Shown: positions 1-64,000 of the stretch, in pieces
Numbering within the stretch: the stretch's first letter is position 1
How the letters are laid out: every line of letters begins with the position of its first letter
Assembly (NCBI RefSeq): GCF_023703775.1
Contig: NZ_CP098514.1
Coordinates: 1,550,001 to 1,614,000 of the forward strand
Length of the DNA: 64,000 nt
Source: Haloplanus sp. GDY1
Lineage (GTDB): Archaea; Halobacteriota; Halobacteria; Halobacteriales; Haloferacaceae
Direction of reading: 5' to 3'
Notes under the pieces: generated by a model
Told to the model about the DNA's origin: nothing
The model's database searches: none
Seen by the model: the letters and a program-made list of their open reading frames with translations, nothing else
Position numbers and translations under genes: made by a program

Positions 1-954
1 GTCGTCGACGTCGTCCCCGACTCGTTCGACTGTACCGCGACCAACAAGGGCCGGGCGCTGGAGTGGGCGCGCCGGAACGTCGACTGCGACCGCGAGTACG
101 TGCTGTATCTCGACGAGGACACGCTCGTGACGGAGTTGACGGGGCTCCCGGACGCCGACGTGGTCCAGTTCACCGAGAAACCGATCTACACCGGGTCGCG
201 ACTGACGTACCTGTGTGAGGTGTTCCGGATCGGCTACCAGTTCGAGCAGTTCGGCTTCCACCGGCTTCGCTACCCGCTGTACGCGTGGGGGGGTGGCGTC
301 GCGATCCGGCACGGCCTGGAACAGTCGATCACCTGGGACGCCCGGACGATCACCGAGGACACGAACTTCGTCTGGCGGGCGGCCGACGAGCGGTCGATCA
401 GTTACCGGCTGGTCGACGCCCGCTTTCGCAACCAGGCGCCGCCGTCGGTGTGGGCGATGCTCAAACAGCGGCGCCGCTGGATCTCCGGGACGATGCGCGA
501 CGACGCCGCCCTCCCGCTTCGCTACCGGCCGCTCGCCTTCACGCGGGTCGTCGCGTGGGCGCTCTCGCCGCTCGTCCCCCTCCTGGTCGTCGGCGCGTAC
601 GCGTTCCCGGGGTCCGCGGCGACGCTCGACAGTTACGTCGCGCTCTCGACCGCCCTGCTCGGGATACTCGTCCTCTACACGCTGGCGGGGCTGGTCGCCT
701 ACCGCAAGCACCCGCTGCTCTGGCCGGTCTTCCTGCTCGCGACGCCCGTCGGCGTCGTCCTGCACGCCCTCGGGGCGATGTGGGGGCTGGTCCGGCCGGT
801 CGACACCTTCGAGGTGACCGAGAAGGTGGCGCCGGCGACGATCGAACGGGTGAACGCCGGCCTGGAGGAGGGGGCCATCGCCGACCACGACGGGAGCGAA
901 CGGCTGATCCGGGGGTCGCCCGAGGCCTTCGAGTGGACGGTCTTCGACGACTAG
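1..954 (+). CDS. Glycosyltransferase family 2, membrane-bound (5' end outside window)
   Basis: The frame is open from base 1, so the N-terminus is missing; 317 residues are visible. A GT-A type GT2 catalytic core is recognisable: YLDEDT (about residue 37) is the metal-binding acidic motif, TITEDTNFVW the acceptor-side acidic motif, and QRRRW (about 156) the (Q/R)XXRW signature of processive-type GT2 enzymes. Three hydrophobic segments follow (about 185-260), which should anchor it in the membrane with the active site on the cytoplasmic face. The pattern resembles egghead-like mannosyltransferases. Sugar donor and acceptor cannot be told from sequence. The protein ends with an acidic tail. No polysaccharide cluster follows downstream. 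Confidence 0.85.
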   Translation, partial: VVDVVPDSFDCTATNKGRALEWARRNVDCDREYVLYLDEDTLVTELTGLPDADVVQFTEKPIYTGSRLTYLCEVFRIGYQFEQFGFHRLRYPLYAWGGGVAIRHGLEQSITWDARTITEDTNFVWRAADERSISYRLVDARFRNQAPPSVWAMLKQRRRWISGTMRDDAALPLRYRPLAFTRVVAWALSPLVPLLVVGAYAFPGSAATLDSYVALSTALLGILVLYTLAGLVAYRKHPLLWPVFLLATPVGVVLHALGAMWGLVRPVDTFEVTEKVAPATIERVNAGLEEGAIADHDGSERLIRGSPEAFEWTVFDD

Positions 955-1015
955 TGCGGTCGCCGTTCGACGGACCGCCGCCCGGACGGTACCGCGAGGC
1001 GACGACGGCCGCCGG

Positions 1016-1273
1016 CTACCGACGGTCGCGGACCCGGACGCGGTTCGGTTCGACCGTCACCTCGTACCCCTCGTAGGAGAACCGGAGCGATTCGACCGTG
1101 GCCGAGCGGGCGAACAGCCGGTCGACGGCGTCCGGATCCACGACTCTCGCCAGCGGCGACAGTTCGGCGGGCGGCCGGTTCGAGACGGCGGCGAGGGCGC
1201 GGACGATGGCTTCGCTGACCGCCTCGTCGCTCCCGATGGGGGCGACGTGATCCTCACCCCCTGCGTCGGACAT
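1016..1273 (-). CDS. HalOD1 output domain protein
   Basis: An 85-residue protein that is almost entirely one halobacterial output domain (HalOD1): an N-terminal helix SEAIVRALAAVSN, the PPAELSPLARVVDPDAVDRLF core, and a C-terminal beta pair (LRFSYEGYEVTVEPNRVRVRD). Such stand-alone HalOD1 proteins are common in haloarchaea and are thought to be signal-output or regulatory adaptors; the molecular activity is unknown. It points leftwards, convergent with the glycosyltransferase gene. The family call rests on pattern recognition only. Confidence 0.8.
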   Translation of the reverse strand: MSDAGGEDHVAPIGSDEAVSEAIVRALAAVSNRPPAELSPLARVVDPDAVDRLFARSATVESLRFSYEGYEVTVEPNRVRVRDRR

Positions 1274-1351
1274 GGTGCCATGCTCTCCCGATGGCGGTTT
1301 ATCCCCTTCGACTTCGCGTCGGCGTCGTGGACCCTCCGCAGTCGGTCCCCG

Positions 1352-1588
1352 TCACTCGCGCGTGGGAACGGTGTCGGTGACGACGAGCAGGATGGCGAGG
1401 CCGAGCACCGCGAGCAGGACGACGGCGACGCGCACGTCGACCAGCAGGTCAACGACGGCGGCGATGCCGGTCTCGTGGGCGAGTTCGACCGTCTCGCGCC
1501 TGACGACGTGGAACGGGGGCACGTGGACCGCCGTCAGGATCGCGACGACGGCGACGAGGAGCCAATCGAGGCCGTCTCTCTCGCGCAT
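1352..1588 (-). CDS. Small two-helix membrane protein, unknown function
   Basis: A 78-residue protein with two clear hydrophobic stretches, LLVAVVAILTAVHVPPF near the N-terminus and DVRVAVVLLAVLGLAILLVV near the C-terminus, joined by a short polar loop. It looks like an integral membrane protein with both ends on the same side. I recognise no family. It lies between the HalOD1 gene and the AEC transporter gene, all on the minus strand, with gaps of about 70-80 bases. Confidence 0.6.
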   Translation of the reverse strand: MRERDGLDWLLVAVVAILTAVHVPPFHVVRRETVELAHETGIAAVVDLLVDVRVAVVLLAVLGLAILLVVTDTVPTRE

Positions 1589-1658
1589 TCGCCCGACATG
1601 GGTCCGGCGGTGGCTTAAACGTCGCGGCCGGGGCCGGCTCCCGGGGCTGGAGCCCCCG

Positions 1659-2618
1659 TCAGACCAGCAGTCCCGACTCCAGAAGCGCGATGAGCAGCGT
1701 CAGGAGGGGGACGCTCAGGACCGTCGTGACGAGGACGGTCGTGCTGACGTACTCGGCGACCGAGAGGCCGTCGCCGACGGACTCGCCGCCGAACTCGACG
1801 ACCAGCAGGAGGGGGGTGATGGCCGCCGGCGTCGCACACTCGAGGACGAACGTGCGCGCGACGGTGGGGTTCCGGAACCCGACGGCGAGGGCGATGGCCG
1901 CCCCGACGAGCGGCGCGACGCCCAGTTTCAGGACCGTCGCCTTCCCGACGCTCGCGAGCGCGGCGCCGTAGTCGGTGTCGGAGAGCTGGATGCCGAGGAT
2001 GAGCAACAGGAGCGGAATCGCGGCGTTGCCGACGAGTTCGAGCGTCGCCATCGCGGTGCTGTCGGGGGGTGGGACGAGGCCGAGGCCGCGCGCGAGGAGG
2101 GCGGCGACGACGGCGTAGACGAGGGGGATCTTGAGGGCGCGTTTCGTGCCGCCGAGCCCGCGGGTGCCGCCGCTGCGCTGGGCGACGTAGACGCCGCCGG
2201 TGTAGATGAGCACCGACTGGACGGTCAGGAAGAGGACCGCGGTGCTCCGGCCGTCGGCGCCGAAGGCGAACTCCGAGAGGGGGATCCCGAAGTTGCCGGA
2301 GTTGGGGAACGCGCTCACGAGGACGAGCGCGCTGAGGATCGGCTCGGACTCCCCCGTGAGGCGGCCGACGGCCTCCGCGATGACGACCATCGCGAGCAGG
2401 TAGGCCGCGGTGGCGACGCCGATGCGGACGAGCGTCGGCCCCCCGAACGACGCGGTTGCGATGCTGTGGAAGATGAGCGCCGGAACGAGGACGTACACGG
2501 CGACGGTGTTCAGCGGCTCGATGTCGACGTCGCGGAGTCGACCGAGGACCACCCCAACCCCGGCGAGGGCGACGATGGGGAGGATGGCCGTCGCGAAGAT
2601 GGAGAACAGCGAGTTCAC
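1659..2618 (-). CDS. AEC family transporter (auxin efflux carrier-like permease)
   Basis: A 319-residue, strongly hydrophobic protein with about ten predicted membrane helices. The first segment (ATAILPIVALAGVGVVLGRL), the LNTVAVYVLVPALIFHSIA motif and the SAFPNSGNFGIPLS motif are typical of the AEC/BART superfamily, whose prokaryotic members export or exchange small organic anions such as malate. The length matches the family. The substrate cannot be assigned. It is read leftwards and its stop is 70 bases from the next gene, so it may be monocistronic. Confidence 0.85.
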   Translation of the reverse strand: MNSLFSIFATAILPIVALAGVGVVLGRLRDVDIEPLNTVAVYVLVPALIFHSIATASFGGPTLVRIGVATAAYLLAMVVIAEAVGRLTGESEPILSALVLVSAFPNSGNFGIPLSEFAFGADGRSTAVLFLTVQSVLIYTGGVYVAQRSGGTRGLGGTKRALKIPLVYAVVAALLARGLGLVPPPDSTAMATLELVGNAAIPLLLLILGIQLSDTDYGAALASVGKATVLKLGVAPLVGAAIALAVGFRNPTVARTFVLECATPAAITPLLLVVEFGGESVGDGLSVAEYVSTTVLVTTVLSVPLLTLLIALLESGLLV

Positions 2619-2687
2619 GCGGGGGCTCCCGGGCGGCCCGCGTACCGCTCGTCGCGGATCGGCGCCGGGGGTCCTGATCGGGACACG

Positions 2688-3377
2688 CTACGCCGGACGC
2701 CAGGCGTCCCCCGTCGACTCGACGACGCCGCGGCGCTCCATCTCCGCGAGCACCTCGTCGAGGCGGTCGGGCTGGGCGATCTCCATCTCGATGCGCTGGA
2801 CGTCGTGATACTCGGCGAGGTAGCCTCGGATGTCCGCGCGCTCGAACGTCTCGTCGTCGGCCCGCTCCATGACCCCCTCGATCAGGTCGATCATGTCCTC
2901 GATGAAGTTCCAGGGGTAGACGATCCACGCCCACTCGTCGAGGCGCTCGCCGACGAAGTCGGGGTCGAACTCGCTGGTCGAGAGCAGTTGGAGGGTGGCC
3001 GTCCGCACCTGGTCGGGGTCGCGCCCGGAGACGTACTCGTGGGCGTGACGGAGCGACTCGCCGGTGTCGGCGATGTCGTCGACGATCAGGACGTCCTTGT
3101 CAGCGACGCTTCCCTCGGGCATCGGGTAGCGAACCTCGGGGTCGGCGCCCTTCGCCGCCGTCCCCACGTAGTGTTCCATCTTCAGGCTGGTGAGGTCGTC
3201 GAGGCCGAGGAAGTCACAGCAACACCGGCCGGCGAACCAGCCGCCGCGGGCGAGGGCGACGATCACGTCGGGGTCGAACTCCGCGGCGCGCACCTCGTCG
3301 GCAACGTCCCGGCAGAGTCCGTAGATGTACTCCCAGTTGGTGATCGTGCAGGTGAAGTCGTCCGGGAGGTCGCTCAT
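2688..3377 (-). CDS. Phosphoribosyltransferase with C-terminal extension
   Basis: A 229-residue protein. The N-terminal two thirds is a type I phosphoribosyltransferase: ALARGGWFAGRCCCDFLG is the hood and PPi-loop region, and VLIVDDIADTGESL (about 95-108) is the PRPP-binding loop with its paired aspartates. Such haloarchaeal proteins resemble xanthine/guanine phosphoribosyltransferases of purine salvage. The last ~75 residues (ADIRGYLAEYH onward) form a helical extension ending in a winged-helix-like RRGVVESTGDAWRP, so a regulatory role is possible. The ATG at 3377 was chosen because homology begins there. It is divergent from the PhzF-family gene. Confidence 0.8.
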   Translation of the reverse strand: MSDLPDDFTCTITNWEYIYGLCRDVADEVRAAEFDPDVIVALARGGWFAGRCCCDFLGLDDLTSLKMEHYVGTAAKGADPEVRYPMPEGSVADKDVLIVDDIADTGESLRHAHEYVSGRDPDQVRTATLQLLSTSEFDPDFVGERLDEWAWIVYPWNFIEDMIDLIEGVMERADDETFERADIRGYLAEYHDVQRIEMEIAQPDRLDEVLAEMERRGVVESTGDAWRPA

Positions 3378-3464
3378 GGCCTCGACTCCCACGCGCGTCG
3401 GGTAAGGGTTTACGGGACGCGCCGAACCCCCAACGTCTTGTCGCCCGCGGTGCAGGTCGGTGGC

Positions 3465-4367
3465 ATGGACACGCGCCGCACCCTGTTGATCGACGCGTTC
3501 GCGGACGAACCCCTCGCCGGCAACGTCGCGGGCGTCGTCCCCGACGCCGAGGGCCTCGCCGACGACCAGATGCGCAAGGTCGCCCGCGAACTGGGGGCGA
3601 GCGAGACGGCCTTCCTCACCGAGGACGGGGACGCCGACCGCCGGATCCGCTACTTCACGCCGACCGAGGAGGTCGACCTCTGTGGCCACGCGACGATAGC
3701 GAGCCTCTCCGTCCTCCACGAGGAGGGCGTCCTCGACGCGGGCGAGGGGTCGCTCCGGACGAACGTCGGCGTCCTCGGCGTCGAGGTGACGGCGGAGGGC
3801 GTCGCGTGGATGGAACAGGACGACCCGTCGGTCGAGGTGATCGACCTGGATCACGAGCGCGCGGGCGAGGCGCTCGGCGTCGATCCGGCGGTGCTGCGGG
3901 ACGTGGGTGCGGACCTGCCCGCCGCCGTCGCCTCGACGGGGGTGCCCTTCCTGATCGTGCCGGTGAACTTCCTCGAACACCTCGGAAGTGCGGACCCCGA
4001 CATGGACGCGCTCGCGTCCCTGGCGGCCGATCACGGCGCCACCGGCGTCTACGCCTTCACCTTCGACGCGCTCGACGCCGACTCGACGCTCCACGCGCGG
4101 ATGTTCGCGCCCGGTGTAGGGGTGCCGGAGGATCCCGTGACCGGCACCGCGAGCGGCGCCTGCGGGGCCTACCTCCGGGAGGTTGCGGCCTTCGAGGACG
4201 ACTTCCCGGACGAACTGCGCTTCGAACAGGGTCACTTCGTCGACAGGCCGGGGCTGGTCCGGGTCCGCGTCGACGGGGGCGTCCGCGTGGGCGGGCGTGC
4301 GGTGAGGGCACTCGACGGATCGCTGGCCGTCCCCCCGGCGGACGAGGACGACATTCTGGAGGCCTGA
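3465..4367 (+). CDS. PhzF family isomerase/epimerase
   Basis: A 300-residue protein of the PhzF family, which share a diaminopimelate-epimerase fold. Diagnostic motifs are present: IDAFADEPLAGNVAGVV at the N-terminus, ELGASETAF carrying the conserved catalytic Glu, RYFTPTEEVDLCGHATIAS, and GVPEDPVTGTASGACGAYL in the second half. The length agrees with the family. PhzF itself acts in phenazine synthesis, but most archaeal members have no known substrate and no phenazine genes lie nearby. The ATG at 3465 fits the family start. Confidence 0.88.
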   Translation: MDTRRTLLIDAFADEPLAGNVAGVVPDAEGLADDQMRKVARELGASETAFLTEDGDADRRIRYFTPTEEVDLCGHATIASLSVLHEEGVLDAGEGSLRTNVGVLGVEVTAEGVAWMEQDDPSVEVIDLDHERAGEALGVDPAVLRDVGADLPAAVASTGVPFLIVPVNFLEHLGSADPDMDALASLAADHGATGVYAFTFDALDADSTLHARMFAPGVGVPEDPVTGTASGACGAYLREVAAFEDDFPDELRFEQGHFVDRPGLVRVRVDGGVRVGGRAVRALDGSLAVPPADEDDILEA

Positions 4368-4483
4368 TCGGTCGGCGCCGCCGCGGCGGGGGTGGTCGTG
4401 TGAATCCGCGATAGCGGCGCTCTCGAAGCCGTTCTCGACATCCGTCCCGTCGCGCACGCTGGTCGTAGTTGCGCGGTTCGAAA

Positions 4484-4495
4484 CCTTCTTTATGC
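4484..4495 (+). promoter_or_regulatory. TATA box of the PEP synthase gene
   Basis: A CTTCTTTATG-like TATA element preceded by a CGAAA BRE-like stretch, centred about 29 bases before the ATG at 4521. This spacing predicts a transcript with almost no leader, usual in haloarchaea. Confidence 0.6.
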
Positions 4496-4520
4496 CACTG
4501 GTGGGATTTGCGCGTACCAA

Positions 4521-6803
4521 ATGGCTGTAGCTTGGCTGGAGGACGTGCGGTCTACCGATCTGGGGACGGTCGGTGGAAAGGCAGCTTCGCTCGGCGAACT
4601 CACGGGGGCCGGGTTGCCCGTTCCGCCGGGGTTCGTCGTCACGGCCGGCACCTATCGGACGTTCATCGAGGAGGCCGGCATCGACGAGGAACTGTTCGAG
4701 GCCGTCGACGTCGACAGCGAGGACTCGGAGGCGCTCGCGGCGGGGCACGACCGCGCCCACGAACTCATCATGGGGACGGACGTCCCGGCGTCGGTGCGCG
4801 AGGAGATCCTCGACGCCTACCGGTCGATGGGTGACGGCGAGGCGTTCGTCGCGGTTCGCTCCTCGGCCACCGCGGAGGACCTCCCCGACGCCTCCTTCGC
4901 CGGGCAACAGGAGACGTTCCTCAACGTCACCGAGGAGGACCTCATCGAACGGGTCAAGGAGTGCTGGGCGTCGCTGTTCTCCCAGCGCGCAATCTACTAC
5001 CGCAACCAGCAGGGCTTCCCGCACGACGAGGTGGACATCGCCGTCGTCGTCCAGACGATGGTCGACGCCGAGAAGAGCGGCGTGATGTTCACCAGCCACC
5101 CCTCGACGGGCGACCCGCGGATCATCATCGAGGCGGCGTGGGGACTCGGCGAGGCGGTCGTCTCCGGGGCAGTCTCCCCCGACAACTACGTCGTCGACCG
5201 GGAGACGGCCGAGGTCGAACAGGCCACCGTCGCCACGAAGAAGGTGATGCACGTCAAGGACGACGAGACCGGCGAGACCGTCGAGCGCGAGGTGCCCGAG
5301 GACAAGCGGGATCAGCGCGTCCTCACGGGCGACGAAATCGCCCGGCTGGTCGAACTCGGCGAGCGTGTCGAGGACCACTACGGCGAACCGCAGGACGTGG
5401 AGTGGGCCGTCGCTGGGGGCGAGGTCTACATGCTCCAGTCCCGTCCGATCACGACCATCGACGACGGGGACGCCGCCGACGACGAGGGCGAGAGCGAGGG
5501 AGAGGGCGACGGCGACCACCTGCTCTCGGGACTGGGCGCGAGTCCGGGCACCGCGAGCGGCGCCGTCCGGATCGTCACGAAACTCGACCACCTGGATCAG
5601 GTGAGCGAGGGCGACGTCATCGTCACCGAGATGACGATGCCCGACATGGTGCCCGCGATGAAGCGTGCGGCCGCCATCGTCACCGACGAGGGCGGGATGA
5701 CCTCTCACGCCGCCATCGTCTCCCGCGAACTGGGCGTGCCGGCGGTCGTCGGCACCGGAAGCGGCACCCGGATCCTCGAGGACGGACAGACCGTCACCGT
5801 CGACGGGGAGATGGGGACGGTCCGCGAGGGGCGCGCCGTGGAACCCGCGTCGGCGACGACGACGGCCAACCCCGGCACCGACGAGGAGTCGTCGCCCCCG
5901 CCGTCGAAGCCCAAGCCCGTGACTGCCACCGAGGTGAAGGTGAACGTCTCCATCCCGGACGCCGCCGAGCGCGCGGCCGCGACGGGCGCCGACGGCGTCG
6001 GCCTCCTGCGGATCGAACACCTCGTCCTCTCGCTGGGCAAGACCCCCGAGCGGTACATCCGCGACGAGGGTGCCGACGCCTACGTCGACGAACTCATGGA
6101 CGGCGTCCGCAAGGTGGCCGAGGAGTTCTACCCCCGACCCGTCCGCGTTCGCACCCTGGACGCCCCGACCGACGAGTTCCGGCAACTGGAGGGCGGCGAC
6201 GAGGAGCCCACCGAACACAACCCCATGCTCGGCTACCGGGGCATCCGCCGCAGCCTCGACCGGCCCGAGGTGTTCGAACACGAACTGGAGGCGTTCAAGC
6301 GCCTCTACGAGATGGGCTACGAGAACCTCGAACTCATGTTCCCGCTGGTGAACGACGGCGAGGACGTGGCCCGCGCCCGCGAACACATGGAGGCGGCCGG
6401 CATCGACCCCGAGAAGCGCGAGTGGGGCGTGATGATCGAGACGCCCGCGAGCGCCATCGGCGTCGACGACATCGTCGACGAGGGCGTCGACTTCGTCTCC
6501 TTCGGGACCAACGACCTCACGCAGTACACGCTCGCGGTCGACCGCAACAACGAACACGTCTCGGACCGGTTCGACGAACTCCATCCCGCGGTGCTCGATT
6601 TGATCGGCGACACCATCGACGCCTGCCGGGCGGCGGACGTCGATACGAGCATCTGCGGACAGGCCGGCTCCCACCCGGAGATGGTCGACTTCCTCGTGCG
6701 CAAGGGCATCACCTCCATCAGCGCCAACATCGACGCCGTCGGCGACGTGCTGGAGGCGGTCGACAGGGTCGAGCAGCGCCTGATCCTCGACGCCGTGCGC
6801 TGA
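4521..6803 (+). CDS. ppsA: Phosphoenolpyruvate synthase (pyruvate, water dikinase)
   Basis: A 760-residue enzyme converting pyruvate + ATP + water to PEP + AMP + Pi, the entry step of gluconeogenesis. The N-terminal ATP-grasp domain starts [25 protein letters not shown] and carries [20 protein letters not shown]. The swivelling phosphohistidine domain has [22 protein letters not shown], with the phosphorylated His near residue 396. The C-terminal PEP-binding barrel has [29 protein letters not shown] and a conserved Cys ([11 protein letters not shown]). A short acidic/proline-rich insert (about 440-465) separates the middle domain from the barrel. The length is normal. It is monocistronic with its own TATA box. 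Confidence 0.97.
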
Positions 6804-6843
6804 GAGCGGAACGGCTATACCGCACCGTCGGCAGCCGTTAGGT

Positions 6844-7908
6844 ATGCAGCAGGCGGGCCCGCAGTCGTTCGACCGCGTCCTCTCCAGCATGTGTACGCGG
6901 CCACATCCGGCCGCGCGCGAGGCGGCCGAGCGATTCCTCGCGACCAATCCGGGCGACCCCGACACCTACCGGACCGTCGCCGCCCTGGAGCGGGAGGCGG
7001 TCGCGGGGCTGGGCGAGCTGACGGGACTGTCCGAGCCCCACGGCTACGTCGCCAGCGGCGGCACCGAGGCGAACCTCCAGGCGGTGCGGGCGGCACGCAA
7101 CCTCGCCGACGCCGCGGATCCGAACGTCGTCGCCCCCGAGAGCGTCCACTTCAGCTTCCAGAAGGCCGCGGAGGTGCTGGACGTGGAACTGCGGACGGTA
7201 CCGGTCGACGCGGACCGCCGGGCCGACCCGGACGCGATGGCCGAGCGGATCGGGTCGGACACCGCCCTCGTCGTGGGCGTCGCGGGCACCACGGAGTACG
7301 GCCGCGTCGACCCGATTCCGGCGCTCGCCGACCTGGCGGCGGACGCCGGCGCCCGCCTCCACGTCGACGCCGCGTGGGGCGGGTTCGCCCTCCCGTTCAC
7401 CGACCACGACTGGCACTTCGGGCACGCCGACGTCGACACGCTGACCGTCGACCCGCACAAGTTCGGGCAGGCCGCGGTGCCGGCGGGCGGATTCCTCGCC
7501 AGCGAAGCGACCACGCTCGACGCCCTGGCGGTTGAGACGCCGTATCTGGAGTCGACGTCCCAGGCGACGCTGACGGGCACCCGGAGCGGCGCGGGCGTCG
7601 CGAGCGCGGCCGCTGCGCTGGAGGAACTGTGGCCGGCGGGCTACCGCGACGCCTACGAGCGCGCACAGGCGAACGCCGAGTGGGTCGCGGACGCCCTCGC
7701 TGACCGCGGGTTCGACGTGGTCGACCCCGTCCTTCCGCTGGTCGCCGCCGACCTGCCCGCCTCCCTGTTCGACGCCCTGACCGAGCGTGGGTGGCGCCTC
7801 TCGCGGACCGCCCGGGGCGAACTCCGTCTGGTCTGTATGCCCCACGTCACCCGCGAGACGCTCGGGGCGTTCTGTCGCGACGTCGATGCGTGTCGGGAGG
7901 CAAACTGA
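6844..7908 (+). CDS. mfnA: MfnA-type PLP-dependent decarboxylase (tyrosine/aspartate)
   Basis: A 354-residue group II PLP decarboxylase. Visible motifs are the N-terminal [14 protein letters not shown], the [16 protein letters not shown] substrate/PLP loop, [12 protein letters not shown] (Asp contacting the pyridine nitrogen), and [16 protein letters not shown] with the Schiff-base lysine. In methanogens MfnA makes tyramine; in archaea without methanofuran its homologues act as aspartate 1-decarboxylases giving beta-alanine for coenzyme A. The latter is the likelier role in a haloarchaeon, but this is inference from the family. A TATA-like GGCTATAC lies about 30 bases upstream. Confidence 0.88.
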
Positions 7909-7953
7909 GTCGGAACCTGAAAGACTTAGGTCGCCCCCGGTGGAGAGTGGGGT

Positions 7954-8502
7954 GTGGAACCACTGGTCCCCCTCGCGACGGACGTCCTCGGACTCGACTG
8001 GCTGACGCGCCTCGTCGAGACGGCGACGGGATGGGGTGGACTGGCGATCATCTTCGTCTACTCGTTCCTCATCGCCTTCGCCCTCCCCGGCGTCAGCGAA
8101 GTGGTGCTGCTCGCACCCCTCGACCTCGGCCTGTCGACCGAGTTGCGACTGGCGGTCATCATCCTCGTCTCGGGTGCCGGCAAGGCCCTCGGCAGCGTCT
8201 TCGCCTTCCACATCGGCCAGGAGGCCAAGGAGGCCGGCCCCCTGATCCGGTGGCTCCGGAACTCCCGGTTCGACGTGATCGAGTGGTCCGAGCGACGGAC
8301 GGTCGAAGTCGCCCGCCGCTGGGGGTACGCCGGCCTCGCCGTCGCCCTCTCGGTCCCCTTCTTCCCCGACACGCTCTCCATCTACGCGTTCGCGGTGCTG
8401 GAGGAGGACTACGTGCGCTTCGCGGCGGCGACGTTTGCCGGGAGCGTCGGGCGACTGCTGGTGACGCTCGGGTTGAGCGCGGGCGTGGTGGCGATCATCT
8501 GA
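7954..8502 (+). CDS. DedA/VTT-domain membrane protein
   Basis: A 182-residue membrane protein with a GTG start. The sequence has the VTT (SNARE-associated/DedA) pattern: a re-entrant first segment IIFVYSFLIAFALPGVSEVVLLAPL, the VSGAGKALGSVFAFHIG segment, then AVALSVPFFPDTLSIYAFAVL and a final hydrophobic helix. DedA-family proteins act in lipid flipping or membrane homeostasis; the specific substrate here is unknown. The gap after mfnA is 45 bases, so cotranscription is possible. Confidence 0.8.
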   Translation: MEPLVPLATDVLGLDWLTRLVETATGWGGLAIIFVYSFLIAFALPGVSEVVLLAPLDLGLSTELRLAVIILVSGAGKALGSVFAFHIGQEAKEAGPLIRWLRNSRFDVIEWSERRTVEVARRWGYAGLAVALSVPFFPDTLSIYAFAVLEEDYVRFAAATFAGSVGRLLVTLGLSAGVVAII

Positions 8503-8643
8503 GCGGCGGTTCAGTCCGATCGGAGTCGATGGAGTTCGTTCAGCAACGGCGACACCGACTCGCGGCGGTCGGCCTCCACCTTCGCAAGCGCCGTCGGGAG
8601 TACGGACGTCGGCGCCGGCGTCCACCCCGAACGCTCGTCCCGT

Positions 8644-10569
8644 TCATCGGCCGTCGTCGTTCTCCACGCCGTCGAGGGCCTCGGTGGCCGCCCGACTCAC
8701 CGCCGGATCGGGTGCGAGACGGAGGTCGCGAAGTCGCTCGACCGCGTCGGTACGGGCCACCATCTCGGGCCGCTGGCGGCCGGCGGCCGCGAGGAGTCGG
8801 GCCGTCGACTCCGGATACCGACCGTTCTCCAGTCGATCCACCAGCGTCGACACGTCGGCCGGATCGAGGTCGGCGGCAGATCTGTCGTCGAACGGATCGG
8901 TGGCATCGGCCTCCGCTGTGGCGTCGGGACTCGGCGTGGCGGATTCGCCCTCGTCACCGGTCGACATCGGCTCCTCCCAGTGAACGTCGCCCGCGCTGGT
9001 TTCGTCGGGACGGGGTCGGGCATCGGATGACGGCGACCCGTCGGCCGTGGTCGCCGCGGAGTCGGTCGAGGCGACCGCTCCGACGGCGTTCGATCCGTCC
9101 CCGCCGTTTCGGGGTGCTGGCGGCCGGTCGTCGTCCGGCCGCGGGTCGTCGTCCGGCCGCGGGCCGTCGTCGGACCCGCCATTCCGACGGAGATACCAGA
9201 GGCCGCCCGCCCCGAGGACGGTGAGCCCACCGACGAGGGGGAGAATCGAGTTCGAACCGCCGTCGGGACCGGCACCGGCGTCACCACCTCCCCCACGGTC
9301 GCCGCCTCCCCCGCCGTCGACGGGATCCGACTCGGGGAGCGGCGTCGGCGTCGACGTCGGCGTCGGCGTCGGGGAACGCCCCGTCACCGCGTAGACGTTA
9401 CTGTCGTTGGCACCGAAGTAGACGGTCCCGTTCGCTACTGCCGGCGACGACGTGAGGGATTCGTCGCCGGTCCCGACGGACCACCGCTCCGTCCCGTCCG
9501 ACGCGGACAGGGCGACCAGTCCGCCGCCGTCCCGGCCGACGTACACGGTACCGCTGACCACCGCCGGCGACGAACTGATGCTTCCCGCGTCGGCGCGCCA
9601 CCGTTCGGTTCCGTCCGCCGCGTCCAGGGCGTACAGGTTGCCATCCCAACTGCCGACGTAGACCGTTCCGTCGGCGACCGCCGGCGTCGATTTGACCGTA
9701 TCCCCCGTCTCGAACGACCACCGTTCGGCCCCCGTGGCTGCATCCAGCGCGTAGACCCGGTTGTCGCCGCTTCCGACGTAGACGGTGCCGTCGGCGACGG
9801 CGACCGACGAGAGCCAGATCTTGCCCTCGGTTTCGAACGACCACCGCTCGGTGCCGTCTTCGGCGTCCAGGGCGTACACGCGCTCGTCCCAGCTGCCGAC
9901 GAAGACCGTCCCGTCGACGACTGCGGGCACCGACCACACCTGGCCATCCGTCCGGAACGACCACCGCTCGGTGCCGTCTTCGGCGTCCAGAGCGTGCACG
10001 TTGCCGTTGCCGCTCCCCACGTACACCGTTCCGTCGACCACCGTCGCCGACGAGTCGACGTCGTTGCCCGAGGACAGTTCCGTGTCGGGGACGTGGTAGC
10101 TCCACCGTTCGGTTCCGTCCGCCGCGTCCAGGGCGTACAGGTTGTCGTCGGAACTCCCGACGTAGACGGTGCCGTCGGCGACCGTCGGCGACGAGGTGAC
10201 GCCGGATTCGGTCTCGAATCGCCACTCCTCGGTCCCGTTATCGGTCGCTATCGCATACACCGTGTCGTCGACCTTTCGACCGATGTAGACGGTCCCGTCG
10301 ACGACGGCCGGCGACGACCACTCCGAACCGTCCTCGCCGAGATCCCCGGCAGTTTCGAAGAGCCACTCCCGCTCGATGCCGGTAACCGGCCCGGTGTTGG
10401 CAGGCGCGTGCCCGGTGTTCGCGTCGTCGTACCCGAACTGTGGCCAGGATTCCTCGGTCTGTCCCTCCGCGACACCGGTCGGTCCCGACACCAGCGCCGC
10501 CCCGACGAGCGACCCGCCGACAGTCCGCAAGGCCGCCCGTCGCGTCCACCCCGCCCTTGAATCGGTCAT
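8644..10569 (-). CDS. Membrane-anchored PQQ-like beta-propeller protein (BamB-like)
   Basis: A 641-residue protein. The ATG at 10569 was chosen because it gives a Tat signal (TRRAALRTVGGSLVG, about 7-21) and because CACTTATCATT, a TATA-like element, lies about 25 bases upstream. Residues ~40-400 are tandem PQQ-like blades with the repeated pattern DGTVYVGS..NLYALDAADGTERW, forming an extracellular propeller. A Pro/Gly-rich linker, one membrane helix (ILPLVGGLTVLGAGGLWYL) and a polar linker with PRPDDD repeats lead to a C-terminal helical domain resembling HEAT repeats (about 565-640), probably cytoplasmic. Propeller domains of this type bind proteins or cell-surface ligands. The arrangement suggests a surface sensor or scaffold rather than a soluble dehydrogenase; no catalytic residues are evident. 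Confidence 0.82.
   Translation of the reverse strand: MTDSRAGWTRRAALRTVGGSLVGAALVSGPTGVAEGQTEESWPQFGYDDANTGHAPANTGPVTGIEREWLFETAGDLGEDGSEWSSPAVVDGTVYIGRKVDDTVYAIATDNGTEEWRFETESGVTSSPTVADGTVYVGSSDDNLYALDAADGTERWSYHVPDTELSSGNDVDSSATVVDGTVYVGSGNGNVHALDAEDGTERWSFRTDGQVWSVPAVVDGTVFVGSWDERVYALDAEDGTERWSFETEGKIWLSSVAVADGTVYVGSGDNRVYALDAATGAERWSFETGDTVKSTPAVADGTVYVGSWDGNLYALDAADGTERWRADAGSISSSPAVVSGTVYVGRDGGGLVALSASDGTERWSVGTGDESLTSSPAVANGTVYFGANDSNVYAVTGRSPTPTPTSTPTPLPESDPVDGGGGGDRGGGGDAGAGPDGGSNSILPLVGGLTVLGAGGLWYLRRNGGSDDGPRPDDDPRPDDDRPPAPRNGGDGSNAVGAVASTDSAATTADGSPSSDARPRPDETSAGDVHWEEPMSTGDEGESATPSPDATAEADATDPFDDRSAADLDPADVSTLVDRLENGRYPESTARLLAAAGRQRPEMVARTDAVERLRDLRLAPDPAVSRAATEALDGVENDDGR
9127..9174 (-). 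repeat. 18-bp tandem repeat in the linker of the propeller protein
   Basis: Two perfect copies of an 18-bp unit (GTCGTCGTCCGGCCGCGG on the plus strand) at 9127-9144 and 9145-9162, followed by a partial third copy. They encode repeated Pro-Arg-Pro-Asp-Asp-Asp in the linker after the membrane helix. Repeat number is likely to vary between strains. Confidence 0.8.
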
Positions 10570-10664
10570 CACGGTCGACGTGTCACAGGAGAATGATAAG
10601 TGATTCGCCGTCAAGCGGTCCCGCCTTCGGGGAAAACTGTTGTTGTACTAGTGTTTTCGCGACG

Positions 10665-11636
10665 CTACTCCACCAGCGCCTCGGGCGGCCCGCCCGGCAA
10701 CCGGTCCCGGTCGTGTCCCTCCGTGAAGTCGACGTCGGGGCCGATGGGCACCAGTCGCTTGGGGTTCACGTCGCCGTGGCTGACGTAGTAGTGGCGGACG
10801 ATGTGGTCCACGTTGACGGTGCGCTCGATGCCGGGCGTGGTGTAGAGGTCCTTCGTGTACCCCCAGAGGTTGTCGTACTCGTGGATGGCCCGGCGGTTAC
10901 ACTTGAAGTGGGTGTGGTAGACGTGATCGAAGCGCACGAGGGTGGCGAACATCGCGAGGTCGGCCTCCGTCAGGCGGTCGCCGGCGAGGTAGCGCTGGTC
11001 CGCCAGCAGGTCGTCGTAGCGGTCGAGGGCGTCGAACAGGTCCGTGACCGCCTCGTCGTAGGCCGCCTGTGACCCGGCGAAGCCGGCGCGGTAGACGCCG
11101 TTGTTGATCGGGTCGTAGATGTCGTCGATCAGACGGTCCACCTCGTCGCGGTAGCCCTCGGGGTAGAGGTCCACGTCGCGGGTCGCGAGTTCGTGGGCCT
11201 CCACGTCGAGCATCCGCATGATCTCCTCGGACTCGTTGTTGACGATGGTCTCCTCCTCCCGGTCCCAGAGGACGGGCACCGTCACCCGGCCGGTGTAGTC
11301 CGGGTCGGCGCGGACGTAGACGTCACGGAGGTACTCCGCGCCGTACAGCGGGTCCGGATGCGTCTCGGAGAACTCCCAGCCCTCGTCGTAGCGCTCCGGC
11401 TGGACCAGCGAGAGCGAGATGGCGTCGTCGAGGCCCTTCAGACTGCGCGTCATGGCCGTCCGGTGGGCCCACGGACACGCCCGCGAGATGTAGAGGTGGT
11501 AGCGACCGGCCTCGATCGGGAACGAGCCGTCGGGACCGATCCGGTCGCGGAACGTCGTCTCCTGGCGCTCGAACTCGCCGTCGTCGCCCGTCTCGTAGTC
11601 GGTGCCGACCCACTCGCCGTCGACGAGGCCGCTCAT
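10665..11636 (-). CDS. Glutathione S-transferase family protein, glutathionyl-hydroquinone reductase type (Xi class)
   Basis: A 323-residue protein with the ECM4/YqjG architecture: an N-terminal thioredoxin-like domain with RYHLYISRACPWAHRT, where the Cys of the CPWA motif is the catalytic residue of glutathionyl-hydroquinone reductases, then VPVLWDREEETIVNNESEEI, then an all-helical C-terminal domain (YLAGDRLTEADLAMFATLVRFD, YTKDLYTTPGI). Haloarchaea lack glutathione and use gamma-glutamylcysteine, so the physiological thiol is probably that. The ATG at 11636 was selected since the conserved MSGLVDGEW start is there. It is divergent from thi4. Confidence 0.9.
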   Translation of the reverse strand: MSGLVDGEWVGTDYETGDDGEFERQETTFRDRIGPDGSFPIEAGRYHLYISRACPWAHRTAMTRSLKGLDDAISLSLVQPERYDEGWEFSETHPDPLYGAEYLRDVYVRADPDYTGRVTVPVLWDREEETIVNNESEEIMRMLDVEAHELATRDVDLYPEGYRDEVDRLIDDIYDPINNGVYRAGFAGSQAAYDEAVTDLFDALDRYDDLLADQRYLAGDRLTEADLAMFATLVRFDHVYHTHFKCNRRAIHEYDNLWGYTKDLYTTPGIERTVNVDHIVRHYYVSHGDVNPKRLVPIGPDVDFTEGHDRDRLPGGPPEALVE

Positions 11637-11717
11637 CGAGGGATCACCGTGTCTGTCATCGACCGGACTAGGGGAGCGATTGCGAAAAGGGTTGGGCGGT
11701 TCGACACGGTGTCGCAA

Positions 11718-11725
11718 GCTATATC
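11718..11725 (+). promoter_or_regulatory. TATA box of thi4
   Basis: GCTATATC about 30 bases before the thi4 ATG at 11753. Transcription should start at or just before the ATG. Confidence 0.6.
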
Positions 11726-11729
11726 AACT

Positions 11730-11749
11730 ACTCGGTGATATTACTGAGT
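11730..11749 (+). promoter_or_regulatory. 20-bp palindrome between TATA box and thi4 start: candidate ThiR operator
   Basis: The half-sites ACTCgGTgAT and ATtACtGAGT form a 20-bp dyad; every position is complementary except two G/T pairs (lower case). It begins about 5 bases after the TATA box and ends 3 bases before the start codon, covering the expected transcription start, which is where an archaeal repressor would block initiation. A ThiR-type repressor with an HTH and a ThiN domain is encoded at 14137-15066. The link between this site and that protein is inferred. Confidence 0.55.
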
Positions 11750-11752
11750 GGT

Positions 11753-12679
11753 ATGTCTTCGTTCAGCGAGTTCAGTCAGGTCGGCGAAGCGGACGTGACC
11801 CGGGCGATCGGACAGGAGTGGACCGAGGAGTTCATGGACTTCTCGGATTCGGACGTCCTGATCGTCGGCGGCGGTCCCTCGGGGCTGATGGCGGCGAAGG
11901 AACTCTCCGAGCGCGGCGTGAAGACGATGGTCGTCGAGAAGAACAACTACCTTGGAGGTGGATTTTGGCTCGGCGGCTTTCTGATGAACAAGGTGACCGT
12001 CCGGGACCCCGCCCAGGACGTACTCGACGACCTCGACGTGGACTACAAGCCCGCCAGCGACACGGACGGGCTGTACGTCGCCAACGGGCCGGAGGCGTGT
12101 TCCGGCCTCATCAAGGCCGCGTGTGACGCGGGCGCGAAGATCCAGAACATGACGGAGTTCACCGACATCGTGATCCGCGAGGACCACCGCGTCGGCGGCA
12201 TCGTCATGAACTGGACGCCGGTTCACGCGCTGCCCCGCGAGATCACCTGCGTCGACCCCATCGCCGTCGAGGCGGACCTGGTGATCGACGCGACGGGCCA
12301 CGACGCCGTCGCGGTCACCAAACTCGACGAGCGGGGCGTCCTCGACGCGCCGGGCATCCAGCACGCCAAGGAGAACAACCAGGGCATGGACCAGACCGGC
12401 GACGACTCCTACGGCGCCCCCGGTCACGACTCCCCGGGCCACGACTCGATGTGGGTCGGCGAGAGCGAGGACGCCGTGGTGGAGCATACGGGGCTCGTCC
12501 ACGACGGGCTGATCGCGACGGGAATGGCCGTCGCCACCACCTACGGCCTGCCGCGCATGGGCCCGACCTTCGGCGCCATGCTCGTCTCGGGCAAGCGCGC
12601 CGCCCAGGCCGCCATCGACGAACTCGGCGTCGACGCGGAGCCCGTCGACATGACGTCGCGAGCGCCCGCGGACGACTAG
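11753..12679 (+). CDS. thi4: Thiamine thiazole synthase Thi4
   Basis: A 308-residue enzyme that makes the adenylated thiazole moiety of thiamine from NAD, glycine and a sulfur donor. It has the FAD/NAD-type Rossmann motif [18 protein letters not shown] (about 34-51), the E at the end of the second strand ([13 protein letters not shown]), and the C-terminal [16 protein letters not shown]. The segment ITCVDPI has Cys166, matching the sulfur-donating cysteine of single-turnover (suicide) Thi4 proteins rather than the His of sulfide-dependent methanogen enzymes. The ATG at 11753 follows the TATA box and palindrome. The unknown gene 3 bases downstream is probably cotranscribed. Confidence 0.95.
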
Positions 12680-12682
12680 GGA

Positions 12683-13441
12683 ATGGTCGAGACGGTCACC
12701 CTCTATCGCGCCCCCACCACCGCCGCGGACGCCGACGCCCTCGCGGCGTGGCTCCGCGACCGCATCGACGCCGAGGTGCGGGTGCGCGACCGGCTGCTCG
12801 GGGGGCTCGACGACGACGGCCTCGCCGAGGAACTGGCCGCCGCCCGCGTCACCGACCCCTACGAACGGGAGACGGGCAACACGATGCTCGGGATCGTCCG
12901 CTACGAGGAGCGGGCGCTCTCCGAACCGGAGCGGGCGGGCGGCGTCGTCTACGACGGTCGCGCGGTTCAGCGGGCGCTGAACGCCCGCCTCCCCGACGAC
13001 CAGGGCCTCGACCACCTGCACGTCCCCCTGCTGGACCGGGTGGTGGGGACGTGGGGCGACCACGACGGCCGCTGGCACAAGCGCGTGGCCGTCCTCGGCC
13101 AGCCCGCCCTCGTCTCCGTCCCCGGCCTCTACGAGGCGCCAGCGAAGCCCGAAGCGTACTACGAGGCGAAGAGCAAACACGCCATGCTGACGGGCGACGC
13201 GCCGCCCAGGGAGGTGCTGGAGTCGGAGATCGATGGCGAGTTCCTCGTCGCCGACGATCCACGGACGACCGACGCCCTGAAGGGGTACGTCCTCGCCGCC
13301 GCCGACCTGCTGGAGACGGGCGCGGCGTTCTGTGACGACGAGCGGTGTCGACTGTACGACGCCCACCGCCAGCCCGGAGTGGTCCGGGCACAGCTCCGCG
13401 AGCCGCCGTTCTGCGAGGCGCACGCCGAGCGGTACGGGTAG
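12683..13441 (+). CDS. Uncharacterized archaeal protein downstream of thi4
   Basis: A 252-residue protein starting 3 bases after the thi4 stop, so almost certainly in the same transcript. It is soluble and conserved-looking, with the blocks LHVPLLDRVVGTWGDHDGRW, VSVPGLYEAPAKPEAYYE and SKHAMLTGD. The C-terminus has FCDDERCRLYDAHRQPG and PPFCEAHAERYG, whose Cys and His residues could form a zinc site. It resembles an archaeal DUF family (DUF7001 or DUF6775 type; I am unsure which). No function is known to me; the context suggests a thiamine-related or thiazole-repair role. Confidence 0.7.
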   Translation: MVETVTLYRAPTTAADADALAAWLRDRIDAEVRVRDRLLGGLDDDGLAEELAAARVTDPYERETGNTMLGIVRYEERALSEPERAGGVVYDGRAVQRALNARLPDDQGLDHLHVPLLDRVVGTWGDHDGRWHKRVAVLGQPALVSVPGLYEAPAKPEAYYEAKSKHAMLTGDAPPREVLESEIDGEFLVADDPRTTDALKGYVLAAADLLETGAAFCDDERCRLYDAHRQPGVVRAQLREPPFCEAHAERYG

Positions 13442-13459
13442 GCGTCGCTCGCGGCGACG

Positions 13460-14140
13460 TTACCGTCGCCCGGCGCTCAGGTAGGCGAACCCGCCGGCGC
13501 GCGTCTCGTGAGTCGTCGCCCGACAGGCGTCGAGCAGCGCCCGGTGAGCGGCGGCGACCCGGCGGTCGAGGACCCGTGCGGGCGACTCGCCGTGGTGATC
13601 GCGGGTCCCCGGCGGGGCGCTCGCGGCCACCGCGAGGTCGAACCCGGGGTTCAACGGCCGTCCGGGAAGCCGATAACTGCGCGCGAGGTCCAGCAGGGCG
13701 AGCCGATCCGGGGCCGGCGTGCCGAGCCACGACCGCACCGTCGCCGCGGGGTCGGGGAGCATCCCCACGAGGAAGGTTGCGAGGACGGCGTCCGCGTCGC
13801 GGACGGGGAGGCGGGTGGCGTCGCCGCGGCAGACGGTCACGTTCCCCCAGTCCCGGCGTGCGACGTAGGCTCGGGCGCGCGCCAGCGCACCGGGGGCGAA
13901 GTCGACGCCGACGACGCGCCCCGACGGCCCCACCCGCTCCCGGAGGTGGGGGAAGTTCGCGCCGGTCCCACAGCCGACGTCGACGACGGTGTCGCCCGGC
14001 GCGAGGTCGAGCGTCGCGGCGGCGTCGCGCCGGAGAGCCCGGGCCCCCGGCGCGTGTCGCGCGAGGGCGTCGTAGGCGCGCGCCCACCGCGAGTAGAACC
14101 CCTGTGCGGCCGCCGCCCGGTCGGGATCGGGGGTCGTCAC
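13460..14140 (-). CDS. Class I SAM-dependent methyltransferase
   Basis: A 226-residue protein starting with GTG at 14140. The SAM-binding motif I is GDTVVDVGCGTGANFPHLRE (about 47-66), followed by VVGVDFAPGALARARAY (motif II acidic residue), and CRGDATRLPVRDADAVLATF (motif III/IV). It resembles the ubiquinone/menaquinone or phospholipid methyltransferase subgroup. Its start overlaps the thiR stop in a GTGA arrangement, so it is translationally coupled to thiR and dcd. The substrate is unknown. Confidence 0.85.
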   Translation of the reverse strand: MTTPDPDRAAAAQGFYSRWARAYDALARHAPGARALRRDAAATLDLAPGDTVVDVGCGTGANFPHLRERVGPSGRVVGVDFAPGALARARAYVARRDWGNVTVCRGDATRLPVRDADAVLATFLVGMLPDPAATVRSWLGTPAPDRLALLDLARSYRLPGRPLNPGFDLAVAASAPPGTRDHHGESPARVLDRRVAAAHRALLDACRATTHETRAGGFAYLSAGRR

Positions 14141-15066
14141 CCTCGGCAGTGGTCGCGGACGATGCGGGCCACCGTGGGCGCGTCGTCCCCGAGGACGTAG
14201 GTGATCGGTTCGATGCCGAAGCCGCCGGTCTGATACAGGACGAACGGCGAGCCGGGAGCGGCCTCGCGCACGGCGTCCACGACGCCGGAGCGGGTGGCCT
14301 CGGATCCGTCGTCGCTCTCGCGTTCGACGTCGAACTCGACGGTCGGGTAGCCGGCCGCGCGAAGGGCCGCGACCAGGTCCGGGGAGTACCGGAGGTTGAC
14401 CGCCCCGCGGACCGGCGCGCCGGCCGCGCGGGCCGACAGCAACACCGAGGCGACGTGTTCGCTGACGCCGAACTCGGGGTCGGAGGGGACCGTCGCGGTC
14501 CCCCGCACGTCGAAGATGCGGCCGGGGACGGCGGCGACGTCCTCGACGTCCGCCGCGTCGGGCAGGCACTCGACGAGGTTCGAGCCGACGTTCGGGACGA
14601 GGCTCGCGAACGCCGAGGTGTTCCGGAGGATGCGCAGCCCCCGGCGGACCGACGAGCGGACCTCCTCCGTCGTCCGCACGGTGCTCTCGGGGTCGTGCAC
14701 GTCGAAGTCGCCGCCGTGTTCCCGGAGTTCCGGCATGACCTCGCGGTGGCGCTCGGCGAGCAGGTCGCCGTCCTCGAGTTGTCGGATCAGCACCTCGATT
14801 TCGACGAGCGCCTGCACGCGGCTCATGTCGCCGGTCGCCAGTCCGCTGCCGACGCGTTCGACCAGGTCCCGAACGCGGTCGTCGGCGCCGATCCGGTCGC
14901 TCGTCGTCACCTCGCCGTGGGCGTACTTCGAGACGGCCGACTGGGAGATGCCGAGGGCCTCGGCCACCTCGCTCTGGGTGAAGCCGCGCTCGCGGAGGTC
15001 CGTCGCGAGCATCGAGCGGACGGTGGGGAGGAACTCCTCGACGACGACCTCCTCCACGAACTTCAT
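14137..15066 (-). CDS. thiR: ThiR-type transcriptional regulator (HTH + ThiN domain)
   Basis: A 309-residue protein. The N-terminus has a helix-turn-helix, [29 protein letters not shown] (about 23-51). The C-terminal ~170 residues form a ThiN domain (thiamine-phosphate synthase-like), with the pattern [49 protein letters not shown] and [14 protein letters not shown]. In archaea, HTH-ThiN proteins (ThiR) repress thiamine genes on binding thiamine phosphates. Its ATG overlaps the dcd stop (ATGA) and its stop overlaps the methyltransferase start (GTGA). A candidate operator lies at thi4 (11730-11749), 2.4 kb away. Confidence 0.87.
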
Positions 15067-15644
15067 GACTCGAACTCGGGGTCGTCCCCGATGCGGGAGG
15101 CCTGGGGACCCCGCTGGTCCTGGTACTTCGATCCGCGGTCGACGCCGTAGGGCCGGTCGGCGGGCGAGGAGAGTTCGGTGAAGACGAGCTGAGAGACGCG
15201 CATGCCGGGCGTGAGCGCGACGGGGGCGGTGCCGAGGTTCGACAGTTCGAGGGTGACCTGGCCGCGGTAGCCGGGGTCGACGAACCCCGCGGTGGCGTGG
15301 ACGACCACCGCGAGGCGGCCGAGCGAGGAGCGGCCCTCGACGTTCGCGACGAGGTCACCCGGCATCTCGACGCGCTCCCTCGTGGTGCCGAGGACGAAGT
15401 CGCCGGGGTGGAGGATGAACTCCTCGCCGTCGTCGACGACCGTCTCGGCGATGTAGTCGCTCACCTCCCCCTCGCGCGTCGGGTGGATACAGGGGATGTT
15501 CGTGCGCTGGAACTCCAGGAACTCCGACCCCAGACGGAGGTCGACGCTGGCGGGCTGGACCTGCTGGTCCACGTCGTCGAGCGGGTCGATCACGAGATCA
15601 CCCTCGCGGAGCCGAGCGAGGATGTCGGTGTCCGACAGGATCAT
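15063..15644 (-). CDS. dcd: dCTP deaminase
   Basis: A 193-residue trimeric-type enzyme deaminating dCTP to dUTP in pyrimidine deoxynucleotide supply. Signatures are MILSDTDI at the N-terminus, [13 protein letters not shown], and [33 protein letters not shown] with the nucleotide-binding serines and catalytic Glu. The length is standard. It heads the three-gene operon with thiR and a methyltransferase. GGTAAAATC (15666-15674) supplies a TATA element 26 bases upstream, predicting a leaderless transcript. Confidence 0.95.
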
Positions 15645-15665
15645 ACCTAAGCGGTAGCGCCGAGC

Positions 15666-15674
15666 GGTAAAATC
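15666..15674 (-). promoter_or_regulatory. TATA box of the dcd-thiR-methyltransferase operon
   Basis: Read on the minus strand this is GATTTTACC, centred about 26 bases from the dcd ATG. The citrate synthase promoter lies divergently in the same 149-base gap. Confidence 0.55.
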
Positions 15675-15759
15675 CCCCCGGTCGGCGCCGTGGCGGGGCG
15701 TCCGCCGATGTCCGTTGGCGTTCGAGGCAATTCCTGACGGAACCGTGAAGGAAACGACA

Positions 15760-15770
15760 ACGCTTTTTTG
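15760..15770 (+). promoter_or_regulatory. TATA box of citrate synthase gene
   Basis: CGCTTTTTTG about 30 bases before the ATG at 15794. Confidence 0.5.
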
Positions 15771-15793
15771 AGACGGCAGGAAATCGGTAGCGT

Positions 15794-16930
15794 ATGTCTG
15801 ACGAGGTCAAGCGGGGGCTGGAGGGCGTGGTGGTCTCCGAGTCCCGGCTGAGCTACATCGACGGCGACGCCGGCGAGTTGGGCTACCGCGGGTACGCCAT
15901 CGAGGACTTCGCACACGAGGCCAGTTACGAGGAGGTGCTGTCGCTGCTCTGGAACGGGGAGTGGCCGACACGCTCGGAGCGCGACGAGTTCGCGGCCCGG
16001 CTGGCCGACGAGCGGACACTCGATCCGGCCGTCCACGACCTCATCGCGGAACTCGCGGACCGGGACGCGAACCCGATGGCGGCGATGCGAACGGTGACCT
16101 CGGCGCTCTCGGCGTACGATCCGGACGCCGAGGCCGACCCCGACGACCGCGAGGCCAACCTCGCGAAGGGCTGTCGGATCACCGCCAAGTTCCCGACGGC
16201 GCTGGCGGCCTTCGCCCGCCGCCGGAACGGGGCGGAGCCCGTCGAACCCCGGTCGGATCTGGACCACGCCGCGAACTTCCTCTACATGCTGAACGACGAG
16301 GAGCCCGACGACGTGGCCGCCGAGACGTTCGATACGGCGCTCGTCCTGCACGCCGACCACGGGCTGAACGCGTCGACGTTCTCCGCGATGGTGACGACGT
16401 CGACCCTGGCCGACCTCCACAGCGGCGTCACGAGCGCCATCGGGACGCTCTCCGGCGCCCTCCACGGCGGCGCCAACCAGAACGTCATGCGGATGCTGAA
16501 GGAGATCGACGAGAGCGGGAAGGAGCCCCGCGAGTGGATCGAGGACGCCGTCGCGGCCGGCGAGCGCATCCCCGGCTTCGGCCACCGCGTCTACAACGTT
16601 CGCGACCCCCGGGCGGCCATTCTGGAGACCTACTCGGAGCGCCTGGGCGAGACGGCCGGCGACCCCCGCTGGTACGAGTACTCCGTCGCCATCGAGGAGT
16701 ACATGAGCGAGGAGAAGGGTCTCGCCCCCAACGTCGACTTCTACTCGGCGTCCATGTACTACCAGATGGGGATTCCGATGGATCTCTACACCCCCATTTT
16801 CGCCCTGTCGCGGGTCGGCGGCTGGATCGCTCACCTGCTCGAACAGTACGAGGACAACCGTCTGATTCGGCCTCGTGCCCGCTACGTCGGCGAGCGCGGC
16901 CGCGAGTTCGTCCCGATCGACGAGCGATAG
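15794..16930 (+). CDS. gltA: Citrate synthase
   Basis: A 378-residue type I-short citrate synthase, condensing oxaloacetate and acetyl-CoA in the TCA cycle. Clear motifs: the N-terminal [35 protein letters not shown] with the substrate-binding His, [16 protein letters not shown] with the catalytic His, [14 protein letters not shown], and the C-terminal [15 protein letters not shown] with the CoA/citrate Arg region plus the catalytic Asp in [16 protein letters not shown]. Methylcitrate synthase is a less likely alternative with the same fold. It is monocistronic. Confidence 0.95.
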
Positions 16931-16967
16931 CCGAAAGGTCGAACCCCTCGGGGGTCCTCCCGTACCC

Positions 16968-17360
16968 ATGGACGTGTTCGTCTACGGGACGCTCACCGAA
17001 CCGGACCGCGTGGCGTCGGTGGTGGATTCCTTCGTCTTCGTCGGCGCCGCGGTGCTAGAGGGCTGTCACCCGGTCGCCGGCCGGTACCCGACGCTCGCTC
17101 CGGGCGGCGAGACGGCCGGTCGCCTCCTCCGAACTGACGAAATCGAGGCCCTCGACGCCTACGAAGGGGTCGAACGGGGACTCTACGTCCGCGTCGACGC
17201 ACCACGAACCGACGGCGGATCGGCCGCCGTCTACGTCGGAGATCCCGACGCCCTGGCGAGCGAGGAGGCGGTGACGTGGCCCGGGTCGGGCCCGTTCGCG
17301 GAGCGAGTGCGGCGCTACTTCGACGACGGCGAGGCGGTCGTCAGGCCGGAACACTCTTGA
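16968..17360 (+). CDS. Gamma-glutamylcyclotransferase family protein (AIG2-like)
   Basis: A 130-residue protein starting MDVFVYGTLTEPDRV, the YGTL signature that builds the substrate pocket of the gamma-glutamylcyclotransferase/AIG2 fold. LDAYEGVERGLYVRV carries the conserved acidic residue expected to act as the general base. Family members release 5-oxoproline from gamma-glutamyl amines or peptides; in haloarchaea this could relate to gamma-glutamylcysteine turnover, which is speculation. It starts 37 bases after citrate synthase and may be in its transcript. An inverted repeat overlaps its stop codon. Confidence 0.85.
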   Translation: MDVFVYGTLTEPDRVASVVDSFVFVGAAVLEGCHPVAGRYPTLAPGGETAGRLLRTDEIEALDAYEGVERGLYVRVDAPRTDGGSAAVYVGDPDALASEEAVTWPGSGPFAERVRRYFDDGEAVVRPEHS

Positions 17361-17375
17361 CGCCGAATCGGCGTC
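17359..17375 (+). terminator. Inverted repeat at the stop of the cyclotransferase gene
   Basis: GACGCCG-AAT-CGGCGTC is a perfect 7-bp stem with a 3-base loop beginning in the TGA stop codon. No T-run follows, so termination is only possible. A near-identical hairpin sits before the lipoprotein gene at 23061-23078. Confidence 0.35.
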
Positions 17376-17603
17376 CGTCGTGCGTCCGACGCCCGGCGAA
17401 TCCCCACGCCGTCGGTTACTTTCACTTTCGCCGCGCCTTCATGACGTTTATGTGGGTCGCCGGCCATGCATCAACCGCACGTCACACGCGTGCATTCCCC
17501 CTTTCGATACTCCGGAGCGGCCGCGCCGCTGTGTCACGTCCGTGGTGAACGGTGGGGATTATGATTCCACACCAACCTATCAGTCGTACAACTATACTGA
17601 CCA

Positions 17604-17927
17604 ATGGACCAGTCGCGCTCCCCCCGGCCCGCCGAACGCGCGTTCGCCGTCCTCCGGCATCCCCGGCGGATCGACGTTCTCCACGTTCTCCAACGGGCCG
17701 ACCGGCCGCTGTCGGTCGACGTGCTCGCGCGATCCCTCGACGGCGAGGACGTCGCCGTCTCGCTGCATCACACCCACCTCCCGCACCTCGACGACGCCGG
17801 TATCGTCGAGTACGATCCGGCCGATCGGGAGCTAACCGACGTCGACGCGGAGCGCCTCGACGCGCTCCTGCGGGCCGCCGACTCGGTGGTCTCGTCGTTG
17901 CGGGCGGAGCGGATCGACGAGGCGTGA
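17604..17927 (+). CDS. Winged-helix DUF7344-like regulator
   Basis: A 107-residue soluble protein. RAFAVLRHPRRIDVLHVLQRADRPLSVDVLARSL is an ArsR-like winged-helix start, and HHTHLPHLDDAGIVEYDPADRELTDVD is the recognition helix and wing pattern of the haloarchaeal DUF7344 family. Such proteins are presumed DNA-binding regulators without known targets. It follows a 243-base gap containing only possible promoter elements (GATTATGAT near 17560). The next gene, ilvA, is 74 bases further on. Confidence 0.75.
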   Translation: MDQSRSPRPAERAFAVLRHPRRIDVLHVLQRADRPLSVDVLARSLDGEDVAVSLHHTHLPHLDDAGIVEYDPADRELTDVDAERLDALLRAADSVVSSLRAERIDEA

Positions 17928-18001
17928 CGGACTGACCCGGCGCGTGCGACCCACGCCGCCGCGATCGCTCGTACATAAACCGTTAACCGCCGCCACGGGG
18001 T

Positions 18002-19240
18002 ATGGGGGGTATGATCACGTTCGACGACGTCCTCGACGCCCGGGACAGGGTATCGGGGGTCGCACGCCACACACCGCTCGAATACTCGTACGCCTTCTCC
18101 GAGATGACCGGGGCCGACGTCCACCTCAAACTGGAGAACTTCCAGCGGACGGGGGCGTTCAAGATCCGCGGCGCGATGAACCGGATCGAGACGCTCCCGG
18201 AGGCGGACAGGGAGCGCGGGGTCGTGACCGCGAGCGCCGGCAACCACGCCCAGGGCGTCGCGCTGGCGGCGACCCGCGCGGGCGTGGATTCGAAGATCGT
18301 CATGCCCGAGCACGCGCCGGTTTCGAAGGTGAAGGCGACAGAGCGCTACGGCGGCGAGGTCGTCCTCCACGGGGCGGACTACAGCGAGGCCCAGGCCGAG
18401 GCCCACCGGATCGAGGAGGATGAGGGCCGGACGTACGTCCACGCCTTCGACGACGAGATGGTCATGGCCGGGCAGGGGACCATCGGGCTGGAGATCGTCG
18501 AGGACTGCCCGGAACTGGACACCGTGATCGTCCCCATCGGCGGCGGCGGCCTGATCTCGGGCATCGCCACGGCGGTGAAGGCCCACGACCCCGACGTGCG
18601 GGTGATCGGCGTGCAGGCCGAGGGCGCCTCCAGCGCCGCCGAATCGTTACGGAAGGGGGAGATCTACGAGCGCGAGGGCGTCGACACCATCGCCGACGGC
18701 ATCGCCACCCGCCGGATCGGCGACCGCACCTTCGAGGTGATCAAGGAGCGCGTCGACGAGGTGGTGACCGTCGACGACGAATCCATCGCCATCGCGCTGA
18801 CGTACCTGCTCGAACGCGAGAAGGCGCTCGCGGAGGGGGCCGGCGCCATCTCCATCGCCGCCCTGCTCTCCGGCGCCGTCGAGTACGCGGACGGCGAGAC
18901 CATCGTGCCGGCCTGCTGTGGCGGCAACATCGACCTGAACGTGTTGACGACGGTCGTGATGCGGGGGTTGGTGGCGACCGGCCGCTACCTCCGGTTCCGG
19001 ACCATCCTGAAGGACCAGCCCGGCGCGCTGGTCGAACTCGGGACGATCATCGCCGACCACCGGGCGAACATCACCGCGTTCCACCACGACCGCACGTCCC
19101 GCGACGTGGCGATGAACGACGCGCGCGTCGAACTCGAAGTCGAGACCCGAGGCCCCGACCACGTCGACGAACTGCTCTCCGCGCTGCGGGACGCGGGCTA
19201 CGACGTCGAAATCGTCAACGGCTACCAGATGTCGGTCTGA
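18002..19240 (+). CDS. ilvA: Threonine ammonia-lyase (threonine deaminase) with ACT domain
   Basis: A 412-residue PLP enzyme converting threonine to 2-oxobutanoate and ammonia, first step to isoleucine. LKLENFQRTGAFKIRGAMN carries the PLP lysine, SAGNHAQGVA the phosphate/substrate loop, PIGGGGLISGIA the glycine-rich PLP-phosphate site. Residues ~330-412 form an ACT domain (RTILKDQPGALVELGTIIADH), as in the TdcB/IlvA-short type. Two in-frame starts exist, ATG 18002 and ATG 18011; ACATAAACC near 17973 as TATA favours 18002, family alignment permits either. ridA follows. Confidence 0.93.
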   Translation: MGGMITFDDVLDARDRVSGVARHTPLEYSYAFSEMTGADVHLKLENFQRTGAFKIRGAMNRIETLPEADRERGVVTASAGNHAQGVALAATRAGVDSKIVMPEHAPVSKVKATERYGGEVVLHGADYSEAQAEAHRIEEDEGRTYVHAFDDEMVMAGQGTIGLEIVEDCPELDTVIVPIGGGGLISGIATAVKAHDPDVRVIGVQAEGASSAAESLRKGEIYEREGVDTIADGIATRRIGDRTFEVIKERVDEVVTVDDESIAIALTYLLEREKALAEGAGAISIAALLSGAVEYADGETIVPACCGGNIDLNVLTTVVMRGLVATGRYLRFRTILKDQPGALVELGTIIADHRANITAFHHDRTSRDVAMNDARVELEVETRGPDHVDELLSALRDAGYDVEIVNGYQMSV

Positions 19241-19384
19241 GCGCGCCGCGCACGCGCCCCGCTCGCGTCGCCACTTCCGCATCGGATCCGGGGCCGGCAC
19301 CGGGACCGAGGGAGCGAGCCGACGACGCGGCAGGAACGGCCGTAGGCGTGTACTTTTAACCGGGACCCGCGTGACCACCCGGGC

Positions 19385-19765
19385 GTGAAACGAACCATCA
19401 GCACCGACGACGCCCCCGCGGCCGTGGGCGCGTACAGTCAGGCGACCACCAACGGCTCGCTCCTCTTCACCGCGGGCCAGCTCCCGCTGACGACCGACGG
19501 CGAACTGCTCGACGACGAGAGCGTGGCGACACAGACCGAGCAGTCGCTGGACAACGTGATGGCCATCCTCGCCGAGGAGGACGCCGACGCGAGCGACCTG
19601 CTGAAGGTGACCATCTTCCTCGACGACATCGAGGACTTCGACGAGATGAACGAGACGTACGGGACGTACTTCGACGAGGAGCCGCCGGCCCGGAGCGCCA
19701 TCGAGGTGGGCAACGTGCCGAAGGGCGCGGCCCTCGAAATCGAAGCCATCGCCGACGTGGAGTGA
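19385..19765 (+). CDS. ridA: RidA family enamine/imine deaminase
   Basis: A 126-residue RidA (YjgF/YER057c/UK114) protein starting with GTG. DDAPAAVGAYSQATTNGSLLFTAGQLPL is the family N-terminus and PPARSAIEVGNVPKGAALEIEAIA contains the Arg that binds the carboxylate of the 2-aminoacrylate-type intermediate. RidA hydrolyses the reactive enamines released by threonine/serine deaminase, and its place directly after ilvA fits that job. Homotrimeric and cytosolic in characterised members. Confidence 0.93.
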   Translation: MKRTISTDDAPAAVGAYSQATTNGSLLFTAGQLPLTTDGELLDDESVATQTEQSLDNVMAILAEEDADASDLLKVTIFLDDIEDFDEMNETYGTYFDEEPPARSAIEVGNVPKGAALEIEAIADVE

Positions 19766-19788
19766 TCGGGACGGGACGCCACGGGCGA

Positions 19789-19995
19789 ATGAACGCTCGA
19801 CACAAGTCGAGTCTCCTGTGGGGGCTGGTGGGAGCGCTCTCCTATCTCGTCCTCGTTCAGGGGTACCGACTCCTCGTCGGACCGCTCGGCCCCGGCGTCC
19901 TCGCGCTCGGTGGCGTCGCGCTGCTCGTCGCCGTCGCGTCCGCGGGTCTCACCTACGTGCTGGAACCGCGGGTGCGGGGAAACAAAAGGAGTTAA
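19789..19995 (+). CDS. Small two-helix membrane protein
   Basis: A 68-residue protein from the ATG at 19789 (an upstream in-frame GTG at 19762 overlaps the ridA stop and is less likely). It has two hydrophobic helices, SLLWGLVGALSYLVLVQGY and GVLALGGVALLVAVASAGLTYVL, and basic ends (MNARHKS, RVRGNKRS), suggesting both termini in the cytoplasm. No family was recognised. It lies just before tRNA-Ser. Confidence 0.6.
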   Translation: MNARHKSSLLWGLVGALSYLVLVQGYRLLVGPLGPGVLALGGVALLVAVASAGLTYVLEPRVRGNKRS

Positions 19996-20021
19996 AGGGG
20001 CGAGCGGTTACTCGTAACTGA

Positions 20022-20102
20022 GCCGGGATGGCCGAGTGGTAAGGCGCACGCCTGGAAAGCGTGTTCCCTCTGGGATCCAGGGTTCAAATCCCTGTCCCGG
20101 CG
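20022..20102 (+). tRNA. tRNA-Ser (anticodon GGA)
   Basis: An 81-base class II tRNA. The acceptor stem GCCGGGA (20022-20028) pairs with TCCCGGC (20095-20101), and G20102 is the discriminator. The anticodon stem CACGC/GCGTG encloses the loop CTGGAAA, anticodon GGA, reading UCC and UCU. A long variable arm (CCC/GGG) confirms the serine class. The T arm is CAGGG/CCCTG with loop TTCAAAT. CCA is not encoded and no intron is present. A TTTTT run begins 3 bases after the gene. Confidence 0.97.
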
Positions 20103-20103
20103 T

Positions 20104-20109
20104 GTTTTT
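20104..20109 (+). terminator. T-run terminator after tRNA-Ser
   Basis: GTGTTTTTC directly after the tRNA 3' end; oligo-T is the usual archaeal termination signal. Confidence 0.5.
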
Positions 20110-20148
20110 CGCGGGCTACGCCGCCCAGCAGCGGCTCGCGTTCGTCGC

Positions 20149-20340
20149 CTACGACATCGCGTCCCGCGGCATCACCAGGTCGCCGCCACACTCCGGACAC
20201 CGCGTGAACGTCCCCGTCACGCCCGTCGTCGTCCGGTATTCGGCGTAGTCGCAGTCGGTACAGACCGCCTCGGCGACGTATCTCCGCCCCGCCGACGGTT
20301 CCTCCGGAACGACGTCGTTTCCGCCCTCTTTCAGAGACAT
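20149..20340 (-). CDS. Small zinc-ribbon protein
   Basis: A 63-residue protein with CTDCDYAEY and RCPECGGDLVMP, two CxxC knuckles 20 residues apart that should bind one zinc ion. The N-terminus is polar and acidic. Such small haloarchaeal zinc ribbons are common and mostly of unknown function; DNA, RNA or protein binding are all possible. The ATG at 20340 is preceded on the minus strand by an ATTAAG-like element. Confidence 0.7.
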   Translation of the reverse strand: MSLKEGGNDVVPEEPSAGRRYVAEAVCTDCDYAEYRTTTGVTGTFTRCPECGGDLVMPRDAMS

Positions 20341-20506
20341 GGTAACACTTCACATTCGACCCACTTAATACGCACGCCGAGCGTTCGTTCCGAAACCTGC
20401 TGATTCGGAACCGTTCGGGGATCGTTTCGCGTCGACCGGACAGTCTCGCAGGGCGCCGGAATCGGAGAAAGGTTCATGTGGAGGGGGCTCCTTTCCGTGC
20501 ATGACA

Positions 20507-20662
20507 ATGCCTGACACGAAAAGCGGTCGCGAGCGAAACGGGCGGAACAAGCGCGCGCAACTCCGCCGGCGACTGTACGAGGAGGAACTCGAGACCCTCG
20601 ACGAGGACGCGGAACTCCCCGAGTTCGGCGAGGGCGAGGACGGGGCCGCGGACGACCTGTAA
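20507..20662 (+). CDS. Small acidic protein (51 aa), unknown function
   Basis: A short frame: ATG at 20507 (an in-frame ATG at 20501 adds two residues) to TAA at 20660-20662. The N-terminal half is basic (KSGRERNGRNKRAQLRRRLY), the C-terminal half strongly acidic (EEELETLDEDAELPEFGEGE), typical of conserved small haloarchaeal proteins. Codon use is haloarchaeal, with G/C at third positions. Function unknown. Confidence 0.55.
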   Translation: MPDTKSGRERNGRNKRAQLRRRLYEEELETLDEDAELPEFGEGEDGAADDL

Positions 20663-20716
20663 CGGGCGTCCGCCGGGGTCGGCGGTCTTTTACGTAGTCC
20701 CGCCCAACCGGCGACC

Positions 20717-21112
20717 GTGCCACCCCGTGCGAACTACGCGACGATGTACGTCGGCGCGCAACTCGCGCCGGAGCGGCGGCCACTCGACCTCGACTGGGCC
20801 GAGAACGTCGGCGACGAGACGGCGGCCCACGAGTTCGAGGTGCCGACCGACGACGCCACGGACGGCTACGTCGGCATCCAGGCCTTCGACGTGGGCGCCT
20901 ACGGCCACGAAATCCTGATCAACGGCGACCCGATGAGCGGCTTCGACATCCCACCGAACGACGGCTGGCAGTACTGGGTCGACACGCTCGGCGACGCCGT
21001 CTCCCTCGTCTCCGGGACCAACGACCTCCGCATCTCCCGCGACGCCGACAGCGACGACGCCTTCGCGGTCGGCACCGTCACCGTCCACTGGAAGGAGCCC
21101 GAAGACGGGTGA
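20717..21112 (+). CDS. Conserved haloarchaeal hypothetical protein (DUF7383-like)
   Basis: A 131-residue protein starting with GTG. It has no signal peptide or membrane helix. The blocks RANYATMYVGAQL, DGYVGIQAFDVGAYGHEILING and WQYWVDTLGDAVSLVSGTNDLRI suggest an all-beta, jelly-roll-like fold of the kind found in carbohydrate-binding or capsid-like modules. I believe it belongs to a conserved haloarchaeal DUF (DUF7383), recalled rather than searched. No function can be given. Confidence 0.65.
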   Translation: MPPRANYATMYVGAQLAPERRPLDLDWAENVGDETAAHEFEVPTDDATDGYVGIQAFDVGAYGHEILINGDPMSGFDIPPNDGWQYWVDTLGDAVSLVSGTNDLRISRDADSDDAFAVGTVTVHWKEPEDG

Positions 21113-21168
21113 GCGGCCCCGTACTTAAACTCCCCGTCTCCCCGGATCGTTCGTCGCGTTTCGAGTCG

Positions 21169-21183
21169 TGATAACAGTTGTCA
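21169..21183 (+). promoter_or_regulatory. 15-bp dyad upstream of thermosome gene
   Basis: TGATAAC-A-GTTGTCA, a dyad with one mismatch, about 90 bases upstream of the thsA TATA box. It could bind an activator of heat-induced transcription, or be chance. Confidence 0.3.
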
Positions 21184-21270
21184 AACTCCGTCACGACCCG
21201 TTCACGTCCGCCGATTTTTCCGAATCGACCACCGGTGAGTCGTCCGCCGTCACCTCGCCCACAACACCAC

Positions 21271-21280
21271 CATTTATATA
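21271..21280 (+). promoter_or_regulatory. TATA box of thermosome gene
   Basis: CATTTATATA about 30 bases before the ATG at 21308, an unusually canonical TATA box, as expected of a strongly expressed heat-shock gene. Confidence 0.7.
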
Positions 21281-21307
21281 GAAGGACAAACAATCGAACG
21301 GTGAACC

Positions 21308-22969
<1,662 letters not shown>

Positions 22970-23060
22970 CGTAGGCCCGACACCCCATCCCCCGTTCGAC
23001 ACGCTCCCGACCCCGACCGATCCGCCCTCACCCCCGCTCGGACACAAAGTCCTTACTCTC

Positions 23061-23078
23061 GACGCCGGAATCGGCGTC
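23061..23078 (+). repeat. Inverted repeat abutting the lipoprotein start codon
   Basis: GACGCCG-GAAT-CGGCGTC, a perfect 7-bp inverted repeat ending 1 base before the ATG at 23080. It could act as an operator or a translation-blocking hairpin. It matches the repeat at 17359-17375 apart from one loop base. Confidence 0.45.
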
Positions 23079-23079
23079 C

Positions 23080-24036
23080 ATGCCCTCCAGCAGACGAACG
23101 CTCCTCGCGAGCATCGGCGCCGCGGCGGCCGGACTGGCCGGCTGTCTCGACGGCGGCGAGTCGCCCGCATCGCCGACCCGAACGTCGACCGCGACGCCGA
23201 CGGACACGCCCGCGGACGACGCCGCCACGCTCGGCGACGCCGTCGCCCTGGACGGCGTGACCGTCACCGTCTCCGACCTCGTGACCGCGCACTCGGTCCG
23301 CTACCTGACCGCGCCCGACGCCATGGGCGTCGCCACCACGGAGGGAGACCAGTTCGCCGTCGTCGACGCCTCGGTCCGCGGCGAACAGCCGCCGGCGCCA
23401 CACCGGTTCGCGCTCGTCGCCGACGGCACCTACTACGGATCCGGCATCGAGTACGTCGGGCCCGCACGCGTCGACGCGCCCGTGAGCGGGCGGCAGTACG
23501 ACGACTCGAACCCCGGGGGCTTCCTCGGGTTCCGCGTTCCCGCGCCGCTGGACGCCGAGTCCGTGGCGGTCGTCCTGAGCGGGGAGGGGCGGCGCGCGAC
23601 GGACATGCAACCCGAGGCCGACGACCCCGCCGCTCGGTGGTCGGTCCCGCCGGCGGCGGCCGACCCGCTCCGCTCGCCCCCGCCCGCCTTCTCGGCGAGC
23701 GTCGAGGTCCCCACCGAGGTGTCGGCCGACCAGCCGATTCCCGTCACCCTCGACGTGACCAACGAGGGCGACGGCCCCGGCGTCTTCCGCGGCGCCATCA
23801 ACCACCGGGGGCCGCTCTACTCGGCCGCGGGGATCGACCTCCCGCTCTCGGCCGGCGAGTCGGCGACTCACGAGGCGACCATCGACTACCACGTCGACGA
23901 CGAGACGCCGCCCGAGAGCGTCCGGTTCTCGGTGGTCGGCCCGGGAATCGATCGATCCGTCGCGGTGACCGTCGAGGGCGGCGGGACGCCCGAGGGGACG
24001 ACCACGGGTACCGCCACCGCCACCGGAACCCGCTGA
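23080..24036 (+). CDS. Secreted lipoprotein, unknown function
   Basis: A 318-residue exported lipoprotein. The start SSRRTLLASIGAAAAGLAGCLDGG is a Tat signal with a lipobox (LAGC), followed by a Thr/Pro/Ser-rich linker. The mature part has two beta-rich regions: about 50-180 resembling a DUF4352-like domain (VAVVDASVRGE, GTYYGSGIEYVG), and about 210-300 resembling an Ig-like cell-adhesion fold (IPVTLDVTNEGDGPGVFRGAI). The C-terminus is again Thr-rich. It is probably anchored outside the cell; no enzymatic motif is visible. Confidence 0.75.
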   Translation: MPSSRRTLLASIGAAAAGLAGCLDGGESPASPTRTSTATPTDTPADDAATLGDAVALDGVTVTVSDLVTAHSVRYLTAPDAMGVATTEGDQFAVVDASVRGEQPPAPHRFALVADGTYYGSGIEYVGPARVDAPVSGRQYDDSNPGGFLGFRVPAPLDAESVAVVLSGEGRRATDMQPEADDPAARWSVPPAAADPLRSPPPAFSASVEVPTEVSADQPIPVTLDVTNEGDGPGVFRGAINHRGPLYSAAGIDLPLSAGESATHEATIDYHVDDETPPESVRFSVVGPGIDRSVAVTVEGGGTPEGTTTGTATATGTR

Positions 24037-24085
24037 GCCCCTGGCTCGCGAAACCGGTAACTCCCCCGACGCGTTAGGGACGGCC

Positions 24086-25081
24086 ATGGAGACCCTGCTT
24101 CTGGACGCCGAGACGGTCGAGGACAACGCACCGATGGGGCCGCTCGTCGACGCCGTCGAGGCGGCGTTCGCGGCGTACGAACGCGGCGACGCCACCATGC
24201 CGCCGAAGTCGTACGTCGACCTGCCGCAGTACGACGGCGACTTCCGGTCGATGCCGGCCTACCTCGACGCCGGCGACTGGGACGCGGCGGGCGTGAAGTG
24301 GGTGAACTCACACCCGCACAACCGGGAGCGACACGGCCTCCCGACGGTCATGGGGACGATGATCTACTCCGACCCCGAGACGGCGGTGCCCCTCGCCATC
24401 ATGGACGGCACGACGCTGACGACCCGCCGGACGGGCGCGGCCGCCGCCGTCGCCACCGACCACCTCGCGGTCGAGGGGGCGTCCTCGCTCGGCCTCGTCG
24501 GCGCCGGCGTCCAGGCCCGTGCGCAACTGGAGGCCATCGCGACGGTGCGCCCCATCGAGACGGTCGTGGTCGCGGACGCCGACGCGGAACGAGCGGCCGC
24601 CCTCGTCGACGCGGTGCGCGACCGCTTCGACGCGCGGGCCGGCAGCGTCGCGGAGGCCGCCGCCTGCGACGTGGTGTCGACGACGACGCCCGTCCGCTCG
24701 CCCGTCGTCGACACCGTCGGCGATCGGACCCACGTCAACGCCGTCGGCGCCGACGCCCCGGGGAAACACGAACTCGCCGACGACCTGCTGGCCGCGGCGA
24801 AACTCGTCGTCGACGACCGCGAACAGTGTACCCACTCCGGCGAGATCAACGTCCCCTACGGCGCGGGGCGCCTCACCGACGACGACGTCCACGCCGAACT
24901 CGGCGCCGTGGTGACGGGAGCGGCGACGGGACGGACTCCCGAGGACGGCGTCACCGTCTTCGACAGCACCGGCCTCGCCATCCAGGACGTCGCCGCGGCC
25001 CACGTGGTCTACGAGCGGGCGGCGGCGGCCGGCGCTGGGACGTCCGTCGACCTCCTCGGCCTCACTCGCGAGTCGGCGTGA
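24086..25081 (+). CDS. Ornithine cyclodeaminase/mu-crystallin family protein (alanine dehydrogenase type)
   Basis: A 331-residue NAD(P)-dependent enzyme of the OCD family. The N-terminal region has MPPKSYVDLPQYDGDFRSMPAYL and the substrate lysine region VKWVNSHP. LAIMDGTTLTTRRTGAAAAVAT is the central signature. The Rossmann glycine motif is SSLGLVGAGVQARAQLEA. GADAPGKHEL carries the conserved catalytic-region Asp. Archaeal members include alanine dehydrogenases and imine reductases, so ornithine need not be the substrate. Its 3' end overlaps the convergent small gene by 20 bases. Confidence 0.88.
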   Translation: METLLLDAETVEDNAPMGPLVDAVEAAFAAYERGDATMPPKSYVDLPQYDGDFRSMPAYLDAGDWDAAGVKWVNSHPHNRERHGLPTVMGTMIYSDPETAVPLAIMDGTTLTTRRTGAAAAVATDHLAVEGASSLGLVGAGVQARAQLEAIATVRPIETVVVADADAERAAALVDAVRDRFDARAGSVAEAAACDVVSTTTPVRSPVVDTVGDRTHVNAVGADAPGKHELADDLLAAAKLVVDDREQCTHSGEINVPYGAGRLTDDDVHAELGAVVTGAATGRTPEDGVTVFDSTGLAIQDVAAAHVVYERAAAAGAGTSVDLLGLTRESA

Positions 25082-25307
25082 CGGCGTCCAGTCCCCGGGT
25101 GAGGAGCCAGACCAGAATCAGGAGGGGAAGGAGGGGGAGAAGGAGGATCAACACGCCCAGAAAGACGCTCCACCCGATGACGTCCATCTCCGCGTCGGGC
25201 CGCGACCGAAACGGCTTCCCGAGCGTTCGGTAGGCCGTCCGGGCCGGGTCGAGCGCCGGCGTCCCGTCCCCCTCCTCGCCCCCTGCCTCCACGTCGGCGT
25301 CGCTCAT
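25062..25307 (-). CDS. Small membrane protein, DUF7535-like
   Basis: An 81-residue protein with an acidic N-terminus and one long hydrophobic stretch, MDVIGWSVFLGVLILLLPLL and on through LILVWLL, probably spanning the membrane twice in a hairpin. The MDVIGW...GVLILLLPLLP pattern resembles the haloarchaeal DUF7535 family. Its 3' end overlaps that of the OCD-family gene on the opposite strand. Confidence 0.7.
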   Translation of the reverse strand: MSDADVEAGGEEGDGTPALDPARTAYRTLGKPFRSRPDAEMDVIGWSVFLGVLILLLPLLPLLILVWLLTRGLDAVTPTRE

Positions 25308-25352
25308 GCACGAGTGCTACGCCACGGCCGCCAATAAAGGTTAGTAACCCGA

Positions 25353-28241
25353 CTATTCCAGGTGGATCGCGGGACGGAAGGGGACGGCGTCGTCGGCCTT
25401 CCCGCCCGGGTCGGGCGGGTCGTCGTCCTCGGCGTACACCGTCACGTCGGCGTCGAACTCCCGTTCGAGGAAGGGGACGGCCGCCTCGTAGACCGCCAGT
25501 TCGTCCAGGTCACGCATGGCGTCGAGCGTCTCGGGGTCCAGGTCGCGGGCGAGTTCGACGAGTTCGCCGGCGAGGTCGTTCACCGCGTCGCCTCGCTCCC
25601 TGAGGTCGGGGTCGCTCATCGCCTCGCTCATGACCGCGCCGACGTCTGGGCCGGTCTCGGCGACGGCGTCGAACACCGCCCCCTTCCAGCCGGCGGCGAC
25701 GTACACCCGAACCGTGTCGGGATCGGTGCCCGTCACGTCCACGATGTCGTGGACGTCCTCGGTGAGGCGCTCGATCCGCTCCTCCTGCAGTTCGACCGTC
25801 CGGTCCTCGAGGTCGGGGTCGACCTCGGGCCACGGGGCGTCCTCGGCCGGCGTCCCGGTCAGCCGTTCGTGGAGTTCGTTCGTCAGGAAGGGCACGAAGG
25901 GCGCGAGGAGGCGCAGCCGCGTCTCCAGCGCGCGCCGGAGCGTCCACCGCGCGCCCGGTCGGTCCCGGTCCGTGCGGCGGCGGTACCACCGGAGCGACTC
26001 CTCGAAGCCGTAGAAGGCGGTCTGGCTGGCCGCCCGCGTCTCCGAGCCCTCCATCGCCTCGGTCACGTCCCGGATCGTTCGCTGGAGCTTCGAGAGCAGC
26101 CAGCGGTCGATGTGTTCGAGGTCCCGGGCCGCCGGGTCGTCGTCGAACGTCGAGGTCGGGTCCCCGTCCTCGGGAAGCAGTTCGGTCGCCCGGTTCCAGA
26201 ACCGCTCCAGTTGGTCCCGGACGCTCTCGACCTGGTCGGCGCGCCAGTCGTAGTCCTGCCACGGCTCCGCGGAGTTGAGCAGGAAAAAGCGCACCGTGTC
26301 GGCGCCGTACGCCTCGATGGCCTCGTCCGGGAGGACGACGTGCCCCTTCGAGGAGGACATCTTCTCGCCCTCCAGCAGCCCCATGCCCATGATGACGATG
26401 CCCGCCGGCCACTGCGGTTCGTCGAACAGTTCCGCGTGGTGGAACAGGTAGAAGGTGAGGTGATTCGAGATGAGGTCGTTCGCGGAGAAGCGGTAGTCGA
26501 CGGGGTACCAGTACAGCCACTCCTCGCGCAGGTCCAGCGCCCGCGGGTCGGGGTCCTCGACGGCCTCGGGGCCGTAGAACAGGGCGTCGAAGAACTCCCG
26601 GTCGAGGTCCTCGACCGGAATCTCGCGCAGGCGCGGCGCGAGCGTGTAGTACGCCATGTAGACCGTCGAGTCCGAGAGGGGTTCGATGACGAAGTCGTCG
26701 TCCCACGGCAGGCGCGTCCCCAGCCCGTAGTTGCGGATGCAGGGCCACTCGTTGAGCCAGTCGATGGTGTGGTAGTACTCGCCCTCCGTGTTCTCGGGGA
26801 TGCACTCCATGTCCTCGACGACTCGCCGGGTCGCCGCCTTCCAGTCCTCGGCGTCGTACCGGAGGAACCAGGTGTCCTGTTCGGCCACCTCGACGTCGCC
26901 GCCACACCGGCAGATCACCTCCTCCGAGAACTCGTACATCGTGTCGAAATGTCCCGCCTCGACGCCTCGCTCGCGGTAGGCCTCGCGCACGTCCTCGATG
27001 ACCTCGCCCGCGAACTCGCCGTACGCGTCGTGGAGGCGGCCCGCGTGGAACTCGCGGTTGTACAGGTCCTTCGTCACGGCCTCCAGTTCGGGGTCGTTCG
27101 AGGACTCGACCCCCGCGGACTCGACGGCGTCTCTCGCCGGCACCTCGCCGTAGCCCTCCACGTCGAGGATGGGAATCGGCTCGATGGCCTCGACGACGGC
27201 GGGGTCGACGCCGTAGCGCTCCATCCGGTCGTCGTCCGCTTTCGCCTCCTGTAGCGCCAGGTAGTCGTCAGGGGAGTGGGCCGGCACCGACATGACGACG
27301 CCCGTGGCGTTGTCGGGGTCGACGAACGTCGCCGGCAGGATCGGCACCGCGTCGCCCGTGACGGGGTTGGTGACGGACCGGCCGACCAGGTCGGCCCCGG
27401 GGAACGTCGACTCGACGCGCACCTCGTGGGCCTGCAGGCGGAGCTTCTCCGTCGCCGCCTCGGAGACCAGCCACGGCTCCCCGTCGACCGTCGCGCGGGC
27501 GTAGGTGGCCTCGGGGTCGACGTAGGCGTTGGTGACGCCGCGGACCGTCTCGGGGCGGAGCGTCGCCATCGGCACCACCGCGTCGTCGAGGCCGAAGCGG
27601 ATCAGGGTGTACTCCTGGTACTCGGCCTCCTCGCCCTCCAGGATGTCGTGGGTGGTGACCGGCTGTTCCTCGTTCGTGCAGTACTTCACCGGGTGGAGGC
27701 CCTTCTCCAGTCGGTCCCGCTCCCGCAGGGTCTCGTACTGCCAGGTGACGAACTTCGAGTAGCGGTCGTCGTTGGTGGTGAACTCGCGGCGCCAGTCGAT
27801 GGAGAGCCCCAGCGACTTCATCCCCCGCTTGTAGTGTTCCTCGATGAAGTAGCGGGCGTAGCCCATCGGCGTCTCCAGGTCCTGGAGGGTGTCCTCGGGC
27901 ACCTCGTAGGTGTCGCGGAGCACCGACAACTGCTCCTCCTCGCCTTTCTTCAAGCGTTCGACGGCGCCGATGATCGGCGTGCCGGTGACGTGCCAGGCGA
28001 TGGGAAAGAGGACGTTGTCCCCCCGCTGTCGGCGGTACCGGGCGTACACGTCGGGGACGGTGTAGGTCCGAACGTGGCCCATGTGCATCCCGCCGCTCGG
28101 GTAGGGGTAGGGGACGGTGATGAACGTCGCGTCCTCCCCGTCGGTCGCCGCTCCCTCGCCGTCCGGGTCGGCCTCGTACCGGCCCGTCTCGGCCCAGCGC
28201 TCCCGCCAGCGCTCCTCGATGTCCTGCGGGTCGTAGTCCAT
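25353..28241 (-). CDS. leuS: Leucyl-tRNA synthetase
   Basis: A class Ia aminoacyl-tRNA synthetase of about 962 residues charging tRNA-Leu. PYPSGGMHMGHVRTYT is the HIGH signature, and GEKMSSSKGHVVLPDE the KMSKS loop. Between them lies the CP1 editing domain (about 230-420) with the T-rich proofreading site MATLRPETVRGVTNAY. The archaeal-type order and C-terminal domain with an extended helical anticodon region fit the archaeal/eukaryal LeuRS group. The ATG at 28241 (MDYDPQ) was chosen over 28253 because the TATA box at 28265-28273 places transcription start there. Confidence 0.97.
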   Translation of the reverse strand: MDYDPQDIEERWRERWAETGRYEADPDGEGAATDGEDATFITVPYPYPSGGMHMGHVRTYTVPDVYARYRRQRGDNVLFPIAWHVTGTPIIGAVERLKKGEEEQLSVLRDTYEVPEDTLQDLETPMGYARYFIEEHYKRGMKSLGLSIDWRREFTTNDDRYSKFVTWQYETLRERDRLEKGLHPVKYCTNEEQPVTTHDILEGEEAEYQEYTLIRFGLDDAVVPMATLRPETVRGVTNAYVDPEATYARATVDGEPWLVSEAATEKLRLQAHEVRVESTFPGADLVGRSVTNPVTGDAVPILPATFVDPDNATGVVMSVPAHSPDDYLALQEAKADDDRMERYGVDPAVVEAIEPIPILDVEGYGEVPARDAVESAGVESSNDPELEAVTKDLYNREFHAGRLHDAYGEFAGEVIEDVREAYRERGVEAGHFDTMYEFSEEVICRCGGDVEVAEQDTWFLRYDAEDWKAATRRVVEDMECIPENTEGEYYHTIDWLNEWPCIRNYGLGTRLPWDDDFVIEPLSDSTVYMAYYTLAPRLREIPVEDLDREFFDALFYGPEAVEDPDPRALDLREEWLYWYPVDYRFSANDLISNHLTFYLFHHAELFDEPQWPAGIVIMGMGLLEGEKMSSSKGHVVLPDEAIEAYGADTVRFFLLNSAEPWQDYDWRADQVESVRDQLERFWNRATELLPEDGDPTSTFDDDPAARDLEHIDRWLLSKLQRTIRDVTEAMEGSETRAASQTAFYGFEESLRWYRRRTDRDRPGARWTLRRALETRLRLLAPFVPFLTNELHERLTGTPAEDAPWPEVDPDLEDRTVELQEERIERLTEDVHDIVDVTGTDPDTVRVYVAAGWKGAVFDAVAETGPDVGAVMSEAMSDPDLRERGDAVNDLAGELVELARDLDPETLDAMRDLDELAVYEAAVPFLEREFDADVTVYAEDDDPPDPGGKADDAVPFRPAIHLE

Positions 28242-28264
28242 ATCCCGGTTCAAGTCCCCCCGAC

Positions 28265-28273
28265 CTAAAATAA
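28265..28273 (-). promoter_or_regulatory. TATA box of leuS
   Basis: On the minus strand TTATTTTAG, centred about 28 bases from the ATG at 28241, predicting a leaderless mRNA. Confidence 0.6.
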
Positions 28274-28404
28274 CTCCTATACCGCCGGCGGAAACGGCGC
28301 CGGTACGGGGTTATCATCGCTGATCGATCGGGATAAGACCCCATTACTCGCCGCCGGGGCGGCGGTAAGCGACCATTATCTATCCGTCTCCCCCGCCACG
28401 GATC

Positions 28405-29847
28405 GTGGTGGGCACACTCGTGAGTGGGTCGTCGTTCGGACGGATCGTCGGTGCAGGGGGGCTCGTGAGTCTCGCCGTCGCGGTGCTCGCCCTCTGGGCC
28501 CGGTGGCTCGGCAGCGTGCCGTGGCGCGCACCCACCCTCGCCGCCGCCGCGCCCGCCGGACTGGTCGTCCTCCTCGTCGTCTCGGCCGGGTGGCTCCTCC
28601 GGAGCGACCTCGACGGGCCGACCGCCCTCCTGGTCCCCGTCGCCGCCCTCGTCGGCACGGCGACGTTCGGCGGCTTCGCCCGGGCGGTGGTCCTCGGCGT
28701 CGTCGTCCCCCCCGACGCCCGGCCGGGGCTGGTCGTGCTGAACTTCGCGGGCGCGGGCGGTGCGGCCGGCGTCGTCGTCGGCCTGTTCGTCGCGAGGCAG
28801 TCGACGACGATCCGCGCCCTCCGGAACGCCCGGGACGAGTACCGCGACCTCTTCGACGGCGTCGGCGACACCGTCCTCGTCCACGACACGCGCGGGCGGA
28901 TCCTCGCCGCCAACGAGGCCGCGCTCGCCCGACTCGACGACGATCCCGCGTCGCTCCGCGGGCGGCCCATCGGCGACGTGGAGGGCGACGCCGAGGCCGG
29001 GACTCGCTACGCCGCCGGCGACGACCGCATCGTCTACGAGACGGTCCACGTGACCGCCGACGGCCAGACGACCCCCGTCGAGGTCAGCGCCCGGTTCGTC
29101 CGGTATCACGACGCGCCGGCCGTGCTCTCGGTCGCGCGGGACATCAGCGACCGTCGGGCCTCCGAGCGCGAACTGGCCCGGGCGCGCGACCAGCTGCGCG
29201 CGCTCAACCGCGTGCTGCGTCACGACATCCGCAACGACATGCAGATCGTCCTCGGTATCGCCGACCTCCTCGACGACCACGTCGACGAGGCGGGGCAGGA
29301 CTACCTCGACACCATCACCACCACGGGCGAACACGTCGTCGAACTCACCCGGAGTTCCCGGGACCTCGCCCGCACGGTGGCCGGCGAGACGGAACTCCCG
29401 CTGGAACCGGTGTCGCTCCCCGAGACGCTCCGGGAGGAACTCGACCGCCGCCGGAACGCGTTCGCGGACGCCACCCTGACCGTGGAGGGCGAGCTTCCGG
29501 ACGTGAGGGTGCGGGCGAACGACCTCCTCGCCTCCGTGTTCCGGAACCTGCTGAACAACGCCGTCCAGCACAGCGACCGCGACCGTCCCACCGTGACCGT
29601 CTCGGCGGACCTCCTGCGGGGCGACCACCGCGTTCGGGTCCGCGTCGCCGACGACGGCCCCGGCATCCCGGCGGACCTAGACGACGTCTTCGGCAAGGGA
29701 CGGAAAGGAATCGGGAGTACGGGGACGGGACTGGGGCTCTATCTGGTCAGATCGCTCGTCGATCACTACGGCGGGGAGGTGTGGGTCGAGGAGAACGAGC
29801 CCCGCGGCACCGTCGTGGTGGTGGAACTCCCCGTCGTGGCGGAGTGA
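28405..29847 (+). CDS. Membrane-bound PAS histidine kinase
   Basis: A 480-residue sensor kinase starting with GTG (28405 or 28408). Four hydrophobic segments occupy residues ~10-130. A PAS domain follows (YRDLFDGVGDTVLVHDTRGRILAANEAAL to VLSVARDISDR). The dimerisation/phosphoacceptor box is LNRVLRHDIRNDMQIVLG, the haloarchaeal form, with the His of RHDIRND. The ATPase domain has NLLNNAVQHSD (N box), VADDGPGIP (G1) and GTGLGLYLV (G2). No response-regulator gene is adjacent, so it is an orphan kinase. Confidence 0.92.
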   Translation: MVGTLVSGSSFGRIVGAGGLVSLAVAVLALWARWLGSVPWRAPTLAAAAPAGLVVLLVVSAGWLLRSDLDGPTALLVPVAALVGTATFGGFARAVVLGVVVPPDARPGLVVLNFAGAGGAAGVVVGLFVARQSTTIRALRNARDEYRDLFDGVGDTVLVHDTRGRILAANEAALARLDDDPASLRGRPIGDVEGDAEAGTRYAAGDDRIVYETVHVTADGQTTPVEVSARFVRYHDAPAVLSVARDISDRRASERELARARDQLRALNRVLRHDIRNDMQIVLGIADLLDDHVDEAGQDYLDTITTTGEHVVELTRSSRDLARTVAGETELPLEPVSLPETLREELDRRRNAFADATLTVEGELPDVRVRANDLLASVFRNLLNNAVQHSDRDRPTVTVSADLLRGDHRVRVRVADDGPGIPADLDDVFGKGRKGIGSTGTGLGLYLVRSLVDHYGGEVWVEENEPRGTVVVVELPVVAE

Positions 29848-29870
29848 TCGGATCCACTCCGCGTGTCGGG

Positions 29871-30278
29871 TCACTCCACGTCGATGTGGCGCACGTCGTC
29901 GTCGGCCTCGACGGGGATGGTCACCGTCAGGACGCCGTTCCGGTAGGTGGCCGAGGCGCCCTCGCCGTCGACGTCGACGGGGAGGTGGATCGTGCGGCGC
30001 ATCGAGCTGTGGCGGCGCTCGCGGCGTACGTACGCGTCGTCGTCCGACGCGGACTCGCTGTCGGACTCGGCGCGGATCGTCAGGAGGTCGCCGTCGACGG
30101 ACACCTCGAAGTCCTCCTTCTCGAAGCCCGGGACGTCGGCCGTGACGACGAGTTCGTCGTCGATGTGGGCCACGTCGACGGCGAAGTCGGCGCCGCCGAC
30201 GGATCGGCCCCACGTGTCGAAGCCCTGGTTCATTCGCTCGAACAGGTCGTCGAAGTCACTGAAGTAGTTGGGTTGCAT
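29871..30278 (-). CDS. hsp20: Hsp20/alpha-crystallin small heat-shock protein
   Basis: A 135-residue protein whose core (about 30-130) is an alpha-crystallin domain: FAVDVAHIDDELVVTADVPGFEKEDFEVSVDGDLLTI and the late A-x-x-x-N-G-V-L-T-V motif (YRNGVLTVTIP). ATP-independent holdase that binds unfolding proteins. The ATG at 30278 begins the family's N-terminal region MQPNYFSDFDDLFERM. A TATA-like element (minus strand GCTTTATCC) lies about 45 bases upstream, implying a leader of about 20 bases. Confidence 0.92.
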   Translation of the reverse strand: MQPNYFSDFDDLFERMNQGFDTWGRSVGGADFAVDVAHIDDELVVTADVPGFEKEDFEVSVDGDLLTIRAESDSESASDDDAYVRRERRHSSMRRTIHLPVDVDGEGASATYRNGVLTVTIPVEADDDVRHIDVE

Positions 30279-30384
30279 CGGGTAATTCACCGACACCGAG
30301 TACGCTCGGCGAGGGGATAAAGCTAGCAGGACGGGAGCTACCCATACGCACGCGACAGCCACCGATACGCCCAATTACGGCCGT

Positions 30385-31188
30385 TCAGACCACGTGTCGC
30401 GTGTCGTAGGAGCCGAGGCGACGGACCCAGCCGTCGGCGGCGATGTCCTCGACGTCCTCGACGGCCGCCTCGGCGTGGTCCTCGTACAGGCCGGCCTCGA
30501 AGTCGATGTGGAACAGGTAGTCGCCGAGGCGGTCGCCGGTCGGCCGGGACTCCACCCGCGAGAGGTTGATGTCCCGGTCGGCGAAGGCCTCCAGCAGTTC
30601 GAGCAGGAGGCCGGGGTAGTTGGCGTTGGGGTTGACGATGATCGTCGACTTGCCGCCGGCGTCGGAGCGCTCGTCGGCGGGCGAGATGACGAAAAACCGG
30701 GTGGCGTTCGAGCTTCGGTCCTGGATGTCCTCCGCGAGCACCCGGAGGTCGTCGCCCGCGTTGTCGGGGTGGGCGATGGCCGCGACGGCGTCGTCCTCGC
30801 GGGCCCGTTCGACGCCGCGAGCCGTGCTGGCGACGGCCTCGAGGGTCACGTCCGGATACTCGGCCTCGAGGAAGGTGCGACACTGGGCGAGCGCCTGGGA
30901 GTGACTGGCGACGACGTCGAAGGACTCCGACCGGGCGAGCAGGGCGTGTCGGATGGGGGTGACGACCTCCTCCGTGACGCCGACGTCGTAGTCCGCCAGC
31001 GCGTCCAGCGTCTCCGTGACGCTCCCCTCGATGCTGTTCTCGATGGGGACGACGCCGCGGCGGTAGTCGCCGTCGGCCACCGCCTCGACGATGGCCGTCA
31101 CGGACTCGCTGAACGACACGTCGTCGGCGACCGCCCGCGCGGCACGGTGGGAGTACGTCCCCGCCGGGCCGAGCGTGATGGCTTCCAT
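30385..31188 (-). CDS. pheA: Prephenate dehydratase
   Basis: A 267-residue stand-alone prephenate dehydratase, forming phenylpyruvate on the route to phenylalanine. The N-terminus ITLGPAGTYSHRAARAV, the VVPIENSIEGSVTETLD motif, and SNATRFFVIS (the TRF motif with the catalytic Thr) are all present. An ACT domain follows (NYPGLLLELLEAFADRDINLSRVESRPT), whose ESRP motif mediates feedback inhibition by phenylalanine. The ATG at 31188 is consistent with the family start. hisH lies upstream on the same strand with a 45-base gap. Confidence 0.95.
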   Translation of the reverse strand: MEAITLGPAGTYSHRAARAVADDVSFSESVTAIVEAVADGDYRRGVVPIENSIEGSVTETLDALADYDVGVTEEVVTPIRHALLARSESFDVVASHSQALAQCRTFLEAEYPDVTLEAVASTARGVERAREDDAVAAIAHPDNAGDDLRVLAEDIQDRSSNATRFFVISPADERSDAGGKSTIIVNPNANYPGLLLELLEAFADRDINLSRVESRPTGDRLGDYLFHIDFEAGLYEDHAEAAVEDVEDIAADGWVRRLGSYDTRHVV

Positions 31189-31233
31189 GGCCCGAGGGTC
31201 GCGTGGGGCGGTGAAAAGCGCGTCGGGTCCGCC

Positions 31234-31920
31234 TCACCGCGAGGCGCAGATGTCGACGAAGTTCCGTAGGATGGTCAGCCCCGTCTCGCCGCTCTTCTCG
31301 GGGTGGAACTGCGTCCCGAAGACGGTGCCGTCCTCGCTCGCGACGACCGCTGGGAACCGGCGGCCGTGGTCCGTGGTGGCGACGACGGCCCCGTCGTCGT
31401 CGGGGACGGCGTAGTAGGAGTGGACGAAGTAGGCGTACTCGCCGTCGACGGACCCGCCGCGGTCGGAGCCCTCGACGCCCGTGACCAGCGGGTGGTCGCG
31501 CTCGACGGACAGGTCGTTCCAGCCCATGTGGGGCACTTTCTGGCCCTCGTCGAACCGGACGTTCCGACCGGGGACGAAATCGAGGCCGACGACTTCGCCC
31601 TCGCCCGCGTGGTCGGCCTCCTCGCTCGACGTGAGGAGCATCTGCATGCCGAGACAGATGCCGAAGACGGGCTGCTCGCGGGAAACGGCGTCGGCGAGGG
31701 CCTCGCGGTAGGGGCCGGCGTTCTCCATCCCCTCGCGGAACGCGCCGACGCCCGGCAACACGATGCCGTCGGCCGCGGCGAAGTCGTCGGGGTCGTCGGT
31801 GATCGTCACGGCCGCGCCGGCGCGTTCGAGGCCACGCGTCGCCGACCGGAGGTTGCCGAGGCCGTAGTCGACGATGACCACGTCCGCCAGCGCCTCCGAG
31901 GGGGGTTCCGATAGGCTCAT
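31234..31920 (-). CDS. hisH: Imidazole glycerol phosphate synthase glutaminase subunit HisH
   Basis: A 228-residue class I glutamine amidotransferase delivering ammonia to HisF in histidine synthesis. VVIVDYGLGNLRSATRGLERAG is the typical N-terminus, GICLGMQMLLTSSEE carries the nucleophilic Cys, and FGTQFHPEKSGETGL the His-Glu pair of the catalytic triad. The oxyanion strand motif LPGVGAFREGM is present. HisF is not encoded in the window. The ATG at 31920 gives a slightly long N-terminus (MSLSEPPSEALAD) before the conserved strand. Confidence 0.95.
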   Translation of the reverse strand: MSLSEPPSEALADVVIVDYGLGNLRSATRGLERAGAAVTITDDPDDFAAADGIVLPGVGAFREGMENAGPYREALADAVSREQPVFGICLGMQMLLTSSEEADHAGEGEVVGLDFVPGRNVRFDEGQKVPHMGWNDLSVERDHPLVTGVEGSDRGGSVDGEYAYFVHSYYAVPDDDGAVVATTDHGRRFPAVVASEDGTVFGTQFHPEKSGETGLTILRNFVDICASR

Positions 31921-32087
31921 ACCCCCACTCCGTGGCGGGGGGGCAAGTGGCTTTTCGTTGCGGTGGCCTCGTCGAACCCCCCGGTCGGAGTTCGGTCGCA
32001 GCCGAATTCGCGGCGCGATTCGACCGTCACCGACGGGGACGCGTTCTCGTCCACGGCCACCGGGAAGGGTCCGAGCGAAGACGGCGT

Positions 32088-33131
32088 TTAGTCGGCTCTC
32101 GGCAGCCGGATAACGAAGGCGGCTCCGTCGGACTCGTTGTCTTCGACCCGAACGTCCCCACCGTACTCGTCGACCAGGGTTTGGACGAGATATAATCCGA
32201 TTCCCGTCCCCGAACTGTCGAGCCCTTTCTCGTCCTTTCCGAAGATCGACTCCTTGCGTTCGTCCGGAATGCCGGGACCGTTGTCTGCGATCCGTATGAC
32301 CACGTCCTCGTCGCCGACCTCGAAGGAGATCGTGACGACGGGATCGTCCTCGTCGTTGTGCTGGACCGCGTTGTTCAGCAGATTTTTGATCACCGATCCG
32401 AGCAGTTCGTTGCCCGCGACGTCCACGTCCGGAATGTCCCCGTCGAGGAGGAACTCCACGTCCGGATACGAGGCACGTCGGAGGTCGAGTTCGTTTTCCA
32501 CGATCGGGCGCAGGGAGGTGGGCTTGACGGGCAGTGCTTTCTCGCTCGTCAGTTGCTCGACGTAGTCCCTCGCGATCTCCGTGAGTTCGACGACGTGCCG
32601 TCCACTCGTGATGATCTTGTCGAGATACTCCCGTTCGCTCCCCTCGGTGTGTTCGTTGAGAATTTCGGCCCATCCCAGCATGATCGTCATATCGTTGCGG
32701 ATATCGTGCCTGAGGATTCGATTCAACACCTCGAGTTCCCGTTCCCGTCGCTTCTGCGCCGTTATGTCCGTCGAGATCCCGACCACGCACTCCAGGTTCC
32801 CCTCGTCGTCCCGAATTGGTACGTGCTGAGTCTTCAACCACCGAACCTCCCCGTCCGGTCGAACGATGCGGGCCTCGTACCGCACTTCCGTCACCCCTTC
32901 TTCGGACTGTTCGATCTGAGAGCGAACGTAGTCGCGATCGTCGGGATGGATGGTCTCGATCAGCCGTTCAGGGGCGTCCCGGATCTCGTCGGACGCGATA
33001 CCCCAGATTTCTTCGAACCCATCACTGATGAATCCGAACTCACCCATATCAGTGGCAATCCAAATCGCGGTCTCGTCGAGGTGATCGATGAGCGTAGAAA
33101 CCTCTTGGGTTCGGAACTGGGTACTGGGCAT
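32088..33131 (-). CDS. Soluble PAS histidine kinase
   Basis: A 347-residue kinase without membrane segments. A PAS domain (about 20-140) starts ETAIWIATDMGEFGFISDGFEEIWG and ends in a PAC motif (NLECVVGISTDITAQKRRE). The H box is LNRILRHDIRNDMTIMLGWAE, the N box NLLNNAVQHND, and the ATP lid IADNGPGIPDERKESIFG and GTGIGLYLVQTL. It is closely similar in layout to the kinase at 28405-29847 but reads a cytosolic signal. No partner regulator is adjacent. Confidence 0.92.
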   Translation of the reverse strand: MPSTQFRTQEVSTLIDHLDETAIWIATDMGEFGFISDGFEEIWGIASDEIRDAPERLIETIHPDDRDYVRSQIEQSEEGVTEVRYEARIVRPDGEVRWLKTQHVPIRDDEGNLECVVGISTDITAQKRRERELEVLNRILRHDIRNDMTIMLGWAEILNEHTEGSEREYLDKIITSGRHVVELTEIARDYVEQLTSEKALPVKPTSLRPIVENELDLRRASYPDVEFLLDGDIPDVDVAGNELLGSVIKNLLNNAVQHNDEDDPVVTISFEVGDEDVVIRIADNGPGIPDERKESIFGKDEKGLDSSGTGIGLYLVQTLVDEYGGDVRVEDNESDGAAFVIRLPRAD

Positions 33132-33319
33132 ACTCGCGAAATCCGTTCTACGCCGTGTAGTACCACCATCCTATTTATTCGATTGGGTACTCGCTCCGTC
33201 GAGATGCTCGTGTGGGCGACGCCGCCGGTCCTCCACTGCGGGCACGACAGGCACTCGCGGCAACGTGGCGGTCGGTTCGCGTAAGTAGTCGACGGTCCCC
33301 GTGTCAGCGTCGACGATGC

Positions 33320-33922
33320 CTATCGGTAGTCACCCAGCCGTGACTGCCCGCCCTCGCCGCCGTCCGTCGCGCCCACGAGGTCGGCCGCCTTCGCCACCGC
33401 CGCCTCGAACGCTCCGCGCTGACTCCGGTCGTACAGCGTCGCCGCGGGGTGCAGACAGAGCAGGACCCGTCGCGACGCCCCGCCGAGACGGGCGTCGACG
33501 ACCGATCCCGACTCCGCCGTCACCGCCACGTCCCGGTCGAGCAGTCGCTCGCCGGGCACCTTCCCGAGCGTGACGATCAGGTCGGGGTCGACGAACTCGA
33601 TCTCGCGCTCCAGAAAGCCGGCGCAGTTGTCGAGTTCCGCGACGTGCGGGTCGCGGTTCTCCGGCGGCCGACACCGGACGCAGTTGGTGATGCGCACGTC
33701 GGCCCGCGCGAGGCCGGCGTCGCGGAGGGCGTCGTCCAGGACCGACCCCGAGCGCCCGACGAAGGGTTCGCCCTGCGCGTCCTCGTCGGCGCCGGGCGCC
33801 TCCCCGACGAACAGCAGGGCGGCGTCCTCGGGCCCGACCCCGTTGACGATGCGACTCCGCGACTCGACGAGCGCCGGACACCGCTCGCAGGCCGACACGT
33901 CGGGGCCGTCGGATTCGACCAT
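33320..33922 (-). CDS. udg: Type-4 uracil-DNA glycosylase
   Basis: A 200-residue Fe-S uracil-DNA glycosylase of family 4. ACERCPALVESRSRIVNGVG gives the first two cluster cysteines, LLFVGEAPGADEDAQGEPFVGRSG the catalytic motif A, and NCVRCRPPENRDPHVAELDNC the other two cysteines. LLCLHPAATLYDRSQR is motif B with the uracil-binding His. It removes uracil from deaminated cytosine. It lies 24 bases after the endonuclease dU gene. A TATA-like ACTTAAG is present about 25 bases upstream, so it may also be transcribed alone. Confidence 0.93.
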   Translation of the reverse strand: MVESDGPDVSACERCPALVESRSRIVNGVGPEDAALLFVGEAPGADEDAQGEPFVGRSGSVLDDALRDAGLARADVRITNCVRCRPPENRDPHVAELDNCAGFLEREIEFVDPDLIVTLGKVPGERLLDRDVAVTAESGSVVDARLGGASRRVLLCLHPAATLYDRSQRGAFEAAVAKAADLVGATDGGEGGQSRLGDYR

Positions 33923-33946
33923 GGAAGTGGGCCGCCCGCCGGCGGC

Positions 33947-34531
33947 TTAAGTGTCCCCGTCGTCGAGGCCGGTGGCCCCGTCGGCGAGTCGTCGGGCGGC
34001 CCGCGCGGCCAGTCGCGCCACGCGGAGGGGTTCGGGCCGGCCGCCCTCGGGGGTGAACGCCCGCACCAGGTCGGCGGCCCCGTCGTCGTCGACCCCGACG
34101 GCCCGGACGTAGACGTCCTCGCCGTTCACGTCGAGTCGGCGGCGCGACGGGAGCGCGCGGTACGTCCGGAGGCGGCGGTCGAGGGCCTCGCCGGAGAACG
34201 CCTCGCGGAGCGCGGGTTCGAGGCCGGGACTGGCCTCGAACGACACCGAGACCACGGGTCGGTCGACGCGGTCGTGAAGCGAACGCAGGTCGAGGAGGTT
34301 GAACCACGCGGGCGCGATGCCCGAGAGCAGGAGAGCGCGGACGTCCTCGCGGCCGAGGTCGGCCCAGAGCCGCTCGACGGCGGCGGTGGCGTCGGTGCCG
34401 CCGACGGTACACGTTCCGAAGACGAAGCCGTCGGCGACGCGGTCACGCCGTACCACGGCACCGCCCAGGACGCTCCGCTCCCCCTGCGAAAATGATTCGG
34501 CGACGCCGAGCGCCCGCGCGCCGGACTTCAC
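33947..34531 (-). CDS. DUF99 family protein (endonuclease dU)
   Basis: A 194-residue protein starting with GTG and overlapping the preceding small gene's stop (GTGA). KSGARALGVAESF and ALLLSGIAPAWFNLLDLRSLHDRVDRPVVSVSFE are hallmarks of the archaeal DUF99/UPF0215 family, which databases name endonuclease dU. The expected activity is cleavage of DNA at deoxyuridine or related damage; I infer this from the family name. Its neighbour, a uracil-DNA glycosylase, supports a repair role. Confidence 0.85.
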   Translation of the reverse strand: MKSGARALGVAESFSQGERSVLGGAVVRRDRVADGFVFGTCTVGGTDATAAVERLWADLGREDVRALLLSGIAPAWFNLLDLRSLHDRVDRPVVSVSFEASPGLEPALREAFSGEALDRRLRTYRALPSRRRLDVNGEDVYVRAVGVDDDGAADLVRAFTPEGGRPEPLRVARLAARAARRLADGATGLDDGDT

Positions 34532-34704
34532 TCGTCTTTGATCTCTTTGAGACGGTCGATCAGTTCGTCGTTCGACGCCCCGATTTCGAACTCGACCGAC
34601 CCCCGGTGGTCGTTCTCGGACGTCTCGACTCCCTCGCTGTCGTCGAGGTCGGCGTCTAACTCCTGGTTCTCCTGTTCGGATTCGTCGTAACTCCCGAAGC
34701 CCAT
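34528..34704 (-). CDS. DUF5786 family small acidic protein
   Basis: A 58-residue protein beginning MGFGSYDESEQENQELD and ending VEFEIGASNDELIDRLKEIKDE, the highly conserved pattern of haloarchaeal DUF5786. It is very acidic, with a C-terminal helix that could mediate dimerisation. Function unknown. Its TGA overlaps the GTG of the endonuclease dU gene, so the two are translationally coupled. This suggests, without proving, a link to DNA repair. Confidence 0.85.
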   Translation of the reverse strand: MGFGSYDESEQENQELDADLDDSEGVETSENDHRGSVEFEIGASNDELIDRLKEIKDE

Positions 34705-34800
34705 ACGGGTAGACGTAGCGAACCCACGACCAAAAAAGATTTGCAGGACGGGCGAGACGTTCACCGGCCCGCTTTTGTCGCCGGCGTGGGACGTGGAGGT

Positions 34801-35415
34801 ATGGACGTGATCAACGTCACCGCGGACGCCGAGGAGTTCACGTGTAACGCGTATCTGGTCACGGGGGAGCAGCCGACACTCGTGGACGCGGGGGCGATGC
34901 CCGGCGTCGTCGACGTCGTCGCCGACCACGTCGCCGACCTCGACCGGGTGGTCCTCACCCACCAGCACGGCGACCACGTCGGCGAACTGGACGCCGTCCT
35001 CGACGCCTTCGACGCGGACCTGTACGCCTACGGCGACCACCCCCGACGGACGCACGCCCTCGCGGACGGCGACGCCGTCGCCGTGGGCGAGGAGACCTTC
35101 GAGGCCGTCTACACGCCGGGGCACGCCGACGACCACGTCTCCCTCGTGAGCGAGCACACGCTGTTCAGCGGCGACGTGGTCGTCTACAACGACGGCGCGT
35201 TCGACGACGGGAGCTTCGGCCGCACGGACATGGCCGGCCAGTCCCGCGAGCGCCTCATCGAGAGCCTGGAGACGCTACTGGACCGGCTCCCGGAGTCGGT
35301 GGCGGCGATGTACGCCGGTCACGGCGATCCGTTCCACGCCGACGGGGAGAGCGTCCGGACGGTCATCGAGCGGGCGCTCGAACGCGCCGAGCGCCGGGAG
35401 CCGAAGTACGACTGA
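34801..35415 (+). CDS. MBL-fold metallo-hydrolase
   Basis: A 204-residue metallo-beta-lactamase-fold hydrolase. LTHQHGDHVGEL is the HxHxDH motif binding two metal ions; TPGHADDHVSL, LFSGDVVV and YAGHGDPF give the remaining ligands. The length suits the glyoxalase II-like subgroup, so a thioester or lactone may be the substrate. The ATG at 34801 lies upstream of a typical beta start (MDVINVTADAEEFTCNAYLV). It is divergent from the DUF5786 gene across 96 bases. Confidence 0.88.
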   Translation: MDVINVTADAEEFTCNAYLVTGEQPTLVDAGAMPGVVDVVADHVADLDRVVLTHQHGDHVGELDAVLDAFDADLYAYGDHPRRTHALADGDAVAVGEETFEAVYTPGHADDHVSLVSEHTLFSGDVVVYNDGAFDDGSFGRTDMAGQSRERLIESLETLLDRLPESVAAMYAGHGDPFHADGESVRTVIERALERAERREPKYD

Positions 35416-35445
35416 TCGGTCGGCGACGGGAGAAGGGTCGGCGGT

Positions 35446-35595
35446 TCAGGCGCTGCGCCGCTCTTTGGCCTTGGGTCGGAGCTTCTTGTACCCGCACTTC
35501 CGACAGCTCTCGGCGCGGGCGGCGTTGCGCGCGTTACACCGCATGCAGATCTGTTTCTCGAGCATGCGCCGTTCCGCCTTCTCGAAGGTAGCCAT
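35446..35595 (-). CDS. rpl40e: Ribosomal protein L40e
   Basis: A 49-residue basic zinc protein, [20 protein letters not shown] followed by [25 protein letters not shown]. The CxxC-x9-CxxC zinc site is intact. In eukaryotes the homologue is fused to ubiquitin; archaeal forms stand alone, as here. The ATG at 35595 has a GGGAGGT ribosome-binding site 2 bases upstream and a minus-strand CGTTATGCC TATA element about 30 bases away. Confidence 0.96.
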
Positions 35596-35696
35596 ACCTC
35601 CCGGTTTTCGGTCGACCGGCATAACGCTTGCGAGTGGGCCCGAACGGGGGTCGACACAACGCAAGCGTTTAGACGGGCGGTGGAGTACGTCGTGAT

Positions 35697-36146
35697 ATGG
35701 CGAACTGTCCGCTCGCCGACGACTGCCCCAGTTTCTCGGAGCGCATCCAGGGCATGGGGTGCCAGCACTACGGTGACCGCGGGGGCGCCGAGTGGTGCAA
35801 CCACTACGACATGCCCATCTCCGACCTGAAACAGCAGCCGGTGAAACCCGGCGAGGAACTCGTCGTCGAGGTGACCGACATCCACGAGAGCGGGTCCGGC
35901 GTCGGGCGCACCGAGGACGGCTTCATCGTCCTGGTCGACGGAACGCTCCCGCCGGCCAGGGCGCGCGTCCGGATCGACCGTGTGAAGGCCAACCACGCGA
36001 CGGCCGACGAGGTCGAACGCCTCCCGATGGACCCCGACGAGGAGGAGGACGCGGACGACGACTCGGAACCGACGGAGGAGACGGACGACGACGGGCCGAG
36101 TCGCCCCGAGCAACTGGGCAGCCGGGACAACTTCTGGGGCGGATAG
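35697..36146 (+). CDS. TRAM-domain protein with N-terminal Cys motif
   Basis: A 149-residue protein. The N-terminus has six Cys within [13 protein letters not shown]...[18 protein letters not shown], probably a metal or Fe-S site. Residues ~45-100 are a TRAM domain ([34 protein letters not shown]), a five-stranded OB-type RNA-binding module that in archaea acts as an RNA chaperone. The C-terminal ~45 residues are acidic and disordered. GCGTTTAGA upstream is the likely TATA box, in the shared gap with L40e. Confidence 0.9.
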
Positions 36147-36239
36147 GTGCCGGCGGGACGCCGCTCACCGCGTCCCGTCGGCGTCGGTGGCGGACAGCCC
36201 GAAGTGTAGCTTTTAGGTGCCGAAGGCATAGGTCGGAGT

Positions 36240-36704
36240 ATGGAAGACGACCCGGACGCGAACGCGCTGCTCGAACGCGCCGGTTTCGACCCCGAGGAGA
36301 GCGTGCTGACGCGTCGGCAGGCGGAGGTGTTGGCGCTTCGCGAGCGGAACGTTCGCCAGTCCACCATCGCGGACCTGCTCGGCACGTCGCGTGCGAACGT
36401 ATCCAGCATCGAATCGAGCGCGCGCGACAACGTCGCGAAGGCCCGCGAAACCGTCGCGTTCGCCGAGGCGCTGACCGCGCCCGTTCGCGTCGAGGTCGAC
36501 GAGGACACCGACCTCTACAACGTGCCCAAACTCGTCTACGACGCCTGTGACGCCGCCGGCGTCAAGGTGAACCACACGGCGCCCGACCTGATGAAACTCG
36601 TCAGCGACGAGGCCGGCGACGCGGTCAAGGGCCGGGAGGTGCAGGCGCCCCTGCTGGTCGGAGTGACCACCGACGGCACCGTCCGGGTCCGGCAGTCGAA
36701 GTGA
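36240..36704 (+). CDS. Tfx family DNA-binding regulator
   Basis: A 154-residue protein. ESVLTRRQAEVLALRERNVRQSTIADLLGTSRANVSSIESSARDNV (about 20-65) is a LuxR/sigma-like helix-turn-helix characteristic of Tfx, first described as an activator of the molybdenum formylmethanofuran dehydrogenase operon in Methanothermobacter. The C-terminal ~70 residues (YNVPKLVYDACDAAGVKVNHTAPDLMKLV) are the Tfx-specific domain. Its target in haloarchaea is unknown. AGCTTTTAGG upstream is a suitable TATA box. Confidence 0.9.
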   Translation: MEDDPDANALLERAGFDPEESVLTRRQAEVLALRERNVRQSTIADLLGTSRANVSSIESSARDNVAKARETVAFAEALTAPVRVEVDEDTDLYNVPKLVYDACDAAGVKVNHTAPDLMKLVSDEAGDAVKGREVQAPLLVGVTTDGTVRVRQSK

Positions 36705-36735
36705 TCGCGCGGGAGCGGCCCGTCCCCGCGGCCGA

Positions 36736-37788
36736 TCAGAACTCGCCGCGCGACTCTAGCTCCGCGACCAGGTCGCGGACGCGCTGTGCCTCCTCGGCCG
36801 GCACCACGAGCACCCGGTCGTCGTAGGCGACGACCGCGAGGTCCTCGACGCCCACCAGCGACACGTGGACGTCGTCGCCGGCGACGACGTTGTTCCCGGC
36901 GTCGACCGACCGCACCGTCGCCTCGCCGGCGACGACCGTTCCGTCCCCGTCGGCCGGCAGCACGCGCCGGAGGGCGTCCCACGACCCGAGGTCGTCCCAC
37001 TCGACGTCGAGGGGGACGACGGCGACGTTCTCCGCCCGCTCGAACACCGCGTGGTCGACGCTCACGGGGTCGACGGCCTCGAAGCCGGCCTCGGCGTCGC
37101 CCCGGTCGAGGGCGGCCACGAGCGGGGACAGCGGTGAGTCGGTCGCGCCCGCCGCCGACAGGAAGGCCGCCGGCGTCCACGCGAAGATGCCGGCGTTCCA
37201 GTAGTAGCCCCGTTCGACGTAGCGCTGTGCCGTCTCGGCGTCGGGTTTCTCGTGGAAGGCGGCCACCTCGGCGTACTCGCCCCGGTCGCGGCCGGGTTCG
37301 ACGTAGCCGTAGCCGGTGTCGGGGCGGTCGGGGTCGACGCCGAACGTCACCAGCGAGTCCGTCGCGGCGGCGACCCGCGCGCCCCGACGGGCCGGCGTCT
37401 CGAAGTCGCCCGCGACGTGGTGGTCGCTCGGGAGGGCGAGCACCACGGGGTCGTCGAACCGCTCCGCGATCCGGTGGGTGGCGTAGGTGAGCGCCGGGCC
37501 GGTGTCCTTGCCGGCGGGTTCGACGAGCACCGACGCCCCGGGCACGGCCTCGCGGACCGCGTCGGCGAAGGCGGGCCGGGTCGAGACGACCACCTCGTCG
37601 GCGAAGTCGGCGCGCGCGACGGTGCGTTCGAGGAGGGTGTCTCCGCCGGTCGCCGGTCGGTGCTCCGGCGACCCCCGTTCGGGAGCCGAGAACGACAGGA
37701 ACTGTTTGGGCCGGTGGCTCCGGCTCGCGGGGTAGAGCCGGGAGCCGACGCCGCCGGCGAGTACGGCCGCGACGAGCGGTCGATCCAT
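36736..37788 (-). CDS. Mannose-1-phosphate guanylyltransferase
   Basis: A 350-residue nucleotidyltransferase making GDP-mannose from mannose-1-phosphate and GTP. The N-terminal signature is VAAVLAGGVGSRLYPASRSHRPKQFL, with the GTP-binding loop and catalytic Lys. VEPAGKDTGPALTYAT, LALPSDHHV, and FHEKPDAETAQRYVERGYYWNAGIFAWT are the sugar- and metal-binding motifs of the ManC type. No C-terminal isomerase domain is present. GDP-mannose would feed glycolipid or N-glycan synthesis. Confidence 0.93.
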   Translation of the reverse strand: MDRPLVAAVLAGGVGSRLYPASRSHRPKQFLSFSAPERGSPEHRPATGGDTLLERTVARADFADEVVVSTRPAFADAVREAVPGASVLVEPAGKDTGPALTYATHRIAERFDDPVVLALPSDHHVAGDFETPARRGARVAAATDSLVTFGVDPDRPDTGYGYVEPGRDRGEYAEVAAFHEKPDAETAQRYVERGYYWNAGIFAWTPAAFLSAAGATDSPLSPLVAALDRGDAEAGFEAVDPVSVDHAVFERAENVAVVPLDVEWDDLGSWDALRRVLPADGDGTVVAGEATVRSVDAGNNVVAGDDVHVSLVGVEDLAVVAYDDRVLVVPAEEAQRVRDLVAELESRGEF

Positions 37789-37832
37789 GGGCGTCGTGTG
37801 GGCGGCGGGCCGGGAAAAGGGCTCCGGGGGCG

Positions 37833-38105
37833 TCACCACGTCTCGACGACGCCCTCGCGGACGTCCTCCAGACAGCCCTCGCAGTCGGGGTGGCCGGCCT
37901 CGAAACACTCGGGCCGTCCCTCGTCGTCGACGCCGACGGCGCGGCGCTCGGCCTCCCGACGGCAGACGATCCGAACGCGGCCCTCGTCGTCGCGGGGCAG
38001 GTCCACCGACGCTTGCCCCTCCCGGTAGGCCTTGCGGGCCTCCGCGTACCGCCGGCCGGCCGAGCGGAAGGTCGTTCGCACGAACCGTTCCAGTCGGTCG
38101 TCCAT
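37833..38105 (-). CDS. DUF7091-like haloarchaeal protein
   Basis: A 90-residue soluble protein: MDDRLERFVRTTFRSAGRRY at the N-terminus, RVRIVCRREAERRAV in the middle, and CFEAGHPDCEGCLEDVREGVVETW at the end. The three Cys and one His of the C-terminal part could bind zinc, together with the single Cys in IVCRR. The pattern matches a conserved haloarchaeal DUF (DUF7091, from memory). It is divergent from the RPA gene. Confidence 0.75.
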   Translation of the reverse strand: MDDRLERFVRTTFRSAGRRYAEARKAYREGQASVDLPRDDEGRVRIVCRREAERRAVGVDDEGRPECFEAGHPDCEGCLEDVREGVVETW

Positions 38106-38184
38106 ACACGCCCTTGCGGTGGCGGGCTCATAGGAGTTGCCGTGGCGCCCGGCCCGCGGTCCACTTTCACTCCGGTGCCGGAGG

Positions 38185-38194
38185 TTTTTATACC
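38185..38194 (+). promoter_or_regulatory. TATA box of the RPA operon
   Basis: GTTTTTATAC, 60 bases before the ATG at 38253, so this mRNA has a leader of about 35-40 bases. A GGAGG sequence about 12 bases before the ATG is a fitting ribosome-binding site. Confidence 0.6.
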
Positions 38195-38252
38195 GTTGCG
38201 CACCAACCGACGTGTGCCTCCCCACGAGAACAGACCGGAGGCGAGTGAGACC

Positions 38253-39185
38253 ATGACCGATTTGCATACCCACGCGGAGGACATCGTAGCGCAGTTCTCG
38301 GATCACCTCGATCTGAGCGTCGACGAGGTCGAGGAGCGCCTCGACAACCTCGTCAACGAGTACCGGGTTCCGGTGGACGAGGCCCGGCGCAGCGTCGTGA
38401 ACAGTTACCTCGACGAGGCGGGGCTGGAGCGGGACGCCCTCGGCGGCGGCGGCGGCAACGCCTCCGTCGGCCTCGCCGAAATCGACCAGGACGAACAGTG
38501 GCTCGACGTGACCGCCAAGGTGGTCGAACTGTGGGAGCCCCGGAGCGACTCCGTGGCTCAGGTCGGCCTGCTCGGCGACGAGACGGGGACCACCAAGTTC
38601 GTCGCCTTCGAGACGTCGGACCTGCCCGCACTGGAGGAGGGGGCGGTCTACCGCCTCGAGAACCTCGTGACCGACGAGTACCAGGGCAACTTCTCGGTGA
38701 AGCTCAACCGGACGACGACCATCACCGAAGTCGACGAGGAGATCGAGGTGGGCGACGACGCCGAGACCGTCGAGGGCGCGCTGGTGGACATCCAGAGCGG
38801 CAGCGGCCTCATCAAGCGCTGTCCCGAGGCGGACTGCACGCGCGTCCTCCAGAACGGCCGGTGTTCCGAACACGGGAGCGTCGAGGGCGAGTTCGATCTG
38901 CGGATCAAGGGCGTCCTCGACGACGGCGAGCAGGTCCACGAGGTGATCTTCGACCGCGAGGCCACCGAATCCCTCACGGGCATGAGCCTGGAAGAGGCGA
39001 AGGACATGGCGATGGACGCCCTCGACACGACCGTCGTCGCCGACGAGATGCGCGCGGACACGCTCGGCCGGTACTACCGGGTGAGCGGGCCGCAGTTCGG
39101 CCGGTACGTGCTGGTCGACGAGTTCGAGCGACTGACCGATCCGGTCGACGCCGAGGCGGCCCTCATCGAAGCGAGGTCGATCTGA
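38253..39185 (+). CDS. rpa3: Replication protein A (single-stranded DNA-binding), RPA3-like
   Basis: A 310-residue ssDNA-binding protein for replication and repair. The N-terminal helical part (about 1-60) precedes one recognisable OB fold (WLDVTAKVVELWEPRSDSVAQVGLLGDETG). A zinc finger lies at about 190-211 (RCPEADCTRVLQNGRCSEHG). A second OB-like part completes the C-terminus. Length and the adjoining partner gene match haloarchaeal rpa3-rpap3 rather than the longer rpa1; that subtype call is inference. The partner gene starts 1 base after its stop. Confidence 0.9.
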   Translation: MTDLHTHAEDIVAQFSDHLDLSVDEVEERLDNLVNEYRVPVDEARRSVVNSYLDEAGLERDALGGGGGNASVGLAEIDQDEQWLDVTAKVVELWEPRSDSVAQVGLLGDETGTTKFVAFETSDLPALEEGAVYRLENLVTDEYQGNFSVKLNRTTTITEVDEEIEVGDDAETVEGALVDIQSGSGLIKRCPEADCTRVLQNGRCSEHGSVEGEFDLRIKGVLDDGEQVHEVIFDREATESLTGMSLEEAKDMAMDALDTTVVADEMRADTLGRYYRVSGPQFGRYVLVDEFERLTDPVDAEAALIEARSI

Positions 39186-39186
39186 C

Positions 39187-39807
39187 ATGAGCCAGGCACC
39201 CACCCGCGAAGTCGCGCGCCGCGTCTTCGCCAGCGAGTTCAACGACGCGAGTCACACGTTCAAGGAGTCCGAAGACGAACGCGCGCCCGTCTACCTCCTC
39301 CTCCCGACGGGCGAGCGCGCGAACCGCGTGTTCCTCGTCGGCACCCTCACCGAGAAGGAGGACGTCGGCGAGGACGACGAGTACTGGCGGGGTCGCATCG
39401 TCGACCCGACGGGGACCTTCTTCGTCTACGCCGGCCAGTACCAGCCCGACGCCGCGTCGACGCTCCGGGAACTCGAACCCCCGGCCTACGTCGCCGTCGT
39501 CGGCAAACCCCGCACCTACGAGACGGACGACGGGAGCGTCAACGTCTCCGTCCGCCCGGAGTCGATCACCGCCGTCGACGCCACGACGCGCGACCGCTGG
39601 GTGGCCGAGACGGCGACCCGGACGCTCGAACGCGTCGCCGCCTTCGACGACGAGGGCGACGAGTACGCGCGGATGGCCCGCGAGCAGTACGACCTCCCGG
39701 TCGAGGACTACCGCGAGATGGCACTCACCGCGCTGGAGGGCCTCGACGAGGGGGACGAACTCGGCGACGGAGAACAGGACGGCGCCGACGTGCCGGCCGA
39801 GCACTGA
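39187..39807 (+). CDS. rpap3: RPA-associated protein (COG3390 family)
   Basis: A 206-residue protein whose start is 1 base beyond the rpa stop. TREVARRVFASEFNDASHTFKES and the OB-like region VFLVGTLTEKEDVGEDDEYWRGRIVDPTGTFFVYAGQYQ are typical of the archaeal RPA-associated family, which forms a complex with the RPA encoded just before it. The C-terminal ~60 residues are acidic. The rpe phosphoesterase gene seen in rpa1 operons does not follow. Confidence 0.9.
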   Translation: MSQAPTREVARRVFASEFNDASHTFKESEDERAPVYLLLPTGERANRVFLVGTLTEKEDVGEDDEYWRGRIVDPTGTFFVYAGQYQPDAASTLRELEPPAYVAVVGKPRTYETDDGSVNVSVRPESITAVDATTRDRWVAETATRTLERVAAFDDEGDEYARMAREQYDLPVEDYREMALTALEGLDEGDELGDGEQDGADVPAEH

Positions 39808-39888
39808 TCGTCGGTCGCGCGTCGGCCGCCCGTCGCCCCTCCGTCTGACAAACCGTTAAGTGAGTCGGGGTCCGAAGTCGGGACGACC

Positions 39889-40296
39889 ATGGGCAACAAA
39901 AACAAAACCATCTCGTTTCGCGTCAACGAGGACGCGTTCGAGACCCTGCGCGAGATCGCCGAGGAGCGCGACCTGTCGCTCTCGGCGGTGTTTCGCGACT
40001 ACGTCGACATGCTCGTTGCCCACGACGGCCAGGTTCAGGTCGTCCCCGAGCACGAACTCGAGAGTGGTTCGGGCGACGGCACCAGCTTCCCGCCCAAAGT
40101 GGAGGTACCCAAGAGCTTCGTCCGCGAGCACGAACGCCTCGAACTCGAAGCCGAGCACCTCCGGGAGCAGTTAGACGAGCACAAACGCTACGTCAACCAC
40201 CTGCGGGAGCAGCTGGAGGAGGGCGGCGAGGACGTCATCCAACTCGAGGACCTGGACGGCGGCGAGCGTGACGAACCGTCATTCAGACTAGGCTGA
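39889..40296 (+). CDS. Ribbon-helix-helix-like protein with coiled coil
   Basis: A 135-residue protein. KTISFRVNEDAFETLREIAEERDLSLSAVFRDYVDML (about 6-42) has the beta-strand plus two-helix pattern of CopG/MetJ-type ribbon-helix-helix DNA-binding domains. Residues ~85-120 form a heptad-rich coiled coil (RLELEAEHLREQLDEHKRYVNHLREQLEE). DNA binding as a dimer is expected; targets are unknown. The last 9 bases overlap the 3' end of the convergent gene. Confidence 0.75.
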   Translation: MGNKNKTISFRVNEDAFETLREIAEERDLSLSAVFRDYVDMLVAHDGQVQVVPEHELESGSGDGTSFPPKVEVPKSFVREHERLELEAEHLREQLDEHKRYVNHLREQLEEGGEDVIQLEDLDGGERDEPSFRLG

Positions 40297-40743
40297 CAGG
40301 GTCCGACGCGCCTCGCGAGCGCGCTCTTCCATCGCGTCGTCGCCCTCGACGGCCGCCAGCGATTCGACCGCCTCCAGCCGCCGCACCGCCCGGTCCAGGA
40401 AGGAGAGGACGTCGCCCGGGTAGGCATACAGCATGTAGTCGTCGCTCATCACGTCGACGATGGCGTCCGGGCCGAGCCCCTGGGCTCGGAGTTCCAGCAG
40501 GTACCGGACGAACTGGCGCTCGGGATAGCCGGTGTAGAGGTCGTCGGGGTCCTCGCAGTCGAGGAAGTCGGTCGCGAAATCCAGCAGTCGGTCCCGGGTG
40601 GCGTCGTCGAGTTTCGAGAGGCCGTCGCCGCTGTAGAGCACCTCCATCGTCGCCCCCTTGAACGCCCCCTTGGGGATGGACGTATCCAACTGGGAGACGA
40701 TCTGTCGGTGGTTCTTCAGATAGACCTTGTCGGTGATGGCCAC
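40288..40743 (-). CDS. Conserved haloarchaeal protein of unknown function
   Basis: A 151-residue soluble protein; GTG at 40743 was chosen as start because the conserved-looking block AITDKVYLKNHRQIVSQLDT begins there, though the frame stays open upstream. The blocks PKGAFKGATMEVLYSGDGLSKLDDATRDRLLDF and YPERQFVRYLLELRAQGLGPDAIVDVMSDDYM are strongly patterned and mostly helical. I recognise it as a recurrent haloarchaeal protein but know no function. Confidence 0.7.
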   Translation of the reverse strand: MAITDKVYLKNHRQIVSQLDTSIPKGAFKGATMEVLYSGDGLSKLDDATRDRLLDFATDFLDCEDPDDLYTGYPERQFVRYLLELRAQGLGPDAIVDVMSDDYMLYAYPGDVLSFLDRAVRRLEAVESLAAVEGDDAMEERAREARRTLSA

Positions 40744-40858
40744 TGGCGACGCGTAGGCGACTGGGAAACTAAAGCGTCCCGACTCGACCGTGTGGCCCCG
40801 ACACACCCTCGCCCCGAGTCGTAACCTACTTCACTCACAGCGCAGTACCGTAATCCGT

Positions 40859-40931
40859 GTCCGGGTTGGGGTAGTGGTTATCCTTCAGCCTTGTGGAGGC
40901 TGAGACGCGGGTTCGATTCTCGCACCCGGAC
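40859..40931 (+). tRNA. tRNA-His (anticodon GTG)
   Basis: A 73-base tRNA with the extra G(-1) encoded at 40859, pairing with C73 at 40931, the identity element of tRNA-His. The acceptor TCCGGGT (40860-40866) pairs with ACCCGGA (40924-40930). The anticodon stem CAGCC/GGCTG encloses TTGTGGA, anticodon GTG. The T arm is GCGGG/CTCGC with loop TTCGATT. No CCA and no intron. A T-run (CTTTTT) follows immediately. Confidence 0.97.
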
Positions 40932-41016
40932 TTTTTCACGACGGCCGACGGGAGGAGTGGAGAAGCCGGAAGGCGAAATCCAACCACGGGAGGCGAGAGC
41001 GCCAGGAGCCTCGCAA

Positions 41017-41041
41017 TCGGGGTCGGTTCTCGCATCCGGAC
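41017..41041 (+). repeat. Imperfect copy of the tRNA-His 3' end (possible old attachment site)
   Basis: The 25 bases here match the T arm and acceptor end of tRNA-His (40907-40931) at 21 of 25 positions, in the same orientation, 110 bases downstream; the last 14 bases (TTCTCGCAtCCGGAC region) differ at one position. Direct repetition of a tRNA 3' end is the footprint left by tRNA-targeting integrases. No integrase gene is nearby, so any element is gone. Confidence 0.5.
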
Positions 41042-41114
41042 GGCTCGTGACCGTCACGAGAGCGACGGAGACACGACACCACGATTTTTCACCCGTGCGG
41101 GAAATCCGGTAGAC

Positions 41115-42218
41115 ATGGACGAACGCCGTGCCCTGGTCGCCCTCTTCGGGTTCCTCGTCACCGCCGTCATCGCCTACATCGCGTATCGGTTCGTCGCCGC
41201 CCTCACCGTCGCCCTGTTCATCTACTACTCGACGCGACGGTTCTACAGGGCGCTCGGCCGCCTCCACCTTCCGAAACGGGTGCGGGCCGTGACGGTGATA
41301 CTCCTGCTCGCCGTCCCGCTACTCCTCCTGCTCAGTTACACGCTCGTCCTCCTCGTCACCGAGACGCGCCGGTTCGTCGAGACGTATCCGGTCATCGAGA
41401 CGGCCGCCGCGAACGTGGCGTGGCTCGAAGGACTCGACGAACTCCCCAGCCTCACCTTCGAGGGCGTCGTCGAGGCCTACCGCGCGGGGCAGTTCGACGC
41501 GATTACGGACTTCCTCGTGGAGAACGCCGCCCTCCTGACGAGCGCCATCACGGGCTTTTTCCTCAACCTGTTCATCGTCGTGGTCGTCAGTTACTACCTC
41601 CTGATCGACGGCTCGAGGCTCCACGACTGGCTCCGGCGCTTCGACGACGACGCCATCGTCCGCGAGTATCTGGAGGCGGCCGATCGCGAACTCGAAGCCA
41701 TCCTCTTCGGGAACCTCCTGAACGTCATCGCCATCGCCCTCATCGGCGTCGGGGCGTTCAAGGGGTACAACGCGCTCGTCCCCGCGGCCGTCGAGGTCCC
41801 CTATCCGGCGCTTGCCGGCGTCCTCACGGGGGTGGCGAGCCTGATCCCGGTCGTGGGAATGAAGATCGTCTACGTGCCCATCACGGCCGTGATGGCGATC
41901 CCGGTCTTCTTCAGCGGCGAGCACTCGCTGCTGGGGTACGTCGCCGGGTTCCTGGTCGTGGCGGTGGTCGTCGTCGACACCATTCCCGACCTGATCCTCC
42001 GACCGTATCTCAGCGGCGAGCGAACCCACGTCGGCCTGTTGATGCTCGCGTACATCTTCGGCCCGGTCGTCTTCGGCTTCTACGGCCTCTTTTTCGCCCC
42101 CATCGTCCTCGCCCTCGGGGTGACCTTCGCCCACACGGCGCTCCCACGCCTCCTCGGCGGCGAGTCGGCACCCGACTCCGGCCTCCCGGCGGACCAGCGC
42201 CGACTCGACGACTTCTGA
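41115..42218 (+). CDS. AI-2E family transporter (PerM/YdiK-like)
   Basis: A 367-residue membrane protein with about eight helices. The N-terminal pair (ALVALFGFLVTAVIAYIAYRF), a long extracytoplasmic region (about 95-140), and the conserved C-terminal half (VPYPALAGVLTGVASLIPVVGMKIVYVP, IPDLILRPYLSGERTHVGLLMLAYIFGPVVFGFYGLFFAPIVLAL) define the AI-2E family. Some members export autoinducer-2 or act as Na+/H+ antiporters; the substrate here is unknown. GATTTTTCA upstream is the probable TATA box. Confidence 0.9.
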   Translation: MDERRALVALFGFLVTAVIAYIAYRFVAALTVALFIYYSTRRFYRALGRLHLPKRVRAVTVILLLAVPLLLLLSYTLVLLVTETRRFVETYPVIETAAANVAWLEGLDELPSLTFEGVVEAYRAGQFDAITDFLVENAALLTSAITGFFLNLFIVVVVSYYLLIDGSRLHDWLRRFDDDAIVREYLEAADRELEAILFGNLLNVIAIALIGVGAFKGYNALVPAAVEVPYPALAGVLTGVASLIPVVGMKIVYVPITAVMAIPVFFSGEHSLLGYVAGFLVVAVVVVDTIPDLILRPYLSGERTHVGLLMLAYIFGPVVFGFYGLFFAPIVLALGVTFAHTALPRLLGGESAPDSGLPADQRRLDDF

Positions 42219-43471
42219 TCCCGACGGATATCGGAGGCACCCTGGCGATGGGGACGTCCGGGGCGTCGCGACGACCGAGCCTCGTGTACCGACTCGGCGG
42301 GGTCCGCGCGACCGCTCTCAGCCAGATATATCAGTTCTGAAGCTATTCTCTGTGACGAATGTATCGTCTGGGATCGCCTCGAATCCCACCCCGAGCAGAC
42401 GGCGAACCGGAGGAACGCGGTGACGAGATTTCCGGACGTATTCGTCGCATATCACCGGTGTATCCGGATAGATCGACGTCGTTCGTCGATATCCGAGATA
42501 CTCCTGCCACGAACGGGGTTGAAATTCTGATTTCGGAGGAAATATGGAAAATTAAGCATCGTCTCTGAGGGAATACGTCGTCTTTCGAGGTGATCGGACG
42601 GATAGAGCCGACCCAGCCGAGCGAAGTCGTTCCCGGCGGATAGAAATATATGCTTTCGATGGTGTTTCGATAATCATACGAAAACAGATATGTTTCGTCG
42701 AGCCGCCTCGCCGACTGTCGGTGCGTCACGGCGAGGGGTGGATCCGACGCTCCGTCCCCGACGAGTCGGCAGTCGCGTCCGGTCTTCGGAACGGACGACA
42801 CGAAAGACGTAACACCTGTAGGCCTGTGATGGGCGACCGATCACCGTCCACGAGGGGTACGGCACCCGCGTTCTCCCGGAACGGTAGTCGTCACCCCGAG
42901 ATCGGGTCGTGACCGTTCGGCGCGGAAGACGTGAACTGCGTCACGAGTATTGTTCAGTGAAGCCGAACGAATGGTATCGGGACCCGTTCGGACCCGATCC
43001 GTGTTCGTCGGTGAATCACACGTGGTACCGCGCAACGATCGAATATCTTCGTGTCTATAGCTCGTGAACGGAAAACGAGCCTCGATAACCAACTACTCTT
43101 CTCTTTCTTCAAAGATAGTGAACGTATATGGAAAGATAATGCCGGAGATATAGCTAGGATGAAACGGATGCGGCCGGTTTTCTGTTGTCCTTAATATTCA
43201 TTAGGAGTGAACGCCTGTCCCACGTGACGATGGGCGTCACGAACCTCTCGGACGACTCAGTTCGGATCGGTGGCCGTTTCGGTGTCTCTAGGGACGTTTC
43301 ATTCGGACGAGCGTCGATTACGGGTCCACGCTCACGGAGGAGTACCTGCTCGATCGGCTCAGTTCGTTCAGACAGAGTGAACGGGAGAACGGCGTTCGTC
43401 CGAGGGGTCGATCCGGACGGCGGCGAGGAGCATCCGTGGTGCCGTCCGCCGGACTCGAGGCCGGGGGAGGC
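42219..43471. other. 1.25-kb gap without a supported gene, A+T-richer than the surroundings
   Basis: This gap lies between two convergent genes, so it needs no promoters, yet it is the longest non-coding stretch of the window. The base composition is clearly less G+C-rich (for example 42500-42700 and 43080-43200). Open frames exist on both strands (about 42343-42801 minus, 43185-43550 plus), but their codon use and composition are not haloarchaeal and I see no domain. A fragment around 43310-43380 reads as a plausible helical segment (TEEYLLDRLSSFRQSEREN) but is preceded by a stop. It is best described as decayed DNA, possibly gene remnants. Confidence 0.6.
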
Positions 43472-44653
43472 CTACTCTACGTCGACCGTCCCCGTCCGGT
43501 CGGGGTGGCCACGGGCGAATCGATCCCCGGTCGAGCTGTTGAACAGGTAGAGCGTCGGCACTTCCGGAAGGATCGTCGCGTGGTCGCCCTCCGGAATCAC
43601 CTCTTCGACGGGGACGACGGACCGCATCTCTCCCTGCGGCCCTTCGAGGTACATGTGGACCTCGTCACCGAGCGGTTCGTGGAGGTCGACTGTCGTCTGG
43701 ATCCCCGCGGCGTCCGCATCCGGCACCGCCTCGACTTTCCGCGGCCGGAAGCCGAGTTTGACGTCGTCGGCCGCCTTCTCGGGGAGATACTCGCCGACGT
43801 CGAAGGAGAGCGTCGGCCCGTCCTCGACATCGACGACGGCGCGGTCCTCGTCGATGTCGACGACGGAGGCGTCGAGCAGGTTGATCTCCGGCGAGCCGAT
43901 GAACTGGGCGACGAACGTGTTGTTGGGGACCCGGTAGACGTTCTCCGGGTGTCCCACCTGCTCGATCTGCCCGTCGTTCATCACGGCGATCTTGTCCGAC
44001 ATCGTCATCGCCTCCTCCTGGTCGTGGGTGACGTAGACGATGGTGGCGTTGAGCTCCTTGTGGATCCGGCTGAGCTCCTTGCGCATCTCGCGTTTGAGCT
44101 TCGCGTCGAGGTCGCTCATCGGCTCGTCCATCAGGAAGGCGACCGGTTCGCGGACGATGGCACGGCTGATGGCGATGCGCTGCTGTTGCCCGCCGGAGAG
44201 CTCCCCCGGATACTTGTCGAGCAGCCCGTCGATCTGGACGATTTCGGCGGCGGTTTCGACCCGTTCGTTCCGCTGCTCGCGGGACATGCCGGCCAGTTTG
44301 AGCGGGTATTCGATGTTCTCCCGGGCCGTCATGTGGGGGTACAGCGCGATCCGCTGGAACACCATCGCGAGGTCGCGATCCTGGGGGGAGGTGTCGATGG
44401 CCTCCTCGCCCTCCAGGTAGAGGGTACCCTCCGTGGCCGTTTCGAGGCCGGCGATGCAGCGGAGCGTCGTCGTCTTTCCGCACCCACTCGGGCCGACGAG
44501 GGTGACGAAGTCGCCCTCCTTGATGTCGAGGTCGACGCCGTCGACCGCCACCTCGATGCCCGAGGGGATGTCGAACTCCTTGCGGAGGCCCTGGAGTGAG
44601 ATCTGTGTCTTCTCGTCTTGGTACGAACTGCTGTCCGATTCTGTTTTAGCCAT
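43472..44653 (-). CDS. Carbohydrate ABC transporter ATP-binding protein (MalK/UgpC type)
   Basis: A 393-residue ATPase. The Walker A is GPSGCGKTTT, the Q loop VFQRIALYPHMT, the ABC signature LSGGQQQRIAISRAI, the Walker B VAFLMDEPMSDLD, and the switch His THDQEEAMTM. Residues ~255-393 form the OB/TOBE domain found in CUT1 sugar importers (VGEYLPEKAADDVKLGFRP). It is the last gene of the importer operon, starting 2 bases after the second permease stop. The N-terminus has about 17 polar residues before the first strand. Confidence 0.93.
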   Translation of the reverse strand: MAKTESDSSSYQDEKTQISLQGLRKEFDIPSGIEVAVDGVDLDIKEGDFVTLVGPSGCGKTTTLRCIAGLETATEGTLYLEGEEAIDTSPQDRDLAMVFQRIALYPHMTARENIEYPLKLAGMSREQRNERVETAAEIVQIDGLLDKYPGELSGGQQQRIAISRAIVREPVAFLMDEPMSDLDAKLKREMRKELSRIHKELNATIVYVTHDQEEAMTMSDKIAVMNDGQIEQVGHPENVYRVPNNTFVAQFIGSPEINLLDASVVDIDEDRAVVDVEDGPTLSFDVGEYLPEKAADDVKLGFRPRKVEAVPDADAAGIQTTVDLHEPLGDEVHMYLEGPQGEMRSVVPVEEVIPEGDHATILPEVPTLYLFNSSTGDRFARGHPDRTGTVDVE

Positions 44654-44655
44654 TG

Positions 44656-45552
44656 TTAGAGTCCTCCTGTGCGGAAGCCTTCGAGGATGCTTTCCTGCAA
44701 CTTGTACACCAACAGGAACGGCGGGATCGACATCAGCGTCGAGGCCGCCATGATCTGCCCCCAGTAGACGTAGTTCTGCTGGACGAACGTCTGGACTGCG
44801 GGCGGGAGCGTCTGCATCGAACTGTCCGGGAGCAGGATCGTCGCCATCGTGAAGTCGTTCCAACTAACCGCGAACGTGAAGATGGCGACGGCGACCATCC
44901 CGGGTTTCGCCATGGGGATCGCCACGTCCTTGAACGAGTGGAACTGTGACGCCCCGTTCATCCACGCCGCCTCCTCGTACGCGATCGGGACGGTCTGGAA
45001 GAACTTCCACATCATCCACATCCCGAACGGCAACGAGATGGCGATGTGGGCGACGCTGATCCCGATGTAACTGTTCAGCAGTCCGATCTGCCGCCAGATC
45101 TGGTACTGCGGGAACGCCAGCAGGATCGGCGGGAACATGTAACTGAACAGGATGAGCCGGGCGAAGTTCTTCCGGCCGCGGAACTGAACCCGGGTCAGGC
45201 CGTAGCCCGCCAGCGTGGACGCACCCACGGTCGAGACGATGGCGATGATGGCCACGAGAACGCTGTTGAAGTACCAGCGCTCGAAGTTACGGTCCGCGAA
45301 GACGCTGATGTACGCGTCGATCTGGAGTGCGGCGATGACCTGCGTCGGGAACCACGTCGGCGTCTGCACGATGTGGTCGTACGGCTGGATGGAGGCCACC
45401 AGCATCCAGTACATCGGGAACATCATCACGGCACACGTCAGGATGACGACGAGGTACAGCGCCGCCTTCCTGACCTGCAGGCGCTCCTGATAGGGGAGGA
45501 TGCCCCCGACGAACGACTGGATCCGGTTCGAGACCCTGTCGGTGAACACCAT
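44656..45552 (-). CDS. Carbohydrate ABC transporter permease, MalG/UgpE type
   Basis: A 298-residue permease with six membrane helices. The cytoplasmic EAA loop is YEEAAWMNGASQFHSFKDVAIPMAKPG, which docks with the ATPase. The arrangement of a longer extracytoplasmic loop after helix 1 (IQPYDHIVQTPTWFPTQVIAAL) is typical of MalG-like CUT1 subunits. Its start codon overlaps the stop of the first permease by one base (TGATG), implying translational coupling. Confidence 0.92.
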   Translation of the reverse strand: MVFTDRVSNRIQSFVGGILPYQERLQVRKAALYLVVILTCAVMMFPMYWMLVASIQPYDHIVQTPTWFPTQVIAALQIDAYISVFADRNFERWYFNSVLVAIIAIVSTVGASTLAGYGLTRVQFRGRKNFARLILFSYMFPPILLAFPQYQIWRQIGLLNSYIGISVAHIAISLPFGMWMMWKFFQTVPIAYEEAAWMNGASQFHSFKDVAIPMAKPGMVAVAIFTFAVSWNDFTMATILLPDSSMQTLPPAVQTFVQQNYVYWGQIMAASTLMSIPPFLLVYKLQESILEGFRTGGL

Positions 45553-46508
45553 CAGCGACCCACCTCCTCGGCGGGGTTGAAGCCGACGAAGTAGACGATG
45601 GCACCGATGCCGAGGAAGCCGAACAGCGTCCCGGCGATGGCGCCGGCCTGTCCGAGCCGGAAGTTGAGGAACGCCATCTCGAAGATGTAGATCGGAAGCG
45701 TCGTCGTCGCCTGCCCCGGACCACCGGTGGTCATGATGTAGATGATGTCGAACTTGTTGAACATCCAGATGCCACGCAGCAGCAGCGTGAGCAGAATGAC
45801 GCCCTTGATCTGCGGGAACGTGATATCACGGAACTTCCGGAGCGGTCCGGCTCCGTTCATCGTCGCCGCCTCGTAGAACTCGTTGGGGATCGACTGCAGT
45901 CGGGCCAGCACCATGATCGTGATGAAGATCGCGAACTTCCAGGAGTTCGCCACGATCAGGGTCGGGAGCGCGATCCGCCCCTCCGTCAGCCAGCCGATTG
46001 GCTGATTGATGAGCCCGATGTCGATGAGGAAGACGTTGATGATGCCGTAGTTGCCGTTGAGCATCAGCCGGAACACCATCCCGACCACCACGGTCGGAAT
46101 GAGGTAGGGCAGGAAGATCATCGCCCGCGCGAGGACGACGCCCCGGAACTCCCGCGAGAGCATCAGCGCCGTCCCGACGCCCACGACGAGCTGGACCGCG
46201 ACCGAGCCGAAGCCGAAGGACACGCTACGCCAGAACGCGTCCCAGTACGCCGGACTGTTTATGACCTCCACGTAGTTCTGAGTGCCCACCCACGTCCACG
46301 TCGGCGAGAGGGCTCCCGCGTCGTAGAGACTGAGATTGAGTGCCCACAGGATCGGCAGGAACGACGCGAAGAGCATCAGCAGCGTGGCTGGACCGACGGT
46401 CAACCCGATGAGGGCCTTCTTGTCCTCGAAGAGGGTTTCGAGCAGCCCACCCCAGGATTTTTTCGGTATTCTGAACCAGTTATTAACGGTGTCTTGTAGT
46501 GTACTCAT
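45552..46508 (-). CDS. Carbohydrate ABC transporter permease, MalF/UgpA type
   Basis: A 318-residue permease with six to seven membrane helices and an N-terminal cytoplasmic stretch of about 35 residues. The EAA motif is EFYEAATMNGAGPLRKFRDITFPQIKG. LSLYDAGALSPTWTWVGTQNYVEV is the usual MalF/UgpA first periplasmic region. Its mRNA start is preceded by a CACACACACACA tract. Separated from the binding-protein gene by 109 bases that contain a stem-loop. Confidence 0.92.
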   Translation of the reverse strand: MSTLQDTVNNWFRIPKKSWGGLLETLFEDKKALIGLTVGPATLLMLFASFLPILWALNLSLYDAGALSPTWTWVGTQNYVEVINSPAYWDAFWRSVSFGFGSVAVQLVVGVGTALMLSREFRGVVLARAMIFLPYLIPTVVVGMVFRLMLNGNYGIINVFLIDIGLINQPIGWLTEGRIALPTLIVANSWKFAIFITIMVLARLQSIPNEFYEAATMNGAGPLRKFRDITFPQIKGVILLTLLLRGIWMFNKFDIIYIMTTGGPGQATTTLPIYIFEMAFLNFRLGQAGAIAGTLFGFLGIGAIVYFVGFNPAEEVGR

Positions 46509-46512
46509 GCTT

Positions 46513-46524
46513 TGTGTGTGTGTG
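46513..46524 (-). repeat. (CA)6 dinucleotide repeat just before the permease start
   Basis: Six CA units on the coding strand, ending 4 bases before the ATG of the first permease. Unstructured CA-rich leaders can aid translation, and dinucleotide runs are prone to slippage. Confidence 0.6.
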
Positions 46525-46559
46525 GTTATCGGACACGTGGAGTTGATTGGCTATATGCA

Positions 46560-46591
46560 CAATAAAAATTTATGGTAACGGTTCGGTCACC
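46560..46591 (-). terminator. Stem-loop with U-rich flank between binding-protein and permease genes
   Basis: On the minus strand GGTGAC-CGAACC-GTTACC (46574-46591) forms a 6-bp stem including one G-U pair, followed by ATAAATTTTTATT. This may cause partial termination or 3'-end processing, giving more binding protein than permease, a usual feature of ABC import operons. Confidence 0.45.
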
Positions 46592-46617
46592 GTGTGGGAG
46601 ACAGATGGGGGCCTGCC

Positions 46618-48123
46618 TCACAGGGCGCCTTGCATCTTCGAGACCGCAGCCTGGATGGCGTCGTCGATGGAGGCGTCCTGGTTGACGTACTGGTACGTCA
46701 TGTTCCCGAGGCCGAAGGTCGTGAAGGCCGAGGAGGCCTCGTAGTTCGGCGGGTTGGTCTCCGCGGCGATGGGCTGGCCCTTCGGGATCTGGTCGAGGTA
46801 GAACTGGAGCTGCTCCTCGGTCATGGACTCGTTGACCAGCGGGATGTCCCACATCGGGTGGGACGGGTCGCGACGGGCCTCGCTCAGCGGCGCGTTGTGC
46901 ACCGGCGCCATCTGGTAGAACTCCGTGAGGAGGTCGTCGTCCATCATGATCATCGAGACGTACTCCTTGGCGGCCTCCGTCGCCTGGCCACCGGACATGA
47001 TGCCCCATCCGGAGGGGAACGTGTAGTCGATGGCGTTGTCGGCGTCGGGGTTGTTGGGGTAGGGGCCGGGGGTGACCTCCTTCGCCCAGGAGCGGCCGCG
47101 CCTGTGTGCCTGTATCTGCGGGCGCGCACCGCCGTAGAAGCTCTCGCCGACGTCGCCGTTGGCGAAGGCGTCCGTCGTCTCGGTCCAGCTCCAGTTGGCC
47201 GTGTCCGCGGAGTACTGGTAGTTGGACTTCAGGGTATCGAGGGCCGTCTGGATCTCCTCGGTGTAGTCGGGGAGGGCGACCTCGATCTCCTCGTTACTGT
47301 CGCTCGCCCACTGGGTGGTCCGCGCGCCGTTCGCCCAGATGTGACAGAGCGTCGTGTTGGTCCCGAGGAACGTCGCCCCGGTGGCGATGGCTCCGCCGGC
47401 CATGTCGTCCCGTGCCTCGTCGACGGTCTGCATGAACTCGCCCCACTCATCGTAGGTGGTCGGCATCCCGAGAGGGCTGGAGCCCTCGAAGCCGACCTCG
47501 TTCGCGACGTCGCCGCGGTACCACCGAACGTTCGGGGCACAGAACGCCGGGAACCACCGGTCAGCGCCGTTGTACTTGATCCGGTACTGGCTCGGGAAGT
47601 TGCTCTTGTTCTGGAACTCGTCGACCACGTCGGTGACGTCCGCCAGCAGGTTCTGGGTGACGTACTGACCGACGTTGAACTCCTCGAGGTTGATGACGTC
47701 CGGGGGATCGCCCGCCTGGAGCAGCTGGGCGATGCGTTTGTTGTACCCCGTGTCCCACGCGTAGGTGACGTTGACCGACGTCCCGCTCTGTTCCTCGTAC
47801 TGGCTCGCCGTCTTGTTCCAGAACTCCTTGAACGTCGGCGACTGCTCCATCGAAATGTAGTGGACGGTCTCGCTTGTCGAGGAGCCGCCACCGCTGCTGC
47901 CGCCGTCGTCGTTACCTTCACCGCCGCCGCCACCGCCACCGCCACCGCCGCCGCCGCCACCGCCGCCACCGCCGCCGCCGGAACATCCGGCGAGCATCGT
48001 GGCGCCGCCTGCGGCCGCGGCTGATACCCCTTTCAGGAAGTCCCGACGCTCGGGATCCTCTTCCTCGGGGCTTGGTTCCGGACTGTTCATCGCGTCGTCT
48101 ACCGAATCTGGCTGGTCTGTCAT
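46618..48123 (-). CDS. ABC transporter substrate-binding lipoprotein (family 1, carbohydrate)
   Basis: A 501-residue exported binding protein. An acidic stretch of 26 residues precedes a Tat motif ERRDFLKGVSAAAAGG and a lipobox LAGC (Cys near 47), so it is lipid-anchored outside the cell. A run of 20 glycines follows as a linker, then Ser/Gly. The remaining ~420 residues have the family 1 periplasmic-binding pattern (FKEFWNKTASQYEEQSGTSVNVTY, PDVINLEEFNVGQYV, FPSGWGIMSGGQATEAAKEYV). The ligand is probably a sugar or sugar acid, judging from the CUT1 permeases and nearby catabolic genes. It is the first gene of the importer operon. Confidence 0.92.
   Translation of the reverse strand: MTDQPDSVDDAMNSPEPSPEEEDPERRDFLKGVSAAAAGGATMLAGCSGGGGGGGGGGGGGGGGGGGGEGNDDGGSSGGGSSTSETVHYISMEQSPTFKEFWNKTASQYEEQSGTSVNVTYAWDTGYNKRIAQLLQAGDPPDVINLEEFNVGQYVTQNLLADVTDVVDEFQNKSNFPSQYRIKYNGADRWFPAFCAPNVRWYRGDVANEVGFEGSSPLGMPTTYDEWGEFMQTVDEARDDMAGGAIATGATFLGTNTTLCHIWANGARTTQWASDSNEEIEVALPDYTEEIQTALDTLKSNYQYSADTANWSWTETTDAFANGDVGESFYGGARPQIQAHRRGRSWAKEVTPGPYPNNPDADNAIDYTFPSGWGIMSGGQATEAAKEYVSMIMMDDDLLTEFYQMAPVHNAPLSEARRDPSHPMWDIPLVNESMTEEQLQFYLDQIPKGQPIAAETNPPNYEASSAFTTFGLGNMTYQYVNQDASIDDAIQAAVSKMQGAL
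47920..47979 (-). repeat. GGC/GGT trinucleotide run coding 20 consecutive glycines
   Basis: Twenty glycine codons of only two types (GGC and GGT) immediately after the lipobox Cys-Ser. The plus strand shows ACC/GCC units. The tract is a microsatellite likely to change length by slippage without shifting frame. Confidence 0.9.
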
Positions 48124-48193
48124 GGATATTCTCGCTCGTGTGACTCCCGTTTGTGCCAGGCCTTCACACTTCGGGACAACGATAGGGAGGTTC

Positions 48194-48208
48194 TTATAAA
48201 AATATAAC
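48194..48208 (-). promoter_or_regulatory. TATA region of the ABC importer operon
   Basis: The minus strand reads GTTATATTTTTATAA, a strong A+T block about 75 bases before the ATG at 48123. The mRNA would then have a leader of about 45 bases, unlike most genes nearby. A TGTG-N9-CACA dyad near 48150-48168 lies in that leader and could be a regulatory site. Confidence 0.5.
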
Positions 48209-48284
48209 TATTATTTTAGTGTGCGATATATACTGATAAAACGAGACGTATAAAGGACTCGCCGCGCGGGGCGGCGACCTGCCG

Positions 48285-48701
48285 TCACTTCTCGAGGTCC
48301 GCCGGGTTCCCGTCCTCGTCGACCGTGTACGTGTCGCCGTTGAGCACCGCGGGCGAGTGGACGAACATCGCGCGGAACGGCCCGTCGCGGTCCTCGGGGT
48401 TCCGCGGGTAGTGGGGCACCCCCGGCGGGATGAACACGAGGTGGTCGTCGGCGTGACAGGGGACGGGGTCGCCGTCGACGACGATCTCGCCCTCGCCGTC
48501 GAGTCCGTAGAACGTCTCCCCGCTGTACCGGTGGACGTGCGGCGTGACCGACTCCCCCGGATCGACGGTGATGATCCCCTGATCGAACATCTGGGTGTCG
48601 CCCTGATCGACGTTCATCAGGAACTGGATGTCGATGCCCAGACGGTCCCGGACCGCCGGTTCGTCGACGTCGTAGAGGTGATACGGCTGTGAGTGATCCA
48701 T
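48285..48701 (-). CDS. Cupin-domain protein
   Basis: A 138-residue single-domain cupin. Motif 1 is VTPHVHRYSGETFYGLDGEGEIVV with the HxH...E metal ligands, motif 2 is VFIPPGVPHYPRNP with the fourth His. Small cupins of this kind are often sugar isomerases, lyases or dioxygenases, or non-enzymatic sensors. In this setting a sugar or sugar-acid isomerase is plausible. The minus-strand element AGTTATTAAC (48733-48742) is its TATA box, about 36 bases from the start. Confidence 0.85.
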   Translation of the reverse strand: MDHSQPYHLYDVDEPAVRDRLGIDIQFLMNVDQGDTQMFDQGIITVDPGESVTPHVHRYSGETFYGLDGEGEIVVDGDPVPCHADDHLVFIPPGVPHYPRNPEDRDGPFRAMFVHSPAVLNGDTYTVDEDGNPADLEK

Positions 48702-48732
48702 AGCTCCGACCCCCGGTTACGGACGCAGGAAG

Positions 48733-48742
48733 TTAATAACTA
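48733..48742 (-). promoter_or_regulatory. TATA box of the cupin gene
   Basis: The minus strand reads GTTATTAACT and lies next to a 10-bp perfect palindrome TAACTAGTTA (48737-48746) that overlaps it. A repressor bound there would occlude TBP. Confidence 0.45.
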
Positions 48743-48792
48743 GTTAATTTCCGCGTCTCACAGGTAGAAATTCCATCCGTCACCCGGGCCGA

Positions 48793-50031
48793 TCACTGGA
48801 GTCGGAGCCAGCAGAGACACACCGTGCTGACGAGGAAAAACGGAAGGAGGGCGGCGAACGCGAGTTCGTAGTCGAACGCCTGGGCGACCGACCCGATGTA
48901 CGTCGGCCCCAGGCTTCCGAGGAAGATGAGCAGCGTCCGGGCACCCCCGTAGTCGCCGCCCATGCTCGCGTCGGGAAAGAGGCCCATGAGATACGCGTTG
49001 ACGACGGGCGGGAAGCCGGTGATCCCCACCGCGAGCAGCCCCAGGCCGGCCACGAGCGGGACGGTCGACTGCGCGACGAACAGGACGAGCAGCCCCGCCA
49101 TCCCGAGCAGCGCCGCGCCGATCGCGACCGTGAGGTGTCGCATTCGGTCCCCGAGATAGCCCGCCACGATCCGCACGACCGCGCCCACCAGGAAGAACCC
49201 GATGAAGGCGTTGTTCGCGAACGTCTGCGAGTAGCCCTTTCCGAACCGGAGAAACGCCGGGAGAAAGCCCAGGATCCCCTGAAAGATGAAGCTGTACATG
49301 ACGTAGGCCACGATGGCCCAGCGGACCAGGGGGTTCCCCAGGATCCGCGCGACGGTCTCCCGGAGGTTCAGTTCGCACGCGCCGAGGTCGAGGTCGTAGT
49401 CGCCCCGGTGTCCGACGTGCAGCGTCGCGGCGACGAGGACGAGGACGGCGACGACCGGCGCGAACGAGACGTGCCACGTCGTCGGCACCGTGATACCGGC
49501 GAAGCGCCACGTCGCCACCGCGAGGACGAGGGTCGCGAGCGCGCCGGAGAGCGACGTCCCCACGTCGATGGCGGACGTGTAGAGGCCGAACGCCTGCCCC
49601 CGCCGCGCCTCGAACAGGTCCGCGAGCTGTGCGTACGAGGACGGGGTGAACAGCCCCGCACCGAGACCCATCACCACGAGTCCGAACACGAACCCGACGT
49701 ACGTCGTGACCCCCGTGAGGATCACGAAGCCGGTCGACAGGATCGCTATCGAGCCCACCAGCACCGTCTTGTACGACAGCTGATCAGACAGCAGCCCCCC
49801 GGGATACTGCGTGATGGCGATGGACGCCCACATGACGGTGAGCGCGATCCCCGCCTCCGAGGACGTGATGCCCAGCGTCTCGATGATGGCGGGCAGGAGC
49901 GGCCCGAAGATGTTTCGCCCGACGAAGGCGGCGACCGTTCCCGCGAGGATCAACAGCAGGATCCGCCCGGGATAGCCCGTCAGGAGCGGTTCGGTGGTGG
50001 CGTCCGCGTTCGTGGCCGAGTGCTCTGTCAT
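48793..50031 (-). CDS. Major facilitator superfamily transporter
   Basis: A 412-residue protein with twelve predicted helices. The N-terminal half has FVGRNIFGPLLPAIIETLGITSSEAGIALTVMWASIAITQYPGGLLSDQLSYKTVLVGS, where GGLLSDQLSYK is the MFS loop 2-3 motif. A matching weaker motif (VAGYLGDRMRHLT) lies between helices 8 and 9. It may be a second uptake route for the compound handled by this cluster, or an exporter of by-products. The substrate cannot be told. Confidence 0.9.
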   Translation of the reverse strand: MTEHSATNADATTEPLLTGYPGRILLLILAGTVAAFVGRNIFGPLLPAIIETLGITSSEAGIALTVMWASIAITQYPGGLLSDQLSYKTVLVGSIAILSTGFVILTGVTTYVGFVFGLVVMGLGAGLFTPSSYAQLADLFEARRGQAFGLYTSAIDVGTSLSGALATLVLAVATWRFAGITVPTTWHVSFAPVVAVLVLVAATLHVGHRGDYDLDLGACELNLRETVARILGNPLVRWAIVAYVMYSFIFQGILGFLPAFLRFGKGYSQTFANNAFIGFFLVGAVVRIVAGYLGDRMRHLTVAIGAALLGMAGLLVLFVAQSTVPLVAGLGLLAVGITGFPPVVNAYLMGLFPDASMGGDYGGARTLLIFLGSLGPTYIGSVAQAFDYELAFAALLPFFLVSTVCLCWLRLQ

Positions 50032-50109
50032 TCTTGATGGCGTCGTGGGTGGTGGTATCGGGGCGAGCGGTGCGTTCGATATCGGCGTCGAAAATCGACT
50101 GCCGGCGGG

Positions 50110-51732
50110 TTAAGCGTCCTCGGGGCCCCACATGTCTTCGGTCGCCGGGGCGTGCTCCTGGAGTTCGGTCTCGTCACCGCCCGTCCGCGGGAGGATGGCG
50201 TCGGTGCGCAGCACCGACACCGTGAACTCGGTCGCGGTGTCGAGGGCGAGCCGTTTGCTGCCGATGGGCTCGATGATGCCGGTCTCGTAGGCGGACGTGA
50301 GGCCGCCGGTGTCGACGTCGAGCGCGGCGTCCCGGTCGCCGGCCCCGTGTTCGCTGCGTAGACGCGGGAGCACGTCGAGCGGGTCGTACCCCGAGTTCCG
50401 GATCAACTGCGCGACCGGCGCCTCCAGCGCCTCGGCGAACGCCTCGACCGCCAGCCGTTCCTTCCCGGAGGTCTCGGACGCCAACTCCCCGACACCGCGG
50501 GCCGCGACGAGTTCCGCGGCCCCGCCGCCGGGGATGGCGCGCGGGTCGTCGGAGGCCGATGCGAGCGTCCCGATGCCCTGCTTGAGGATGCGCTTGGTCA
50601 GGTCGCCGCCGGTCGCCGTCCCCGCGTTGACGAGAACCGAGACGAGGTCGGTGTCCGGGCAGTCGGCGAACAGCACGCCCTTGATCGACCCCGATCCGAG
50701 GTCCGTCACCGTCACCCGACCCGAGTGGCCGAGCGTCGCGTCCGCGACACCGTCCGGCGTGACGACGTCGCCGCCGACCGCCGCGTGGACGCGGTCGAAC
50801 TTCTCGTCTTTGAGCTCGTGGAAGACGAGGATCCCGGCGTCCGCGAGGGTGGCGAGGGGGCCGCCGTCGAGGTGGCCCGAACAGACGACCACGTCGGCGC
50901 CGCTGTCACACACCGCCCGGAGGGCGTCCTCGTAGTAGCCGTCGCGGGATTCGCGGACGGCGTCCGCGGCCTCCGGACTGGAGACGTCGACGCCGTCGAC
51001 CGAGAGGAGGTCGTCCGTGTCCGGGCGGGTGACCGGGTCGGACAGCATGAGGACGTCCGCGTCGACGACGTCCCGCGGCATCCCGTCGTGGGGGACGTCG
51101 CTCCGCAGGATGGCGCCCTGAACCACCCGCGACTGGTCGATGCCGAGGCGGATGTCCTGCTCGAAATGCACCTTGTCGAGCGAGACGTCGGGGGCCAGCA
51201 CGCCGGCGGCGTCGAGCGAGACCTGCCGGAGGTGGTCGATCTGCGAGTCGACGAACCGACCGTTGATCGCGGTGGTGACGAGCGCGTATCGCTCCCGGTC
51301 GGTCAGTTCCAGCGGCACCGCGACGTCGTCGAGGGCCTCGACGGCGGCCGCCGCCGCCCGTTCGTACCCTCGCGCGATCGTGACCGGCGAGACGCCGTCC
51401 TCGACGAGGGTCTCGGCCTCGTCGATCAGCGCCGTGGCGAGCAGGACCGCGAACGTCGAGCCGTCGGGCAGTCGGTCGGCGTCGCCACACGCGTCGACGA
51501 GCATCCCCCCGACCGGGTCGCGGACGTCGAGTCGGTGGAGAATGTCGGACCCCTGGTTCGAGACGAAGCCGTCGCCGTGCGGGTCGATCATCAGTTTGTC
51601 CCGCCCGTGGGGCCCGTAGGTGGCGCGAACGATGTCGCCGAGCGCCCGGACGGCGTCGAACGCCGCCTGCTGGAAGTCGTCGCTCTCGAGACGTTCCGCG
51701 GACGAAATCCGACTCACCTCTCGTTCACTCAT
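50110..51732 (-). CDS. Divergent thermosome-like chaperonin (predicted ATPase-deficient)
   Basis: A 540-residue group II chaperonin homologue aligned over its whole length with the thermosome subunit at 21308-22969. The ATP site is altered: TITNDG is VSNQG (Asp replaced by Gln60), GDGTTT is PDGSTF (Asp90 kept), and the third catalytic Asp (GIQDAL) aligns without gaps to Gln385 (LKQGIG). PKGMDK is PHGRDK. The flexible GGM tail is missing; it ends EDMWGPEDA. PGGGAAELVAARG and EPIGSKRLALDTATEF are kept, so the fold is probably intact. The ATG at 51732 has a TATA box 29 bases upstream. Possible roles are a non-cycling ring member or a dedicated partner of a cluster enzyme. Confidence 0.85.
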   Translation of the reverse strand: MSEREVSRISSAERLESDDFQQAAFDAVRALGDIVRATYGPHGRDKLMIDPHGDGFVSNQGSDILHRLDVRDPVGGMLVDACGDADRLPDGSTFAVLLATALIDEAETLVEDGVSPVTIARGYERAAAAAVEALDDVAVPLELTDRERYALVTTAINGRFVDSQIDHLRQVSLDAAGVLAPDVSLDKVHFEQDIRLGIDQSRVVQGAILRSDVPHDGMPRDVVDADVLMLSDPVTRPDTDDLLSVDGVDVSSPEAADAVRESRDGYYEDALRAVCDSGADVVVCSGHLDGGPLATLADAGILVFHELKDEKFDRVHAAVGGDVVTPDGVADATLGHSGRVTVTDLGSGSIKGVLFADCPDTDLVSVLVNAGTATGGDLTKRILKQGIGTLASASDDPRAIPGGGAAELVAARGVGELASETSGKERLAVEAFAEALEAPVAQLIRNSGYDPLDVLPRLRSEHGAGDRDAALDVDTGGLTSAYETGIIEPIGSKRLALDTATEFTVSVLRTDAILPRTGGDETELQEHAPATEDMWGPEDA

Positions 51733-51755
51733 TGTCCCGTCCGACGACGCCGATC

Positions 51756-51766
51756 CTTTTGTATGT
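51756..51766 (-). promoter_or_regulatory. TATA box of the divergent chaperonin gene
   Basis: The minus strand reads ACATACAAAAG, centred about 29 bases before the ATG at 51732. Confidence 0.55.
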
Positions 51767-51800
51767 TCGGGGGTCGTCCCGGCTCGCCGACGCGACGGGC

Positions 51801-52892
51801 TCACTCCGGCGTGAGCACCGCGTGCGTGATGTCGGGCGTGAACTCGTCGCCGGGGAGCTGCTGCTCGATGGCCGTCGCGGCGTCGCGGACGGCGAACTCG
51901 TGGGTGTTGATCGCCGCGATGTCGTCGCCCCGCTTCGCGACGATGTCCATCGCGCGCTCGACGTTGAGCGCCTGCCCTCGCCCCCCGATGAGCATGACCT
52001 CGTCGTGGACGAGGCTGTCGGTGTCGATCTCGGTCGTGTCCCCGACGAGCCCCGGCAACACGACCCGGCCCTGGGGCTCGACGACCTCGAGCCCGAGCTG
52101 GATGGCCTGCGAGGAGGGCGCCGTCACCACGACGACCGCCGCCCCGTCGCCGCCGGTCAGGTCGTCGATCCGCCCCTCGGGATCCGGCTCGTCGACCAGG
52201 ACGGTGTCCGTCGCGCCGAGCGACGCCCCGACGTCGAGTCGGTGGTCGTCGGTCGAGAGCCCCGCGAGGACGATGGGGTCAGCCCCCGCCTCGTCGGCCA
52301 CGACGACCGACGCGAGCCCCTGGGCCCCAGGGCCGATGACCACGACGTCGTCCCCCGGATCGACGTCGCCCTTCTCGACGATCCACCGGACGCCGTTACC
52401 GATCACCGAGCCGAGACAGGCGGCCTTCGCCGGCGTCTCCTCGGCTACCGCGTGGACGCGCGTGTTGGGCGGGAGATACATGTACTCGCCGTAGCCGCCC
52501 CAGAGGTGTGGCGGCTCCGAGCAACTGATCGAGACGCCGAAACACCGGTCCTCCTCGCACATGTGGTAGTTGCCCGACTGGCAGTACTGGCAGTCGTAAC
52601 ACGGGACGTACGGTTCGGGCATCACGCGGTCCCCGACCTCGACGCCCATCTTGTCGAGGCTCCCCTCGGCCCCGTCGACGACGCGGCCGACGACTTCGTG
52701 ACCCATGATCAGCGGCAGGTTGGAGAAGTGCTCCTGCCCGGAGTAGAGGCCGATGTCGGTGCCACACACCGACGTCATCTCGACTTCGAGCAGGGCCCCC
52801 GCCGTCGAGACGTCCGGAACCTCGAACGCCCGCCGTTCGATAGTTTTCGGGCCCGTCAGCACCATCGACTCCGTCGTGTCGTCGGTTGGCAT
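51801..52892 (-). CDS. Zinc-dependent alcohol/polyol dehydrogenase (MDR superfamily)
   Basis: A 363-residue medium-chain dehydrogenase. MTSVCGTDIGLYSGQ and MGHEVVGRVV supply catalytic zinc ligands. CYDCQYCQSGNYHMC holds the four structural-zinc cysteines. VVVIGPGAQGLASVVVAD is the NAD(P)-binding Rossmann loop. It resembles threonine/sorbitol dehydrogenase-like enzymes that oxidise secondary hydroxyls. A second member of the family is at 58648-59745. A TATA box is present 27 bases upstream. Confidence 0.9.
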   Translation of the reverse strand: MPTDDTTESMVLTGPKTIERRAFEVPDVSTAGALLEVEMTSVCGTDIGLYSGQEHFSNLPLIMGHEVVGRVVDGAEGSLDKMGVEVGDRVMPEPYVPCYDCQYCQSGNYHMCEEDRCFGVSISCSEPPHLWGGYGEYMYLPPNTRVHAVAEETPAKAACLGSVIGNGVRWIVEKGDVDPGDDVVVIGPGAQGLASVVVADEAGADPIVLAGLSTDDHRLDVGASLGATDTVLVDEPDPEGRIDDLTGGDGAAVVVVTAPSSQAIQLGLEVVEPQGRVVLPGLVGDTTEIDTDSLVHDEVMLIGGRGQALNVERAMDIVAKRGDDIAAINTHEFAVRDAATAIEQQLPGDEFTPDITHAVLTPE

Positions 52893-52914
52893 GGCTCCCC
52901 GTCGTGCGCGCGCT

Positions 52915-52923
52915 GTAATAAAT
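52915..52923 (-). promoter_or_regulatory. TATA box of the first alcohol dehydrogenase gene
   Basis: The minus strand reads ATTTATTAC, about 27 bases before the ATG at 52892. Confidence 0.55.
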
Positions 52924-52940
52924 CCCCCTCGCAGTCGGCC

Positions 52941-53711
52941 CTACACTTCGTGGCGGACGCCGAGGGTCAGTCCGCCGTCGACGGTCAGCGTCGTCCCCGT
53001 GATGTACGAGGACCGGTCGGAGACGAGAAAGAGCGTCGCGTCGGCGTGATCCTCGGGGTCCGCCCAGCGGCCGAGCGGGATCTTCTCCCGCGTCTCGCTG
53101 CGCTCCTCCTCCGTCGTCAGGTCCTCGATGAGGGGGGTGAGGGTGCCGCCGGGACAGAGCGCGTTGACGCGGATGCCGTACTCGGCGAGGTCCCACGCCA
53201 TGTGTTTCGTGAGGCCGATGACGCCCCACTTCGAGGCGGTGTAGTTCGCGGGCCCCTCGTAACTGATGTTCTGACCCGCGATCGAGGAGATGTTGACGAT
53301 CCGTCCGTCGCCGCTCTCGGCCATCACCGGCGCCGCCTGCACCGAACAGTTGTACACGCCGGTGAGGTTGACGTCGATGACCTGCTGCCACTCCTCGGGC
53401 GTGATGTCCTGGAAGCGCTCGCCGCGCGAGATGCCGGCGTTGTTGACGAGGATGTCGAGGCTGCCGTACTCCTCGACGGTTCGCTCGACGAGTCGCTCCG
53501 CGTCGTCCATCGAGGAGACGTCACACTGGACCGCCGTGGCCGTGATGCCCGCCGACTCGAACGCCTCGACGGTGTCGGCCGCAGACGACTCGTCGATGTC
53601 GGCGACGACCACGTTGGCGCCTTCGGTTCCCAGTTCTTCGGCGATCCGCCGACCGATCCCTTGTGCTGCGCCGGTGACGATAGCCGTCAGTCCGGCCACT
53701 CGAGAGCCCAT
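52941..53711 (-). CDS. Short-chain dehydrogenase/reductase
   Basis: A 256-residue classical SDR. TAIVTGAAQGIGRRIAEELG is the TGxxxGIG cofactor motif, and VVVADIDESSA has Asp after the second strand, favouring NAD+ over NADP+. ILVNNAGISRG, NISSIAGQ (catalytic Ser) and YTASKWGVIGL (YxxxK) complete the active site. The C-terminal ITGTTLTVDGGLTLG is typical. Likely a sugar or polyol dehydrogenase of this pathway. The ATG at 53711 has ATTAATACC 26 bases upstream. It is divergent from the aldehyde dehydrogenase gene. Confidence 0.92.
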   Translation of the reverse strand: MGSRVAGLTAIVTGAAQGIGRRIAEELGTEGANVVVADIDESSAADTVEAFESAGITATAVQCDVSSMDDAERLVERTVEEYGSLDILVNNAGISRGERFQDITPEEWQQVIDVNLTGVYNCSVQAAPVMAESGDGRIVNISSIAGQNISYEGPANYTASKWGVIGLTKHMAWDLAEYGIRVNALCPGGTLTPLIEDLTTEEERSETREKIPLGRWADPEDHADATLFLVSDRSSYITGTTLTVDGGLTLGVRHEV

Positions 53712-53732
53712 ACCCGCAGTGGCGTGTGACGC

Positions 53733-53741
53733 GGTATTAAT
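53733..53741 (-). promoter_or_regulatory. TATA box of the SDR gene
   Basis: The minus strand reads ATTAATACC. The divergent promoter of the aldehyde dehydrogenase gene lies in the same 132-base gap. Confidence 0.5.
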
Positions 53742-53810
53742 TGTGGGGGTCACGGATCGACGGCGGCGCCGACGCTCCCCGAGCGGCGCTGTCGCGTCGT
53801 ACCATGGCAA

Positions 53811-53820
53811 ACTATATTAC
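53811..53820 (+). promoter_or_regulatory. TATA box of the aldehyde dehydrogenase gene
   Basis: ACTATATTAC preceded by GGCAA, 29 bases before the ATG at 53844, which supports that start over the GTG at 53826. Confidence 0.6.
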
Positions 53821-53843
53821 AGAGAGTGTTCGTCTATGAGACG

Positions 53844-55298
53844 ATGTCAGCTGAAGGCAACTACCCGACAGGGCACTATATCGCCGGCGAGTGGCGTGAG
53901 CCCGCCGGGACCGACCACACCGAGGTGCGAAATCCAGCGACGGAGGAGGTGATCGGCGAGTTCCCGACCGCGACGCCGGAGGAGGTAGCGGAGGCGGTCC
54001 GCGCCGCCAACGAGGCACAGATCGAGTGGGGCCGCCGCCCGGCGAAGGAGCGCGGGGACCTCGTCCGCGACGTCGCCGACCTGTTGCTCGAACACCAGGA
54101 CGAACTCGCGGGCCTCCTCGTCGAGGAGCAGGGCAAGCCCCGGTCCGTCGCCGAGGGCGAGATCGCGGCCTCGGCCGACCTCGCGGAGTACATGGCCGAG
54201 TGGGACCGGCGCATCGAGGGGGACATCCTCCCGGGCGACAGTCCGGACGAGAGCATCCACCTCCAGCGACAGCCCAAGGGCGTCGTCGCGGGCATCATCC
54301 CGTGGAACTACCCCATCGCGGTGTTCATCCGGAAGTTCGCGCCGGCGCTGACCGCCGGCAACGCGCTGGTGGCGAAACCCAGCGAAGTCACGCCCGTCGC
54401 GACGCTGCGCCTCGCCGAACTCATCGACGACCACGTCGACCTGCCGGACGGGGTGTTCAACCTCGTCCAGGGCGCCGGCGAGACCGGTGAAGCGCTGGTG
54501 ACCTCCCGGGACGTCGACATGATCTCGATGACCGGCAACGTCGAGACCGGGAAGCACATCATGCGCCAGGCCGCCGACAACCTCACCGAGGTGTCGCTCG
54601 AACTCGGCGGCAAGGCGCCGGCGATCGTCTGGAAGGACGCCGACATCGACGAGGCGGTCGAGGACGTCCTCACCGCCCGCATCACGAACACCGGGCAGGT
54701 GTGTACGTGCGCGGAGCGCGTGTACGTCCACTCGAGCGTCCGCGAGGAGTTCGAGGAGAAGTACATCGACGCGGCACAGGAGATCAGCGTCGGCCCGCCC
54801 GAGGAGGACCCCGACATGGGCCCCCACGTGAACGAACGCGAGTTCGAGAAGACGGACGCGGCCGTCCAGCGGGCCCGCGAGCAGGGCGCCGAGATCCGCC
54901 TCGGCGGGAGCGCCCCCTCCGGCGACTCCTTCGACAGCGGCTACTGGTACGAGCCGACCGTCGTCACCGGCGTCGAGCAGCACATGGACATCATGCAACA
55001 GGAGGTCTTCGGCCCGGTGACGCCGATCATGGAGATCGACACCCTCGACGAGGCCATCGAGTACGCGAACGACTCCCGCTACGGGCTGTCGGCGTACCTC
55101 TTCACCAACGACTACCGGGTCGCGATGCGCGCGGCCGAGGACCTCGAGTTCGGCGAGACGTACATCAACCGGACGCTGGGCGAGTCCTGGCAGGCCCACC
55201 ACATCGGCTGGAACGAGTCCGGAATGGGCGGCGAGGACGGCAAGTACGGCTTCCTCAAGTACACCCAGCTGAAGACCGTCTACCACAACTACTCGTGA
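53844..55298 (+). CDS. Aldehyde dehydrogenase, AldA (lactaldehyde/glycolaldehyde) type
   Basis: A 484-residue NAD(P)-dependent aldehyde dehydrogenase. GVVAGIIPWNYPIAVFIRK and NALVAKPSEVTP form the cofactor site, SLELGGKAPAIV contains the general-base Glu, and ITNTGQVCTCAERVYV the nucleophilic Cys287. The tandem QVCTCAERVYV, the block LAEYMAEWDRRIEGDI and the FGETYINR tail closely recall E. coli AldA, which oxidises lactaldehyde and glycolaldehyde formed from deoxysugars and C2 fragments. It may oxidise an aldehyde released from, or leading into, the sugar-acid pathway. The VOC gene follows after 55 bases. Confidence 0.92.
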   Translation: MSAEGNYPTGHYIAGEWREPAGTDHTEVRNPATEEVIGEFPTATPEEVAEAVRAANEAQIEWGRRPAKERGDLVRDVADLLLEHQDELAGLLVEEQGKPRSVAEGEIAASADLAEYMAEWDRRIEGDILPGDSPDESIHLQRQPKGVVAGIIPWNYPIAVFIRKFAPALTAGNALVAKPSEVTPVATLRLAELIDDHVDLPDGVFNLVQGAGETGEALVTSRDVDMISMTGNVETGKHIMRQAADNLTEVSLELGGKAPAIVWKDADIDEAVEDVLTARITNTGQVCTCAERVYVHSSVREEFEEKYIDAAQEISVGPPEEDPDMGPHVNEREFEKTDAAVQRAREQGAEIRLGGSAPSGDSFDSGYWYEPTVVTGVEQHMDIMQQEVFGPVTPIMEIDTLDEAIEYANDSRYGLSAYLFTNDYRVAMRAAEDLEFGETYINRTLGESWQAHHIGWNESGMGGEDGKYGFLKYTQLKTVYHNYS

Positions 55299-55353
55299 GC
55301 GCGCGAGTCACTCGCATCGACCGACGACCACCCACGACCCAAACCCCAACAGC

Positions 55354-55776
55354 ATGATCGGATCATCCCACCACTACGGCGTTACCGTATCGGACATGGA
55401 CGAAGCGCTCGGCTTCTACCGAGACACCCTCGGCATGGAGGAGGTCGACGCCTTCTCCTTCGCCAGCGAGGAGTTCAGCAAGTTCGTCGGCGTCGAGGAC
55501 GTCGACGTCGACCTCGTATTCCTCGACGCGAACGGCTGTGCCGTCGAACTGCTGGAGTACAACAACCCCCCGGGCGGCGACGCGAACGAGGGCGTCGCCA
55601 ACAACGACGTCGGTGCCGCACACTTCTGTCTCGAAGTCGACGACATCGACGCCGTGTACGAGGACCTCTCCGACGAGGTCGAGTTCGTCAACCCGCCGCA
55701 GACGCTCTCGAACGGCGCCGAAGTCGCCTACATGTACGACCCCGACGGCAACGTCGTCGAACTGCTCTCGGAGTAA
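55354..55776 (+). CDS. VOC family protein (glyoxalase-like)
   Basis: A 140-residue vicinal-oxygen-chelate protein with two beta-alpha-beta-beta-beta modules. HHYGVTVSDMDEALGFYRDTLGMEEVD begins module one with the first metal His; ELLEYNNPPGG, AHFCLEVDDIDAVYEDL and MYDPDGNVVELLSE supply the second module and terminal Glu. The substrate is unknown: lyase, isomerase and dioxygenase activities all occur in the superfamily. Cotranscribed with the aldehyde dehydrogenase and followed by an intrinsic-type terminator. Confidence 0.87.
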   Translation: MIGSSHHYGVTVSDMDEALGFYRDTLGMEEVDAFSFASEEFSKFVGVEDVDVDLVFLDANGCAVELLEYNNPPGGDANEGVANNDVGAAHFCLEVDDIDAVYEDLSDEVEFVNPPQTLSNGAEVAYMYDPDGNVVELLSE

Positions 55777-55798
55777 CGAGTCGACCCGGCCCGTCCGG

Positions 55799-55838
55799 AA
55801 AGCGGCGGTCGCCGTGACCCCGACCCGGCCGCTTTTTT
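55799..55838 (+). terminator. Stem-loop plus T-run after the aldA-VOC unit
   Basis: AAAGCGGC (55799-55806) pairs with GCCGCTTT (55828-55835), an 8-bp stem merging into a TTTTTT run. It separates the aldehyde dehydrogenase/VOC transcript from the next unit. Confidence 0.6.
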
Positions 55839-55884
55839 CGACCCCGTCGTCGCGAACGCTCCGGTCAGCGTGTCAGTCCGGTAG

Positions 55885-55894
55885 CTTGATTAGA
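55885..55894 (+). promoter_or_regulatory. TATA-like element of the second VOC gene
   Basis: CTTGATTAGA, about 28 bases before the ATG at 55917. It decides between two in-frame ATGs (55899 and 55917). Confidence 0.4.
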
Positions 55895-55916
55895 CGAGAT
55901 GCTGACAGTGGAACCG

Positions 55917-56342
55917 ATGTTCGAGCAAGTGCACCACGTAGCCTACACCGTGGACGACCTCGACTCGTACCGGACGTTCTTCGGGGACGTCCTGGAGATG
56001 GAGAAGGTCGACTACCGGGAGATGCCCGAGGACGGGTACAAGGCGGCGGTCTACGACGTCGGCGGCGTCTACATCGAGGTTCAAGAGCCCATGGGCGAGG
56101 ACACCGACACCAAAGCCGAGATGGAGGAGTTCCTCGAGGAACAGGGCAACGGCCTCAACCACGTCGCCTACGAGGTCGACGACATCGCGGCCGCCGTCGA
56201 ACGCCTCGAGACGGAGAAGGGGATCGAGCGCGACTGGGACGAGCCCATCGTGGCGCCGACGTTCCCGGACTGCAAGCTGATCGACATGGAGCCCGACACC
56301 AGCCGCGGCATCTACCTGCAGCTCGTCGAGGAGCTGGACTGA
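55917..56342 (+). CDS. VOC family protein (methylmalonyl-CoA epimerase-like)
   Basis: A 141-residue protein starting MFEQVHHVAYTVDDLDSYRTFFGD, with GLNHVAYEVDDIAAAVERL opening the second module and RGIYLQLVEE giving the final metal Glu. The His, Glu and second-module His positions match methylmalonyl-CoA epimerases, but specificity cannot be inferred and an epimerase or isomerase of a sugar acid is equally possible. Its stop is 6 bases before the SAF-domain oxidoreductase gene, indicating an operon. An upstream ATG at 55899 would add six residues. Confidence 0.85.
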   Translation: MFEQVHHVAYTVDDLDSYRTFFGDVLEMEKVDYREMPEDGYKAAVYDVGGVYIEVQEPMGEDTDTKAEMEEFLEEQGNGLNHVAYEVDDIAAAVERLETEKGIERDWDEPIVAPTFPDCKLIDMEPDTSRGIYLQLVEELD

Positions 56343-56348
56343 TCGACG

Positions 56349-57692
56349 ATGCTCAACATACCGCCACAGCTTCGGGATCGAGAGGAGCCGATCGACGTCG
56401 GCGTCATCGGCTCCGGTCTGTTCGGGACGAAACTCGTCGACCAGATCGAGCGCGTCACCGGCATGCGGACGGCCGCCATCGCCGACATCGACCTCGACAA
56501 GGCCGCCCAGGCGTACGCCGAGTCGGGCGTCTCGACCGACGGCGTGGTCGAGACGACCGACCTCGGGGAGCTGAACGCGGCCATCGCCGACGGGCAACAC
56601 GCCGTGATCGCCGACGGGCCAACCCTCGCCCGCAGCGACGTCGAGGTCGTCGTCGAGGCGACCGGCATCCCCGAGGTCGGTGCCCGGCACGCCTACACGG
56701 CCATCATGGAGGAGACACACGTCGTGATGGTGAACGTCGAGGCCGACACCGTGGTGGGTCCGACGCTCGCCGACCTCGCGGACAAGGCCGGCGTCACCTA
56801 CTCGATGGCGTACGGCGACCAGCCGTCGCTCCTCGCCGAACTGTACGACTGGGCCCAGACGGTCGGCCTCGACGTCGTCGCCGCCGGCAAGGGGAACCCG
56901 TTCATCGAGGAGTACCGGTACGGCACCCCGGACGACGTCTTCGACCGGTGGGGCTTCGACGAGGAGTTCGTCGAGGAACACGGGCTCAACCCGTGGATGT
57001 ACAACTCCTTCCTCGACGGGACGAAGGTGGCCGTCGAGATGTGCGCCGTCGCCAACGCGACCGGGCTCACGCCCGACGTCCAGGGGATGCACCTCCCGGA
57101 CGCCTCCATCGAGGAGATTCCCCAGAAGCTCCGCCCGAAGGAGGACGGCGGCGTCCTGAACGAGGCCGGCGTCGTCGACACCGTCAGTTCGCTCCGCCCC
57201 GACGGCACTGAAATCGACGACAACATCAGCTTCGGCGTGTTCATCGTGACGACGACGCCGAACGAGCGGGTCCAGGAGTACCTCGAACAGAGCAGCGGCT
57301 CCGGGATGTACGTGGCCAACGACGGGAAGTATCAGGTGTTCCACCGGCCCTACCACCTCCCCGGCACGGAGACGTCCGTGAGCGTCGCCAACGCCGCCAT
57401 CCGGAACGAACCGACGGGCGTGCCGCGCGAGCGCGTCGCCGAGGTGGTCGGCGGCGCCAAGCGGACGCTGGAACCGGGCGAGGAACTCGACGGCGGCGGC
57501 GGCTACACCGTCTACGGCCTGCTCGAGGAGGCCGAGACGGCGGAGGAGCAGAACCACGTGCCCTTCGAACTCCTCGACGGCGCCGAGGTGGTCTCGGAGA
57601 TCGCACAGGACGAGATCGTCACCTACGACGACGTCGAACTCGACGAGGACTCGTTCATCTACCGGCTCCGGCGCCTGCAGGACGCCGCCTGA
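56349..57692 (+). CDS. Homoserine-dehydrogenase-like oxidoreductase with C-terminal SAF domain (COG4091)
   Basis: A 447-residue protein. PIDVGVIGSGLFGTKLVDQI (about 15-35) is an NAD(P) Rossmann loop, and VVVEATGIPEVGARHAYTAI a homoserine-dehydrogenase-like motif. VDTVSSLRPDGTEIDDNISFGVFIV and FHRPYHLPGTETSVSVANAA continue the catalytic domain. Residues ~360-447 form a SAF-like domain (KRTLEPGEELDGGGGYTVYG, EIVTYDDVEL). The family includes, as I recall, the Brucella DXP-reductoisomerase-like enzyme DRL, which couples redox to a carbon-skeleton rearrangement. Haloarchaea make isoprenoids from mevalonate, so DXP is not the expected substrate. An oxidative isomerisation of a branched sugar acid is a fitting but unproven role. 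Confidence 0.85.
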   Translation: MLNIPPQLRDREEPIDVGVIGSGLFGTKLVDQIERVTGMRTAAIADIDLDKAAQAYAESGVSTDGVVETTDLGELNAAIADGQHAVIADGPTLARSDVEVVVEATGIPEVGARHAYTAIMEETHVVMVNVEADTVVGPTLADLADKAGVTYSMAYGDQPSLLAELYDWAQTVGLDVVAAGKGNPFIEEYRYGTPDDVFDRWGFDEEFVEEHGLNPWMYNSFLDGTKVAVEMCAVANATGLTPDVQGMHLPDASIEEIPQKLRPKEDGGVLNEAGVVDTVSSLRPDGTEIDDNISFGVFIVTTTPNERVQEYLEQSSGSGMYVANDGKYQVFHRPYHLPGTETSVSVANAAIRNEPTGVPRERVAEVVGGAKRTLEPGEELDGGGGYTVYGLLEEAETAEEQNHVPFELLDGAEVVSEIAQDEIVTYDDVELDEDSFIYRLRRLQDAA

Positions 57693-57746
57693 GCGCGCGA
57701 CCGCGCGTTCGATCGACCGCGTTCGATCACCGGGAGAACCGCGGCC

Positions 57747-58589
57747 TCACTTCTTCGATTCCGCACGGTCGACGAGGGCTCGAAGCTGATCGACGACGGG
57801 CTTGTCGACCGCCGCGCCATCGATCACCGTGACGCCCTCGTCCGTCGCCTCGAAGGCGTCGATGACCCGCTTCGCGCGGGCCACCTCCTCGGCCGAGGGC
57901 GAGAAGACGTCGTTGATCACCGCCGCCTGTTCGACCGTCATCGCCGCCTTCCCGTCGAACCCGACGGCCTTGGCGGCGCGTGCCTCCGCGCGCGTCCGCT
58001 CCTCGTCGTGAACCGCGGCGAGGTTGGGCTTGTCGACGGCGTGGACCCCCGCGCCGTTGGCCGCCATCGACAGCAGGAACCGCGGCACCGAGAGGTCGGT
58101 CTCGTCGAGGATCGACATCCCCATGTTCATCTGGAAGTCGATGGCCGCGAACATGAGGCCGTGAATCCGCTCGCTCACCCGGGCGATCCCCTGGGCGTCG
58201 AACATCGCGCTCGGCTTCTCGATCAGGGGGTGGAGGTCGACGTCGACGCCGTACTCGTCCAACACGTCGTCGACGAGGCGGACCTCGCTCGCGTCCCGCA
58301 CGTCGGGGAGGAGCAGGACGTCCGGCAGGGCGTCGGCGGTCGCGATCGTCCGGACGTCGTCGATCCCCCGGTCGGTGTCGACGCCGTTGACGCGCACGGC
58401 GAGTCGCTGTGACGTCTCGCCGAGGTCGGCGAGCGTCTCCAGCGTCCACTCGCGGGCCGCGGCCTTCGCGGCAGGGCTGACGGTGTCTTCGAGGTCGACG
58501 ATCACGACGTCGGCGGGCGAGCCGATCGCCTCGACGACGCCCTCGTCGTCGGACCCGGGAACGAACAGATAACTGCGGTCGGCGGACAT
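57747..58589 (-). CDS. HpcH/HpaI aldolase/citrate lyase family protein (CitE-like)
   Basis: A 280-residue TIM-barrel lyase. SYLFVPGSDDEGVVEAIGSPADVVIVDLEDTVSPAAK is the CitE N-terminus with the metal-binding and CoA-contacting residues. LPDVRDASEVRLVDDVL and PLIEKPSAMFDAQGIA carry the catalytic Arg/Glu region. MFAAIDFQMNMGM replaces the usual GxxDLxxDLG, with the second Asp changed to Asn. Family activities are cleavage of malyl-CoA, citramalyl-CoA or hydroxy acids. It may split a C-C bond late in this pathway. GTTTACTATC on the minus strand is its TATA box. Confidence 0.87.
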   Translation of the reverse strand: MSADRSYLFVPGSDDEGVVEAIGSPADVVIVDLEDTVSPAAKAAAREWTLETLADLGETSQRLAVRVNGVDTDRGIDDVRTIATADALPDVLLLPDVRDASEVRLVDDVLDEYGVDVDLHPLIEKPSAMFDAQGIARVSERIHGLMFAAIDFQMNMGMSILDETDLSVPRFLLSMAANGAGVHAVDKPNLAAVHDEERTRAEARAAKAVGFDGKAAMTVEQAAVINDVFSPSAEEVARAKRVIDAFEATDEGVTVIDGAAVDKPVVDQLRALVDRAESKK

Positions 58590-58612
58590 GACGACCGTCG
58601 CTACGGCCGCCG

Positions 58613-58622
58613 GATAGTAAAC
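58613..58622 (-). promoter_or_regulatory. TATA box of the CitE-like gene
   Basis: The minus strand reads GTTTACTATC, 28 bases before the ATG at 58589. Confidence 0.5.
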
Positions 58623-58647
58623 GTTGGGTGGGGAGCCGAGTCGACCG

Positions 58648-59745
58648 TCACTCGGGGACGAGCGACGCCCGCGCCACGTCGCGCTCGTCGGAGCGGCGGA
58701 TGGCGGCGTCGACGTCGTCGAGGGCGAACCCCTCGCCGACCAGTTCGTCGAACGGGTAGTCGTCGGCCGTCTCGCGCAGGAAGTCGAGGGCCGTTCGGAG
58801 ATACCAGGGGTCGTAGCGCATCACCGACACCACGTTGATCGACTTGCGGGTCATCGCCCCGGGATCGAACTCGGTCGTGTGGCCGGGGATGACGTTCCCC
58901 ATCTCGAGGTAGCGCCCGCCGGGGCGGAGGAGTTCGATCCCCTCGGCGAACGCCTCGGGGACGCCCGCGACTTCGACGCCCACGTCCGCACCCTGCCCGT
59001 CGGTCAGTTCGCGGACCCGGTCGGCGCGCTCCTCGACCGAGTCGTACGTCCGGAGGTCGACGGTGTGGTCCGCGCCGAAGCGTTCGGCCAGGTCGAGGCG
59101 GTCCGCGACCCCGTCGATCACGATCGTCTCGGCCCCGCGTTCGGTGGCCGCCGCGACGGCGTTGAGGCCGAGGCCGCCGGCGCCCTGCACGACGACCGTA
59201 TCGCCCCACCCGACCTCGGCCTTGTCGAGGCCGCCGAGCACCTGCGCGAGCGCGCAGTTCGCGCTCGCGGCCGGCCCCTCGGGGACGTCGGGCGACACCT
59301 TGTAGAAGAACTGTTCGGGGTAGACGTAGTAGTGGGAGGCGAACGTGCCGTGAAAGTGCGGGTGCGTGTCGGCCGACTGCGACCAGTAGTCGTAGGCGTG
59401 CTCGCAGAGGCGGAACTCGCCGGCCCCACAGCGGGGACACGCCTCACAGATCGCGAAGTACGTGGGGACGATCAGGTCCCCCTCCTCGACGGGGCGGCCC
59501 GCGTTGTCGGTCGTGACGTTCTCGCCGAGGTCGACGATGCGACAGAGCCCCTCGTGACCCAGCGGCCCGTCGTTGATGTGGGGGTGACCGCCCCGCCACA
59601 TGTGCAGTTCCGAGCCACAGACGTTGGCGCGGACGATCTCGGTCACGATGGCGTCCGGGTCCGGCGACGGGACGTCGAACTCCTTCAGTTCGACGTTCTT
59701 CGTCCCGTTCAGACAGGCGATCCGGCCGCGAGTGTGCGAACTCAT
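58648..59745 (-). CDS. Zinc-dependent alcohol/polyol dehydrogenase (second copy)
   Basis: A 365-residue MDR dehydrogenase. VCGSELHMWRGGHP and LGHEGLCRIVDLG have catalytic zinc ligands, CEACPRCGAGEFRLCEH the structural-zinc cysteines, and VVVQGAGGLGLNAVAAATERGAETIVIDG the NAD-binding loop with an acidic residue favouring NAD. An aromatic insert (YDYWSQSADTHPHFHG) follows the structural zinc site. It is only distantly similar to the enzyme at 51801-52892. Expected substrate is a polyol, sugar or hydroxy acid. Minus-strand TAGATTTACC is the TATA box. Confidence 0.9.
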   Translation of the reverse strand: MSSHTRGRIACLNGTKNVELKEFDVPSPDPDAIVTEIVRANVCGSELHMWRGGHPHINDGPLGHEGLCRIVDLGENVTTDNAGRPVEEGDLIVPTYFAICEACPRCGAGEFRLCEHAYDYWSQSADTHPHFHGTFASHYYVYPEQFFYKVSPDVPEGPAASANCALAQVLGGLDKAEVGWGDTVVVQGAGGLGLNAVAAATERGAETIVIDGVADRLDLAERFGADHTVDLRTYDSVEERADRVRELTDGQGADVGVEVAGVPEAFAEGIELLRPGGRYLEMGNVIPGHTTEFDPGAMTRKSINVVSVMRYDPWYLRTALDFLRETADDYPFDELVGEGFALDDVDAAIRRSDERDVARASLVPE

Positions 59746-59770
59746 GACAGCACATGCAGAACAGGCCAGG

Positions 59771-59780
59771 GTAAATCTAT
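59771..59780 (-). promoter_or_regulatory. TATA box of the second alcohol dehydrogenase gene
   Basis: The minus strand reads TAGATTTACC, about 30 bases before the ATG at 59745. Confidence 0.5.
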
Positions 59781-59795
59781 CGCCGGTGTGTCCGG

Positions 59796-60557
59796 TCAGT
59801 CGGCGTCCACGAGGTCCAGGGGCGTCTCGATCCGGACGTCCGGATCGACGGCGTCGGCGCGGTCGGCGCGGCAGTGCAGCGACACGAGGATGCTGTCGAT
59901 CCCCGCGCGGTTGGCGCCCTCGACGTCGGCGCCGGGCGTGTCCCCGACCATCGCGACGGGGCGGGTCGAGACGCGGTCGAGCGCCAGGTCGAACAGCGGG
60001 GCGTTTGGCTTCCCCACGACCGTCGCCTCCGTCCCGCTCGCGGCCTCGATGGCCCGGAGGATCGCCCCCGTCCCCGGAGCGACGCCGTCGCCGGACGGGT
60101 AGGACGTGTCGCCGCTCGTGGCGACCAGCGGCAGGTCCCGCTCGTAGACGAGCCGGGTCGCCGTCTCGATGTCGTCGTACGTGACGGTGGGGTCGAAGCC
60201 GACGACGACGGCGTCGGCGTCGCGCTCCCGGTCGGCGATCCCCCGCCGACCCAGTTCCGTTCGGAAGCCGTCCATCCCGACGAGGTAGACGCTCTCGACG
60301 CCGCGGTCGGCGAGGTACGTCGCCGTCGCCGAGGCCGCGCTCGTGACCTGGTCCACCTGCGTGTCGATGCCGAACCCGGTCAGCTTCTCGGCGAACTCCT
60401 CGCGGGTGTGCTGGGAGTTGTTGGTGACGAACTGGATCTCCTTGCCGGCGTCACGGAGTCGGCGGAGCGTCTCGACGGCGCCCGTGACCGGCTCGTCGCC
60501 GACGAAGACGACGCCGTCGAGGTCGAAGAGAAACGCCCCGTACTCGTCTGCGAGCAT
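59796..60557 (-). CDS. HAD-IIA family phosphatase (NagD/phosphoglycolate phosphatase-like)
   Basis: A 253-residue HAD-superfamily hydrolase. FLFDLDGVVFVGDEPV is motif I with the nucleophile and acid Asp, VTNNSQ motif II, GKPNAPLF the motif III Lys, and MVGDTPGADVEGANRAGID motif IV. The cap region is type C2A (SYPSGDGVAPGTGAIL), as in NagD and phosphoglycolate phosphatases. It is divergent from the RLP gene across 116 bases. It could remove phosphate from a product of the kinase/RLP branch, such as a phosphorylated C2 or C4 fragment. Confidence 0.9.
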   Translation of the reverse strand: MLADEYGAFLFDLDGVVFVGDEPVTGAVETLRRLRDAGKEIQFVTNNSQHTREEFAEKLTGFGIDTQVDQVTSAASATATYLADRGVESVYLVGMDGFRTELGRRGIADRERDADAVVVGFDPTVTYDDIETATRLVYERDLPLVATSGDTSYPSGDGVAPGTGAILRAIEAASGTEATVVGKPNAPLFDLALDRVSTRPVAMVGDTPGADVEGANRAGIDSILVSLHCRADRADAVDPDVRIETPLDLVDAD

Positions 60558-60639
60558 CGTGCTCCCGCTACGGCGACGGCGGCCTTGACTCTTGTGCGCG
60601 TGGAATCGCGGGCCGGTCGGGGGACCGTCCCGTGGGGGC

Positions 60640-60650
60640 AGAATTAATAG
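60640..60650 (+). promoter_or_regulatory. TATA box of the RLP-kinase operon
   Basis: AGAATTAATAG, about 29 bases before the ATG at 60674, so the mRNA is predicted to be leaderless. Confidence 0.6.
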
Positions 60651-60673
60651 CCGACGCCCCGCGTGTCGTCACC

Positions 60674-61933
60674 ATGACGGACCGATTCACCGCGACGTAC
60701 AGGATCGAGACACCGGCGTCGGTCCGGGAGGCGGCGGACGCGATGGCCGGCGAGCAGTCGGCGAGCACGTTCGTCGACGTTCCGGGGGAGAGCGAGGAGT
60801 TACAGCGGCGCCACGGCGCCGACGTCGTCGACGTGACCGAACTGGGGACGACAGCCGAGCCGACGCTGCCGGGCGTCGATCCGGGGTCCGAGGAGGCGTC
60901 CGAGTACACCCGGGCGGAGGTGCGGATCGCGTACCCCATCGAGAACGTCGGCGTCTCCGTTCCGCAGCTGCGGACGACGGTCGCCGGCAACGTCTTCGAG
61001 ATGCAGCCGCTGTCCGGGATCCGGCTGCTCGACGTCGACGTCCCGGACGTCTACGGGGCGGAGTGCCCGACGCCGCAGTTCGGAGTCGAGGGGACGCGCG
61101 AACTGATCGGGGTTCACGACCGGCCGATCGTGGGGACGATCATCAAGCCGAGCGTGGGGCTGTCGCCGGACGAGACGGCGTCGCTCGTCGAGACGCTGGT
61201 CGAGGCGGGCGTCGACTTCATCAAGGACGACGAACTCATCGCCGACCCGCCGTACTCCCGGTTCGAGGACCGCGTCGAGGCGGTCATGTCGGTCATCGAC
61301 GACCACGCCGAGGAGACGGGCAAGCGGGTCATGTACGCGTTCAACGTCACCGGGAGCGTCGAGGAGATGCGCCGGCGACACGACGTCGTCGCGGAGGCGG
61401 GCGGCACCTGCGTCATGGTGAGTCTCAACAGCGTCGGCCTCGCGGGCGTGCTGGCGTTGCGCCGGCACAGCGACCTGGCCATCCACGGCCACCGGAACGG
61501 GTGGGGCGCGCTCTCCCGGTGTCCCCAGCTCGGCTTCGAGTACACGGCCTACCAGAAGCTCTGGCGGCTGGCCGGCGTCGACCACCTCCACGTCAACGGC
61601 ATCCGGAACAAGTTCACCGAATCCGACGAGTCGGTCGTCGCCTCCGCGCGGGCGGTGCAGCGACCGATCCCGGGCGACGACGGCATCCTCCCGGTGTTCT
61701 CGTCCGGGCAGTGGGCGGATCAGGCCCACGACACCTACGCGGCGCTCGGCAACGTCGACCTGATGTATCTGGCCGGGGGCGGGATCATGGGCCATCCGGA
61801 CGGCCCGGCCGGCGGCGTCGACGCGCTGAAACAGGGATGGGAGGCGGCCATGGCCGGCGTGCCGCTCGCGGAGTACGCGGAGGACCACGAGGCGCTCCGC
61901 CGCTCGATGGAGGCGTTCGGCACCGATGAGTGA
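60674..61933 (+). CDS. RuBisCO-like protein (form IV), OiaX/OiaT-like
   Basis: A 419-residue RuBisCO large-chain homologue. Active-site residues kept (spinach numbering in brackets): GTIIKPSVGLS with Lys158 [175]; DFIKDDEL with Lys184, Asp186 and Glu187 [carbamylated 201, 203, 204]; IHGHRNG with His273-Arg274 [294-295]; DHLHVNGIRNKF with His306 [327] and loop-6 Lys313 [334]; SSGQ near 345 [379-381]; LAGGGIMGHPDGPAGG with the phosphate loop; AGNVF with Asn106 [123]. Lys177 of true RuBisCO is Ser160 and the loop-6 sequence is not GTVVGKLEG, so CO2 fixation is unlikely. Metal-dependent enolisation should remain. The kinase gene overlaps its end by 8 bases. Bacterial homologues decarboxylate or cleave 3-oxo-isoapionate 4-phosphate. 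Confidence 0.92.
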   Translation: MTDRFTATYRIETPASVREAADAMAGEQSASTFVDVPGESEELQRRHGADVVDVTELGTTAEPTLPGVDPGSEEASEYTRAEVRIAYPIENVGVSVPQLRTTVAGNVFEMQPLSGIRLLDVDVPDVYGAECPTPQFGVEGTRELIGVHDRPIVGTIIKPSVGLSPDETASLVETLVEAGVDFIKDDELIADPPYSRFEDRVEAVMSVIDDHAEETGKRVMYAFNVTGSVEEMRRRHDVVAEAGGTCVMVSLNSVGLAGVLALRRHSDLAIHGHRNGWGALSRCPQLGFEYTAYQKLWRLAGVDHLHVNGIRNKFTESDESVVASARAVQRPIPGDDGILPVFSSGQWADQAHDTYAALGNVDLMYLAGGGIMGHPDGPAGGVDALKQGWEAAMAGVPLAEYAEDHEALRRSMEAFGTDE

Positions 61934-63317
61934 CGACGACCTCCTCCTGGCGTACTACGGGGACGACCTGACGGGATCGACCGACGCGATGGAGGCGCTG
62001 GGCCTGGGCGGCGTTCGCACGGCGCTGTTTCTCGAACCGCCGACCGAGTCGGAGCTGACGGGGCGGTTCGCGGATCTGGACGCGGTCGGCGTCGCCGGCC
62101 GCAGTCGGTCGATGTCCCCCGACGAGATGGACGAGGTACTCCCCGAACACTTCGAGCGGCTGCTCGACCTCGATCCGGCCTTCGTCCAGTACAAGGTCTG
62201 CTCGACGTTCGACTCCGCGCCCGACGTCGGCAGCATCGGCCACGCGATCGACGTCGGGCAGGACGTGTTCGACTCCCCGTTCGTCCCCGTGGTGGTCGGC
62301 GTCCCCGCGCTGGAGCGGTACGTCGTCTTCGGACACCTGTTCGCGACGGTCGGCGACCGGACCTACCGGATCGACCGCCATCCGACGATGAGCGACCACC
62401 CGGTGACGCCCATGACCGAGAGCGACCTCTGTCGACACCTGGGCGAGCAGACCGACCGGCCGACGGATCGCTTCGACGTGCTCGCCCTGGAGGGGGACGG
62501 CGTCGACGCCGAGTTCGCCCGCCTCCTGGCGTCGGATCCGGAGATCGTCCTGTTCGACACGCTCGACGGATCGCACCTGCGGGAGGCCGGGCGTCTGCTG
62601 TGGTCGCGGGCGCTCGAACTCGCGGACGGCCCGCTCTTCGCGGTCGGCTCCTCCGGACTCGGATACGCGCTGACGGCGTACTGGGCCGATACGGGGGCGG
62701 TGTCGCCGCCCGAGTCGGTGCCGACGGCCGACCCCGTCGACCGCATCGCCGTCATGTCCGGGAGCGCGTCGCCGGAGACGGCCGCGCAGATCGACGCCGC
62801 CCTCGAACGCGACGACTTCACGGGGATCAGGCTCGACACCCCGTCGCTCGTGGTCCCGGCGGAGGCGGCCGCGGAGCGCGACCGGGTCGTCGAGGCGGCG
62901 ACCGAGGCGATCGGCGCCGGCGACAGCGTCGTCATGTACGCCGCCCGGGGACCGGACGACCCGGCCATCGAGCGGACCCGGGCGGCCGCCGAGGCGGCGG
63001 GGGTCGACGACGTCGGCGGGCGCCTCGGCCGGGAGCAGGGGACGATCCTCGAGACCGTCCTCAGGGAGACCGACCTCTCGCGGGTCTGCATCGCCGGCGG
63101 CGACACCAGCGGCTACGTCGCGCCGGCGCTCGACGTCTACGCCCTCGAGTTCCACAGCCCCATCGCTCCCGGGTGTCCGCTCTGTCTCGCGAGTTCGTCC
63201 GACGAGGAGTTCGACCGACTGGAGCTAGCGCTCAAGGGTGGACAGACGGGCGGTGAGCGATACTTCGAGCGCGTGCGCCGGGGATCGTCGGAGTACTGGC
63301 CCGATAGCAGCGATTGA
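61926..63317 (+). CDS. DUF1537 four-carbon acid sugar kinase family (OiaK-like)
   Basis: A 463-residue sugar-acid kinase. The N-terminal domain begins LLLAYYGDDLTGSTDAMEALG (acid-sugar-binding Asp residues 13-14) and has VQYKVCSTFDSAPDVGSIGHAI. The C-terminal nucleotide domain has AVMSGSASPETAAQI, CIAGGDTSGYVA and the terminal LALKGGQTGGERYF. Characterised members phosphorylate tetronates (DtnK, LtnK, OtnK) or 3-oxo-isoapionate (OiaK). Here PdxA2 and OtnC-type partners of tetronate kinases are absent while the RLP gene overlaps, favouring an OiaK-like role. The stop lies inside a long inverted repeat. Confidence 0.92.
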   Translation: MSDDDLLLAYYGDDLTGSTDAMEALGLGGVRTALFLEPPTESELTGRFADLDAVGVAGRSRSMSPDEMDEVLPEHFERLLDLDPAFVQYKVCSTFDSAPDVGSIGHAIDVGQDVFDSPFVPVVVGVPALERYVVFGHLFATVGDRTYRIDRHPTMSDHPVTPMTESDLCRHLGEQTDRPTDRFDVLALEGDGVDAEFARLLASDPEIVLFDTLDGSHLREAGRLLWSRALELADGPLFAVGSSGLGYALTAYWADTGAVSPPESVPTADPVDRIAVMSGSASPETAAQIDAALERDDFTGIRLDTPSLVVPAEAAAERDRVVEAATEAIGAGDSVVMYAARGPDDPAIERTRAAAEAAGVDDVGGRLGREQGTILETVLRETDLSRVCIAGGDTSGYVAPALDVYALEFHSPIAPGCPLCLASSSDEEFDRLELALKGGQTGGERYFERVRRGSSEYWPDSSD

Positions 63318-63378
63318 ACGTCACTGCACGGCAGATCGCAGTGCGGCGTCCGATCCGCCGTGTGAACCGTTCAATCGC
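63310..63378. terminator. Long inverted repeat with two internal hairpins between convergent genes
   Basis: GCGATTGAACG (63310-63320) and CGTTCAATCGC (63368-63378) are perfect 11-bp inverted repeats. They enclose CACTGC/GCAGTG (63322-63327 with 63338-63343) and CGGCG/CGCCG (63344-63348 with 63356-63360), so the RNA of either strand can fold into a three-way junction. The element begins inside the last codons of the kinase gene and ends just before the uspA stop. It probably stops or insulates transcription from both sides. Confidence 0.55.
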
Positions 63379-63380
63379 GA

Positions 63381-63833
63381 CTAGTCCTCGGGCATGACGA
63401 CCGTCACCGGACGGTCGGCCTGCAGGAGGATGGACTGGGTCGTGCTCCCGAAGATGGCCTTCCCGACCGGCGACTGCTTCCGGCCGCCGATGACGAGGTA
63501 CTCCGAGTCGACGTCCTCGGCGTACTGGAGGATCTCCTTGGCGGCCGTCCCGACGCGGCCGGCCGTCTCGACGCCCTCGAGCGACCCCAGCGCCGCCTCG
63601 GCGACGGAAGCGGCCACCTCCGCGGCGTCCTCCTCGCCGTCTTCGAGGGTGTAGGTCGCGTCAGTCGTCGGCTGGTTCGAGATGTTGGACTGACGCTCCT
63701 CGAACAGGTCCTGGGGGAGGACGTGGAGCACCACCAGTCCGGTGTCGTACTTGTCCGCGAGGTCCTTCGCGACCGTCAGCGTCTCGGTACTGTCGCCGTC
63801 GTCGGCGTCGTCGACGGCTGCTACGATGGGCAT
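63381..63833 (-). CDS. Universal stress protein, UspA family
   Basis: A 150-residue protein of the UspA fold. The N-terminus MPIVAAVDDADDGDSTETLTVAKDLADKYDTGLVVLHVL and the C-terminal YLVIGGRKQSPVGKAIFGSTTQSILLQADRPVTVV carry the ATP-binding G-x2-G-x9-G-S/T pattern typical of ATP-binding Usp proteins. Role in stress tolerance or ATP-dependent signalling. The TATA box lies about 29 bases upstream. It is convergent with the kinase gene. Confidence 0.93.
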   Translation of the reverse strand: MPIVAAVDDADDGDSTETLTVAKDLADKYDTGLVVLHVLPQDLFEERQSNISNQPTTDATYTLEDGEEDAAEVAASVAEAALGSLEGVETAGRVGTAAKEILQYAEDVDSEYLVIGGRKQSPVGKAIFGSTTQSILLQADRPVTVVMPED

Positions 63834-63856
63834 ACGCGGATCCTTTCAGAGCATCG

Positions 63857-63866
63857 AATAATAAAC
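63857..63866 (-). promoter_or_regulatory. TATA box of uspA
   Basis: The minus strand reads GTTTATTATT, about 29 bases before the ATG at 63833. Confidence 0.6.
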
Positions 63867-63992
63867 TTGCCGTCGGACCCAGCGGATGGGAACTGACGTG
63901 CCGAATCGCCGCCGACGCGGCCCCAGACCCCCTCGGAGCCACCCGCCCGCACGGACGGTAGCTTTTTTCGGCGACCCGCGGTACGTCACTCC

Positions 63993-64000
63993 ATGCCATT
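63993..64000 (+). CDS. Possible gene start at the right edge (8 bases visible)
   Basis: An ATG at 63993 has AGCTTTTTTCGG, a TATA-like element, about 28 bases upstream (63959-63970), the usual haloarchaeal spacing. Too little coding sequence is inside the window to name a product. Confidence 0.3.

Follow-up and report, generated by a model that had tools for sequence, protein, structure and literature searches.

The region between positions 43472 and 63317 of the window (the whole 64,000-nucleotide stretch of Haloplanus sp. GDY1 DNA analyzed here) may be a single haloarchaeal catabolic cluster for a branched five-carbon sugar or sugar acid of the apiose or apionate kind, in which a relative of the oxidoreductase DXR-II (hereafter DRL) would do the job of ApnO; this is the reading that sequence comparison leads us tentatively to favor. 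With considerable doubt, we further propose that this DXR-II-like (DLO) protein represents a second and non-homologous type of branched-sugar-acid oxidoisomerase, that it took the place of ApnO on more than one occasion among haloarchaea, and that an inherited, ATPase-degenerate group II chaperonin of its own serves it.

Gene content and co-inheritance

All the genes that an earlier note on this DNA had named here are present within the span it gave, every domain is confirmed by Pfam and NCBIfam, and the importer that it described as complete does comprise an ABC ATPase, two permeases, and a solute-binding protein (Pfam). The open reading frames are backed by codon-position GC; some of their listed starts are over-extended, and the true start is probably internal for the ATPase, the SDR, the aldehyde dehydrogenase (ALDH), the chaperonin, and the RuBisCO-like protein (RLP). 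The features are as follows, G001 being a sister species.

43472..44653, minus: ABC importer ATPase (PF00005; 62-88% orthologues in G001, G007, and G029, 75% in G052; start by homology)
44656..45552, minus: ABC permease 1 (PF00528; block ABC-perm1-perm2-SBP in G001, G007, G029, and G052)
45552..46508, minus: ABC permease 2 (PF00528; same block conserved)
46618..48123, minus: lipobox solute-binding protein, SBP (PF01547; 48-84% orthologues in four clusters)
48285..48701, minus: cupin (PF07883; kept only in G001, membership unsure)
48793..50031, minus: MFS transporter (PF07690; kept only in G001, membership unsure)
50110..51732, minus: divergent group II chaperonin (PF00118; two catalytic Asp replaced)
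51801..52892, minus: zinc MDR dehydrogenase 1 (PF08240 and PF00107; 55-89% in the haloarchaeal loci of this DRL subgroup other than CG52)
52941..53711, minus: SDR dehydrogenase (PF13561; paired with MDR1 in G001, G029, and G052; start by homology)
53844..55298, plus: aldehyde dehydrogenase, AldA type (NF007497, 547 bits, cut-off 500)
55354..55776, plus: VOC protein 1 (PF00903; 74-89% in G001, G007, G029, and G052)
55899..56342, plus: VOC protein 2 (PF13669; in G001, G029, and G052)
56349..57692, plus: DRL/DLO oxidoreductase with SAF domain, candidate oxidoisomerase (PF21135, 177.6 bits)
57747..58589, minus: HpcH/HpaI (CitE-like) lyase (PF03328; adjoins DRL in G375 too, 45%; 57% in G052)
58648..59745, minus: zinc MDR dehydrogenase 2 (PF00107; 60-90% in G001, G029, Natronosalvus, and Halomarina)
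59796..60557, minus: HAD-IIA phosphatase (TIGR01460 above cut-off; 87% in G001, 47% in G052)
60674..61933, plus: RLP, OiaX/OiaT-like group (NF042437; start by homology)
61926..63317, plus: four-carbon acid sugar kinase, OiaK-like (NF042436; open reading frame overlaps that of the RLP by 8 bases)

This gene set is not due to chance, because G001 keeps the entire gene order at 83-96% identity and most of the blocks recur, rearranged, in G007, G029, and G052; the block ALDH-VOC1-VOC2-DRL is found in G029 and G052 too. The single co-inherited catabolic cluster of the earlier note is borne out in this respect, and the two halves of the region, whose independent occurrence it had named as evidence to the contrary, stand together in G007 and G029 in rearranged order. 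Its 20-kb limits were too narrow, since sugar-acid genes run about 17 kb further, past the right end of the window. Not all of the cupin, the MFS transporter, the HAD phosphatase, the CitE-like lyase, and MDR2 may be members of the cluster, given that the first two are kept only in the sister species and the other three are patchy. Comparison of the solute-binding protein with the PDB gave weak or fusion-tag matches only and no hint of a ligand.

The DXR-II-like oxidoreductase and its distribution relative to ApnO

The protein that had been read as a SAF-domain oxidoreductase does contain a SAF domain (PF08666, at its cut-off), along with a DRL_cat domain (PF21135, 177.6 bits) and an NAD-binding domain (PF03447), and its full-length homology across all domains to Brucella DXR-II, a reductoisomerase (PDB 3UPL and 3UPY, E 1e-71), identifies it as a member of the DXR-II/DRL superfamily. 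It is the strongest candidate for the step otherwise assigned to ApnO. Equivalents of K191, E174, R320, and Y322 of the Brucella enzyme are kept; however, of its phosphonate/phosphate anchors only K191 persists, K193 being replaced by Asn and T229 by Val, F178 is Trp, and the gene lies among those of sugar-acid catabolism rather than of isoprenoid synthesis. With two of the three anchors missing, we reject an identification as DXR-II itself, and for the same reason the protein looks like a DLO enzyme; the loss fits an unphosphorylated substrate, that is, a step before the kinase. DLO1 and DLO2 are DXR-II-like oxidoreductase families without assayed activity that lie outside the verified DXR-II enzymes (PMC3847144), as does the cluster protein, which is set apart from them by its archaeal origin and its association with an RLP cluster. 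An AlphaFold model of the DRL from three sequences (mean pLDDT 48.7) is reliable in the Rossmann part only and was set aside.

The absence of an obvious ApnO, remarked on in the earlier note, extends to the whole source genome (G000), in which the PGDH_C domain of ApnO (PF16896) has 0 matches, as it does in G001, G007, and G029. Among the 14 haloarchaeal genomes with this RLP, a small and phylogenetically related sample, six have DRL only, seven have ApnO only, one has both, and none has neither. The RLP is present in four of the five DRL-subgroup genomes (391 genomes; hypergeometric P 1e-6 without correction for relatedness), 7 of the 9 haloarchaeal DRL loci have the RLP-kinase pair linked to DRL, and the wholly searched genomes with DRL linked to RLP have no ApnO. 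DRL and ApnO types are interleaved on both the RLP tree and the kinase tree, where a single clade of DRL types is rejected (p-AU 3e-4 and 4e-10), and none of the RLP columns splits DRL from ApnO types better than random splits do. RLP-kinase-ApnO clusters on plasmids of Halalkalicoccus, Haloterrigena, Haloarcula, and Natrinema, of which we found no description in the literature searched, encode RLPs 63-67% and kinases ~50-60% identical to those of the cluster; in contrast to it, they have ApnO and no DRL, no chaperonin was found in them, and the plasmid examples have TRAP or GntP transport.

Two bacterial loci, L128 and L136, carry both DRL (~40% identical to the cluster DRL) and ApnO beside RLP and kinase, and we consequently reject the view that DRL strictly takes over from ApnO in all cases. 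Such loci would also suit two neighboring, often linked pathways with separate substrates, one formed by a DRL module (ABC importer, MDR1, SDR, ALDH, VOC1, VOC2, DRL, CitE-like lyase, 3HCDH, and chaperonin) and one by RLP and kinase, with DRL catalyzing some other reductoisomerase or dehydrogenase reaction. Two further genomes point the same way: in the archaeon G375, DRL shares an operon with CitE-like, 3HCDH, and MDR1-like genes and the genome has no RLP and no kinase, so that DRL can act without them, and the DRL locus of G052 has no RLP. However, the latter locus retains a truncated kinase remnant, which, with an intact RLP-kinase-ApnO set elsewhere in the same genome, suggests that both routes feed the same intermediate; this remnant, the frequent linkage of RLP and kinase to DRL, and the lack of ApnO where DRL is linked to RLP make two separate pathways rather unlikely.

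The RLP, the kinase, and the proposed route

The best family match of the RLP is OiaX (3-oxo-isoapionate-4-phosphate decarboxylase; NF042437, 509.8 bits) and that of the kinase, the sole PF07005 protein of the source genome, is OiaK (NF042436, 495.8 bits). Both scores are below the equivalog cut-off of 700, and we dropped OiaX and OiaK as firm names; judged by sequence, the two proteins belong to the 3-oxo-isoapionate group. Eight bacterial RLP relatives, some in ApnO clusters, also score 453-509 with NF042437, and a kinase from a bacterial ApnL cluster scores 575 bits with NF042436. The RuBisCO-type residues of the RLP are intact (the KPSVG Lys, KDDE, HxHR, and the loop-6 Lys), and nine catalytic positions are identical in an alignment with all haloarchaeal and two bacterial relatives. 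Type III rubisco is carried by relatives of the source haloarchaeon. Bacterial kin of the cluster RLP adjoin ApnL, ApsD-like, and ApnO genes, and a genuine ApnL (899 bits against a cut-off of 750) is encoded in a Microvirga cluster. The RLP-kinase pair occurs in 75 of the 80 loci listed in a contig scan, whose matches are mostly bacterial and under-sample haloarchaea, with ApnO as a neighbor at 41 loci and ApnL at 18.

The bacterial D-apiose pathway with an RLP, reportedly described by Carter et al. in 2018 and cited here by way of PMC6302742, comprises ApsD, ApnL, ApnO, OiaK, and OiaX or OiaT. The cluster resembles it in its adjacent RLP and kinase, in their best matches, and in the intact RLP active site, whereas it has a DRL/DLO enzyme in place of ApnO, loci in which neither ApnL nor an ApsD-like gene was found, no RpiB in the source genome for the erythrulose phosphate route, an RLP and a kinase under their equivalog cut-offs, and a dedicated chaperonin. 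We found no haloarchaeal apiose pathway in the literature searched. The pathway reading of the earlier note holds as regards one cluster and a link to chemistry of the 3-oxo-isoapionate type, to which the best matches of RLP and kinase point, and fails as regards its limits and its treatment of the chaperonin as an outsider.

The route that we infer would start with uptake of the sugar or acid by the ABC importer and its oxidation to a branched aldonate by the SDR, MDR, and ALDH enzymes. DRL/DLO would combine oxidation with hydroxymethyl migration, converting the aldonate to a beta-keto acid of the 3-oxo-isoapionate type, as ApnO does elsewhere; the kinase would phosphorylate this product, and the metal-dependent RLP would decarboxylate it or carry out carboxylate transfer and hydrolysis. 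Exit as 3-phosphoglycerate and glycolate appears likelier than exit via erythrose 4-phosphate, because RpiB is absent from the source genome and transketolase has weak matches only there, none of them a true one. Pyruvate kinase and/or enolase are encoded in some related RLP clusters, among the haloarchaeal ones in a single case, for which reason we rejected them as proof of a 3-phosphoglycerate product.

Another aldonate (a linear pentonate, an apionate stereoisomer, or a 2-C-methyl tetronate) could instead pass from DRL to kinase and RLP, in which case the cluster would serve a tetritol or pentitol, not apiose. The neighbors of the bacterial RLP-kinase pair are interchangeable (ApnO; an SDR with pyruvate kinase; an Asp/Glu racemase-like protein), which argues that the pair serves several front ends, the two bacterial loci with both DRL and ApnO look as if they received different inputs, and neither ApnL nor ApsD-like genes were found in haloarchaeal DRL loci. 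However, RLP residue differences do not track the front end, and L119, among the close bacterial RLPs, lies within an ApnO/ApnL/ApsD cluster; we regard a different aldonate as improbable.

A chaperonin confined to DRL clusters

The chaperonin, which had been considered the one gene out of theme, does fit the theme, since its orthologues are restricted to the neighborhood of DRL. Of 118 relatives, exactly 5 have one, in each case at a distance of 4-6 kb from DRL, which led us to reject a chance neighbor; orthologues at 47-84% occur only in G001, G007, G029, and G052. The protein is of the Cpn60/TCP1 fold family, like the haloarchaeal thermosome, and its PDGST retains the Asp of GDGT; it differs from the thermosome in being ~33% identical to it, in the replacement of the Asp of NDG and of VEDSL, in its missing GGM tail, and in its confinement to DRL clusters. 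The same two of the three catalytic Asp are replaced in all five orthologues, an apparent loss of the catalytic residues. This degenerate group II chaperonin would be specific to the cluster, where it may help one of the enzymes to assemble or may hold it. A loose catabolic island, in which unrelated sugar-acid genes had been assembled by chance and transfer with no single pathway, would account for the cupin and MFS genes confined to the sister species, for the patchy HAD, CitE-like, and MDR2 genes, and for the sugar-acid genes past the window, but is highly improbable given that the same blocks, including a chaperonin found nowhere else, recur rearranged in G007, G029, and G052.

If a single cluster with DRL in the place of ApnO is the correct reading, it would provide the first function for part of the uncharacterized DXR-II-like oxidoreductases and would add archaea to the organisms that degrade branched sugar acids with an RLP, though by way of another key enzyme. 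It would also present a chaperonin that is devoted to one catabolic cluster and, as its replaced residues suggest, apparently lacks hydrolytic activity.

The sugar-acid region and its inheritance

Each gene that the earlier note had listed for the 20-kb span (43472-63317) was borne out by Pfam and NCBIfam scans, the reading frames are backed by codon-position GC, and the gene cluster is confirmed. The window occupies G000:C1:1550001-1614000 of the 3.44-Mb host genome, and type III rubisco is present in its relatives. The sugar-acid genes run on for ~17 kb to the right of the window (G000:C1:1614000-1632000, locus L104).

Genes to the right of the window in L104, with the basis of each assignment
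Second HpcH/HpaI lyase (Pfam)
6PGDH-type dehydrogenase (Pfam)
Two UxaA-type dehydratases with SAF (Pfam)
ADP-forming acyl-CoA synthetase (Pfam)
LUD-domain iron-sulphur protein (Pfam)
3-hydroxyacyl-CoA dehydrogenase, 3HCDH (Pfam)
Aldolase (sequence similarity or first lines alone)
Aldehyde dehydrogenase (sequence similarity or first lines alone)
Probable IclR regulator (sequence similarity or first lines alone)

Three genes of the window recur below.
56349-57692, DRL, a SAF-domain oxidoreductase
60674-61933, RLP, a RuBisCO-like protein
61926-63317, OiaK-like four-carbon acid sugar kinase

Gene order from the transporter to the kinase is fully kept in the sister species (G001), at 83-96% identity. 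In G007, of the same genus, and in G029 and G052, of the same family, the order is rearranged, with the ABC-perm1-perm2-SBP block and the chaperonin retained and the MDR1-SDR and ALDH-VOC1-VOC2-DRL blocks mostly retained. The kinase and RLP lie within ~20 kb of DRL in the window genome (G000), G001, G007, and G029, and the same holds for Natronosalvus, Natronococcus, and Halomarina plasmids. At the DRL locus of G052 (Halegenticoccus tardaugens) the RLP is gone and a truncated kinase, 88-95% identical to the G029 kinase, stands there; next comes a HAD gene that shares 47% identity with that of the window. This remnant is fused to a dehydrogenase fragment and adjoins the DRL-chaperonin module (G052:C7, L210:4714-5266); an intact RLP-kinase-ApnO set is kept on a different contig. 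In Halomarina sp. PSR21, the RLP-adjacent kinase is in two same-strand pieces (L076:11216-12585), a possible frameshift or assembly error.

The earlier note had proposed one pathway, to be abandoned if the halves of the region occurred independently. Because G007 and G029 hold the kinase and RLP near DRL and G052 a kinase remnant, both halves co-occur and independent halves were not seen within the family. The proposal of one pathway, probably for a branched sugar, is supported in part. Conservation of the cupin and MFS genes is limited to G001, and that of HAD, CitE, and MDR2 is patchy.

DRL and ApnO as proposed alternative upstream enzymes

A search of the whole window genome with PF16896 gave no match, in agreement with the absence of ApnO that had been remarked on. 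We take the PF16896 protein beside these RLPs to be ApnO following the work reported by Carter and colleagues, and a second ground is that it adjoins a true ApnL in Microvirga. Of 14 haloarchaeal genomes that carry this RLP, six have DRL and no PF16896 (G000, G001, G007, G029, G331, and G343), seven have PF16896 and no DRL (G027, G050, G130, G230, G282, G285, and G390), and G052 has both. Across 391 genomes sampled from the class, the DRL subgroup occurs in five and the RLP in ten, with an overlap of four of the five DRL genomes (hypergeometric P 1e-6, uncorrected for relatedness). DRL and ApnO types are intermixed on both the RLP and kinase trees, a single clade of DRL types is ruled out (p-AU 3e-4 and 4e-10, respectively), and no RLP column splits the two types better than random splits. 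The simplest reading is a constant kinase-RLP pair with a swappable upstream enzyme.

DXR-II catalyzes a reductive rearrangement of the carbon skeleton, and ApnO reportedly shifts a hydroxymethyl group. The window DRL protein matches Brucella DXR-II (PDB 3UPL and 3UPY, E 1e-71), and ApnO has been termed an oxidoisomerase (PMC11747546). In DXR-II, K191, K193, and T229 anchor a phosphonate inhibitor (PMC3847144); in the window DRL the K191 equivalent is still lysine, whereas N and V stand in place of K193 and T229, and archaeal DRL relatives likewise lack the K193 and T229 anchors. Given that two phosphonate anchors are gone and that the kinase step would come after, a still unphosphorylated substrate would fit. 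The DXR-II-like enzyme would take the oxidoisomerase position, ahead of the kinase and RLP. We know of no activity assay of a DLO protein. DLO1 and DLO2, its sister families, are described as uncharacterised, and none of four members tried replaced DXR (PMC3847144).

Strict exclusion of ApnO does not hold for DRL, and neither does strict dependence on the RLP. At least two bacterial loci, in Oceanospirillaceae (L128; DRL-family gene at 2796-4136) and Rhodovulum (L136; 14896-16236), hold DRL and ApnO together, with RLP and kinase also present, and in the relative G375 DRL adjoins CitE-like, 3HCDH, and MDR1-like genes in a genome that, searched whole, has no RLP or kinase. The DRL loci yielded neither ApnL nor an ApsD-like gene.

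The RLP-kinase pair and the fate of its product

The RLP scores 509.8 bits against the OiaX profile and the kinase 495.8 bits against OiaK, both under the cut-off of 700. These cut-offs are narrow, since bacterial relatives reach just ~430-580 bits, even in the Microvirga cluster with true ApnL (899 bits, cut-off 750). RLP residues K172, KDDE 198-201, H285, H287, R288, K327, and S357 are invariant across every haloarchaeal member and both of the bacterial proteins in the comparison. Among the matches listed, 80 loci that are nearly all bacterial and under-sample haloarchaea, the pair is intact in 75 and its neighbors vary: ApnO is present in 41, ApnL in 18, and one specific SDR in 14. In 18 of these 80, mostly without ApnO (for example, L118, L120, L126, L130, L135, and L052), the pair is accompanied by an Asp/Glu racemase-like protein, possibly another front end. 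Directly 5' of the RLP, several haloarchaea encode a conserved ~267-residue protein whose halves resemble each other and which matches DUF1805 weakly (L048:15116-15919, L049:15122-15928).

The bacterial exit reportedly runs via erythrulose and erythrose phosphates. Whole-genome search of the window genome found no RpiB, so this exit is without its isomerase here, and transketolase gave weak matches alone (24-29 bits). The Agrobacterium radiobacter K84 RLP decarboxylates 3-oxo-isoapionate 4-phosphate, and the Xanthobacter autotrophicus RLP acts on it by transcarboxylation and hydrolysis (PMC6302742). In Haloterrigena KLK7 the RLP is adjoined by pyruvate kinase and enolase genes, and several bacteria have at least one of the two there, a hint of a 3-phosphoglycerate product; one or both lie near the pair in L109, L113, L114, L156, L160, and L107. 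As guides to the exit route, this context and the absence of RpiB with weak transketolase matches are suggestive only.

The divergent chaperonin

The window encodes two chaperonins, 33% identical to each other.
21308-22969 (+), second thermosome subunit, canonical-type
50110-51732, divergent chaperonin

Chaperonin matches occur in 107 of 118 relatives, nearly all of them thermosomes at 30-34% identity, and orthologues of the divergent protein (47% or more) are found among these relatives only in G000, G001, G007, G029, and G052, each 4-6 kb from DRL. In all five the NDG aspartate is replaced by Q or S and the VEDSL aspartate by Q, and the GDGT aspartate is retained; the window copy has no GGM tail. 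Because two aspartates are replaced and the orthologues occur near DRL alone, this protein, which probably travels with the DRL module by inheritance, is likely to be an altered subunit or one that does not hydrolyse ATP, and perhaps assembles or holds a cluster enzyme or joins the host thermosome. Judged from sequence, the region is best read as a haloarchaeal version of the RLP-dependent breakdown of branched sugar acids, in which a candidate DXR-II-like oxidoisomerase and a putative dedicated, degenerate chaperonin take part.

Follow-up and report, generated by a model that had tools for sequence, protein, structure and literature searches.

The RuBisCO-like protein (RLP) and DUF1537 kinase genes of Haloplanus sp. 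GDY1 appear, from sequence relationships, to be a haloarchaeal branch of a gene pair already known from bacteria. What is new is that 14 of 15 haloarchaeal loci with such an RLP carry either an ApnO-family gene or a gene of the DXR-II/DRL family, and none carries both. Apiose is a branched plant sugar, and bacteria degrade it with relatives of this RLP and kinase. On a slightly better than even chance, the locus would encode the lower part of a D-apiose-type branched sugar-acid catabolism, placed on an island that also encodes a sugar ABC importer, in which the RLP acts like OiaT and the DRL-family protein takes the place of ApnO. The window, that is the whole stretch of 64,000 nucleotides that was analysed, belongs to genome G000, and all coordinates refer to it.

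An RLP gene overlapping a DUF1537 kinase gene

The RLP gene lies on the plus strand at 60674–61933 (ATG at 60674, TGA at 61931–61933) and encodes 419 amino acids. The kinase gene, on the same strand at 61926–63317, encodes 463 amino acids, and its ATG at 61926 is located within the last RLP codons. The two genes thus share 8 nt (61926–61933), as expected from the initial annotation, in which the RLP gene terminated inside the start of the kinase gene. Pfam searches identified RuBisCO_large (E 4e-73) and the RuBisCO N-terminal domain in the RLP, and the DUF1537 domains SBD_N (E 6e-51) and NBD_C (E 8e-33) in the kinase.

When the RLP was compared to the NCBIfam models, OiaX (NF042437) scored highest with 509.9 bits, followed by form III RuBisCO with 287 bits. 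The best model for the kinase was OiaK (NF042436; 495.8 bits), and the kinase is therefore closer to OiaK than to OtnK (179.3 bits) or DtnK (74.4 bits). Both proteins are below the curated cut-off, which is 700 bits for OiaX and for OiaK; a rhizobial RLP member reaches 788 bits. The OiaK cut-off is narrow, since the kinase adjoining a true rhizobial OiaX scores only 468.5 bits against this model, and RLP and kinase members found next to ApnO in other bacteria likewise score under the cut-offs. These profile matches place the RLP and the kinase in the OiaX and OiaK families of bacterial D-apiose catabolism, both below the trusted cut-offs.

Family placement and active site of the RLP

Trees and profile scores clearly separate the RLP from MtnW and form III RuBisCO. 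Form III membership was defined by a score above 497 bits and by the presence of Lys177 and Trp66, and the RLP has Ser160 and Phe33 at these two positions. The MtnW and YkrW models gave 158 and 200 bits, respectively, under their cut-offs. A branch supported at 100/99, about 2 in length, separates the kinase-linked RLPs, the window RLP among them, from the rest of the tree, and they lie far from form III and from the second copies of MtnW type in Paenibacillus. Clustering with MtnW or with true RuBisCO, named in the initial annotation as a refuting outcome, is therefore not observed.

The catalytic residues were examined by aligning 68 members of the family with seven form III RuBisCOs. K158, K184, D186, E187, H273, R274 and K313 are invariant across the 68 members, and H306 is conserved in 59. 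All eight had been read from the sequence in the initial annotation, which also noted Ser160 in place of RuBisCO Lys177, and both observations hold in the alignment: this position is Ser in 42 members, Asn in 16, Ala in 9 and Gly in 1, and Lys in form III. A replacement that had gone unmentioned is Phe33 at the position of RuBisCO Trp66 (Phe in 68/68). The AlphaFold model of the RLP (pLDDT 92) is nearest to 3nwr, the Burkholderia fungorum RLP, which is its closest solved structure (TM 0.92–0.96, 45% identity). 3nwr has the same active-site set but Asn rather than Ser at position 160, and its PDB entry assigns no function.

The family itself is divided by a second group of residues. RLPs of the Rhizobiales OiaX clade are homologous to the window RLP (48–50% identity) and have the same kinase partner, yet they carry Asp, Gly, Ala, Gln and Gly/Cys at RuBisCO positions E60, N123, K177, H327 and S379, where the window RLP has Glu, Asn, Ser, His and Ser. 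All 21 clade members include this altered set; they are 21 of 92 kinase-linked RLPs, all from Rhizobiales, and correspond to the clade above the OiaX cut-off. The other 71, including all haloarchaeal members, keep Glu (or a gap), Asn, His and mostly Ser. So sharp a split makes it testable which RuBisCO residues serve decarboxylation alone and which serve carboxylation and cleavage. The RLP of Brucella tritici belongs to the Rhizobiales OiaX clade.

Distribution and origin of the RLP-kinase pair

OiaX-like RLPs (about 500 bits) were found in five of 242 haloarchaeal genomes, all remaining matches being at or below 193 bits. OiaK-like kinases are present in eight, including all five with the RLP, so that the co-occurrence proposed as a check in the initial annotation is complete in this set. 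ApnO-family proteins (PF16896) are encoded in five of the 242, together with the kinase in 5/5 and the RLP in 4/5. Across 80 related loci the kinase gene is adjacent to the RLP gene in 78, and the two exceptions are located at contig ends; the pairing is far beyond chance. Nested among bacterial RLPs, the haloarchaeal ones are split off by a single branch, supported at 59/99 in the larger set and at 95/99 in the set with 15 haloarchaeal rows. This topology fits one early transfer from bacteria that may have been followed by patchy spread, often via plasmids.

Gene order around the pair was compared between bacteria and haloarchaea. A Rhizobium plasmid carries, in order, oiaX, the kinase gene, a gene for a PGDH_C-domain protein, a sugar ABC importer and a Gfo/Idh/MocA gene, and Halalkalicoccus FCH27 carries the RLP gene, the kinase gene, a PGDH_C protein gene and a GntP permease gene. 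We take the PGDH_C-domain (PF16896) protein to be ApnO, the D-apionate oxidoisomerase, from the D-apiose work and its genomic context; no NCBIfam model for ApnO matched it. A broader argument from catabolic neighbours in other haloarchaeal clusters was dropped, as most of these share just the pair. In other haloarchaea a further protein is encoded ahead of the RLP; its AlphaFold model has a mean pLDDT of 35.

ApnO or a DRL-family protein beside the pair

No PF16896 protein was found genome-wide in the window's own genome or in the congener G256, and the positive controls (G122, G026 and others) were matched. The canonical ApnO-dependent D-apionate pathway, which calls for a PF16896 protein in the same genome, is therefore missing from both. 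An Asp/Glu-racemase-like partner that accompanies many bacterial loci might have been the isomerase that is missing, but it was rejected because it is absent from G000. About 3 kb upstream of the RLP gene, a gene overlooked in the initial annotation (56349–57692, plus strand) encodes a DRL_cat (PF21135) protein of 447 amino acids, a DXR-II/DRL-family NAD(P) oxidoreductase with a SAF-like C-terminus and a candidate substitute for ApnO. The stretch between this gene and the pair is occupied by minus-strand genes at 57747–60557, syntenic in G256, that encode an HpcH/HpaI-CitE lyase (57747–58589), a zinc dehydrogenase (58648–59745) and a HAD phosphatase (59796–60557).

Further genes of the island lie upstream of the DRL gene. 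A carbohydrate ABC importer on the minus strand (43472–48123), which accompanies the DRL and RLP-kinase genes in three congeners, comprises an ATPase (43472–44863), a permease (45552–46508; a second permease gene was seen in G256 and G259) and a solute-binding protein (46618–48123). It is followed by genes for a zinc alcohol dehydrogenase (51801–52892, minus strand), a candidate sugar 1-dehydrogenase, for an SDR dehydrogenase (52941–53810, minus strand), for an aldehyde dehydrogenase (53826–55298, plus strand) and for a VOC/glyoxalase-fold protein (55354–55776, plus strand). The zinc alcohol dehydrogenase and the VOC protein occur with the pair in three congeners; the SDR and aldehyde dehydrogenases are present in G256, whereas the surroundings of the pair in G259 yielded neither. 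A second VOC-fold protein is encoded directly upstream of the DRL gene (55899–56342, plus strand). Genes for cpn60, an MFS protein and CitE also travel with the island. The GC content, 0.69–0.72 over 57 to 64 kb, does not point to recent acquisition of the island.

DRL genes are rare, being present in four of 242 haloarchaeal genomes and in three of 12 congeners, and all three of these congeners also have the RLP-kinase pair. G256 is syntenic with the window over the whole region, and its core proteins are roughly 84–92% identical to those of the window. In G259 the region is rearranged and the proteins have diverged (RLP 65%, kinase 52% and DRL 63% identity to the window); there the DRL gene heads the ABC-importer genes, and beyond these only the genes for the zinc dehydrogenase and one VOC protein are shared. 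A grouping of the G259 RLP with the window RLP was rejected (AU p 0.002, for a group chosen after the tree was seen). As the G259 RLP is of another lineage, shared descent of the pair is not enough to account for its link with DRL. Plasmids served as an independent test: in PLSDB just three encode a DRL more than 60% identical (from Natronosalvus rutilus, Halomarina PSR21 and Natronococcus CG52). Each of them also belongs to the eight RLP-carrying plasmids of haloarchaea, and the DRL gene is 15–20 kb from the RLP-kinase genes; the remaining five carry an ApnO-family gene near the pair.

Altogether, 15 haloarchaeal RLP loci were examined. ApnO is found at eight and DRL at six, including the window; one has neither within reach and none has both, with the absence of ApnO established genome-wide for G000 and G256 and within the examined stretches for G259 and the plasmids. 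Zero overlap has a random probability of 0.0014 if the 15 loci are independent, which they are not fully. On the RLP tree the distribution needs at least three switches. Such strict alternation beside the same RLP-kinase pair suggests that ApnO and DRL carry out the same rearrangement step, and we propose that DRL replaces ApnO on the unphosphorylated acid.

Alternatively, though with clearly less probability, the catabolic island moves horizontally and the DRL gene merely rides along without a part in the pathway, the function of ApnO being either provided by an unrecognised gene or unneeded. The DRL gene and the pair of the window do not indeed share an operon, and the cpn60, MFS and CitE genes of the island travel along as well. 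However, the association persists in the rearranged and diverged G259, with its RLP of another lineage, and on the three plasmids of other genera, where most of the other island genes differ.

The DRL-family protein compared with DXR-II

The window DRL is a whole-length homologue of the Brucella DXR-II/DRL enzyme (PDB 3upy/3upl; 245 bits and 38% identity to 3upy), including its NAD(P) domain. Sites diagnostic for DXR-II have been listed, and Lys191, Lys193 and Thr229 anchor the phosphonate ligand in that enzyme (PMC3847144). The framework residues G121, H250, R320, V351 and others are kept in the window DRL. Of the ligand anchors, Lys191 is retained, but position 193 is Asn and position 229 is Val. 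Asn193 recurs in all six DRLs linked to an RLP, together with Val or Pro at 229, where DXR-II has Lys193 and Thr229, and the window DRL is further set apart from the Brucella enzyme by its position near an RLP-kinase pair. A DRL of genome G119 that adjoins an FGGY sugar kinase keeps Lys191, Lys193 and Ser229.

Haloarchaea build their isoprenoids by the mevalonate route, and conversion of DXP is therefore not expected of a haloarchaeal DRL. To replace ApnO, a rearranging enzyme of the DXR-II type would have to be adapted to an acid that is not yet phosphorylated, because the kinase acts afterwards. To our knowledge, the DXR-II/DRL family is known only from isoprenoid synthesis. Were the proposal true, an enzyme family of isoprenoid synthesis would have been turned to sugar-acid rearrangement in a non-orthologous replacement, and uncharacterised DXR-II-like proteins would gain a function.

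Proposed pathway and the reaction of the RLP

The D-apiose and D-apionate pathways of bacteria, as described for OiaK and OiaX/OiaT (Carter et al. 2018, via PMC6302742), resemble the haloarchaeal loci in that an RLP gene adjoins a DUF1537 kinase gene of the same families; an ApnO-family gene adjoins the pair in the bacterial loci and in those of several haloarchaea. Relative to that description, the present locus differs in its haloarchaeal host, in scores under the OiaX and OiaK cut-offs, in another type of sugar ABC importer and in belonging to a genus that lacks ApnO and has a linked DRL-family gene instead. The initial annotation had the pair act on a branched or 3-oxo sugar acid as OiaK does with OiaX or OiaT. 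Families, trees, co-occurrence and ApnO neighbours speak for this, and a branched 3-oxo sugar acid is a supported, not a proven, substrate; with both proteins under the trusted cut-offs, the substrate and the reaction are what we infer from kinship.

The proposed route would start when a branched sugar, D-apiose in all likelihood, is taken up; a zinc dehydrogenase may oxidise it to the lactone or acid, and no lactonase for the pathway was identified. The DRL-family enzyme would then, in ApnO's place, oxidise and rearrange unphosphorylated D-apionate to 3-oxo-isoapionate, and the DUF1537 kinase, by its kinship to OiaK, would phosphorylate the 3-oxo acid at C4. The RLP is predicted to decarboxylate the resulting beta-keto acid on a carbamylated-lysine/metal centre. 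Loss of Lys177 is understandable in such a reaction, since decarboxylation gives the enediolate without a proton abstraction of the RuBP kind. The enediolate would most likely be recarboxylated and hydrolysed to 3-phosphoglycerate and glycolate, as by OiaT, and not just protonated to L-erythrulose 1-phosphate, as by OiaX, since the RLP keeps those residues with which RuBisCO adds the gas and cleaves the product (Glu60, Asn123, Lys334, His327 and Ser379). 3-Phosphoglycerate would also suit the one locus, in Haloterrigena KLK7, at which enolase and pyruvate kinase genes come just after the RLP-kinase pair.

By this residue logic the OiaT-like outcome has about an even chance. An OiaX-like outcome, with plain decarboxylation of 3-oxo-isoapionate 4-phosphate to L-erythrulose 1-phosphate and subsequent isomerisation, is appreciably less likely. 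The top curated model for the RLP is OiaX, both OiaX and OiaT decarboxylate the beta-keto acid, and, according to PMC6302742, the RLP of Agrobacterium K84 is a verified decarboxylase of 3-oxo-isoapionate 4-phosphate and that of Xanthobacter transcarboxylates and hydrolyses the same compound. Against the OiaX-like outcome stand the score of 510 bits under a cut-off of 700, the lack in the window RLP of all five active-site changes of the OiaX clade, and the absence of an RpiB-family isomerase from G000, where an isomerase of another family could nevertheless do the work. The residue rule would break down if the Ochrobactrum anthropi RLP, which is reported to yield 3-phosphoglycerate and glycolate in a hamamelose pathway (Kim 2018, as cited in PMC8914248), is in the Rhizobiales OiaX clade. 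Combining the preferred readings of both enzymes, we suggest tentatively, at somewhat below an even chance, that a DXR-II-family reductoisomerase with altered phosphate anchors is a D-apionate oxidoisomerase that has repeatedly replaced ApnO, and that the archaeal RLP carboxylates and cleaves the tetrulose enediolate of its own decarboxylation.

It is rather unlikely that the substrate is instead a homologous branched acid, e.g. 3-oxo-hamamelonate 5-phosphate from hamamelose or 2-carboxyarabinitol, with a dehydrogenase alone acting before the kinase and some other role for DRL. The zinc-ADH and SDR genes of the island could provide such a dehydrogenase, an RLP oxygenase is reported in a D-hamamelose pathway (Kim 2018, as cited in PMC10176493 and PMC8914248), and a phosphate of hamamelonic acid is carboxyarabinitol 1-phosphate (Beck 1989, as given in PMC9833046); the rearrangement step that the ApnO/DRL alternation suggests is, however, superfluous for hamamelonate. 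A second rhizobial RuBisCO-fold gene was considered as the hamamelose RLP and rejected, as it sits with mtnK, mtnA and transketolase genes.

A role of the RLP as an enolase of methionine salvage, or as a form III RuBisCO that carboxylates, is very improbable: it shares the fold and catalytic residues of these enzymes and is the only RuBisCO-fold gene found in G000, but both are excluded by the trees and HMM scores, other residues stand in for Lys177 and Trp66, and no mtn genes were seen adjoining it. A catabolic-RLP label for the haloarchaeal gene would prevent a false reading as CO2 fixation. The gene is annotated in haloarchaeal genomes as a ribulose-bisphosphate carboxylase family protein.

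Genomic surroundings of the RLP-kinase pair

The island of Haloplanus sp. GDY1 extends downstream of the RLP-kinase pair (G000:C1, about 1615800–1629900; locus L002, 3836–17390), with genes for a HIBADH-like dehydrogenase, two galactarate/altronate dehydratase-type proteins, an acyl-CoA synthetase and a LUD-domain iron-sulphur protein. Synteny with the congener G256 covers most of these downstream genes.

Several haloarchaea encode a conserved protein immediately 5' of the RLP (loci L044, 11435–12241; L045, 11483–12286; L046, 11497–12297; L149, 9122–9928). This protein had no matches in Pfam or NCBIfam, and its two halves are alike (GSHG...AGVGKDDAGI). Chloroflexi, Acidobacteria, Planctomycetes and some haloarchaea repeatedly encode a protein of the Asp/Glu-racemase fold next to the pair, in many cases at loci without a nearby ApnO gene (L049, 13766–14422; L050, 14320–15015; L047, 10890–11549; and many bacterial loci, e.g. 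L052, L053 and L059). Immediately 3' of the pair in Haloterrigena KLK7 are genes for an aldo/keto reductase, pyruvate kinase and enolase (L194, 22775–26777). In Natrinema SYSU A 869, where the annotation shows only a fragment of the RLP, a single open frame of 882 amino acids spans RLP and kinase (L189, 19995–22643); fusion, frameshift and sequencing error are candidate causes.

Related gene arrangements

The genome G122 has no RLP. It carries genes for an OiaK-like kinase and an ApnO-family protein, and after them one for a DeoC/LsrF-like class I aldolase (L048, 10657–13910), which may substitute for the RLP. In the archaeon G119, an FGGY sugar kinase gene precedes a DRL gene with intact ligand-anchor residues (L143, 8062–11019); the intact anchors and the kinase neighbour suggest a different phosphorylated substrate for this archaeal DRL.

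A separate rhizobial RLP type is located in an mtnK-mtnA-transketolase cluster (L170; L173, 8797–9915; L175, 8797–9915), plasmid-borne in Ensifer and Shinella, and apparently belongs to methylthioribose metabolism.
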